Positions 1-37,523 of a stretch of DNA of 37,523 nucleotides are shown here, in pieces (the first letter of the stretch is position 1; each line of letters opens with the position of its first letter). The position numbers and the translations under genes were made by a program. The stretch covers positions 1 to 37,523 of the IMG/VR virus record IMGVR_UViG_3300034021_000889; one strand, given 5' to 3'. Under the pieces are notes generated by a model. That model was not told the origin of the DNA and searched no databases. It saw only the letters and a program-made list of their open reading frames with translations. Source of the stretch: a virus.

Positions 1-1038
1 ACCTACCTCACCGACGACGACCTCCTCATCGCCGTGGCCAATCCCAGTCCCCAGATGCGCCACTGGGGTTACGGGAAGTCGCCGGCCGAGGAGAGCTACA
101 TGGCGACGAGCCTGTACCTGCACGGGATGGGGTACGTCGCCAGCTTCTTCCGCGACTCCATGAGCGACACGGTCGCGCTCCTGAACGGCACCGAATACGA
201 CGACGCCGACGTGCAGCTCATGACCGAGATCCTGAAGACGCACCACAGCGGGGCCGGCAAGCAGTTCAACACGCCGCTGATCACCCTGGGGAACGTCGAA
301 GACCTAAAGTTCGTCCCGACCAGGACCCAGAGCGCCCAGGACATGCAGTTCGCCGAGACGATCCACCACGCGACGATGCTGGGGTGCGCGCCCTATTCCA
401 TCGACCCGTCGGAGATCAACCTCGACCCCAAGGGGCCGGGAGGCGGCACCGCGCTGACCGAGCGCAACCGCGACGGCGAGCGACAGGAGAAGCTCGACCG
501 GGGCCTACTGAATCTCCTCGCGTTCCTCGCCGACCACGTCCTGACGCCCATCGTGAAGCGTCACGACCCGGATCTCATGTTCGCCTGGTTGGGCATCGAC
601 GACCGCGACGAGGAGCAGGAGATCACGCTTCTCTCGAAGGAGACCGATTACTGGTTGAGCCTCAACGAGGCGCGCCAGCAGCGCGGACTCCCGCTGTTCC
701 AGGATGAGTGGGCCGCTTACCCGAAGTGGCGCGCCCAGGCCATCGCCCAGCAGGGCGACCAGCAGAAGATGATGGCGGCGCAACAGGCGCAACAGGCCCA
801 GCCGGGCGACCAGCCAGGCCAGCCGCCCGGCCCAGGGGATGCGCAAGAAGGCCCGCCGGAGGGCCAGCCCGACCACCTCCAGTGGGATGATGGGATGAGC
901 CAGGGCGGCCAGCAGCCGCCGCCCGGAGGCCAGGGGCAACCCGGCGGCCAGGAAGCCGGCAAGTCCCCGTCCAAGCAGGTGATCCGCGCAGGCGGGTTCC
1001 TGGTCTTCGAGACTGACGACCCGCCCGCGGGGAGTTGA
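1..1038 (+). CDS. Phage portal protein, C-terminal part (5' end outside window)
   Basis: The frame is open from base 1, so the gene starts upstream; the GTG at 34 is internal. The portal forms the dodecameric ring at one capsid vertex through which DNA is packaged and ejected. The visible part has the portal-like GYGKSPAEESY segment (about residues 20-30 of the visible frame), a long helical region, a stretch reading L-x-N-V-E-D-L-K-F-V-P and then a segment ending Y-x-I-D-P-x-E-I, the order seen in SPP1/HK97-type portals. The tail (bases 754-975) is low complexity, rich in Gln, Pro and Gly. The next gene begins one base after the stop, and it is a MuF-like gene, the usual neighbour of a portal. 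Family assignment rests on motif recognition; I am fairly sure of portal, not of the subfamily. Confidence 0.8.
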   Translation, partial: TYLTDDDLLIAVANPSPQMRHWGYGKSPAEESYMATSLYLHGMGYVASFFRDSMSDTVALLNGTEYDDADVQLMTEILKTHHSGAGKQFNTPLITLGNVEDLKFVPTRTQSAQDMQFAETIHHATMLGCAPYSIDPSEINLDPKGPGGGTALTERNRDGERQEKLDRGLLNLLAFLADHVLTPIVKRHDPDLMFAWLGIDDRDEEQEITLLSKETDYWLSLNEARQQRGLPLFQDEWAAYPKWRAQAIAQQGDQQKMMAAQQAQQAQPGDQPGQPPGPGDAQEGPPEGQPDHLQWDDGMSQGGQQPPPGGQGQPGGQEAGKSPSKQVIRAGGFLVFETDDPPAGS

Positions 1039-1039
1039 A

Positions 1040-2299
1040 ATGCGCGTCGCAGCACAGCTCCGCCGCGTCTCCGATCACTCCATCGTCGCCGCGTTCGGCG
1101 AGGTCATGGCCGCACGCGGGCTGATCCACCACCCCGAGAGCCTCCGCATGCTCGCCCACGGCGACATCGAGGCACTGAAGGCGGCCGAGGACCACGACGA
1201 GGGCGACGCCGAAGAGGACTTCCCCGAGGCCCACATGCGCGAAATGTGGGCGCGCGTCGAGGGCGAGTTCTCCGGCTACATCCAGCAGGTGCTCGACGAC
1301 GTCGAGGGGATGATGGGCCGCGGCGAGCTGCACATGCCCATCGACCTCGACCGGGGCGAGCTGGACGCGGTGTGGCGACGCCTCGCGTTTCGTGCCGCCG
1401 GCCTGTTGACCCGCCTGGGGTTCGACGATCCGACGATGGGCCGCGTGGTGGAAGAAGACCTGCGCCGACGCGCCCCGTGGGCCGCGAGCTTCATCGAGCA
1501 AGCTTACCGCTTCGGCCTCGTTCACCAGGCGGTCGCCCCCGAGGCGCCCATGAACGTCGCGTGGCAGGTGGCCAAGGCCCGCGAGATGCACCCTGTTGAC
1601 CGCGCTGCCATCGCGCACCTCCGGGCGCACGCCGGGCAGTTTCTCCGCCCGGTGGCCTACGGCGTCATCGAGCAGGTCAACCAGCGGCTCCTCCAGGTGG
1701 ACCGCGAGATCGTGCGTCGCCGGACACTGGCCGCGCAGCGCGTCCACATCCACCCCGAGCGCCTCTCAGGCTTTCTCGCCGACCTCACCGGCGTGAAGGT
1801 GGACCGCGGCGACGGCACCCTGATCTGGCAGGGCGGTTCGTGGGCGCGCGACTGGCGGCGCGTTGCCCGCACCGAGATGGCCTACGCCAGCAACGAGGGC
1901 CACTTGAGCGCGATGCTCCAGGCCCACCCGATCAACGACGGGTTGCCCGAGGGCGCACCTCTTCGAGTCCCGAAGGTACTGGTCTACAAGATCCCCCAGG
2001 CGACCCGGCGAGACGAACGGGGCAAGCTCGTTGCCCCCTGTACCCATTGCTTTCGACTCTGGCGCGCCGACGACGAGACGCCCCGCCTCTACCCGCTCGA
2101 CGAGATCCTCGCGAACGGAGAGAACGCCGGGCCCCCGCCGAAGAAAGCGAAGGACTGGACTGCGACCGTCGGACCCACCCATCCGAACGACCTCTGCGGC
2201 CCGCTCGTAACCTACGGGCCCGAAGCTGACAACCTGTTCCCCGGTTTCCGTTCCCAGCTCGCCGCGTTTGCCGGCAAAGGGTACGAGGGAGTCCCATGA
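1040..2299 (+). CDS. MuF / SPP1 gp7-like head morphogenesis protein
   Basis: This 419-aa protein follows the portal gene with one base between them; ATG 1040 is preceded by a GGGGAG stretch. MuF-type proteins are minor capsid or head assembly proteins bound to the portal, and some are ejected with the DNA. The first two thirds are helical. Near residue 277 there is an A-R-T-E signature (VARTEMAYASNEG), typical of the MuF core, followed by a C-x2-C pair (PCTHC, about residue 333) and a terminal HPNDLCG that matches the H-P-N-C-R-C-like end of this family. The paired Cys/His residues suggest a metal site. The stop overlaps the next start by ATGA, suggesting translational coupling to the 1093-aa protein. 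Confidence 0.75.
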   Translation: MRVAAQLRRVSDHSIVAAFGEVMAARGLIHHPESLRMLAHGDIEALKAAEDHDEGDAEEDFPEAHMREMWARVEGEFSGYIQQVLDDVEGMMGRGELHMPIDLDRGELDAVWRRLAFRAAGLLTRLGFDDPTMGRVVEEDLRRRAPWAASFIEQAYRFGLVHQAVAPEAPMNVAWQVAKAREMHPVDRAAIAHLRAHAGQFLRPVAYGVIEQVNQRLLQVDREIVRRRTLAAQRVHIHPERLSGFLADLTGVKVDRGDGTLIWQGGSWARDWRRVARTEMAYASNEGHLSAMLQAHPINDGLPEGAPLRVPKVLVYKIPQATRRDERGKLVAPCTHCFRLWRADDETPRLYPLDEILANGENAGPPPKKAKDWTATVGPTHPNDLCGPLVTYGPEADNLFPGFRSQLAAFAGKGYEGVP

Positions 2300-5200
2300 G
2301 CACCGTCCGCAGCATCCTCGACAAGGTCCGTCTCATCCGCGCCCAGGTGGGCCAGCCCGAGGGCGCGAAGGCTATCGACAAGAAGGACACGGGCACTTTG
2401 TCGATGTTCGACATGCTCAGGGGTGGCGGCCCGGCCGGAGACCCGAGCCGGTCGGGCACGCTTCACGCGGAGACGCGGACGGACAAGATCGGACGCACCG
2501 AGAAGCGATGGGTTGCCGACGCCGCGATGCCCCAGGCCCAGAAGGACGCCATCGAACAAGCCAGCCAGGGCGCGGCGAAGCACGACAAGCAGGCCGACCT
2601 GCACAGGAGCGCGATTGACGCGTGGGGCGGACTCCGCACCGTCCAAGGTGCCCTGCACGCGAAGGCGCAACGCGCGCACCAGGTCGCCGCGGACGCGCAC
2701 CGGAACAGCTTGAGCGAGCGCAGCCCAGACTACGTGCCCCCGGAGCAGGTGAAGCAGCGAGCCGAGTACGCCGAGCAGGTCACACAGGCCGCCGGACACA
2801 TGGACCCGCAGGTACACCACGAAGAGCAAATGAACTACCACGGCAGGGAAGCCGAACGCCTCGCAAAGGCGAAGACGCCGAACCTCGCAGCCGTCGCCGC
2901 TCACATCCGCGCGCGCGACATGCACGACAACGCGACCGACGCTTACCGACTGGAGTCAACGCCCGCCCGGCGCATGGAAGTGTCGAGCAAGGCGCGAGAT
3001 GCGAGCGCCGCCGCGAAGCAGGCCACAGGACAGGACGGCGCAGCGCCCGCGGCGCAGCGGTACGACGCCATGCGTGACGCACAGGCGAAGGCCAGAGAGG
3101 CGAGCGACCAAGCGAGCAGGGTCGCGCCGCCCAACACCGGCGCAGCCGGCAAGGCGAAGCCCGGCAAGTCCGTGAAGTTGGGCGCGACCGCCGCGTCCGA
3201 ATTTGACCTGCTGCGCGAGCTGCACGAAGACCCGGACGGCCTGGAAGACGACGAGCGCGAGGCCATTGGCCACCTCGTCGAGCACCACGACCCTGACACT
3301 GGGCGTTTGCATCTCCCCGACGATCCCGACGTGGCGGACAAGATGGCCGCGCACGTCGCGTCGATGGCATCGTCGTACAGCGACCAGATCGACGACCGGA
3401 GCGGTGAGGGCTCACACGCCGAGGGCCGAGGGCACGCCAAGCGGGCCATGACCGCGCTGGAGAAGTTGCGCGACACCCTCGACGCGCACGCAGCGGACCT
3501 CCGCGCCAAAGCGACAGCGGGCGCAGCCACTACGAAGAAGCAGGAGCACGAAGCCAAGGCCGCGATGCACAGAGCCGAGGCCGGCAAGCTCCCCGACGAC
3601 GACGTTCGCGTGAAGCTGCACCACGCCGCCGCCGACGAGCACGACCGCGCCGCGCGATGGCACGGTTCGACGCACATCAAGAACTGGGATCGCGCCGCCG
3701 CCATGACGGGCGAACGGGCGAACGGCCTCAGTGCCGAGGTGGAGGCCACCGACGCTCGACTGAAGGCCAACGCAACCGCCGCTGCGGAGGCCAAGCTCAA
3801 GAGCGCGACCCACCCCAGCACGAAGGTCGCCGCAGAGCACGACGCCAAGGCCGCCGAGCACAAGGCCGCCGCCGCCAAGGCCGGGCGCAACAGTTCCGAG
3901 GAATCACAGCACCTCTACGCCGCCCACCTGCACAAGCAGACCGCCCACCTGCACCGGGAAGTCGCCGCCGGCCGAATGGGCGAGGCCAACGCCAAGGCCG
4001 CCAGTCTGGGCGCCAACGAGGCCAGCGAAATCGCGAACAGGACCAGCGCGCCGAGCATGACGCACCAGGAGGCCCAGGCCAAAGCCAGGGAGCACGAGCA
4101 GAAGGGCGAGCACTTCGGGACGATCAACGGCGGGTATGGCGCTGCGATGTACCACGCGAAGGCCGCTCAGGCGTGGGCCGGAGCCGCGAAGATGCTTCGC
4201 GAGGGCTCTCTCGCGCCAGAGCACGCCGCCGGCTACCTCGACCACGCCCAGCAGCACAGCGACAGGGCGGCGAAGGAGGAGGCCGAGACGCCGCACCGCA
4301 TCAGAGCCCGCGAGGCCGCAGCCGTCCACGAGCACACGGCCAAGCAGCACACCAAGGCCGCCAACGAGGCGACGAAGACGGGCGAGAGATCGGCGCACCT
4401 CGAAGCCGCCAAGCTGCACACCCAGGCGGCCAGGGACGCCCACGGGTACAGCAACTCGACCTTCGATCCGAACGAGATCAGCAACCGCAAGGACTACGAG
4501 AGCAGCGTCGTCGCCGCACTGAAGCAGTCCGAGCACGCCAACACGCTCAGTGGCGCGAAGCCGGCTCAGGCCGCCGCCGAGCCGCAGAAGGCCCCGGTGG
4601 CAGCGAGCTTCGACGTCCAGAAGAACACCGGCCGGGAAACGGTCAACGGGCACCGCATCGGCAACTTCGGCGTCCACGACGACGCCCCCTTGCACGGAGG
4701 GCTCGCCACCGTGACGCACATCCCGACCGGATTGCGTGTCGCGAGCGATCTCTCCCCGGAGGATGGACTCGCGCTCGCCAAGCACCTACACGAGAAGGCC
4801 GGAGACGCGCACGGAACGGCAGAGTTCGGCACCCCGCTGAACAAGGATCACCCCGACAGCAAGCGCGTGCTCGACGCGCTCCAGAGCGCGACCGCGAAGC
4901 CCAAGCCGGCCGACGTGGCGAAGGCGATCCGCAACAGCGCCGCCGATCACCGGGCCCGGCAGGATGCCGCCGTGACCTACGCCGAGCGGGCAGAGACCCA
5001 CCGAACCAAGGCGCGCGAGGCGACCGACACGCGGGTCCGCGAGGCCCACAGCAAGGCCGCCGAGGCCCACGACAAGGCCGCCGTCGAGCTGCGCAAGTTC
5101 GCCGGCAACTGGTCTGCGACCCACGACGCCGGCAAGGCGAAGCAAACCGCCGAAGACGCAGAGGCGCAGGCCCGACGAGACGCGACGGCCAAGCCGCCCG

Positions 5201-5577
5201 AGCCGAAGCCAGCCGCCGAGGCCAAGCCCGCCAAAGTCGAGCCGGTGGCGCGGGCCATGGAGGCGCTGCGCAAGATCCTGCCCCACCGCGACGCCGACCC
5301 GGAGGACCGCTACCGCGCCCGTTGGCACATCCCGAAGAAGGGTCACATGCACGCGACCTCCATCGAGAACCACCCCGAGATGCAGCGGGCCAAGGTGAGC
5401 CCCAGGCACATCGCCGATGCCGTCAAGCGCCTTCAGATGCGGGGGGAAGTCGAGCAGATGAACACGTCGGCCGCCGGTGGCGGCTACTCCGTGCGTCGCA
5501 CGGGCGACGGCGGCGTAGATCCCACCGTGGACCGACGCCGACGGGACGAAGAGATGGACCGCCTACGCTCATCGTGA
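2296..5577 (+). CDS. Large Ala/His-rich helical polyvalent-type protein with N-terminal 25-residue module
   Basis: This 1093-aa protein is of unknown function. Residues 24-41 are a header (KAIDKKDTGTLSMFDML), and residues 49-73 are the 25-residue module shared with four later genes. Most of the rest is long charged helix rich in Ala, His, Lys, Glu and Asp, with many A-E-H-D-x-A-A-like heptads that look like extended coiled coil. Two less repetitive islands may be folded: about residues 300-400 (starting FDLLRELHEDPDG) and 770-870 (starting SFDVQKNTGRETVNG). The C-terminus (about 1005-1070) is basic with a possible winged-helix-like patch. No catalytic motif is visible. The start overlaps the MuF stop (ATGA). 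Its size and place after portal and MuF resemble ejected inner-capsid proteins; that role is inference. Confidence 0.8.
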   Translation: MSTVRSILDKVRLIRAQVGQPEGAKAIDKKDTGTLSMFDMLRGGGPAGDPSRSGTLHAETRTDKIGRTEKRWVADAAMPQAQKDAIEQASQGAAKHDKQADLHRSAIDAWGGLRTVQGALHAKAQRAHQVAADAHRNSLSERSPDYVPPEQVKQRAEYAEQVTQAAGHMDPQVHHEEQMNYHGREAERLAKAKTPNLAAVAAHIRARDMHDNATDAYRLESTPARRMEVSSKARDASAAAKQATGQDGAAPAAQRYDAMRDAQAKAREASDQASRVAPPNTGAAGKAKPGKSVKLGATAASEFDLLRELHEDPDGLEDDEREAIGHLVEHHDPDTGRLHLPDDPDVADKMAAHVASMASSYSDQIDDRSGEGSHAEGRGHAKRAMTALEKLRDTLDAHAADLRAKATAGAATTKKQEHEAKAAMHRAEAGKLPDDDVRVKLHHAAADEHDRAARWHGSTHIKNWDRAAAMTGERANGLSAEVEATDARLKANATAAAEAKLKSATHPSTKVAAEHDAKAAEHKAAAAKAGRNSSEESQHLYAAHLHKQTAHLHREVAAGRMGEANAKAASLGANEASEIANRTSAPSMTHQEAQAKAREHEQKGEHFGTINGGYGAAMYHAKAAQAWAGAAKMLREGSLAPEHAAGYLDHAQQHSDRAAKEEAETPHRIRAREAAAVHEHTAKQHTKAANEATKTGERSAHLEAAKLHTQAARDAHGYSNSTFDPNEISNRKDYESSVVAALKQSEHANTLSGAKPAQAAAEPQKAPVAASFDVQKNTGRETVNGHRIGNFGVHDDAPLHGGLATVTHIPTGLRVASDLSPEDGLALAKHLHEKAGDAHGTAEFGTPLNKDHPDSKRVLDALQSATAKPKPADVAKAIRNSAADHRARQDAAVTYAERAETHRTKAREATDTRVREAHSKAAEAHDKAAVELRKFAGNWSATHDAGKAKQTAEDAEAQARRDATAKPPEPKPAAEAKPAKVEPVARAMEALRKILPHRDADPEDRYRARWHIPKKGHMHATSIENHPEMQRAKVSPRHIADAVKRLQMRGEVEQMNTSAAGGGYSVRRTGDGGVDPTVDRRRRDEEMDRLRSS

Positions 5578-5618
5578 GCGCGATTGACCAGCCCTCGAAA
5601 CGTCGTCAGGTTACACGC

Positions 5619-6794
5619 ATGAAGTACGAGATCGTTTTCCGCCAAACGTTCAAGGACATGGGCGAGGATCGGACCCACGGTGGGCACCTGCACGCCGAGC
5701 AGCGCACAGACAGCCGCGGCCGGAACATCACCCGATGGGTCCGCACACCCGGCTCAGACGGGGGCGGCGTGCTGCGGTCGGCCAAGAACCGCGAGTCGCT
5801 CGGCGACTTCCACGACGACGCGTTGCACGCTGCCCGGCACAACATCACCGGCCAGATGCGCGCGCACTCGATGAGATCGACGCCCGATCCTCATCGAGTG
5901 CGAGCTGCGGGGCACGCGCTCGACGCCATCGACAACGAGCAGGCGAATCGCGGACGTGCCGCCGGGCAAAGCCGAGGGTGGATCGACGCCGCGCCCGCGT
6001 TGCCGAAGGACACGCAGAGCGCGCACCAGCGCGCACCAGGCGTCTACAAGCCCGGCCGCGCCGCGTTCCACGACGCCATCGTCAAGAAGTTCATGCACGG
6101 CAAGGCCCCGGCCGCGCCTGGCGAGAAGCCGCACGCCCTCGTGATGATGGGCGGGCCCGGGTCGGGCAAGAGCAGCATCCTCAAGCAGCTCGGCATCGAT
6201 CTGGACAGCCACGTCCACATCGACCCGGACGAGATCAAGCAGCACATCCCCGAGTACCACGTCGCGCGCGCCCACAACGCGAAGAACGCCGCGTTCATGG
6301 CCCACGAGGAGAGCAGCGACGTCGCGAAGAAGCTCCGCGACCATGCCATCCAGAATCGCCACCACGTCCTGATCGACGGCACCGGCGCCAACGGCCCGAA
6401 GCACAAGGCGATGGTCGAGGACCTGAAACAGCGCGGCTACCACGTCACGCTGGCCATGCCGCACATCAGCAAGGAGGAGGGCTTGAGCCGCGTGGCGAAG
6501 CGCGCCGAGGGCAACGGCCGATTCGTCCCGAGCGATGTTGTGGGCGGCGCCTACGACAAGATCCCGGGCAACTTCCACAAGGTCGCCGCCGCCGCAGACG
6601 ACGCCTACCTCTTCGACAACCACGAGAAGTCCCCCCGCCTCATGTACAAAAAGGAGGGCGGCCAGGAGCGCCAGGGGCCGGACGTTCACACCGATCTCCA
6701 CGCTCAGTTCCTCGCGGCACACGGCCGAGGCGACGAGGGCGGTAAAGCACTACGCGCGAGCCGCGCGTCTGGGCGGCATCACAGTAGGCACTGA
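5619..6794 (+). CDS. Zeta-toxin-like P-loop kinase with N-terminal shared module
   Basis: This 391-aa protein begins at ATG 5619; the frame is open far upstream only because it shadows the previous gene. Residues 17-41 are the shared module. The kinase domain follows: Walker A GGPGSGKSS at 178-186, then I-D-P-D-E-I-K-x-x-I-P-E-Y from about residue 201, the Asp-rich stretch after the P-loop typical of Zeta/PezT toxins, and L-I-D-G-T-G near residue 252. Zeta toxins phosphorylate UDP-N-acetylglucosamine and block cell-wall synthesis; related kinases in phage proteins may act on other substrates. No epsilon-type antitoxin gene is recognisable beside it. The 41-base gap upstream has only a weak ribosome site (CAGG). 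A perfect 12-bp inverted repeat lies inside the gene at 5864-5901. Confidence 0.8.
   Translation: MKYEIVFRQTFKDMGEDRTHGGHLHAEQRTDSRGRNITRWVRTPGSDGGGVLRSAKNRESLGDFHDDALHAARHNITGQMRAHSMRSTPDPHRVRAAGHALDAIDNEQANRGRAAGQSRGWIDAAPALPKDTQSAHQRAPGVYKPGRAAFHDAIVKKFMHGKAPAAPGEKPHALVMMGGPGSGKSSILKQLGIDLDSHVHIDPDEIKQHIPEYHVARAHNAKNAAFMAHEESSDVAKKLRDHAIQNRHHVLIDGTGANGPKHKAMVEDLKQRGYHVTLAMPHISKEEGLSRVAKRAEGNGRFVPSDVVGGAYDKIPGNFHKVAAAADDAYLFDNHEKSPRLMYKKEGGQERQGPDVHTDLHAQFLAAHGRGDEGGKALRASRASGRHHSRH
5864..5901. repeat. Perfect 12-bp inverted repeat inside the Zeta-like gene
   Basis: GCACTCGATGAG at 5864-5875 is repeated in inverted form at 5890-5901 with a 14-base loop that can itself pair partly (ATCG with CGAT). 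It lies in the linker between the shared module and the kinase domain. It could be a protein binding site, an mRNA hairpin or chance; no run of T follows, so it is not a typical terminator. Confidence 0.5.
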
Positions 6795-6827
6795 AGCGCG
6801 TTGCTGGCGCCTGGCCCCAGCCGGGAG

Positions 6828-6839
6828 TAGAGTTGAGCC
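6828..6839 (+). promoter_or_regulatory. Possible leaderless-type -10 element (TAGAGT, 6 bases before ATG)
   Basis: TAGAGT fits the TANNNT form of a -10 box and ends exactly 6 bases before ATG 6840, so transcription would begin at or next to the start codon. A TTGCTG at 6801 is too far (21 bases) to be a good -35. The same hexamer occurs at 28415. This is a pattern match only. Confidence 0.3.
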
Positions 6840-7043
6840 ATGCCGAAACCCACCACAGCAATCGACGGATTCCGAAGCAAAATCCTGGCAGCCTTCGCCA
6901 AGGGTCACGCGGCCCACGAGGCCGAGCGCGAGGCCCTGAAGCGGTCTCCCAAGCGTTACCGGGCCGGCGAAGGGATCGACGAGTCCTGCACGCTCAACGA
7001 CAGCCACATCGGGCCCATCGGAGAGAACGCCGCCGGCAATTGA
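6840..7043 (+). CDS. Small hypothetical protein (67 aa)
   Basis: I do not recognise this protein. It begins MPKPTTAIDGFRSKILAAFAKG, has a charged helical middle (residues 10-40, rich in Ala, His, Glu, Lys and Arg) and a short acidic to neutral tail containing one Cys. It is placed between the Zeta-like gene and the methylase-helicase gene. The start is chosen at ATG 6840 because a TAGAGT hexamer lies 6 bases upstream and GGGAG is about 14 bases upstream. A second ATG at 6833 opens another frame and was discarded. An antitoxin for the upstream kinase is conceivable from size and position, but nothing in the sequence shows it. Confidence 0.55.
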   Translation: MPKPTTAIDGFRSKILAAFAKGHAAHEAEREALKRSPKRYRAGEGIDESCTLNDSHIGPIGENAAGN

Positions 7044-7074
7044 CCCGGCGGCGGGCATGGCGGATTCTCGCGGC

Positions 7075-7086
7075 GAGGTCTGCCCC
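7075..7086 (+). promoter_or_regulatory. Ribosome binding site deciding the start at 7087
   Basis: GAGG at 7075-7078 stands 8 bases before ATG 7087. The in-frame ATG at 7057 has only a GGCGGG stretch directly in front of it. The spacing favours 7087, which also gives a hydrophobic N-terminus (MFFIRIEGL) followed by the first QLALF motif. Confidence 0.45.
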
Positions 7087-10000
7087 ATGTTTTTCATCCG
7101 CATTGAAGGTCTGAAGGCCGAGCAACTGGCGCTTTTCGGCGGGGCAACACCCGCCTCGAAGCCCCGCCCGACGTCGGCGCCGGCCGGGCAGCTCGACCTC
7201 TTCGGAGGCGACCCGACCCACGGCGGCCACCTGGTCGAGCGCGTGATCTTCACCAAGGCGGGGCACCAGCAGACCTTCCACGTTCTGCCGGTCGAGGCGC
7301 CCAAGGCGAAGCGCAAGGCCAAGCCCGCCATCGGGCCCGACCTGTTCGCCTGGGCAGACCAGGCCACGCCGAGCCAGGTGGCGAGCGCCCTGGTGGACGC
7401 GCACCAGCAGGCGAAGCGTCCCGAGGCGACACCCGAGGACATCGAGCGCCGCGACCAGCTCCTCACGGCCGCGCAGGCACACCAGTCCAACCGGCAGAGC
7501 GAGTCGCCCGAGGTCGCGCCGCTGGCCGATCCGACACCGACTGCAACGCCGGCCGGCACCACGCCCGAAGATGCGCCGGCCGGTACGATCTTCCACGGAT
7601 ACACCTCCGATTACAGCACCCAGATCCAGTGGGCGAAACGCGAGGACGGCCAGTGGTTCCGCCGCGGGCAGGACAAGACGCCGCGTGGATACCGCTGGAG
7701 CGGGTGGGTCAAGGGCGGCCCGCCGAACGAGCGCGCGAGCATCCACGGAAGCGGCAACGTAGGGCCCACGCGCATGGCCCGGCTTCCCCAGGAGGGGGGA
7801 GCCGACGAGGCCATGGCCGGGGCGAAGATCATCCCCAACCGCCACACCAAGACCGGCGAGGCGTTGTGGACGGTCCAACTTCAGGACCGTGTCAGCAGCG
7901 AGACCTACCAGGAGATCCTCGCCCACGCGAAGGGCCTGGGGGGCCGCTACAGCAGCTTCAGGGGCAACGGCGCGATCCCCGGCTTCATCTTCAAGACCGA
8001 GGACGCCGCCAGAGCGTTCACCGGCCAGCAGGCCGAAGAGGAGGAGCAGGAGGCCACCGAGCCGGCCGCGGTCAACCCTCCGGTTTCCCCGGAGAGTTCC
8101 CCGGCCGAGACGCCCGAGGCCAAGCCCGATGCCGTCACGCCGACCGCCGACCAGATCCGCAAGGACCCGACCGACGGTGGGCGCCTCCAACCTCGCAAGA
8201 TCACCGGCAAGGACGGCGTCACCCGGACGTACTACGTCTCCCAGGACGTCGAGGGCGACGTGGCGGCCAAGCTCGCCGCCAATCCCGACTTCCAGCAGTC
8301 GGCCAAGGTCAACCACCGCGACAACCTGGTGTTCGCGATCAAGAAGACGGTCGAGGACATGGCCGCCGACGAGGCCGTGGCCCGCAACGAGCTTGGGCAC
8401 GCCGACGAGCACGCGAAGGGGTGGGGCCTGTTCTACTTCGACGGCCTCGACCAGATCGGACGCCAGAACTTTTTGGAGGCCGTCGCGAGCAAGCTCGCCC
8501 AGAGCGTGCGCGACCAGGAGCCGGCCAACCTCCCGAGCCGCGAGGCAGAGCCGGCGCAACTACCCGACCCGGTCGCAGAGCCCGCGGAGACCGTCAAGTA
8601 CCTGGAGAGCGCGCCCGCAGGCGCCCAGGTGACGCTGGCCCACGACGACGGGCGGCACGTCTGGGAGAAGGGTGAGAAGGGGTGGCGCCCCGAGGGCGCC
8701 CCGGATGGCCCGCCCGTCACCGACGAGGGCCTGGCGCGCGCCGCCCAGGCCGGCGCCGCGGAGATCGTGGACGGCCCTGCACCGGCGGATGCCGCCCCGC
8801 GGCGCACGCTCCAGGAATCCCTGGAGAGTTTCCGGCAGGGGCTCACGTTGACCGAGGACCAGGCCAAGGGAGACTGGACCCCCCAGCGCATGAGCCGCGC
8901 CCACCTGGTAACGAGCATCCTCGACCACTTGTGGAGCGACAAGACCGGGCCCAGCGGAGAGCCGACCGACGACATGCAGGCCGCCATGACCCAGGCGGCC
9001 GAGGCCGAGGCCGACCGCATCATCGCCGAGACGAAGAAGCCCAGGGTCGCGAAGCCCGAGGCTACTGCCAGCGGGCCCAAGGCCAACACCCAGAGCTTCG
9101 GCCGCGACCTCACCCCGAAGCAGCGCAAGGACGCCAACAGCTCCGCCGTCGAGATCATCCAGCGCGCCGTCAGCCAGGGCCGCGAGCTGACCCAGAAGGA
9201 GATGGACGAGGTCGCGCTCTACTCCGGCCGGGGTGGGATCGGCGACTCGCTCAACCAGTACTTCACGCGCCCGGACATCGCCGCGTCCATGTGGGATCTC
9301 CTCGCCCATCACGGCCTCGCGCCGGACGCAAAGGTGCTTGAGCCCGCGTGCGGTTCGGGCGTGTTTATGCAGACCGCCCCCGAGGGCGTGACCATGACCG
9401 CCGTGGAGATCGACCCCGAGGTGGCCCTGGTTGCGTCGAGCCTGCACGGAGCCCGGCACACGGTCCACGCCCAGAGCTTCGAGGAGTTCGCGGTGGCCCG
9501 CGAGCGAGGGGTGGGCGACCGCTTCGACGCGGTCATCACGAACGCGCCGTTCTGCACACGCACCGGCGACGGGGCCCGCATCCACAAGCCCGAGTACACG
9601 AGCGCCGACGCCTATTTCGTGGACACGGCGCTCGACCAGGTGAAGGAGGGCGGTCTCGTTGCGATGATCGTCCACCGCGGCGTCATGTCGAACGACGGCA
9701 TGCAGGAGTTCCGGCGCCGAATCGGAGATCGCGCCGAGCTGGTCGATGCGTTCCGGTTGCCCGTCGAGGCGTTCAAGCACGCCGACACCACCGTCGTTTC
9801 CGACGTGATCATCCTGCGGAAGCGCCCCGAGGTGGTCGCGACCGCGCTCGCCCGCGGCGGCGAGGAAGTCGGGCGAGCCCTCGGGGTGAACGACGAAGAC
9901 CTCATCTACGGCCGCTGGTTCGACGACAAGCCCGACCGCGTCCTGGGGACGGTCGGCAAGGACTGGCGCGGTTCGGATCTCGTCGAGGGCAGCGCCGACG

Positions 10001-13000
10001 CATGCGCGCCGCTCATCCGCGCCCGCGGGGTTGCATCGTGGGCGCACGGCCCGGCCGGCAAGACGATCACGGCCGAGGAGATGGCCGCGCACTCCGACGA
10101 GCGCGTGCGCGCCGCCCTGGACGCCGCGAAGGCCGACGTCGCGATTCCGACGCCGGTGCGCGGCAGCCAGACGGTGATCGCCGGGAAGACGTACATCCTC
10201 ACCCCGGGCGAGAGCGGGGCCCTGCGCTGGCGCCGGCTCGACAGCATCGACGACGCACGCGAACTGCTGCACAGCGGAGACGCGGCCCTCAAGAGTGCCG
10301 GGGATCTTGCGCTGCGGTACGGGGATCTGCGCTCCGCGATGGCCCGAGGCGACTACCTGCGGGCCCGTGGCATCCGCCGCAAGCTCCAGAAGGACCTGAA
10401 CGCCTGGGTCGAGAACTACGGCGTGCCCGCCAGGCACCCCGAGATCAACGCGCTCGCCGGCCAGGACGCGAACATCGCGCACCTGGTCGCCGCGGTGAAT
10501 CCCGACAAGACGATGGCCGACATCCTGACCTCGGACCCGGTCATCCCGCCCGCCGCCACCGGCGACCGGGCGGTCCCGGCGACGAGCGTCAGCGAGGCCG
10601 CCAGCCACCTCGCCACCCACAATCCCGGCCAGCCGATCACGGTCGCCAAGCTCCGCGAAGCGTTCCCGAGCACGGCCGAGGACGATGAGATCGTCGCCGG
10701 CCTGGTGGAGAGCGGCGAGTACGTGGACGCCCGCGGGGCCTTCGGTGTCGAGAGCGACGCGCCTGGTGTCTTGCACGCGGACGACTACGCGAGCGGGGAT
10801 CTCTTCGCTCTGCGCGACCACGAGTTCGAGCAGGCCGCGAGCGAGGACGACGCGACCCGCCAGCGCGCCGAGGCCCGCCTTGCCCTCGTGCAACGCCACA
10901 TCGACGAGCGGTGGCGTCCGCTCGACCAGGTCGAGGTCTCCGTCCGCAGCGGGTGGATTCCGCCCCACGTCATCGAGGCGTGGCTCAACAGCCCCGACGT
11001 GATCGCCGACTGGCACAAGGCCAGTCAGTTCAAGGTCACGGAGGCCGGGGGCGTCTACACGGTCTCCTACTTCGACGAGGCCAAGGGCAAGCGCGTCAAG
11101 CACAGCGGAGAGCCGGACCACGTCCCCGCCCGCAACATCCTGCGCTACATGAACCGCCTACCCCTGCACGGAGAGCGAGCCCGCGACGAGGCCGAGGCTG
11201 AGGACGAGAAGTTCCGCTCGTGGCTCGCCTCTTCGGACCTCCGAGGGGACGTCGAGGAGATTTACAACCGCCGCTTCACCGGGCAGGTCCCGAGGCGTTT
11301 GAACAGCACGCCGATGAAGATCGACGGGTTGCAGAAGGAGTTGTGGCCCTACCACTACGAACAGATCCGATGGAACACAGACCGCCGGGGCGGGATCGTC
11401 GCGATGGACGTCGGACTGGGCAAGACGTTCAACACCATCGCAACCGCGCGCCAGATGCGCGTCACAGGCCAGGCCCGCAAGGTGGCCGTCACCTGCCCGA
11501 AGTCGGTGATCATCAACTGGAGCAAGGAGATCGAGGACCTGCACCCGGGCGCGAAGGTCATGATCGTGGGGGCGACGAGCAAGGAGAAACCCAAGAAGAC
11601 CTGGCGCGACCCCACCGTGCCCGAGTACGTGGCCGTCACCGACAACGACGAGACCTTGACGAAGAAGCTCGCCGACATCGCCGCCAACGACTACGACCTC
11701 GTTCTCTTCACCTACGAAGCGCAGGCCCGCATCCCCGTCCGCGACGACAACGTCACGCGCTTCGAGGGCGATGATTTCTGGTCTCGACGAGCGTCGAAGT
11801 TGAGCGACAGCGAGGCCACGGTCGCCCAGTCCGCCGAGACCCGCCAGAAGAAGCTCGCCCAGGCGCTCGCCTCCTACCAAGCCGAGCGCGCCAAGCTCGG
11901 TTTCAACGTGAAGCAGTCCATCATCCACTGGGAGGATCTGGGCATCGACACGATGTTCGTGGACGAGGCCCACAACTTCGCCAACCTCGGGAGCCCGCGC
12001 TCCCGAGGAGGGCAGGTCAAGATGATGGGGAGCAGCTCCGACAACGTGAAGCGGGCTCACGACCTGCAATTGAAGGCCGCTCTGGTGCGCGAGCGCCGCA
12101 AGCCCGACGAGACCGACGACGCCTACCAGCGCCGCATGGACGAGAACAAGGAGCAGGGCCTCGGCGTCAACGGCAACGGCGTCTTCATGCTGACCGCGAC
12201 GCCTGCGAAGAACAGCCCGATGGACGTCTACCACCTCATGCTCCAGGCCACCCCGCAGGTCTGGCGCGAGGTCGGCGTGCGCAACCTCGAAGAGTTCATC
12301 GACCGCTACGTGGACATCGAGGAGCGGCCGATCATCAACACCGAGCAGAAGGCCGAGATGGCGAACTGCGCGGTCGGATTCAAGAACCTCATCGAATTGC
12401 GCGCGGTCATGGAGCGCGGACTGAGGCGCCGCACCGCCAAAGAGGTCAACCTCAAGGTGCCGCAGACCGAGCGCGAGGAGCACCTCGTGGACATGACGCC
12501 GCAGCAGCACAAGGCGTTCCGCGACATCCGCGACGAGTTCGAGCGCCGCAAGCTCGACAAGGACGAGCGGGTCGCCAATTCCGCGACCCTTTGGCTTCTG
12601 CACCAGCTCAACGCCGCCGGCACCGATCTGTCCCTACTCTCCGATGAGCACCCAGAGCACGCGGGCGAGTGGCGGCACAGCCCGAAGTACCACGAGGCCG
12701 TGGGCACCATCGTGAAGAACCTCAAGAGCGGGCGTGGCGGCCAGGTCGTATTCATCGACCGCAACGCCAGCCACACGCACATGAAGAATCTCCTGGTGGA
12801 GGCAGGCATCCCCGAGAGCGAAATCGAGATCCTGAACGCCACGACCGCGGCCGACGCGGACAAGCGGTACGCGGTCAGCGAACGCTTCAACCTGGGCAAG
12901 ACCCGGGTCGTCATCGGGAACACCGGGACGATGGGCGAGGGCGTCAACCTCCAGAAGAACACGAGCGATCTGCACCACCTCGACCTACCGTGGAGCCCCG

Positions 13001-14214
13001 GCAAGTACCACCAGCGCGAGGGCCGCGCCGTCCGACAAGGCAACAAGTACGGCAAGGTGCGGATTCACACCTACTTCTCGAAGCGCAGCTTCGACAGCTA
13101 CCGCCACGCCATCTTGAGCGGCAAGCAGGGGTGGGTCTCGAACCTGTACAGCGGAGGCGATTACGCGGAGAACACCGAGGAGGGGGAGGACTTCAGCCCC
13201 GAAGAGTTGCAGATCATGTTGGCCGACGACCCCGACGAGGCCCGCAAGGTCTTCGAGGCGAACAAGGGGGCCCGCGTGGCCGCCCTCCAGGATGCGGCCC
13301 GCGCGAAGGCCATGCGCGACTGGCAGGGAGTCATCAAGCGCCGCAGCGCGCTGGCGAAGATGGCCGACAAGACCAGTCACGCGGCCCGGCGCCTCGAAGA
13401 CACCATCCGCCTCGACACCGCGCGACTGAAGCGGGTGACGGAGTTGCCCAAGCCGCTGCGCGCCGCGCTCGACTCCGACCTCCCATGCGTCGCCGTGCCC
13501 ACCACCGGGGCGATCATCAAGGTCGGCGACGTCATCCTCCCGAAGAACGGCAACGTGCTCGAAGACGCGCACGTCGTAACCGACGTGGACCCAGTCAAGG
13601 GCGCGGTCTCGATTCGACCGTTCGGCCGCAAGCGCCCCGCCTACTACGGCAAGCACACTCTCACAGCGGCCGAATTGCCGGCCTACGTCCACCACGAGGG
13701 CCCGGAGACGGAGGCGGACGCTTACAGGCCGCAGGTCCGGGAGAAGCTCGCCGCTGCGGCGAAGTTCCCGACGCTGGCCGGGCACGACCTCGCAGAGATG
13801 CGAGACTGGCCGGAGGCGATCCGGCGCGAGTTCGAGCCCGAGGCCCGACAGATCGCCGCCGCCGCCGTCTCGCACGTCAACCCATACGGCCACGTTTTCG
13901 TGCGCCATGGCGACACAGTGAAGGCTGTCCGCGGCGACAGCCCGGAGGCCAAGAACGCCGCCCCCCTTCTACCGTGGGGCGAAGACCGCGAGGCCATCCT
14001 GCGGGGCCTGGTGACTCACCTGCGCACCGAGGGCAAGAAGCAGGTGGTCACGCAGGGCAAGCGCGGCTCCATGAATTACACCGGGCGCTACGAGTACCAG
14101 CCGAGCTACGAATGGAAAAATGCTCACGCCCGCGTCGTCGGCGGGCGGGGAGACGACTACGGGCTTGAGCAGGAGGCCATCAGGCGCATCCACCAGGAGG
14201 ACCAGGCGAAATGA
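7087..14214 (+). CDS. Giant DNA adenine methylase - SNF2 helicase fusion (DarB-like polyvalent protein)
   Basis: This is a 2375-aa protein, or 2385 aa if it starts at ATG 7057. In order it carries QLALF (13-17) and QLDLF (35-39), which resemble beta-clamp binding motifs; shared-module copies at 42-66 and, more diverged, 360-384; and a domain of the form seen in other phage/plasmid methylase fusions at about 248-313 (A-K-x-L-G-G-x-Y-S-S-F). A class I SAM methyltransferase follows at about 712-915, with motif I VLEPACGSG at 750-758 and motif IV NAPF at 819-822, where NPPF/Y is usual. A helicase follows with Walker A GLGKT at 1443-1447, DEAH at 1626-1629, TATP at 1703-1706 and motif VI REGRAVRQG ending at 1985. 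Related phage P1 DarB protects phage DNA against restriction in cis after injection; the same role is inferred here. The stop overlaps the next start (ATGA). Confidence 0.88.
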   Translation: MFFIRIEGLKAEQLALFGGATPASKPRPTSAPAGQLDLFGGDPTHGGHLVERVIFTKAGHQQTFHVLPVEAPKAKRKAKPAIGPDLFAWADQATPSQVASALVDAHQQAKRPEATPEDIERRDQLLTAAQAHQSNRQSESPEVAPLADPTPTATPAGTTPEDAPAGTIFHGYTSDYSTQIQWAKREDGQWFRRGQDKTPRGYRWSGWVKGGPPNERASIHGSGNVGPTRMARLPQEGGADEAMAGAKIIPNRHTKTGEALWTVQLQDRVSSETYQEILAHAKGLGGRYSSFRGNGAIPGFIFKTEDAARAFTGQQAEEEEQEATEPAAVNPPVSPESSPAETPEAKPDAVTPTADQIRKDPTDGGRLQPRKITGKDGVTRTYYVSQDVEGDVAAKLAANPDFQQSAKVNHRDNLVFAIKKTVEDMAADEAVARNELGHADEHAKGWGLFYFDGLDQIGRQNFLEAVASKLAQSVRDQEPANLPSREAEPAQLPDPVAEPAETVKYLESAPAGAQVTLAHDDGRHVWEKGEKGWRPEGAPDGPPVTDEGLARAAQAGAAEIVDGPAPADAAPRRTLQESLESFRQGLTLTEDQAKGDWTPQRMSRAHLVTSILDHLWSDKTGPSGEPTDDMQAAMTQAAEAEADRIIAETKKPRVAKPEATASGPKANTQSFGRDLTPKQRKDANSSAVEIIQRAVSQGRELTQKEMDEVALYSGRGGIGDSLNQYFTRPDIAASMWDLLAHHGLAPDAKVLEPACGSGVFMQTAPEGVTMTAVEIDPEVALVASSLHGARHTVHAQSFEEFAVARERGVGDRFDAVITNAPFCTRTGDGARIHKPEYTSADAYFVDTALDQVKEGGLVAMIVHRGVMSNDGMQEFRRRIGDRAELVDAFRLPVEAFKHADTTVVSDVIILRKRPEVVATALARGGEEVGRALGVNDEDLIYGRWFDDKPDRVLGTVGKDWRGSDLVEGSADACAPLIRARGVASWAHGPAGKTITAEEMAAHSDERVRAALDAAKADVAIPTPVRGSQTVIAGKTYILTPGESGALRWRRLDSIDDARELLHSGDAALKSAGDLALRYGDLRSAMARGDYLRARGIRRKLQKDLNAWVENYGVPARHPEINALAGQDANIAHLVAAVNPDKTMADILTSDPVIPPAATGDRAVPATSVSEAASHLATHNPGQPITVAKLREAFPSTAEDDEIVAGLVESGEYVDARGAFGVESDAPGVLHADDYASGDLFALRDHEFEQAASEDDATRQRAEARLALVQRHIDERWRPLDQVEVSVRSGWIPPHVIEAWLNSPDVIADWHKASQFKVTEAGGVYTVSYFDEAKGKRVKHSGEPDHVPARNILRYMNRLPLHGERARDEAEAEDEKFRSWLASSDLRGDVEEIYNRRFTGQVPRRLNSTPMKIDGLQKELWPYHYEQIRWNTDRRGGIVAMDVGLGKTFNTIATARQMRVTGQARKVAVTCPKSVIINWSKEIEDLHPGAKVMIVGATSKEKPKKTWRDPTVPEYVAVTDNDETLTKKLADIAANDYDLVLFTYEAQARIPVRDDNVTRFEGDDFWSRRASKLSDSEATVAQSAETRQKKLAQALASYQAERAKLGFNVKQSIIHWEDLGIDTMFVDEAHNFANLGSPRSRGGQVKMMGSSSDNVKRAHDLQLKAALVRERRKPDETDDAYQRRMDENKEQGLGVNGNGVFMLTATPAKNSPMDVYHLMLQATPQVWREVGVRNLEEFIDRYVDIEERPIINTEQKAEMANCAVGFKNLIELRAVMERGLRRRTAKEVNLKVPQTEREEHLVDMTPQQHKAFRDIRDEFERRKLDKDERVANSATLWLLHQLNAAGTDLSLLSDEHPEHAGEWRHSPKYHEAVGTIVKNLKSGRGGQVVFIDRNASHTHMKNLLVEAGIPESEIEILNATTAADADKRYAVSERFNLGKTRVVIGNTGTMGEGVNLQKNTSDLHHLDLPWSPGKYHQREGRAVRQGNKYGKVRIHTYFSKRSFDSYRHAILSGKQGWVSNLYSGGDYAENTEEGEDFSPEELQIMLADDPDEARKVFEANKGARVAALQDAARAKAMRDWQGVIKRRSALAKMADKTSHAARRLEDTIRLDTARLKRVTELPKPLRAALDSDLPCVAVPTTGAIIKVGDVILPKNGNVLEDAHVVTDVDPVKGAVSIRPFGRKRPAYYGKHTLTAAELPAYVHHEGPETEADAYRPQVREKLAAAAKFPTLAGHDLAEMRDWPEAIRREFEPEARQIAAAAVSHVNPYGHVFVRHGDTVKAVRGDSPEAKNAAPLLPWGEDREAILRGLVTHLRTEGKKQVVTQGKRGSMNYTGRYEYQPSYEWKNAHARVVGGRGDDYGLEQEAIRRIHQEDQAK

Positions 14215-14531
14215 CCCCCACGAAGGAGTCCGCGACCATCCTGGTGCAGATGCTTCAGACGCACCCGGCCTACTACCTGAACTTCGGGCCCTACTGGTGG
14301 ATCGTGAAGCGGTGGTTGCTGCGCCTGGGGTTTACGCGCGCCAACACCCGCCACCTGGGAACGTACACGGACCCGCAGGCCCGCGCCTGGTACACCGACC
14401 GGCCGTTTCTCAGCGCCATCGAGCAGGCGTTCGCCTACCAGGCCGAGCGCGCCCAGAACTGCCCCGGCTCGCCGTTCTGCCAGACGCCAGACGGTGAGGA
14501 CTACATCCTGGAAGACCAGGACGCCGAATGA
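14211..14531 (+). CDS. Small hypothetical protein (106 aa)
   Basis: I do not recognise this protein. It overlaps the preceding stop and the following start by ATGA on both sides, so it is very probably translated as part of a coupled set with the two giant genes. It is rich in aromatic residues in the first half (YYLNFGPYWWIVKRWLLRLGF, residues 21-41) and ends acidic (EDYILEDQDAE). The aromatic stretch is not long or apolar enough to be a clear membrane segment. A C-x4-F-C pair (NCPGSPFC) is present near residue 85. No enzyme motif is visible. Confidence 0.65.
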   Translation: MTPTKESATILVQMLQTHPAYYLNFGPYWWIVKRWLLRLGFTRANTRHLGTYTDPQARAWYTDRPFLSAIEQAFAYQAERAQNCPGSPFCQTPDGEDYILEDQDAE

Positions 14532-17500
14532 ACCCCGCCGCCCTGTTGCTCCAGCTCCAAGCCAACCGGGAAGCCGGCAAGGCCATCGACCGCAGCGACA
14601 CCGCGACCGCATCCCTGCTTCCCGCGCTGGACGCCGCCGGTGACATCGACCACGGCGGGCGGCTCCACGCCGAGATGCGAACGGACAAGCGCGGGCGGAC
14701 CCAGCATCGGCACGTCCGATGGGAGGAATTGAAGGGCGAAGACCTGGTTCACCAGGGCTACGTCAAGGCAGGCAGCCCCGCCGCGTTCGAGGCCCTGGGG
14801 GGGGACGAGTTCGCCGATCCGTCATGCGCGCGGTGCGGGGCACGGATCAAGCACGCCTACCTGACCAACCACGGGCCCCTGGGGGGCGACTGCCTGGCGA
14901 CGTTGACTGGCGACGACAGTTCGCGCGCCGCGGCGCGCCGGTTCGTGGAGAAGCTCGACAAGGCGCAGGACAGCGCCCACCGGAGCAAGCGTACCCTGGC
15001 CGTTCTGACACTCAGCTTCGACCAGCACGCCGGCCAGATTCGTGCCGACTTCCAGCTCACCAACGGCCGCCCGTGGTACGGCGCCGCTGGTGACGCTCGC
15101 CACGCGGTCATGTTCCACGCCGCCGCTTCCCAGTGGGCCGAGGCCCGAGGCTTGGAGGTGGACGAGCATCTCTCCGGGGACGAGAGCGCGCTCGCCGCCG
15201 CCAAGCGCATCGCCAGGGAGCGCCGGGCCGAGTTACAGGCCCGTGCCACCAGCAAGGCCGAGCAGGAAGTAGCCCGCATCCGCAGCGAGTCCCTCCGCCG
15301 CCTAGACGGCGTCCTGGCATTCCTGAAAGCGCCGCAGAACTACCGCCGGGCGCCCGTCGAAGCCGACTGGTTTTTCGGGCCCCTGAAAGCCCAGGCGGCA
15401 GACGCGATCCGAGAGCAGGTTGGCTTCCGCGTTCGCAGGTTCCGCAACAGTCGCGGCGACGAACTGACGGAGGTGTCCGCGCGTCAACAGGGGCGCGGCC
15501 CCATCGTCGGCATGTTCCCGCCCGACGACTACGACGACCTCATCGACCGAATCCAGAGCGCAGGCTTTGAGGTGGAGAGCCAGGAAGCCGCCAAGGCCCT
15601 GCCGCTCGACCCCCCGCCGCAGGTCCGCCGGCCGCAGGAGCACCACCACCACGGCAGCGTGAAGGTGCCGGGTCTGCCGACGGTGGACGTCGAGACGCCC
15701 GAGGGCACCGTGCGCCGGGGAAAGGGCAAGGACGGGGAGCCGTGGGCCGTGCTCATGCCCGCGCACTACGGCGAGTTTCGCGGCACGCTGGGCGTGGACG
15801 GCGACGCCGTGGACGTGTTCGTGGGCCCCGAGCGCGACGCGCCGACCGCGTGGGTCATCCGCGCGAAGGACCCGACGACAGGACGCTACGACGAGGACAA
15901 GGTCATGGTGGGGTTCGCCACCCGCACCGAGGCCATTCGCACCTTCCGCGCCTCGTACAACGTGCGCGGCGTGCTGGGCGAGGTCACGGGCGTCCCGGTC
16001 GCCCGTCTTGGGGCGCTCCTCGCCGATGCGAGGCACCGCGGTCTCCCGCTCAACATGCACAAGGCCGAGAGCCGCGAGCCGCCGCCGGCCGGGCCCGACT
16101 CTTCCCTGGACGACGCCTGGCGACGCCTGGAGCATGTCCGCCAGCAGATCGCCGAGCTGGCCGACACGCACGAGGGGGGGAAAGCCATCGACAAGAAGGA
16201 CACCGCCACCACGAGCATGTTCGACCTCATGGGCGTGGGCGATCCGAGCCACGCCGGCCGACTTCACGAGGAGACCCGGACGGACGCGACCGGGCGCACC
16301 CAGAAGCGGTGGATCGCGTCGCAAGAGGCGGAGCCCGAAGGCACCATCCGGCATGGCGACCTTGTTTCGCGCCCCGCCACGGTGCGAAGTGAGCACGGCG
16401 AAATGATGGGCGGTTCTGGCAACGCCTACACCCCAGACGGCGAGGCGTTGATCGCGCTCCCGCAACCGGGATTCGTGATCGGTGACGTGGAGATCGACGC
16501 AGCGCACCGTGGAAAGGGCCACGGACAGGCCCTCTATCTCCGGGCGATGGCCGAGCACGGGAGGCTCTACTCCTCGTGGCCAGTGAGTAAGGATGCGTTT
16601 CGCGTTCACGACGCCCTCGTCCGCAAGGGTCTGGCCACGCGCCGCAACGTCGAGACCGACGGCACCACGTTCACCGTTCTGGAGCCGACTGGGCAAGCCA
16701 CGACGCCGCCCGAGGGTCTGGTGCAGATCGGCGAGCGAGCGCCCCGCGGGCGCGCGCCGACGCCCACGACCCCAGGCATGCGCGCCCAGGGCCGTCTCGA
16801 CGGACTGGGCCACGAGCCGAGCCCGCCGCCGGCTCACCCCGAGCCGTCTCTGCGCGACTACGACACGATCCTGGTGAACAGCTCCGCCGGCAAAGACAGC
16901 CAGGCGATGCTCGACTACGTCGTCGCGAAGGCGCGCGCCGAGGGTGTGCTCGACCGCGTCGTCGTCGTGCATGCCGATCTGGGCAGGGTCGAATGGGAAG
17001 GCACACGCGAGCTGGCCGAGGCGCAGGCCAAGCACTACGGACTGCGCTTCGAGGTGGTGACGAAGACCAAGGGCGACCTCATCGAGCAGATCGACCAGCG
17101 CGCCGTGGACCTTCAGCAGCGCAGTCACGACGCGGCCACCCTCGCCGCGGCCGGGTTTCGCACTTGGGGCGATCTGGCGGGGGCGAGCGCCGAGACACTG
17201 GCCGGGCTGATCGGCAAGGCCCAGGCGGACGCAGCGCAGCCGACCGAGGAGCGAGCTGCCAAGCTCAAGCAGGCCGCAGAGCGCAAGCTCAAGGGCGGCA
17301 AGGCCGCGACAGACCCGGTGGACTTCGGCAAGGAGATCGCGTGGCCGTCGAGCGCGTCGCGCTACTGCACCTCCGACCACAAGCGCGGTCCCATCCGCAC
17401 GCTCATGACGCGCCTGACCAGCGAGTTCGACCGCAAGGGCGCGCCGGTGCGCATCCTGAACTGTATGGGCCTGCGGGGCGACGAGAGCAGCAACCGCGCC

Positions 17501-19057
17501 AAGATGCCGACGTTCGAGCACGACGACGCGGCGAGCAACGGCAAGCGTCATGTGGACGAGTGGTTGCCGATCCACCACTGGAATGAGGGCGACGTCTGGC
17601 GCCGCATCCGCGACGCCGGCACCCCCTACCACGGCGCCTACGACCTCGGGATGCGCCGGCTTTCGTGCGTGTTCTGCGTGTTTGCCACCCGCGACGACCT
17701 GAAGATCGCCGCCCACGCCAACCCGGCCCTGTTCCGCGAGTATGTCGCCCTGGAGCGCCGCGTGGGGCACAAGTTCCGGGCGGACCTCGCGCTGGCCGAA
17801 CTGCACGACGCGATGGCCGCGGACGACGACCGCACCGAGGCATCGAAGGCCGCCGAGCAGATGCGCCTCTTCGGTGACCCGACCCACGGCGGCCACCTGC
17901 ACGTCGAGGTCCGCACCGACAAGAGCGGCCGCACCGAGCGCCGCCACGTCCGCACCGGCTCGTTGCACACCGAGATGGGCCACGCGGGGGCGCCCGCGCC
18001 AGGCGAGCGCGGGCACATCACCCTCACGCCCGAGCGAGCCGAAGCCGAGCGCCGGGCCGGCAACATCATGGAGCACGTCGGGCGCATCTTCGACGGGGGC
18101 GAGGTACACCTCATCGAGGGCGCCATGCACGACGCCGGGCACACCCGAGAGTGGGCGCCGGACGAGAGCGGGGACGAAACTCCGTTGACCATTCGAGACG
18201 ACGAGCTGCCCGGTCTGCTTGGGATGCCCGAGTGGAGCCCGGAGGACGCCGCCGACGCTGTTGCTCTGGTTGCCGATTCAACCGCGCACGGTGGGGTCAT
18301 GCCCGGCGCCGTCGTGCGCGAGGTATTGGCGGACGCCATCGCGCCGGCCGGCAAGCTGCGACTCGTCAACGTGTCGCTCGACGAGGCCCGCGACTTTGTC
18401 GCCAAGCACCACAGCCAGATGCCCGAGATGAACCCCCGCGGGCTGATCTACGCCGTGGGGTGCATGAAGGGCGGGCGCCTGGTGGCCGTCGCGACCGCCG
18501 GCACGCCGACCGGGCGATGGGGCAACGGGCGGGTGGACCCGCGCAACATTCTGGAGCTGACCCGCATCGCGTCCGACGGCACCACGAAGGGGGCGTCGTC
18601 GAAGCTCGCCGCGCGCATGATTGACCTCCTCGACCGCTCCAAGCGGGGCGACGCCGATGCCCCCGCGCTGTTCGTGACATACAGCCTGGGGACCGAGGAC
18701 GGCACGACCTACCGCGCGCTGCGAGAGAAAGGTCTGCGACCCGTGGCGCTGGTCCACGGCAAGGCCGCCGGTGGGGGCGGGGCCCGGTCAGGCAACCGCC
18801 TGGGATACGCCGAGCCCGACAAGATCCGATGGGAGGCCGGCGCCGCGGCAGGCCCGGCCCGCTGGGATCTGCTCGAAGGCGCGAAGGCCGGACCCATCGC
18901 CAACGCCCCCGGCACTGATCCGCTACTTCCGCCCGACGAGGCTGCCAAGAGCTTCGGCGTCGTCGTCGCGTTCAAGGCCATCGACGAGGCAGATCGGGCA
19001 ATGGCCCGAGGTACTGCTCCAGGTCGCCCTGCGGTTCAAGTAGCCGCGGGCGATTGA
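14528..19057 (+). CDS. Multidomain polyvalent protein: zinc site, pyrophosphatase-like, GNAT, PAPS reductase-like, XF1762-like acetyltransferase
   Basis: This 1509-aa protein looks like three concatenated units, each opening with the shared module. Unit 1: header KAIDRSDTA (18-26), module (39-63), a C-x2-C-G...G-G-D-C zinc-like motif (100-122), then a pyrophosphatase-like domain (about 375-510) with DGDAVDVFVG. Unit 2: header KAIDKKDTATTSMFDLM (about 552), module (572-596), a GNAT-like domain with HRGKGHGQAL (about 612-720), then a PP-loop domain with NSSAGKDS (about 785-792) and C-V-F-C near 1045, as in phage PAPS reductases. Unit 3: QMRLF (1111-1115), module (1117-1141), then an XF1762-like acetyltransferase region (about 1279-1425) with ELTRIASDGT and VTYSLGTEDGTTYRA. 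Substrates are unknown; PP-loop relatives activate nucleotides with ATP or handle sulfur (DndC). Start by ATGA overlap. Confidence 0.85.
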   Translation: MNPAALLLQLQANREAGKAIDRSDTATASLLPALDAAGDIDHGGRLHAEMRTDKRGRTQHRHVRWEELKGEDLVHQGYVKAGSPAAFEALGGDEFADPSCARCGARIKHAYLTNHGPLGGDCLATLTGDDSSRAAARRFVEKLDKAQDSAHRSKRTLAVLTLSFDQHAGQIRADFQLTNGRPWYGAAGDARHAVMFHAAASQWAEARGLEVDEHLSGDESALAAAKRIARERRAELQARATSKAEQEVARIRSESLRRLDGVLAFLKAPQNYRRAPVEADWFFGPLKAQAADAIREQVGFRVRRFRNSRGDELTEVSARQQGRGPIVGMFPPDDYDDLIDRIQSAGFEVESQEAAKALPLDPPPQVRRPQEHHHHGSVKVPGLPTVDVETPEGTVRRGKGKDGEPWAVLMPAHYGEFRGTLGVDGDAVDVFVGPERDAPTAWVIRAKDPTTGRYDEDKVMVGFATRTEAIRTFRASYNVRGVLGEVTGVPVARLGALLADARHRGLPLNMHKAESREPPPAGPDSSLDDAWRRLEHVRQQIAELADTHEGGKAIDKKDTATTSMFDLMGVGDPSHAGRLHEETRTDATGRTQKRWIASQEAEPEGTIRHGDLVSRPATVRSEHGEMMGGSGNAYTPDGEALIALPQPGFVIGDVEIDAAHRGKGHGQALYLRAMAEHGRLYSSWPVSKDAFRVHDALVRKGLATRRNVETDGTTFTVLEPTGQATTPPEGLVQIGERAPRGRAPTPTTPGMRAQGRLDGLGHEPSPPPAHPEPSLRDYDTILVNSSAGKDSQAMLDYVVAKARAEGVLDRVVVVHADLGRVEWEGTRELAEAQAKHYGLRFEVVTKTKGDLIEQIDQRAVDLQQRSHDAATLAAAGFRTWGDLAGASAETLAGLIGKAQADAAQPTEERAAKLKQAAERKLKGGKAATDPVDFGKEIAWPSSASRYCTSDHKRGPIRTLMTRLTSEFDRKGAPVRILNCMGLRGDESSNRAKMPTFEHDDAASNGKRHVDEWLPIHHWNEGDVWRRIRDAGTPYHGAYDLGMRRLSCVFCVFATRDDLKIAAHANPALFREYVALERRVGHKFRADLALAELHDAMAADDDRTEASKAAEQMRLFGDPTHGGHLHVEVRTDKSGRTERRHVRTGSLHTEMGHAGAPAPGERGHITLTPERAEAERRAGNIMEHVGRIFDGGEVHLIEGAMHDAGHTREWAPDESGDETPLTIRDDELPGLLGMPEWSPEDAADAVALVADSTAHGGVMPGAVVREVLADAIAPAGKLRLVNVSLDEARDFVAKHHSQMPEMNPRGLIYAVGCMKGGRLVAVATAGTPTGRWGNGRVDPRNILELTRIASDGTTKGASSKLAARMIDLLDRSKRGDADAPALFVTYSLGTEDGTTYRALREKGLRPVALVHGKAAGGGGARSGNRLGYAEPDKIRWEAGAAAGPARWDLLEGAKAGPIANAPGTDPLLPPDEAAKSFGVVVAFKAIDEADRAMARGTAPGRPAVQVAAGD

Positions 19058-19088
19058 GCCGCGGCGCGGCGCAGGGTACAACGGCCGC
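19054..19088 (+). promoter_or_regulatory. Candidate sigma70-like promoter, possibly leaderless
   Basis: TTGAGC (19054-19059) and TACAAC (19077-19082) are separated by 17 bases, each matching the sigma70 consensus at four positions. The -10 ends 6 bases before ATG 19089, so the transcript would begin at or beside the start codon. It overlaps the stop of the previous gene. Prediction only. Confidence 0.4.
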
Positions 19089-22000
19089 ATGGCCCAGCCC
19101 GCGCAGCTCAACATTTTCGGCGGTCAAGATCCCATCCGCAACGGCGGCGATCCTTCGCACGGCGGGGCCCTTCACCAGGAGCGGCGCACCGACAGCCGAG
19201 GAAGGACCGAGACGAAGTGGGTCCGTGACCCCAACGACCGACGCACCGTGGACTTGGAGAAGCTGATCGCACTCAAGGAAATGGGCCGCCGGGTGGACCG
19301 GCCGACCCTGTTCCGGTGGGCAGCCGGCCGGGTGAAGCACGACCCGGACACCTGGACGGCCTACCGCAAGTCCACAGCCGAGGAGACCCGCCAGGAAGGC
19401 GAGCAAGAACTGCGTCGCCGGTACGCCTGGCATCAGACGTTCGGCGAGCACACGCCGTTTCACCCCGCAGCGATGAGCGATCACATCACCGGCAGCTTCG
19501 AGGCGGAGGCCGCGAAGGCCGTCACGTTCTACCTCGCCGTGATCTTCGCCGAGGGTGGCAAGGCCGGCCCCATCGCCAACCGGCCGGGCCTGGTATTCGA
19601 CTACATGAGCCGCCGTTGGAAGCGGGTCGAGCCCCACGAGGAGGGCGTTCACCTCGACGAAGAGGCCGGGCAGGCTCACGTCGTCCCTTGGAAGCCGAAG
19701 CGCGACAAGAATGAGACGATGAGCCAGGAGGACTGGCAGGGCTTCATCGACGACGCGAACGAGCCACTCCACGAGCGGGCCGCGAAAATGAACGCCACAC
19801 TGGCGCACTACAAGGCGGGGCACCTGGAGTTCAAGAACCCCAGGGGCGACGGCCACGCGGTCATCATCCCGGATGCGAGCGAGCCGGGCCGCTGGCGTTA
19901 CTCCGAGTACGACAAGAGTGGTTTCTCATCGCACACGACTCACGACACCCCAATGCAGGCCGCCGCCGCCGCCGGGGAGGCCGGTTTCACCGAGCCGGCG
20001 CCCGGCAGCCTGGATCGGCTTTCGCAGACCGAGGAGTGGGATCGCGGGACTCGCTCCGCCAAGATCAACCAGCTTGGCGGAGAACTGAACTGGAAGGGGC
20101 ACCACGAGGCCGACCTGGCGGTGCGCAATCACTACGCCCGCCACGGCTGGAGCGCCGAAGCCTACCAGCGCATCATGCAGCCCGACGTCCTGGCCGCCGT
20201 CCGCGCCGGCCAGGTGCATCCCGAACTGCTCAAGGCCATCGCCGATCACCGCGAGGGTTTCAAGGCCGCGCCGAAGCTAGACTTCGGCGAGACGGCCCCG
20301 TCCGGCGAGCGGTGGATTACCGTCCGCCCCAACGGACCCGACGCCAAGGGTGTCCCGGTCCTGGTGCAGGTCCACCCCCACAACCCGCGCCAGGGCCACA
20401 TCATCGGCGGCGCCGGGGGCAAGATGAACCTGCGCCGGCTCAACCTCAAGACCCCGGAGGAGTACCGGGCCGCCGCCGCCGCGCGACGCAAGAACCGACG
20501 CAAGAGCGAGAGCACGCAGGTTGACACAGGCCAGAGGGCCGCGCTCGAAGAGGTCAAGGGCGAGCACCAACAGCGCCGCAGGGCCGCCGCCGCCCAGGTA
20601 CTCCGCCACGCCGGGCATCACGAGCTGGCCGACAAGATCGCCGCCGGCCCGCTGGCAGGCCAGGAGAGCGAGCACAAGGAGGCCGTCGCCGACGGCTACC
20701 GCAAGGTTCGCGTGCTCATGGCCAACGCCCGCCGAACGCTCGCCCAGGACACCGACGCCCGCGAGGCCGCAGGTCTGGGGGAGCTTCCGGCGACGAGCGG
20801 AGACGGGGGAATCGGGGCGAGCGACATCGCCGGCAGGCAGGTCATGCAGGGGGGCCTCGACTACAAGCGCGACCGGGCCGCCCTGAGCGACCAACAGGCC
20901 GATCTCGCCCGCGCCCAGGCCCTTCGCTCGCGCCTGGACGCCGATCTGCAACACGGCGAGCCCATCGACGCGCTCACCACAGCGCAGCGGTACGCCCGCG
21001 CCGCGAACCTTACCCACCGCGACATCGAGGCCGCGGGCCCCGTCGAGATCGCCGCGTTCGCCCGGCTGGCCAGCCGGCGCCTGAAAGCGTTCCGGCGGCT
21101 CCAGGAGGCCGTCACCGAGGCCGGCGGGGACAACACCGCGCCCACCATGCCCGACGAGGCTCGCGAGGCGATGGACGACATGGCCGCGGTCGTCAGCGGC
21201 AGCGGGCAGGATGCCATCGACGCCATGACCGATCCCGCGCGGAACGAAACCGCGCGCAAGGGACTACAGGCCGCCGTGGACCACGGCCTCATGGACCCGC
21301 AGCGCGAGCGGGACATGACGGCCCGTATCGAGCAGGCGCGCCGACAGTCCGCCGGGGCTCCCGAGCTTTCGCAGCTCAACCAGGAGCACGTCGAGTCTCT
21401 CCCGGCCCGCGCCATCGCCATCGTGGCCAACGACGCCGCGCACGCGATCCGCCGCATGCGCACCGCGGCCCCCGAGGATCTGCGCAAGCTCGCCGAGCAG
21501 GTGGGCGAGGAGGTGCCGACCATCAAGGGCGCCGCCGATGCGCTCGGCGAAGAGGCCCTGATCTCCGGCGAAGCCACCGACGCACAGCGCCGCTCGTTCT
21601 TGCGCCAGGCGCTCGCGTCCGGCGTGCTCACCGGCGACGCCACACCGCCGAAGGCTGCCGCCGATCCGTCCCTCGAAGTGAACGACGGGGCAAAGGCCCG
21701 CGCGATCTTCGAGGCCGGGTTGAAGGTCAAGGGTCTCGACAAGGAGGCCCGGCGCCGCCGCAACGCCATCATGGCCGGAGACCTGGCGGGCGCCGCCTCG
21801 CAACAGTGGGAGGCCCCCCGCGGCGGAGCCAACGACCCGACGCAGCAGCTCGCCGACCACCCTTCGACCGAGATGGTCGCCGCGGTGCAAGGCGAGGTCC
21901 GCACCCAGCGCGCCCGCGCGTTTCTGGGGCAGGTCAATCAGACCTACCAGGACATCGGCCAGATGCTCGACGAGGACCAGGACGCGGCGCACGCCGATCT

Positions 22001-25000
22001 GGGCCGCCACATGAGCCGGGGCAGCTTCGACGCGGTCAACCACCACGCTCAAGAGATCCTGCGCAGCGCGACCATCGACCGCAACGTCGTAGACCTCCTC
22101 GGTTCGGAGGGGGCCGCACAACTCCTCGCTTGGCAGATCCGTCAGACGCACCCGGAGCAGGCCGAGGCATTGACGCAGGCGGTCGGCGACTATCACCTGC
22201 GCCTCCAGGACACCCACATCCCCGAGGCGATGGACACCTCGCGCGACGCCTACGAGGCCGCCCACGAGGTTCACCAGGGCATGCAGGAGCAGGGCGACCT
22301 GCGCGAGTGGCAGGCGCTCAACCGCCAGCGCATCGAGCACCTCGACCAGTCGCGGCAAACGCTGGGCCGGACCTTGGGTTACCTGGAAACGTCCGCGGCT
22401 TTGCACGCCGCGATGCTTTCGCCGGCAGCGCACCCGATCCGCGTCTCCGCCGGGCCGGTCGATGCGACGCAGCTCGCAGCCCACGCGCGCGCCGCCGGAC
22501 TCGGAGACGACGACTTCCACATCGAGCACGACGGCAAGAACGGGTGGTTGACGGTGCAGCCGGCAGCGTTCGGCAAACTTGTCCGCCCGGTCGATGCCGA
22601 AGAGGTCCGCCTCGACCGTGACATGGAGGCCATCCGCACGGGCCAGCAGGACGACCCGACGTGGCGCCCGGCCGGGTTTATGCAGCGCACCGACGTCCGC
22701 CCCGAGCAGCGTTTCAAGGGTGAGGTCCCGCAGAACGCGCAGCCCTTCGACTACGGACTCGCCGAGCACGCGAACATGCACGAGGCGATGGGCACCTACA
22801 TCGCCCAGCGCGTCCACGACGGGTGGCGGCCCGTGGACATCATGCGCGATCTCCAGAACACCGGCGAGCACATGGGCGGCATCGCCGCGGGGGTCGGCGA
22901 GGCCGACCTCCAGAGCCCGCAGGTGCAGGCGTGGCAGGAGTTGCACCCCGAGCCGCCGAAGACCGTGGCAGCCCAGGACGACGGGCAGGCGCGAATGCCC
23001 TGGGACCCCGAGCCCGAGCCCGGACCCAACCCCGCCCACGCCAGTTGGGAGCAGGACCGGCGCGAGATCGCGGCCAAGGGCAAGCTTGCCGCGTTCCACG
23101 AGGCTTTGGCCGCCCACATGCCATCGAGAGCGCAGGACAAGAATCAGAGCCTCCAGCAGGCCGAGGAGCACGCCCCGCACTTCATGGAGCTGGCCAGGCA
23201 GCACGCCGAGCGGGTGGGCACAGCGGGGACGTTGCACCACCAGCAACTCGACCCGACGTTGGCGAATGACCTCGCCTTTCGGGTGCTGGGCCGGCACCCG
23301 GCCGCGGTGGGCGCGTGGAAGCCCGTCGAACAGTTGGGCCACCACGAGCGCGCCGCTTTGCGCGAGTCGTTCTACCGCTACTTCCACAGCCGACAGGGGG
23401 AGATGCCGCAGGAGCTTCACCCCGAGGCCGTCATGGCAAAGTGGGCGAGCAAGAACCCGGAGCCGGCCCGCGACAACACCGCGCAGGGCGATCTCCTCGG
23501 TTTCGGCAGTCTCCCCGGCATGGGGGGATTCGGCGCGCCGTCGCCGGAGGACATCGAAGCCGCCGAGGCCGAAGCTGGCCACGCGCACGAGCGATGGGAA
23601 CAAGCCCTCGTTGAGCACGAGCGCGCCCAGGCGGGCATCGCCGATCCCAAGGCCGCGTTTCTCTCCCAGGCGAAAGAGCACGTCGAAAGCGTCGCCCGCC
23701 ACCTGGCCAAGACGACGAAGACGCACAACGACGACGCCCACCCCGAGGTCGCCGCGGCCCGGGAACGACACAGGCACGCGCAGGACGTGGCCGCGTTGCG
23801 CGCCGAGCCCGACGCGGCCACGCCCGACGCGCTCCGCGCAGCGCACGGAGCCTACCGATCCGCCACAGGTGCGGCTCAGAGCGCCGTCGTGCAGTTGGCG
23901 CGAGCCGAAGACGCGCGGAGCCGCTCCGCCGCGCAGGCGTTCGATGCCCGTCACCACGACGCGAGCCCGGAGTGGAAGGCGTGGCGCAAGGAGCGCGACG
24001 AAGCCGAGCGCGCCGCACACCGGGCAGCCTCGCGCTACGACGCCCCCGACTGGAACACCTACGTCGCCAGCCACGGCGGCGCGCCGCAGGCGTACCAGGC
24101 GCTTCAGGATTTCGTGCGCTCCCGGTTCGTGCAGGAGTTCCGCACGCTCTACCAGGACCACGCCCAGAGCCCGCTCCAGATCGGCGTGCAGGCGGTGGCC
24201 GGCGCCGCAGGCCACCGCCTCGCCTTCGACCCAGACTGGCGCGACCGTGTGCGCCGCACCGCCAACGCAGCCGGCGCGACCGCGCGCACACGCGCAGCCG
24301 GCGGGCGGTTCAGTTCGGACCCGTACAAGGAGGCGCGCGAGCGGTTCCAGGCCCAGGCCCGCGAGATGGCCAATCGACAGACCAGCAACGTGGGCGAGGT
24401 CAATCCCGATCCGCGGCGAGCGCCCGACCTGGACGAGCGATACACCCTCGGGCAGGCCGCCGAGGGCCAGCTCGCCAACATCGTCGGGCAGCACGCGAGC
24501 ATCATCGACCCGAGGCAGACGTTCGAGGCTCGCTCCGCTGACTTTTCGGGGCCGGGCGCCAAGCGGCAGCGCGCGATCAAGGCGTGGAAGCGCAGCCGCA
24601 AGATCGGGATGTTCCTCGGGACGGGCCAGGGCAAGACGACCGTCGCGTTCGGCACCTTCGCCGACCTCAAAGGCGAGGGCCGGGTCCAGCGGGGCGTGTT
24701 CGCCGTGCCCAGCATCGTGCAGGGCCAGTTCGGAGGCGAGGCGTTGTCCTTTGTGGACCCCGCCCACATGCGCTGGCACGCGAAGCCCGGCGAGGGCAAG
24801 GCCGAGCGCATGGCCGCCTACGCCGACCCGGAGAAGCACGTTGTCGTCGTGACGCACCAGGCGCTTCGCGACGACGTCACCGAGATGGTCGCGAAGCACC
24901 TCGGGATGAGCCGCGAGCAGGTCGCCGCACACATGACGGACGGCGAGGTGCAAGCCCAGGCGCCGGAGGTCCCCCACCTCGACAAGATGCGCGACCTGGC

Positions 25001-27584
25001 GAGGATCACGCCCGAGCAGATGCTCCGAGACAGCGACTACGACAAGGCGATGCGCAACGCCTACGTCGGCGGCGCGAGCAGCCGCACTACGCCCGCCCAG
25101 GTGCCGAGCTACCCGGTGGGCACCTGGAAGGTGGACGACACCTTCCGCGGCTTGTACGGGTCCGACGTCGAGCACCTCCAGGAGTTCGACCCCGACGATC
25201 TTGTCGCGACGGAGAACAACGTCGCCACGAACGCAGAGGGCCGCGGCACCGACGCCGACCGCTATGCCGAGTGGGCCCGCAGCGGAGAGCACGGGGAGCC
25301 GCCCCCGATCCGCGTCGTCCAGGCCGAGGACGGCAGCATGCGCATCACCGACGGACACCGTCGCCACGCCGCGGCGAAGAAGAACGGCCAGAAGATCAAG
25401 GCGTGGGTCAGCTATGCAGCGCACACCGGGCGCCTCGACAGCAACGGCAAACCCATCGTGACCGGACTGACGCACGAGATGGCAATCCACCGAGCCCGAG
25501 AAGCCGGCGACCCCGCCGAGGCGTGGCATGCCCAGACGTTCCCGGACCTCGCGGAGAAGATGCAGACGGCCGACGTGCAGCCGGTCAAGGGGGCCGCCGC
25601 GCGCACCGTCCAGCCGTGGACAGAGGACGAGACCGACCAGCACGTCAGGGCAGCCCTCACGGCCCACGAGGCCCACGGACTCCTCGACTACATGGCCGTG
25701 GACGAGGGGCACGTCGCCTTGAACCGAAAGGGCAAGCAGGACAGCCACCTCGCCCGCGTCATCGACAGCCTGGGCCGCTTGGCGAAGTACGCCGGCTACA
25801 TGACCGGGACGCCCGTCAAGAACGACACCAGCGAGCTGTACGACCAGCTCCGCAAGGTCGCGCCCCACAAGTACGGCGACGGGGAGGGTAAGACCAGCCT
25901 CCAGGAGTTCACCCGGCGCTACGGGACCGATCCGACGACCGCCGGGCCCGCCCTGCGCACAGAGATGCGGCGTCACGCCTTCATGGCCGAGGCGCCCATG
26001 CCCTTCGAGCCGAACTACCACACCGACAAGCTCGACCCCACCCCCGAGCAGTCGCGAGACCTCGACGACGTGCATCGGTCATACGAGCGGGTGGCAGCCG
26101 CCCGCCGGGCCGGTACGCTCAACATCGAGGCCGCCCGCGCGCTCGCCCCGAGCGCCTTCGCCAGCGTCGCGCCGGGGGACGAAGAGGCCGCCCGCGCCGT
26201 GGCCGAGAAGGTCCACCGCAGCCCGGTGACGTTCCGCGAGGCCGCGCTCAACCGCCACATCAACATGCACGCCCAGGGCGCCAAGCTCGCCCACCTCGAC
26301 CAGTTGATCGGAGGCTACCGCTCGCAGCCGCTCCCCAGGGGCGCCCGCGAGAGCGAGGCCGCCTACCAGGCACGCACCGCCGCGGGCGACACGCACCGCC
26401 GCGCCGGAGTCATCTTCGCCCACAACCACGAGGCCGTGGCCCAGATCGCCGAGCACCTCAAAGCCAAGGGGCACCGCGTCGAGACCATCACCGGCAAGGA
26501 CACCGGGCAGCTCAAGACCAGGAAGCGCGAGGCGTTCGACAGGGGCGAGCACGACATCCTCATCCTCAGCGACGCCGGAGCCACCGGCGCGAACCTTCAG
26601 TCGCGGGCGAGTTGGATCATCAACCACGACACCCCGGCGACCTACCACACCTGGAAGCAACGCAACGCGCGCATCCTCCGCGTGGGGCAGCGCATGGACC
26701 GCCCCGACGTCCACACGCTCCAGGTAGACCACCCCTGGGAGCACGACGCCGCCGCGCGCATGGAGCGCAAGCGCAGCCTGCACGACCCCCTGTACGCCGA
26801 GGACGACGAGAGCCAGGACGAGGGCGGACTCGCCCACATCATCCGCCAACACCTGCACGAGGCCGCTTCGCCGCTCACGCCGCAGTCCTACGGGCCGCCG
26901 GCCCGCGAGACGCCCACGTCGGCGCCCGCGCGTGCCGAGCCTCACACGTTCCACGGCAGCAAAGAACAGTGGGATGCGTTGCCCGTCGCCTACCACACGA
27001 CCGTGGACGAGGCCGGCGTGCGCGCTCACGGGTTCAAGCCAGACGCCTTCGCCGAGCAAGGGTACGGCGGGGGGCGCCAGCCTGGCGCGGTGTGGGCACA
27101 CCACGGGCCGGGAGCCGCAGAGAGAGCGCAGGCGATGGCCGACTACATGAACGACGTGCAGGACATCGCCAGGCACCCCGAGCCGATGAAGCACGCACGC
27201 GAGAAGTTGCAACAGCTCGCCGCGAGAACACCCGGCGCAACCCCGCGAGACATGGACAACGCCACCTCGACGGGCGATTTTTTGATGAAGTACGGCGACA
27301 GCCACGCGTCCGAGTTCCCGCACCTGCAACCAAAGACAGACGCCCAACGCGCGGCCATGTGGTACGGCCACGCGCGCGGCTCTGCAAACGGTGGGCGACT
27401 GGGGGGGCAGAATGCGCCCGTGACACCCGAGGCCGTGGATCGTGCAGCCGCGCGCACGTCGCGCGCGTCCGTCGTACAGATCCGCCACACCCCCATTGGA
27501 AGCCAGAAGGGCGTCGGGATCGAGCACAACAGCGACCGCGCTATCGAGCCCAATCACATATTCCTGCGGCACGGGGGCGGGTAG
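19089..27584 (+). CDS. Giant polyvalent protein: helicase with embedded ParB-like domain and C-terminal ART-like region
   Basis: This 2831-aa protein has QLNIF (6-10) near its start and one shared module (21-45). A strand-rich segment WITVRPNG...GGAGGKMN (about 405-460) resembles a recurrent phage domain. A very long Ala-rich helical region fills about 460-1800. The helicase core follows: Walker A GTGQGKTT at 1844-1851, DEGH at 2205-2208 in place of DEAH, TGTP at about 2239-2242, and motif VI QRNARILRVGQ at 2524-2534. Between Walker A and DEGH lies a ParB-like segment (about 2035-2130; PPIRVVQ...ITDGHRRHAAA with D2088-R2092). The last 215 residues begin with A-Y-H-T-T and G-F-K-P elements, like ADP-ribosyltransferase folds; this is tentative. 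It probably remodels DNA or chromatin at phage entry. It follows the 1509-aa gene after 31 bases and may have its own promoter. Confidence 0.85.
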   Translation: MAQPAQLNIFGGQDPIRNGGDPSHGGALHQERRTDSRGRTETKWVRDPNDRRTVDLEKLIALKEMGRRVDRPTLFRWAAGRVKHDPDTWTAYRKSTAEETRQEGEQELRRRYAWHQTFGEHTPFHPAAMSDHITGSFEAEAAKAVTFYLAVIFAEGGKAGPIANRPGLVFDYMSRRWKRVEPHEEGVHLDEEAGQAHVVPWKPKRDKNETMSQEDWQGFIDDANEPLHERAAKMNATLAHYKAGHLEFKNPRGDGHAVIIPDASEPGRWRYSEYDKSGFSSHTTHDTPMQAAAAAGEAGFTEPAPGSLDRLSQTEEWDRGTRSAKINQLGGELNWKGHHEADLAVRNHYARHGWSAEAYQRIMQPDVLAAVRAGQVHPELLKAIADHREGFKAAPKLDFGETAPSGERWITVRPNGPDAKGVPVLVQVHPHNPRQGHIIGGAGGKMNLRRLNLKTPEEYRAAAAARRKNRRKSESTQVDTGQRAALEEVKGEHQQRRRAAAAQVLRHAGHHELADKIAAGPLAGQESEHKEAVADGYRKVRVLMANARRTLAQDTDAREAAGLGELPATSGDGGIGASDIAGRQVMQGGLDYKRDRAALSDQQADLARAQALRSRLDADLQHGEPIDALTTAQRYARAANLTHRDIEAAGPVEIAAFARLASRRLKAFRRLQEAVTEAGGDNTAPTMPDEAREAMDDMAAVVSGSGQDAIDAMTDPARNETARKGLQAAVDHGLMDPQRERDMTARIEQARRQSAGAPELSQLNQEHVESLPARAIAIVANDAAHAIRRMRTAAPEDLRKLAEQVGEEVPTIKGAADALGEEALISGEATDAQRRSFLRQALASGVLTGDATPPKAAADPSLEVNDGAKARAIFEAGLKVKGLDKEARRRRNAIMAGDLAGAASQQWEAPRGGANDPTQQLADHPSTEMVAAVQGEVRTQRARAFLGQVNQTYQDIGQMLDEDQDAAHADLGRHMSRGSFDAVNHHAQEILRSATIDRNVVDLLGSEGAAQLLAWQIRQTHPEQAEALTQAVGDYHLRLQDTHIPEAMDTSRDAYEAAHEVHQGMQEQGDLREWQALNRQRIEHLDQSRQTLGRTLGYLETSAALHAAMLSPAAHPIRVSAGPVDATQLAAHARAAGLGDDDFHIEHDGKNGWLTVQPAAFGKLVRPVDAEEVRLDRDMEAIRTGQQDDPTWRPAGFMQRTDVRPEQRFKGEVPQNAQPFDYGLAEHANMHEAMGTYIAQRVHDGWRPVDIMRDLQNTGEHMGGIAAGVGEADLQSPQVQAWQELHPEPPKTVAAQDDGQARMPWDPEPEPGPNPAHASWEQDRREIAAKGKLAAFHEALAAHMPSRAQDKNQSLQQAEEHAPHFMELARQHAERVGTAGTLHHQQLDPTLANDLAFRVLGRHPAAVGAWKPVEQLGHHERAALRESFYRYFHSRQGEMPQELHPEAVMAKWASKNPEPARDNTAQGDLLGFGSLPGMGGFGAPSPEDIEAAEAEAGHAHERWEQALVEHERAQAGIADPKAAFLSQAKEHVESVARHLAKTTKTHNDDAHPEVAAARERHRHAQDVAALRAEPDAATPDALRAAHGAYRSATGAAQSAVVQLARAEDARSRSAAQAFDARHHDASPEWKAWRKERDEAERAAHRAASRYDAPDWNTYVASHGGAPQAYQALQDFVRSRFVQEFRTLYQDHAQSPLQIGVQAVAGAAGHRLAFDPDWRDRVRRTANAAGATARTRAAGGRFSSDPYKEARERFQAQAREMANRQTSNVGEVNPDPRRAPDLDERYTLGQAAEGQLANIVGQHASIIDPRQTFEARSADFSGPGAKRQRAIKAWKRSRKIGMFLGTGQGKTTVAFGTFADLKGEGRVQRGVFAVPSIVQGQFGGEALSFVDPAHMRWHAKPGEGKAERMAAYADPEKHVVVVTHQALRDDVTEMVAKHLGMSREQVAAHMTDGEVQAQAPEVPHLDKMRDLARITPEQMLRDSDYDKAMRNAYVGGASSRTTPAQVPSYPVGTWKVDDTFRGLYGSDVEHLQEFDPDDLVATENNVATNAEGRGTDADRYAEWARSGEHGEPPPIRVVQAEDGSMRITDGHRRHAAAKKNGQKIKAWVSYAAHTGRLDSNGKPIVTGLTHEMAIHRAREAGDPAEAWHAQTFPDLAEKMQTADVQPVKGAAARTVQPWTEDETDQHVRAALTAHEAHGLLDYMAVDEGHVALNRKGKQDSHLARVIDSLGRLAKYAGYMTGTPVKNDTSELYDQLRKVAPHKYGDGEGKTSLQEFTRRYGTDPTTAGPALRTEMRRHAFMAEAPMPFEPNYHTDKLDPTPEQSRDLDDVHRSYERVAAARRAGTLNIEAARALAPSAFASVAPGDEEAARAVAEKVHRSPVTFREAALNRHINMHAQGAKLAHLDQLIGGYRSQPLPRGARESEAAYQARTAAGDTHRRAGVIFAHNHEAVAQIAEHLKAKGHRVETITGKDTGQLKTRKREAFDRGEHDILILSDAGATGANLQSRASWIINHDTPATYHTWKQRNARILRVGQRMDRPDVHTLQVDHPWEHDAAARMERKRSLHDPLYAEDDESQDEGGLAHIIRQHLHEAASPLTPQSYGPPARETPTSAPARAEPHTFHGSKEQWDALPVAYHTTVDEAGVRAHGFKPDAFAEQGYGGGRQPGAVWAHHGPGAAERAQAMADYMNDVQDIARHPEPMKHAREKLQQLAARTPGATPRDMDNATSTGDFLMKYGDSHASEFPHLQPKTDAQRAAMWYGHARGSANGGRLGGQNAPVTPEAVDRAAARTSRASVVQIRHTPIGSQKGVGIEHNSDRAIEPNHIFLRHGGG

Positions 27585-27594
27585 GATGGACCCG
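27582..27594 (+). promoter_or_regulatory. Possible -10 element TAGGAT at the start of the 97-aa gene
   Basis: TAGGAT (27582-27587) covers the stop of the helicase gene and ends 7 bases before ATG 27595, an alternative start of the next gene. No good -35 is seen. It fits the spacing found at 6828, 19077 and 36130 but could be chance. Confidence 0.2.
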
Positions 27595-27879
27595 ATGGAC
27601 GCCGATCACACCCGCGAAGCGCGCGACCGCGTCGAGGCGAACCTCGCCCGCGTCGAGGCCGTGCGCCGCCGCGCCGTTCAACACGGCCACATTCACCGGG
27701 TCGGAGTCATCGGGCCGCGAATCGAGGCCCTGCGCGAGGAGCGTGCCGCGATGGAGCGCCAGATCGGGACCGACCCCCGACACTGGCACGAGGACGACGT
27801 GCGCGCGCTCCAGGCCATCGACCAGGAGTTGCGCGGGCTGATGCTGACCTACCACGCCGATCACACGAAGGGGACTTGA
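27586..27879 (+). CDS. Small helical hypothetical protein (97 aa)
   Basis: I do not recognise this protein. It is almost entirely charged helix (for example EARDRVEANLARVEAVRRR at residues 9-27, and a second helix IEALREERAAMERQIG), consistent with a short coiled-coil hairpin, and ends HADHTKGT. It follows the helicase gene after one base, with a G-rich stretch as a possible ribosome site before ATG 27586; ATG 27595 is an alternative start. The frame is open upstream from 27442 but that part overlaps the helicase gene and is discarded. Position suggests co-expression with the polyvalent block or the small zinc proteins. Confidence 0.6.
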   Translation: MDPMDADHTREARDRVEANLARVEAVRRRAVQHGHIHRVGVIGPRIEALREERAAMERQIGTDPRHWHEDDVRALQAIDQELRGLMLTYHADHTKGT

Positions 27880-27881
27880 GG

Positions 27882-28163
27882 ATGCCGATCTACGAGTACC
27901 GCTGTGCCGAGGGGCACACGCACGAGGCGATCCGCAGCGTCGCCCACCGCAACGAGCCGACCGAGTGCCCAACGTGCCACGGGCCGGCCGGGCGGGCCGG
28001 CGTGGAGCGGTGCTTCTTCGACCTCGTGGACAACGCCTTTCAGAGCTGCGGGTGGACGCGCCCCGGCATGAGCGGGGTGAACTACCAGAGCGGCAGGGCC
28101 CCCGATGGCATCCGCCGCCGAGAACTGCATCCCCTGGAGCGTGGCGCGGCGCGAGGGGACTGA
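27882..28163 (+). CDS. FmdB-like zinc-ribbon protein (93 aa)
   Basis: The N-terminus MPIYEYRC...GH and the C-P-T-C-x-G-P-A-x-R segment (about residues 28-36) are typical of the FmdB zinc-ribbon family. The first metal half-site reads C-x3-H instead of the usual C-x2-C, so the site would be a Cys3His type if it binds zinc. FmdB-type proteins are small putative regulators; in phages their role is unknown. The C-terminal half (residues 45-93) is not part of the ribbon and contains SGVNYQSGRAPDGIRRR. ATG 27882 is chosen over TTG 27876 because AAGGGGA stands about 8 bases upstream. The stop overlaps the next start (TGATG). Confidence 0.65.
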   Translation: MPIYEYRCAEGHTHEAIRSVAHRNEPTECPTCHGPAGRAGVERCFFDLVDNAFQSCGWTRPGMSGVNYQSGRAPDGIRRRELHPLERGAARGD

Positions 28164-28381
28164 TGGACTTGACCTGCGGCGGATGCGGGTGGCGCTTGGG
28201 GGCCGTGGAGGCCGCCAAGGGCGACGAGCCCGCCGAGGGCTACAGCGTGGCCCGCACCCTGCACTTCCGGGCCGGCCAAGTGGTCGCCCGGTGCGGCAAG
28301 TGCAAGGCAGATACGCCCTTGCCGCTCCAGGTCCGCGTCATGTTCGGTCGCGGCGCGGCCGACGAGCCGCCCGCAGCCTGA
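28163..28381 (+). CDS. Com-like zinc-ribbon protein (72 aa)
   Basis: Two C-x2-C knuckles, C-G-G-C near residue 5 and C-G-K-C near residue 44, flank a short linker, the layout of Mu Com-type zinc ribbons. Com proteins are translational regulators that bind mRNA in phage Mu; here regulation of a neighbour is only a possibility. The second knuckle is preceded by V-V-A-R, like the I-R-C-P-x-C of Com. The start at 28163 overlaps the FmdB-like stop (TGATG), and GAGGGGA lies just upstream. The longer open frame from 27965 overlaps the FmdB-like gene and is discarded. Confidence 0.6.
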   Translation: MDLTCGGCGWRLGAVEAAKGDEPAEGYSVARTLHFRAGQVVARCGKCKADTPLPLQVRVMFGRGAADEPPAA

Positions 28382-28465
28382 TCAGACCGCTTGCGCGCGG
28401 CCGAATGGCGCCGTTAGAGTCGCACGCAAGCCCAATGGCGGATCGCCGGGCATCGAGGAGATTCG
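28382..28465 (+). promoter_or_regulatory. Intergenic region with candidate promoter and flanking inverted repeat
   Basis: This is the longest gap in the window (84 bases) and separates the small zinc genes from the capsid genes. It holds TTGCGC (28391-28396), 18 bases, then TAGAGT (28415-28420), the same hexamer as at 6828. GCTTGCG (28389-28395) and CGCAAGC (28425-28431) form a 7-bp inverted repeat around the candidate -10, as an operator might. AATGGCG occurs twice (28404 and 28434). GAGGAG (28455-28460) is a good ribosome site for ATG 28466. Confidence 0.35.
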
Positions 28466-29497
28466 ATGCGCGCGACCCCACACCAGAGCCACGTTGAATA
28501 CAGCCATGCCCACGCCGACGTGGACATCGAGCTGCTCACGCGCCGCGTGGCCGTGTTCGACGGGTTCGAGGCGTTCAAGGCCGCGACCGGCGAGTTGCCG
28601 ATGCACCGGCCGGACCTGAAGCGGGAGCGCCGCGATGGCGCCGACGTCTGGACGCGCAACGGCATCATCGTGCCGCACCCGGACAAGGTCCGCTGGTTGT
28701 GGGCGCGTTTCAGCGACCCGTCGCCGGACCTCGAAGGCGAGAGTGTGTCCGCCGCGCCGTTCCGCCAGTTCGCCGACGACAGCGTCCGCAAGTGGGGCGG
28801 GTGGATCGACATGAACCACTGGTCTCGCCCTCAGCGGTTCCCCGAGCAGATGGCCAAGGCCGGCCGGTCCCCCGAAGAGTACGTCATCGGCAAGCTCACG
28901 GAGATCCGTGTGAGCGGCGACGACACAAGCTACGCCGAGGGCTACCTCTGGCCCGAGGGCGTCAACGAGCACGCCGACACCGCCGCCGGTTGGCTCCGGT
29001 ACGCCCCCGACATGGTCCACTGTTCCGCCGGTGGGCCCATCGTGAAGGGGCACCCGCAGATCGTCGGTGGCCGCAAGGTCGTGCCCGTTCAGATTTTCCT
29101 GAACCACCTGGCCATCGCGCTCCAGGGTGTTCACAACGAGACCGCCGTCAAGACCACGCCCTTCGGGGAGTTCTACAAGGCACTGGCCGATGGGATCTCC
29201 GAGACCGAATGCGCGGGTGACAGCAGTTTCGCCAAGCACGTCCGCGGCATGCCCGAGGGCACCAAGGCCATGACGGCCGCCGCCGTGGCGCCCGCCGTGC
29301 CCGAGGATCTGGAGGGCGCCAAGACCACGAAGCCGGCAGGCCCGCGAGACGTGACCGACGTGACCGACTGCGACCACTGGATCGCCGGCACCCGGAAGTT
29401 CCATTCCACCGCCGCCGCGCACGAACACCTGACGCGATGTTGCGGCTGGCCAGCGACGCGCGCGCGCGATTACCTCGCCGCCGCCACCCGATCCTGA
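28466..29497 (+). CDS. Probable prohead maturation protease
   Basis: This 343-aa protein is assigned from order (just before scaffold and capsid genes) and from weak sequence features of HK97-type head proteases. After a tail of about 80 residues there is D-M-N-H-W with H118, a strand V-I-G-K-L-T-E-I with a following Y-A-E-G-Y-L-W-P, then V-H-C-S-A-G-G-P with S187, which would match the G-F-S-x-G-G serine element, and a strand ending N-H-L-A-I-A-L-Q-G-V-H-N-E-T-A-V, like the I-A-I-T-x-x-P-x-N-P-x-T of these enzymes. His118 and Ser187 are the candidate catalytic pair. The C-terminal 100 residues, with several Cys and His (CDHW, CCGW), are unusual and unassigned. The start has a clear GAGGAG site. 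Confidence 0.5.
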   Translation: MRATPHQSHVEYSHAHADVDIELLTRRVAVFDGFEAFKAATGELPMHRPDLKRERRDGADVWTRNGIIVPHPDKVRWLWARFSDPSPDLEGESVSAAPFRQFADDSVRKWGGWIDMNHWSRPQRFPEQMAKAGRSPEEYVIGKLTEIRVSGDDTSYAEGYLWPEGVNEHADTAAGWLRYAPDMVHCSAGGPIVKGHPQIVGGRKVVPVQIFLNHLAIALQGVHNETAVKTTPFGEFYKALADGISETECAGDSSFAKHVRGMPEGTKAMTAAAVAPAVPEDLEGAKTTKPAGPRDVTDVTDCDHWIAGTRKFHSTAAAHEHLTRCCGWPATRARDYLAAATRS

Positions 29498-29511
29498 AGG
29501 AGACGACCCCT

Positions 29512-30321
29512 ATGTCCAACACCGTCGAGTCCATCCAGCGCAACCTCGCCGTACTGCGTGACGCGCTGCCCGAGGGGGCCAAGGCGATGCCGCCTGGCAT
29601 GCCTCCGATGGGCGCCCCCCCCGGCGGCGCCCCGCCTGGCGGCGCTCCCGGGCCGAGCCCCATGCCCGCGCTCCCCGGCTCCCCCCCGCCCGGCATGGGG
29701 ATCTCGCCCCCGCCCCCCACCCCCGAAGGGGACGAGGAGGAGAATCCCGAAGGGGACGAGGAAGAGAATCCCGAGGACGAGGAGGGCACCAAGGCTTTCT
29801 ACGAGGGGTGCAAGAGCGCCGAGTGCGGTCGATGCTTGCCGTGCATCAACGCCGAGGCCGAGAACGAGGGCGCCAAGTCCTACCAGGACGGCCAGGCCGC
29901 CGCCCAGGTCGGCAGCACCGTGCTCGCGCGCCTCATCGAGGGCGCCGTTCACGCGGCCGTGGGGTCGCGCCTGCGTCGCATCGAGCGGCAGCTCGAAGCC
30001 GTCGCGCAGGGCGTGGACGGCAACCTGACGCTGGGGCTCAAGAGCGCCGAGAGCCTGGGCGCTCTGCGCCGGGCCCCCGGCGTGCTCCCCCGCGGCCCCG
30101 GCGTCGCGGTCGCCAACGCCCGTGGCGGGAATCCCGCGCCGGGCGTTCACCTGCCGCCTCCGGTCGAGGAGGGTGGTAAGTGCCCCTACAACGAGCAGCA
30201 GCTTCTCATCGCCGTGCAGAAGGGCGTCCTGACGGGCGCCGAGGCGCAGCTCTGGATGAACCGTGACCAGCCCCCTGCCCGTCTGCGCAACCCCGTCGAA
30301 GCCGTGAAGTCCGTCCTCTGA
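29512..30321 (+). CDS. Probable scaffold or capsid assembly protein (269 aa)
   Basis: The call rests mainly on place between the protease and the major capsid gene. The protein starts with a short helical tail, then has a Pro/Gly/Met-rich stretch (about residues 22-70), a very acidic stretch with two E-G-D-E-E-E-N-P repeats (about 72-90), a Cys cluster C-K-S-A-E-C-G-R-C-L-P-C (about 102-113), and a helical C-terminal half. Acidic, low-complexity and helical composition fits scaffold proteins, but the four-Cys cluster is unusual for one. The start at ATG 29512 has GAAGGAGA 8 bases upstream; the open frame extends to 29437 inside the previous gene and is not used. Confidence 0.45.
   Translation: MSNTVESIQRNLAVLRDALPEGAKAMPPGMPPMGAPPGGAPPGGAPGPSPMPALPGSPPPGMGISPPPPTPEGDEEENPEGDEEENPEDEEGTKAFYEGCKSAECGRCLPCINAEAENEGAKSYQDGQAAAQVGSTVLARLIEGAVHAAVGSRLRRIERQLEAVAQGVDGNLTLGLKSAESLGALRRAPGVLPRGPGVAVANARGGNPAPGVHLPPPVEEGGKCPYNEQQLLIAVQKGVLTGAEAQLWMNRDQPPARLRNPVEAVKSVL
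29725..29772 (+). repeat. Two tandem 24-bp units coding for an acidic repeat
   Basis: Positions 29725-29748 and 29749-29772 are the same 24-bp unit with one synonymous difference (GAG/GAA), each coding E-G-D-E-E-E-N-P. A third, broken unit (PEDEEG) follows. It probably arose by recent duplication and could vary in copy number. Confidence 0.8.
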
Positions 30322-30359
30322 GGCCACAGGCCCAATTTCAGAAAGAAGGAGAGAACAGC

Positions 30360-31847
30360 ATGAACACCCCCGCTGGCCTGTACCTGCCGCTCACCCCCGA
30401 CCTCATGCACCTGGTCGGAGGCGAGCAGGGCCTCAAGGCGATGACCGCCGAAGTCGGCAGCCGCGCCATCAACGTCATGGGCGCCGTCCCCGAGAACCTG
30501 GAGATGCAGGCGCACGTCGCCCTCTGGGATCGCGACGACCTCCGCCTCCTCCGCGAACTGCCGAGCGTGGACGCCGAGAGCATCTCGCACGAGTTCGGCG
30601 TCGTGGACTCCTACGGCAACGTGCAGGGCACCTCCCTGTTCGCGCCCGAGGGCGGTCTCGGCATGCAGACCGGCTACAGCCTGGCCAAGCTCATGACGCG
30701 GATCGTCACGCTCCAGCTCGTGAACAAGGTGACGGGCACCGCCCGCGCGCAGAAGACCATGTCGGTCCTGGGGAGCACGGATGCGCTCGTGAGCAACCGC
30801 GAGGCGATCATGAGGAACTTCCTCATGGTCAAGTCCATCGCGACGATCCACGCGCGAGCCGGCGCCTCGACCTCGACCCTGCGATTCTCCGGTCTCCTGG
30901 AGCAGTTCCAGGTGCGCAACCAGTCCGCGGACTTCGCGCACCGGCTCTACTCCTGCGACCCGACCCTCGTCATCGACAAGCGCGGCACCTGGATGAACCG
31001 ATCCGACGTCAAGAGCGCCGGCACCCAGATGTACAAGAACGGGTGGGGCAAGCTGAACCGGATCTTCATGACGCCGGAGACGAGCGAGAACTTCCAGGGC
31101 GAGGTGGAGACGAACTTCCCCATCGAGCGCGCGGACATCAAGGACATCGGCGACAACGGTCTCATCATCGGTGCGACCATCGCCGGCATCCGTCACCAGG
31201 GCGGCGTCGCCCTGTTCATGACGGACAACAGCTTGGACCCGGGCCTCACCCACGGCGAGTTCAAGGGCGATCCCCCGCCCAACAGCCCGGTGCGCCCCGA
31301 CGCCCCCACCATCGTGACCGCGAACAACGTCGCCAACTCGAAGTGGGAAGCCATCGACGTCCCCGCTGACGCGGGCGTGATCAAGTACAAGGTGTGCTTC
31401 GAGAACGACTTCGGGCCCAGCCAGCCCAGCGTCGCGTCGGCCGGGACCAACCCGGTCGCCGGGTGCCGCCAGCGCCTCACGATCAACACCCGCGCCGACG
31501 CCAAGAGCGTGAAGATCCTGCGCAACAGCGCGCAGCGTCCGACCGAGTTCTACGTCATCGGCGAGATCCCCAACAGCGGCGCCGTGCTCACGTTCGACGA
31601 CCTGAACTGGAAGATCCCCGGTTCCGCCGTGGCCATCGGCCTGGAGATGATGTACGGCAAGAGCCAGACGAACCGGCTCAACGCCCGCGCCCGGGACAAC
31701 GCGGTGCGCTTCGCGCAGCTCGAAGAGATGCACAGCGTCCCCCTCGCCAAGATCGGCGACTTCGACTGGGAGATGATCATCGAGCGCACCGCGCCCGAGC
31801 TGGTCCAGAAGCTCCGCATGGTGGTCTGGGAGAACATCGGCCGCTAG
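30360..31847 (+). CDS. Major capsid protein
   Basis: This 495-aa protein is called from its size, its strong ribosome site (AAGGAGAG at 30346-30353, 6 bases before ATG) and its place after protease and scaffold-like genes. The N-terminal part resembles capsid proteins of large phages (M-H-L-V-G-G-E-Q-G-L-K-A-M, then helices and strands). A region at about residues 305-410 (beginning S-P-V-R-P-D-A-P, with F-E-N-D-F-G-P-S-Q-P-S) looks like an inserted Ig- or fibronectin-like domain, as found exposed on many phage capsids. The C-terminus returns to the capsid-like pattern ending WENIGR. No N-terminal cleavage site is evident. I am fairly sure of capsid, less of the fold subtype. Confidence 0.7.
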   Translation: MNTPAGLYLPLTPDLMHLVGGEQGLKAMTAEVGSRAINVMGAVPENLEMQAHVALWDRDDLRLLRELPSVDAESISHEFGVVDSYGNVQGTSLFAPEGGLGMQTGYSLAKLMTRIVTLQLVNKVTGTARAQKTMSVLGSTDALVSNREAIMRNFLMVKSIATIHARAGASTSTLRFSGLLEQFQVRNQSADFAHRLYSCDPTLVIDKRGTWMNRSDVKSAGTQMYKNGWGKLNRIFMTPETSENFQGEVETNFPIERADIKDIGDNGLIIGATIAGIRHQGGVALFMTDNSLDPGLTHGEFKGDPPPNSPVRPDAPTIVTANNVANSKWEAIDVPADAGVIKYKVCFENDFGPSQPSVASAGTNPVAGCRQRLTINTRADAKSVKILRNSAQRPTEFYVIGEIPNSGAVLTFDDLNWKIPGSAVAIGLEMMYGKSQTNRLNARARDNAVRFAQLEEMHSVPLAKIGDFDWEMIIERTAPELVQKLRMVVWENIGR

Positions 31848-31902
31848 TCTGCGGCCCTGCACCCTGACCTGAATCGTCGCCGACACCCCGAGGAAGCCGA
31901 CC

Positions 31903-32685
31903 ATGAAGCACTGTATCATCCGAGCCCTGCGACCCTTCGAGGGCTCCATCATCTTTGCCCACGTCGAGACGCGATGCCGGGCCGATGGCCTGGTGGAGGC
32001 CGTCATGACGGGGCAAACCGAACTGCCCATCGAGTGCGCCACGTTCGCGCAGGCGTACTCGCAATTCGAGGTCCAGGTGGTCGATGGCGCCGCCCCGCCT
32101 CTGGTCCCCCAGGGGCTCCGCATCGCCCAGCCCTGGCACGGCATGGTGCCCACGGTGCCCACCCTGGACGAACTGGTGACGAGCGGCGTCGCCGAGGCCG
32201 ACGCCGAGGCCATCCGCGACCACGAGGCTCGTTGCGCCGAGGCCGGTCTCTGGCCCTACGGTGTCAACCCGCCCCCCGCAATCTGGACGGAGCACCTGGC
32301 GCAGCGCGACCCGCCCGTCGAGGCGCCCGGCGAGGTGTTCACCCCGGAGCCTGGCGAGATTGCCGATCCCGTGGCCTACGAGGCCGCCTTGGCGGCCGGC
32401 GCCATCGGGGAGATCCCGGCCGGCGACCTGCCCGCCGCGGCACCCGCCGCCGAGGACGGCCCCAAGCTCGACCTGCCCGCCGCGGCACCCGCACCCGCCG
32501 CGGAACCCGCCGCAGGGGTGTCTCACTTCGAGGCGCGGCGCGCCGAACTGATGCGCCTCGCCGAGCTTCCCGACCGTGGAGGTGCGCTGCGGGAGATCGT
32601 CCGCAACCACAACATGACCGGGGTCGGCAACGCCAAGACCGAAATGATTGAGGCGATCCTCGCGCAAGAGTTCCCGAACGGGTGA
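31903..32685 (+). CDS. Virion-associated protein with C-terminal SAP/HeH-like motif (260 aa)
   Basis: The function is unknown. The first 130 residues form a mixed globular part; residues 140-205 are Ala/Pro/Glu-rich linker with two L-P-A-A-A-P repeats; the last 45 residues contain R-E-I-V-R-N-H-N-M-T-G-V-G-N and T-E-M-I-E-A-I-L, the helix-loop-helix pattern of SAP/HeH (LEM-like) DNA-binding motifs, often found in small proteins between capsid and tail genes. The start has GAGGAA 8 bases upstream. Placement right after the capsid gene suggests a head completion or connector-related role; this is inference. Confidence 0.55.
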   Translation: MKHCIIRALRPFEGSIIFAHVETRCRADGLVEAVMTGQTELPIECATFAQAYSQFEVQVVDGAAPPLVPQGLRIAQPWHGMVPTVPTLDELVTSGVAEADAEAIRDHEARCAEAGLWPYGVNPPPAIWTEHLAQRDPPVEAPGEVFTPEPGEIADPVAYEAALAAGAIGEIPAGDLPAAAPAAEDGPKLDLPAAAPAPAAEPAAGVSHFEARRAELMRLAELPDRGGALREIVRNHNMTGVGNAKTEMIEAILAQEFPNG

Positions 32686-32693
32686 GGTGAGAC

Positions 32694-33188
32694 GTGTCGA
32701 ACAATCGCGACCCGCATGAACTGCTCCAGCGGGGATTCCAGGTCCCCGGCGCCGATGCGCTGGCCGTCCGCCAGACGGGCGGCGCGGTGCGTCACGCGCT
32801 CCAGAGCGCCAGCCACCAGCGGGCCGTCGTGGTCGCCGCCGGTGGCAACCTGGGGGACGACGAGCCCGCAGCCCCGACGTCGATTGCCGACCACACCACC
32901 ACCACGCGCAGCATGGTCAGCGGTGTCACCGAGCACTTCGACGCGGCGCGCCTGTTTCTGCGCGCACCGGACGGCGGCGCCGCCTTCGAGGCCGACATCG
33001 AGGTCTACCGCGTGACCGACCTGGGGGACATCGTGCGAGCCGGCACGCTGACCGGCGTGCCGGCTCTGACCGAGGTGCGCGATGCCGGAATCGGGCATCG
33101 CCGGAGCCTCTACCGCCTCACGAACATCACCCTCGACGGCGCCTCCGGGATCACGCTCTGCGTGGCCGGCGAGGGCGCCCCGCTCTAA
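32694..33188 (+). CDS. Hypothetical structural protein (164 aa, GTG start)
   Basis: I do not recognise this protein. The start is GTG 32694 with GGTGAGGTGAG directly upstream, and the gap from the previous stop is 8 bases. The second half is rich in strands (R-L-F-L-R-A-P, I-E-V-Y-R-V-T-D, L-Y-R-L-T-N-I-T-L-D-G), suggesting a beta-sandwich virion component such as a head decoration or adaptor. No catalytic or membrane features are visible. Confidence 0.55.
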   Translation: MSNNRDPHELLQRGFQVPGADALAVRQTGGAVRHALQSASHQRAVVVAAGGNLGDDEPAAPTSIADHTTTTRSMVSGVTEHFDAARLFLRAPDGGAAFEADIEVYRVTDLGDIVRAGTLTGVPALTEVRDAGIGHRRSLYRLTNITLDGASGITLCVAGEGAPL

Positions 33189-33197
33189 CTGGGGAAG

Positions 33198-33482
33198 ATG
33201 CGCCGTCGCAACCCGCCACCGCCGGCAGCCGCCTCGACCGCCGACGACTGGCAGCGCATCTCTCTCACCGTCGAGTCGGACGATCAGCGAGCGTTCACCC
33301 TGGATGCCGCCGCGGCCCTGGACGAGGATGGCGACCCGAAGGCACGCATCGAATACAGCGGGGGCACCTACAACGCTCCCGACGATTTCACGACCGCGGG
33401 CACCACGCTGACGTGGGCCGGAACGATTCCCCTGGTTGTGGGGGAGTCGTTGACCCTCTGGATTGTGCCGCAGCGCACATAA
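33198..33482 (+). CDS. Small structural protein resembling a fibre-type beta domain (94 aa)
   Basis: After a short basic, Pro-rich start, the protein reads as strands ending Y-S-G-G-T-Y-N-A-P-D-D-F-T-T-A-G-T-T-L-T-W and P-L-V-V-G-E-S-L-T-L-W. This resembles the 'NGxxYxxPxDFTxxGxTLTW...PLxxGExL' pattern of small domains in phage tail and fibre proteins. The gene stands 9 bases after the previous one, with GGGGAAG before ATG 33198, and is followed by the fibre-like gene. Function is unknown beyond a virion role. Confidence 0.55.
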   Translation: MRRRNPPPPAAASTADDWQRISLTVESDDQRAFTLDAAAALDEDGDPKARIEYSGGTYNAPDDFTTAGTTLTWAGTIPLVVGESLTLWIVPQRT

Positions 33483-33501
33483 CAAGCACAGGAGAAGGAA
33501 C

Positions 33502-35292
33502 ATGGGGAAGATCAAGGCCAAGCAGCTCGCGCTCGTCGCGGCATTCGTTTCCGGCACGGGCGGGGCGCTCGACCTCGCGGACGAAGGCATCGCCGCATCG
33601 AAGCTGGCGGGCAACATCGGAGCCGACAAGCTCAGTCAGGCGTTGCTCAACCAGATCGTCACCGGCCAGCGCCAGCGCGAGAGCGTGCTGGTGGAGCAGC
33701 AACTCCTCGGCAGCAGCGGGGCGGGCGTCGCTCCCGCGACGGTGATCAAGATCGCGACGAACCCCAACCAGAACGAGAACATCTACATCAAAAACTCGGA
33801 GCAGACCGAGAATTTCGTATTCAAGAACGCCGAGGCCGCGGCGTTCGACGTGCTCATCGGCGCCAACGCGGATGAGACCGCGGCGAACCTCGCCGCCGCG
33901 ATCAACGCGGACTCCGCCGGCTGGTCGGCCGTGGTGAAGACGAACCTGGACGCCATCGCCGGGACCGTCGTCATCATCTACCGCAAGACCACCACGGCCG
34001 GCCTCGCCGACCGCGTCTACAAGCTCACCGGCGGTGGCCTCCGCACCGTCAACTTCGCGGGCGGCCGGTACGACGCGACGGTCAGCTCCGAGGGCGTGAT
34101 GACCGCCATCGACGCGGACAACCTCACCACCCTGAGCCCGTCGGACCCGGCGACGGCGACCTTCGGTTTCGGGCGCGTCGCGGCCGATCTCATCGACGGC
34201 GATCTGCGCTTCGTGATGGCCGGCGGCGCTTCGTATGTCTACGACGCGGACGCGGCACAGTGGGACAACGCCGGGGCGGCCATCATCGGCGAGGGCGCGG
34301 TCGGGGTGGACGAGATCAGCAGCGCCATCGCGGGCGCCGGTCTGCTGGGCGGCTCCGGCTCCGCCCTGTCGGTCAACGTGGACGACACGGGCATCGAGAT
34401 CAGCTCGGATGCCCTTCGCCTGAAGGACGGCGGCGTCTCGGCCGGCAAGCTGGGCACCAACGCCGTGACGACCGCGAAGATCGCCGACGCGAACGTGACG
34501 ACGGCGAAGCTCGCCGACGACGGCGTGACCACGGCGAAGATCCTCGACGCGAACGTGACGACGGCGAAGCTCGCCGACGCGAACGTCACCACGGCGAAGA
34601 TCGCCGACGCGAACGTGACGACGGCGAAGCTCGCCGACGACGGCGTGACCACGGCGAAGATCCTCGACGCCAACGTGACGACGGCGAAGCTCGCCGACGC
34701 GAACGTGACGACGGCGAAGATCGCCGACGCGAACGTGACCGCCGCGAAGCTCGCCAGCGACGCCGTGACCACGGCGAAGATCCTCGACGCCAACGTGACG
34801 ACGGCGAAGCTCGCCGACGCAAACGTGACGACGGCCAAGCTCGCCGCGACGTGCGTCACCGCGGCCAAGCTCGGCAGCGACGTTGCCGGCAACGGCCTCA
34901 CCGGGGGCAACGGCGCGGCCCTCGCCGTGCTCGCCGCCAACACGTCGGTCAACGTCGCCACTGGCGGCGTCAAGGCCGCCGTGCCCGTCCTGGACGACAA
35001 GGCGCGCGCCCCGAGCGGCGCGGTCACGACGGACGAGGCCACCACCGGGCTCACCATCACGAAGACCCCGGCCGCCGGCAGCTACATCCGCGTGTCGCTC
35101 AACGGCGTCGGTGTGGAGCTGGGCGGCGACAAGACGAAGGACTGTTACTTCAGCGACGACGGAGGCACCACCGCGCGTGCCCTCGCCAGTGTGGTCGCGG
35201 GTGACACGCTCTACTGGAATGCCGTGATCAGCGGTGTCAATCTCTCGACCGACGATGAGATCGACTTCGACTACCTCAACACCACCGCCTGA
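33502..35292 (+). CDS. Fibre-like virion protein with VTTAKL decapeptide repeats (596 aa)
   Basis: The start at ATG 33502 has AGGAGAAGGA upstream. Residues 1-250 are a folded part with A-N-L-A-A-A-I-N-A-D (about 135) and strands. Residues 320-459 are fourteen 10-residue repeats of the form A-N-V-T-T-A-K-L-A-D, common in phage tail fibres and other trimeric fibres. The repeats are flanked by G-L-L-G-G-S-G-S-A-L-S-V-N-V and G-N-G-L-T-G-G-N-G-A-A-L-A-V, short related elements typical of fibre shafts. The C-terminal 110 residues look like a beta-rich head domain with S-L-N-G-V-G-V-E-L. Its place close to the capsid gene would also fit a capsid or neck fibre. Repeats suggest variable length between relatives. 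Confidence 0.7.
   Translation: MGKIKAKQLALVAAFVSGTGGALDLADEGIAASKLAGNIGADKLSQALLNQIVTGQRQRESVLVEQQLLGSSGAGVAPATVIKIATNPNQNENIYIKNSEQTENFVFKNAEAAAFDVLIGANADETAANLAAAINADSAGWSAVVKTNLDAIAGTVVIIYRKTTTAGLADRVYKLTGGGLRTVNFAGGRYDATVSSEGVMTAIDADNLTTLSPSDPATATFGFGRVAADLIDGDLRFVMAGGASYVYDADAAQWDNAGAAIIGEGAVGVDEISSAIAGAGLLGGSGSALSVNVDDTGIEISSDALRLKDGGVSAGKLGTNAVTTAKIADANVTTAKLADDGVTTAKILDANVTTAKLADANVTTAKIADANVTTAKLADDGVTTAKILDANVTTAKLADANVTTAKIADANVTAAKLASDAVTTAKILDANVTTAKLADANVTTAKLAATCVTAAKLGSDVAGNGLTGGNGAALAVLAANTSVNVATGGVKAAVPVLDDKARAPSGAVTTDEATTGLTITKTPAAGSYIRVSLNGVGVELGGDKTKDCYFSDDGGTTARALASVVAGDTLYWNAVISGVNLSTDDEIDFDYLNTTA
34459..34878 (+). repeat. Tandem 30-bp repeats with 120-bp higher-order period
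   Basis: Fourteen in-frame 30-bp units code for A-N-V-T-T-A-K-L-A-D-type decapeptides. Units 2-5 and 6-9 are nearly identical 120-bp blocks (lines starting 34501 and 34621 differ at few bases), and units 10-13 are a more diverged third block. The pattern alternates L-A-D, I-L-D and I-A-D ends. Confidence 0.9.
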
Positions 35293-35312
35293 GCCCGCCC
35301 GTGAGGCGCGGC

Positions 35313-35325
35313 AGGAGGAAGCACC
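35313..35325 (+). promoter_or_regulatory. Ribosome binding site supporting a TTG start
   Basis: AGGAGGAA (35313-35320) is the strongest Shine-Dalgarno sequence nearby and stands 5 bases before TTG 35326. No ATG in that frame lies close, so TTG is taken as the start of the 268-aa gene. Confidence 0.6.
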
Positions 35326-36132
35326 TTGCCGCGCCTCGCCCGCCTCGCCCGCGATCCATTCAATCTCCCAGGCCGCATCGTGAACGACGCGCAAACGTCG
35401 TGCAAACCGGCCTCGCGAGTTCTCGTGTCCGACCCAGCGTTGGTCGCCGCGTTCGGCGTGGCCGGCCGGTGGGACGAGTCGGCCCGCCGCGTCGAGTACG
35501 GCGCGGACCCCTCCGAGCCGGGCGCCATGCTCGACATGGAGACGGCCCTGCGCATCCTGATCAACGAGCTACGCAGGCTCGAACGCGACCGGGCCACCAC
35601 GGCCCTGTTGCTGCGAGCCATCCTGAACGGGGCCATCGCCGAGGGCCTGCGGTTGCAGGCGGTCAAGGGCTCGCGCCAACTTCACATGAGCGGGGGCACC
35701 GCGATCCTCTTCGAGCGCGACCCCGTGACCGGCGGCTACGACATCAACCGCTACATGATTCCGGTGCTGAACCCGCTCAAGTTCTACACGGCCTCCGGTT
35801 CCGCCCTCATCGACCCGAGCCTGTTCCACACGCTCCCGAGCGTGTGCGCTGGCGAAGGCCCAGGCGAGATTGTGGCATGGCCCGCCAAGACGTACCGCGT
35901 GGACACGCTCGCGCTGATACCCAAGGGCGAAGACCCGGTGCCCGAGTGGTATCTCTTCCTGGGTCGGCCGACCCAGGCGCGCACCGTGGACGAGATCCCG
36001 AGCGTGCCCACGCCCGCCATCCCGGCAGAGCACGCGGGCGAGTGCCTGCCCCTCTACCGCATCGTGACGCGCCAAGGGGACAAGGGGATCTGGGGGGTCG
36101 AGCAGATCGCCAACCGCGTCAACGGGGTGTAG
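35326..36132 (+). CDS. Hypothetical structural protein (268 aa, TTG start)
   Basis: I do not recognise this protein. The start is TTG 35326, supported by AGGAGGAA upstream. Residues 65-100 are helical (METALRILINELRRLERDR). The second half is mixed strand and loop and ends with a segment of the form P-L-Y-R-I-V-T-R-x-G-D-K-G-I-W-G-V-E-Q-I, which resembles strand elements of base or fibre attachment proteins. A parallel open frame from 35301 in +1 covers the same stretch but has an Arg/Gly-rich composition typical of a shadow frame. It lies between the fibre-like gene and a large structural gene. Confidence 0.5.
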   Translation: MPRLARLARDPFNLPGRIVNDAQTSCKPASRVLVSDPALVAAFGVAGRWDESARRVEYGADPSEPGAMLDMETALRILINELRRLERDRATTALLLRAILNGAIAEGLRLQAVKGSRQLHMSGGTAILFERDPVTGGYDINRYMIPVLNPLKFYTASGSALIDPSLFHTLPSVCAGEGPGEIVAWPAKTYRVDTLALIPKGEDPVPEWYLFLGRPTQARTVDEIPSVPTPAIPAEHAGECLPLYRIVTRQGDKGIWGVEQIANRVNGV

Positions 36133-36141
36133 GGTAAGGAC
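36130..36141 (+). promoter_or_regulatory. Possible -10 element TAGGGT 6 bases before ATG 36142
   Basis: TAGGGT (36130-36135) covers the stop of the previous gene and ends 6 bases before ATG 36142, the same spacing as at 6828 and 19077. AAGGA lies directly before the ATG, too close for normal ribosome-site spacing. No convincing -35 is seen. Confidence 0.25.
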
Positions 36142-37523
36142 ATGCCGAAGGTCGGGACCGCCATCACCGTCAGCTTCGCCCTTTTCGAGGCCGACGCCTT
36201 CACGCGCCTGACGGGCCGCGCCGCCGCCGTGGACGTCGAGTTGTGGCGCGCCGACGACGACGGCGGGCGGGTGACGATCTACCGGCGGGACGCCGGTGTC
36301 GTGGAGGTTGACGACCTCATCGTCACCGTCACCGAGACCGCGACGGCCGGCGAGTACGACGCCGTCTTCACCCCGGCGACCGCCGGGCGATACTTCCTGG
36401 TGGTCCGCGACGGGCAGAGCCAGACGGACCTCGACGAGTCGCCCATCGACGTCACCGCGTTGAGCATCGACGACATCGGGGCGCCGGGCTACCTGGTCGC
36501 ACTGGACGGGGCCGCCTACGGCATCGGCGCCCCCCTGGTGCTCACCTGGCAGTTCCGCTCGAACCGCGCGCCGTACAACGTCGTCGGAGCCCCGGCGATC
36601 ACCCGCGCCGAGCTGATCGCGCGCGACGCCGTGACTGTGCTCCAGACGATCCAGGGAGCCGCGTTCGAGGCGCCAAGCCCGACCCTGCGCCGGGCGACGT
36701 TCGCCCAGGTCGCCCAGATCGGCACCTACTTTGTCCGCCTGATCTTCGCGGGCAACCCCGGCGAGGTCATCGACCGAGTTCCGGTGGACAACCTCGACGC
36801 CGAGCCCGTGGCCGGCGTCATGAGCCTGGCGACGTTCTTCGAGCAGTTCTGCGGGGCGTTCCCTGGAGAGCCGCCCGGACGCGACCTCTTGCGTGGGGAC
36901 AACGGCGAGCAACTCATCGGCGACGAGGGGGTCGCCGCCGCCATCCGCGGCGAGTCCGTCTACGTCGGCCGGCGCATGGGCGTCACGCTGGCCTCGACCC
37001 GCTACGCCACCCACCCAGGCGTCGCCAGCCCCGGAGGCGCTCCCCTGGTGCAGGGCAGCGACTACGACGTCGAGGAGGACCCCTACGACTGGAGCGTCCA
37101 CAACAGCCTGCGACTGGGCATCTTGACCCTCCGCCACGGCCCGCTCATCCGCATCAACCGCATCCGCCTGTTCCACGGGCATACGCCCCTGTTCCAGCTC
37201 CCGACGCGGTGGGGCGTCATCCGCCGCAAGGCCGCCGTGGTCGAGATCATCGTGGACCGGGGCGATCTGATCTCCTACGGCGAGAGCGTGCTCGCGCCCG
37301 CCGTGACCGGCATGATTCAGAGCGTGATCGCGTTCAACCGCATGCCCGCCGTCTGGTGCCTCGACTACGAGGCCGGCCTGGAGACGGTGCCCGACGACGT
37401 CGTCGCGGTCATCGGCATGCGCGCCCTGGCCCGCATCCTGACCATCATCGGGACGAAGGCGAACAAGATGGGCGTCTCGTCGCAGAGCACGGGCAAGGAC
37501 GGACTCTCCCGATCCGTCAGCGT
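36142..37523 (+). CDS. Large virion structural protein, N-terminal part (runs off window)
   Basis: The frame is open without a stop from ATG 36142 to the window end, giving at least 460 residues. The first 120 residues read as two Ig-like strand sets (V-D-V-E-L-W-R-A-D, G-E-Y-D-A-V-F-T-P-A-T-A-G-R-Y), the next 100 as another beta domain (T-W-Q-F-R-S-N, G-T-Y-F-V-R-L). The part from residue 230 is mixed; the visible end contains I-I-G-T-K-A-N-K-M-G-V-S-S-Q-S-T-G-K-D-G-L-S-R-S-V, like the 'SSQSxSxDGLSRS' segment of large-phage virion proteins near the neck or tail. A role as capsid-tail or neck component is inferred. It begins 9 bases after the previous stop. Confidence 0.6.
   Translation, partial: MPKVGTAITVSFALFEADAFTRLTGRAAAVDVELWRADDDGGRVTIYRRDAGVVEVDDLIVTVTETATAGEYDAVFTPATAGRYFLVVRDGQSQTDLDESPIDVTALSIDDIGAPGYLVALDGAAYGIGAPLVLTWQFRSNRAPYNVVGAPAITRAELIARDAVTVLQTIQGAAFEAPSPTLRRATFAQVAQIGTYFVRLIFAGNPGEVIDRVPVDNLDAEPVAGVMSLATFFEQFCGAFPGEPPGRDLLRGDNGEQLIGDEGVAAAIRGESVYVGRRMGVTLASTRYATHPGVASPGGAPLVQGSDYDVEEDPYDWSVHNSLRLGILTLRHGPLIRINRIRLFHGHTPLFQLPTRWGVIRRKAAVVEIIVDRGDLISYGESVLAPAVTGMIQSVIAFNRMPAVWCLDYEAGLETVPDDVVAVIGMRALARILTIIGTKANKMGVSSQSTGKDGLSRSVS

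Follow-up and report, generated by a model that had tools for sequence, protein, structure and literature searches.

The repeated module

We analyzed a stretch of viral DNA of 37,523 nucleotides (IMG/VR record IMGVR_UViG_3300034021_000889), which we refer to at its full length as the window. Near its portal gene (positions 1-1038), and with a capsid gene also nearby, five open reading frames on the + strand contain a module of 25 codons. As the initial annotation had reported, the module occurs eight times and aligns without gaps:

2440-2514, +: module copy 1, in the N-terminal region of protein 2296-5577; leave-one-out E 5.4e-10
5667-5741, +: module copy 2, in the N-terminal region of the Zeta-toxin-type kinase protein 5574-6794; leave-one-out E 6.8e-10
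7210-7284, +: module copy 3, diverged, in the N-terminal region of the DarB-like N6-methylase/SNF2 helicase 7057-14214; leave-one-out E 0.011
8164-8238, +: module copy 4, strongly diverged, internal; leave-one-out E 0.24
14642-14716, +: module copy 5, opens segment 1 (InPase) of protein 14528-19057
16241-16315, +: module copy 6, opens segment 2 of protein 14528-19057
17876-17950, +: module copy 7, opens segment 3 (Mom-like) of protein 14528-19057
19149-19223, +: module copy 8, in the N-terminal region of the helicase protein 19089-27584

A search of six-frame pieces of the window with a profile of the eight copies recovers all of them, and the next-best match has an E value of 0.29. With each copy left out in turn, the six strong copies are found at E values from 1.6e-12 to 6.8e-10. 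The divergence previously described for copy 8164 is borne out by its E value of 0.24, and the value of 0.011 for copy 7210 means that this copy is diverged as well. The proposed consensus residues R-T-D and G-R are invariant in six copies, but not in these two. Ten positions in all are invariant across the six copies, while the codons used at these positions differ between copies (judged by eye). The back-translated core L-H-x-E-x-R-T-D has six matches in the window versus none in 100 dinucleotide shuffles. Arginine, histidine and lysine are abundant in the copies. Five of the eight copies begin within 52 residues of the protein start, two head later segments of protein 14528-19057, and copy 8164 is internal.

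It had been suggested that the module forms a hairpin, and structure prediction supports this with moderate confidence. Given an alignment of 17 copies from the window and its relatives G002 and G003, AlphaFold2 predicts strands at L26-T32 and T38-R44 with the D-x-x-G-R turn between them (mean pLDDT 78 for residues 21-30, 90 for residues 31-40 and 67 for residues 41-50; 70 overall).

Proteins that contain the module

No domain was found in protein 2296-5577. Protein 7057-14214 matches the Pfam families N6_Mtase, SNF2 and Helicase_C, and aligns with P1 DarB in a tblastn search (E 4e-30). Judged by these matches it is DarB-like, i.e., an N6-methylase joined to a helicase that is homologous to P1 DarB, and a Ulx-like gene follows it. 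In protein 14528-19057, segment 2 has a PAPS-reductase domain and a sub-threshold GNAT match, and segment 3 matches phrog_1384 (E 2.7e-9), with Pfam Mom found only below threshold.

The initial annotation held that the five proteins share the module and no other enzymatic domain. This does not stand, since Helicase_C is above its cut-off in both 7057-14214 and 19089-27584, and several of the proteins also have further upstream motifs in common, which are described below. The ParB part that had been assigned to the helicase protein has no Pfam match.

Taken by their domain matches, these are polyvalent proteins, i.e., large multi-domain proteins near a portal gene (InPase, PAPS reductase, Zeta, methylase, helicase). 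ORF 1040-2299 has no family match and may be MuF-like. The portal and capsid neighbors, the DarB-like and Ulx-like members and the N-terminal placement of the module are consistent with ejected proteins. A clamp gene (PF02767) was not found in the relatives G001 or G002, whose records are possibly incomplete.

Distribution of the module

The HMM search that had been proposed for the module was run, and its outcome is too narrow to be decisive: the search did not find the 25-mer outside this phage and its relatives G001-G003. A tblastn search with 39 amino acids gave one match, with an E value of 9, in 50,697 phage records. A back-translated pattern retrieved 29 stretches of viral contigs, and strong profile matches are confined to the ones from G001 and G002; the remaining stretches reach at best E 0.018, on a few residues. 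A longer pattern retrieved seven stretches, i.e., five from G001-G003 and two others, L218 and L219. L218 has a partial match (E 7.6e-4), to which selection by the pattern itself contributes, and no module was found by profile in L219. Because back-translated patterns fix codon ends, copies with other codons would be missed. Among 80 helicase loci, strong matches came only from the two loci of G001 and G002. Copies of the module are kept in G002 and G003.

We also searched 369 bacterial genomes, which represent one class and are centered on an arbitrary bacterial genome. The profile gave one match (L284, E 5.3e-4), which is at chance level, and a loose pattern search of L284 gave nothing; a second search of the 369 genomes gave no matches, and neither search had a positive control.

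Candidate sites upstream of the module

Upstream of six of the eight copies lies a candidate head-protease site, E-[G/A]-x-K-A, a motif resembling those that bind the sliding clamp, or both. In reading the counts that follow, it is important to consider that all motif patterns were picked after the sequences had been seen. The candidate protease sites, and one further feature, are as follows:

2359-2373, +: EGAKA, candidate head-protease site
7105-7119, +: EGLKA, candidate head-protease site
14570-14584, +: EAGKA, candidate site before copy 5
16172-16186, +: EGGKA, candidate site between segments 1 and 2 of 14528-19057
17837-17851, +: EASKA, candidate site between segments 2 and 3 of 14528-19057
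18875-18889, +: EGAKA, then GPIANAPG
19551-19565, +: EGGKA, then GPIANRPGLVF...RWKRV
29255-29269, +: EGTKA in head-region ORF 28466-29497, function unproven
29572-29586, +: EGAKA in head-region ORF 29437-30321, which has three more EGxK[AS] sites further on (29782, 29803 and 29866)
30426-30440, +: further listed feature

The pattern EG.K[AS] occurs 12 times in the 11,982 amino acids of 17 window ORFs (shuffle mean 0.52; largest of 2000 shuffles, 4), seven times in module proteins and five times in two ORFs before the capsid gene. The wider pattern E[GA].K[AS] is found at most 40 residues upstream of five of the eight modules (shuffle mean 0.046, largest 2); 17 of its 22 occurrences in window ORFs are not near any module, and the strict EG form is near only three. 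Copies 5667, 8164 and 19149 have no such site within 60 residues upstream. By eye, the residues that follow the EGGKA at 19551 are possibly a second form of the hairpin. An ORF of G002 with the IANRPG form was considered as a Zeta protein and rejected, as only its first 42 residues match (14/42, E 0.003) and the rest is different.

The site is common to other head proteins of the window phage, namely ORFs 28466 and 29437 and, loosely, the major capsid protein (MCP), which has QGLKA near its start. We do not take ORF 28466 to be a proven head protease: no Pfam family is above the cut-off, and hhalign gives a probability of 0.74% against the pair from PHB04 and Mecenats66. The HK97 protease cuts at K|S. 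In the Morganella phage Mecenats66, M[LMIFAV]{1,2}K[AS] occurs 12 times in the 30 of 51 CDS that were covered (shuffle mean 1.9; largest of 1000, 7). Eleven of these matches lie in the portal, the annotated protease, a scaffold-like ORF, the MCP and the helicase, and one at residue 10 of a NUDIX protein; the pattern is absent from the tail CDS tested. In PHB04, leader-type sites occur only in the ORFs at the protease and scaffold positions; the leader pattern is absent from its portal and matches once in its MCP, at residue 405.

The clamp-like motifs of the window are the following:

7123-7137, +: QLALF, clamp-binding-like motif
7189-7203, +: QLDLF, an exact match to the clamp-binding consensus; starts 7 residues ahead of copy 3
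17858-17872, +: QMRLF, clamp-binding-like motif before copy 7
19104-19118, +: QLNIF, clamp-binding-like motif before copy 8
2395-2409, +: TLSMF, degenerate form, Q replaced
16208-16222, +: TTSMF, degenerate form, Q replaced

The clamp-binding consensus has been given as QL[S/D]LF or QxxLF, and QLDLF binds with a KD of about 6.9 nM in E. coli (PMC12309361). QLDLF, QLALF and QMRLF of the window fit QxxLF, and QLNIF has I in place of L. All four occurrences of Q[LMI].[LMI]F in the 17 window ORFs lie at most 40 residues upstream of a module, and none of 2000 shuffles gave four. With Q required at position 1, L, M or I at position 4 and F at position 5, the motif precedes three of the eight modules: 7210 (two motifs), 17876 and 19149. 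The motifs before copies 2440 and 16241 lack the Q, copy 14642 has only TASLL, and no QxxLF was found upstream of 5667 or, within 60 residues, of 8164. In structure models the surroundings of QMRLF are partly helical at low confidence, and the models of QxxLF segments are likewise of low confidence.

Similar layouts in other phages

Phages found via the two big helicases have a hydrophobic leader ending in K-[A/S/T], an optional QxxLF and then a hairpin-like element. Among 36 distinct DarB-like N-termini from other phages, 30 have Q..[LMI][FW] in the first 70 residues (background, 30 of 987 windows) and 30 have a leader in the first 45 residues (background, 493 of 5842 windows); it should be noted that homologous N-termini are not independent and that the starts of L270 and L279 look misplaced. 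These N-termini come from 59 of 64 loci after removal of near-identical ones; the set leaves out the window's relatives L220 and L221, as well as L256, L257 and L283, where the match starts deep within the protein or breaks off immediately. All 59 distinct helicases of other phages match the leader pattern, which is loose, and none has Q..[LMI][FW] in the 60 residues before the domain; the window's second helicase (19089-27584), contrary to these, has QLNIF. Since QxxLF is on 30 of 36 DarB-like proteins versus none of 59 helicases, it is hardly a general packaging signal, and we have withdrawn that proposal.

A leader is at most 40 residues upstream of 68 of 71 distinct hairpin-like elements, versus 538 of 2989 background positions, in loci that had been selected by such proteins and with a loose leader pattern. 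Twenty-nine of the 71 abut the leader directly, and none of these has QxxLF within 40 residues upstream. The 71 elements are sequence-distinct matches with E values no higher than 0.05; the seeds were chosen by a pattern containing L/F-F, which favors QxxLF among them, and some apparently internal elements may sit in an open frame before the true start.

We considered the window and PHB04-type hairpins as one family and rejected this, as hhalign gives a probability of 0.39% and the two profiles have no cross-hits. Searched against the window's relatives, the hairpin-like profile has no match (best E 300); on the 71 elements, the 25-mer profile reaches at best E 0.57. Because homology between the hairpins is not detectable, the parallel with other phages is one of layout only. 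A search with the PHB04 front-end gave plasmids only at E 3 to 8 and, among phages, only PHB04 itself below E 1.

Proposed function and alternatives

The initial annotation had viewed the module as a tag for packaging and ejection, for a common partner or for processing. The genome context fits ejection, but the candidate signals adjoin the module upstream, and are not the 25-mer itself: K-[A/S] is the candidate for processing, and QxxLF for partner binding. We tentatively propose, with a chance that we consider somewhat short of even, that the module belongs, as one element among several, to a compound front-end at the N-terminus of phage proteins that are packed into the head and ejected. 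The order and recurrence of the elements are seen in the sequence, and the functions suggested for them draw on resemblance to known systems. The leader ending in K-[A/S] would target the protein to the prohead, where the phage head protease would cut. Internal K-[A/S] sites would divide 14528-19057 into three enzymes that each begin with the module; with a candidate site before each segment, this frame reads as a polyprotein of three module-headed enzymes. QxxLF, behind the leader on the DarB-like methylase-helicase and on two other module-headed units, would dock on the host sliding clamp, which could place enzymes that act on DNA where DNA is entering or has just been made. The beta-hairpin, which comes next, would be a conserved part of the mature protein, and its partner is perhaps packaged DNA or a head component.

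A stronger version, which we regard as doubtful, is that the ejected enzymes are made as pre- or polyproteins, that cutting at K|[A/S] uncovers the clamp-binding motif beside the hairpin, and that antirestriction methylases and Mom-like modifiers then ride the host clamp and modify DNA as it is copied. If true, an unexplained repeat would become a readable address label for phage-injected proteins, from which one could predict the packaging and the cut positions of uncharacterized giant proteins, and DarB and other antirestriction enzymes would appear to be recruited to the replication clamp.

It is rather unlikely that the leader is an uncut targeting peptide and 14528-19057 a single multi-domain protein. 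Polyvalent proteins do combine several domains in one polypeptide (PMC5512222), the cutting is predicted from the motif, and ORF 28466 was not recognized as a protease by Pfam or hhalign; that head proteins of both the window phage and Mecenats66 have similar sites, and that such sites lie just before each module-headed segment, argues for cutting. We consider it unlikely that QxxLF, alone or with the hairpin, is a capsid-targeting signal read by scaffold or portal and has no clamp role. For packaging of P1 DarB its first 30 residues are enough, with residues 6-10 implicated (PMC9024508), its start MNKLSMGVFR loosely resembles TLSMF of the window, the elements are at or near N-termini, and the window's QxxLF-type motifs stand on several unlike proteins, not on DNA-acting ones alone. 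However, the helicases that lack the motif despite matching the leader pattern, and the 29 hairpin-like elements that abut a leader, speak against such a signal. That the hairpin binds nucleic acid and holds ejected enzymes on packaged or entering DNA would be compatible with the compound front-end; it fits the basic composition of the copies, yet searches aimed at the module in general turned up no relative with known DNA binding, and we think it improbable as well. Finally, the repeats are very unlikely to be the functionless seam of gene duplication or fusion, with a common N-terminal coding stretch copied along, for although the copies head genes and fused segments and two are decaying, the invariant positions persist despite differing codons and copies are kept in G002 and G003.

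Comparison with known systems

The exact 25-mer is found only in this small phage group, and the proposed compound front-end resembles several known systems in part. The N-terminal 30 residues of P1 DarB direct its packaging, and BLAST gave no consensus among the N-termini of P1 Dar proteins (PMC9024508). The window resembles the P1 Dar system in that 7057-14214 is DarB-like, precedes a Ulx-like gene and has a signal-like N-terminus. In contrast, the N-terminus of P1 DarB has neither the module nor QxxLF, and one module is common to five proteins of the window, unlike in P1. For five of the eight copies the N-terminal position is like that of a capsid-targeting sequence (T4 internal proteins, P1 DarB), with a putative role in packaging.

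The module proteins are also like polyvalent proteins (PMC5512222) in being giant multi-domain phage proteins with methylase, helicase, InPase and related domains; the main text of that paper does not contain "clamp", and it has passages on "hairpin" that concern the structures of InPase and ArdC-N. Carriers of the DnaN-binding motif described in PMC12309361 include DNA polymerases and Hda, whereas here the carriers are phage proteins presumed to be ejected, whose clamp binding is predicted from the motif. Among the literature matches listed, which most subscription papers fall outside, no title or abstract opening refers to such a motif on DarB-like or other ejected phage proteins.

Head and ejection proteins of SPN3US, like the internal proteins of T4, have N-terminal propeptides that the prohead protease cuts, and the protease of SPN3US cuts after A-x-E. 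As with these propeptides, the window's leader is on proteins that are presumably packed into the head, and its motif is also in other head proteins. The candidate cut, in contrast to that of SPN3US, would be at K|[A/S] and not after A-x-E. Unlike in SPN3US and T4, a clamp-like motif and a hairpin come after the leader, and the internal sites would cut a polyprotein.

A 25-residue module in five large proteins

Eight copies of a 25-residue module had been proposed in the initial annotation, and all of them (starting at 2440, 5667, 7210, 8164, 14642, 16241, 17876 and 19149) are encoded in the window sequence as claimed. In leave-one-out profile searches, six copies were recovered with E-values of 1.6e-12 to 6.8e-10, while copies 7210 and 8164 scored 0.011 and 0.24; the best other six-frame match in the window had an E-value of 0.29. 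AlphaFold2 gives two strands around the D-x-x-G-R turn with moderate confidence, which agrees with the hairpin originally suggested. The window, an IMG/VR virus record, has a G+C content of 69.6% over 37,523 bases, and the relevant genes are as follows.

1-1038, portal protein (PHROGs)
1040-2299, ORF that may be MuF-like; no family match
2296-5577, module-bearing protein without any domain above the cut-off
5574-6794, module-bearing protein with a Zeta-toxin domain
7057-14214, module-bearing DarB-like protein with N6-methylase and SNF2 helicase
14211-14531, Ulx-like gene, immediately downstream of the DarB-like one
14528-19057, module-bearing candidate polyprotein with InPase and PAPS reductase domains; also a Mom-like stretch by PHROGs and a GNAT match below threshold
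19089-27584, module-bearing protein with Helicase_C above the cut-off
30360-31847, major capsid protein

Between the helicase and head genes, a small ORF (27876-28163) has an FmdB-like match (E 2.7e-4).

The profile search of phage sequences that had been proposed did find the exact 25-mer, but, within what was searched, only in the window phage and three related viral contigs: eight copies in G001 (80,435 bases, near-identical to the window, with a terminase gene added upstream), seven in G002 (64,571 bases, a relative with 82-92% protein identity in four proteins) and one in G003 (a 7.7-kb fragment). In viral locus L111, a stretch from 17210, GRLVPEKITRADGRSMTYWV, resembles copy 8164 by eye; its profile E-value is only 3.3.

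The domains of 14528-19057 suggest a DNA-modification set, given that in phage BcepIL02 an N-acyltransferase and a PAPS reductase are encoded by separate genes in the neighbourhood of DarB. In G002, the place of the Zeta gene is taken by an ORF that matches the start of the Zeta protein over its N-terminal 42 residues (14/42, E 0.003) and is different in the remainder. On this alignment, the N-terminal front-end does move between proteins within the window's own phage group.

Sequence elements upstream of the module

The patterns in this and the following sections were picked after sequence inspection, and the homologous sequences counted are non-independent. We found E-G-x-K-[A/S] 12 times in the 11,982 residues of 17 chosen window ORFs, versus 0.52 in shuffles (largest 4, 2000 shuffles). 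Seven lie in module proteins; the other five are in two ORFs that separate the module genes from the capsid gene, and the capsid protein itself has QGLKA near its start. Relaxing the pattern to E[GA].K[AS] gives 22 matches. Five of the eight modules have one at most 40 residues upstream, and 17 matches are away from modules. In 14528-19057, such a site precedes each of the three modules, delimiting InPase, GNAT/PAPS-reductase and Mom-like segments.

A second element resembles the binding motif of the bacterial sliding clamp (DnaN), whose consensus is described as QL[S/D]LF or QxxLF (PMC12309361). The pattern Q[LMI].[LMI]F occurs four times in the 17 ORFs, always at most 40 residues upstream of a module, and 0 of 2000 shuffles reach four. 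The upstream sequences are as follows.

Copy 2440, TLSMF, without Q
Copy 7210, QLALF and QLDLF
Copy 14642, TASLL
Copy 16241, TTSMF, without Q
Copy 17876, QMRLF
Copy 19149, QLNIF
Copies 5667 and 8164, no QxxLF-type motif

For E. coli, the same source gives about 6.9 nM for QLDLF, whereas the naturally occurring QADMF is at 0.8 uM (PMC12309361).

The layout in other phages

The order of a leader ending in K-[A/S], an optional QxxLF and a hairpin is present in the sequences. We collected 64 viral loci by DarB alignment and, by helicase alignment, kept 80 of 130 relatives found. In other phages, DarB-like proteins begin, e.g., with leader-K-[A/S]-Q-x-x-L-F-D-x-P, after which comes a hairpin-like stretch. 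Q..[LMI][FW] lies within the first 70 residues of 30 of the 36 distinct N-termini (background, 30/987 windows), and a leader within the first 45 residues of 30 (background, 493/5842). All 59 distinct helicases of such phages match a loose leader pattern, versus 23% of 70-residue background windows, and QxxLF was found in none of them in the 60 residues before the conserved domain. In six loci (L079, L098, L107, L120, L128 and L146), the linker that follows the hairpin-like stretch of the DarB-like ORF contains, by eye, a further Q-x-[S/N]-L-F, which would make the clamp-like motif look multivalent.

A hairpin-like profile, seeded with 29 sequences chosen by a pattern that included L/F-F, gave 71 distinct matches from 51 loci. 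A leader lies at most 40 residues upstream in 68 of these (background, 18%); 29 are directly behind the leader, 30 have QxxLF within 40 residues, and none has both. Thirteen lie more than 100 residues into the frame, several (by eye) after the apparent end of an InPase domain, a plan resembling that of the window polyprotein 14528-19057. Two ORFs (L262 from 753 and L115 from 11684) contain two leader-plus-hairpin-like units in one frame, again like this polyprotein.

AlphaFold2 predicts a hairpin, a longer one, for the PHB04-type stretch of these phages too (strands 13-19 and 33-39, mean pLDDT 71). It has no detectable homology to the 25-mer: the hhalign probability is 0.39%, and neither profile detects the other. 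The two groups thus share a layout, not demonstrably the same hairpin. Separately, (K/D)xGxIANxPGL...RW(K/T)R behind EGxK may be a second form of the hairpin; it is seen by eye at window 18875-18950 and 19551-19640 and in L030 (5160-6269, minus strand), and heads the non-Zeta ORF of G002.

Proposed function and comparison with known systems

For phage Mecenats66, 30 CDS were scanned with a lineage-specific pattern, M[LMIFAV]{1,2}K[AS], giving 12 sites versus 1.9 in shuffles; 11 sites are in the portal, annotated protease, scaffold-like ORF, capsid protein and helicase, the last having two, one internal. PHB04 has such sites in its protease- and scaffold-position ORFs, but its portal lacks them and its capsid protein has a single one (residue 405). 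We read K-[A/S] as a candidate head-protease site; the HK97 protease cuts K|S.

Since the first 30 residues of P1 DarB are reported to suffice for packaging (PMC9024508) and the site is shared with head proteins, the leader would target its protein to the head and be cut. QxxLF would dock the enzyme on a clamp, given that it fits the motif, is conserved in DarB-like proteins and does not precede the other helicases, to which the window's own second helicase (QLNIF) is an exception. No clamp gene was found in G001 or G002, so the partner would be the host clamp.

The gene order DarB-like to Ulx-like is the same in the window, P1 and the Thermus phage Lalka8, whose authors hypothesize packaging of the DarB and Ulx homologues (PMC11437467). 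Lalka8 DarB has QPALF, QPTLW and QPTLW, then (by eye) a similar stretch, while P1 DarB, unlike the window protein, lacks QxxLF near its start. In SPN3US, most of the prohead-protease cuts found are described as removing N-terminal propeptides of head proteins after A-x-E (PMC10052503), whereas the candidate position in the window phage is K-[A/S].
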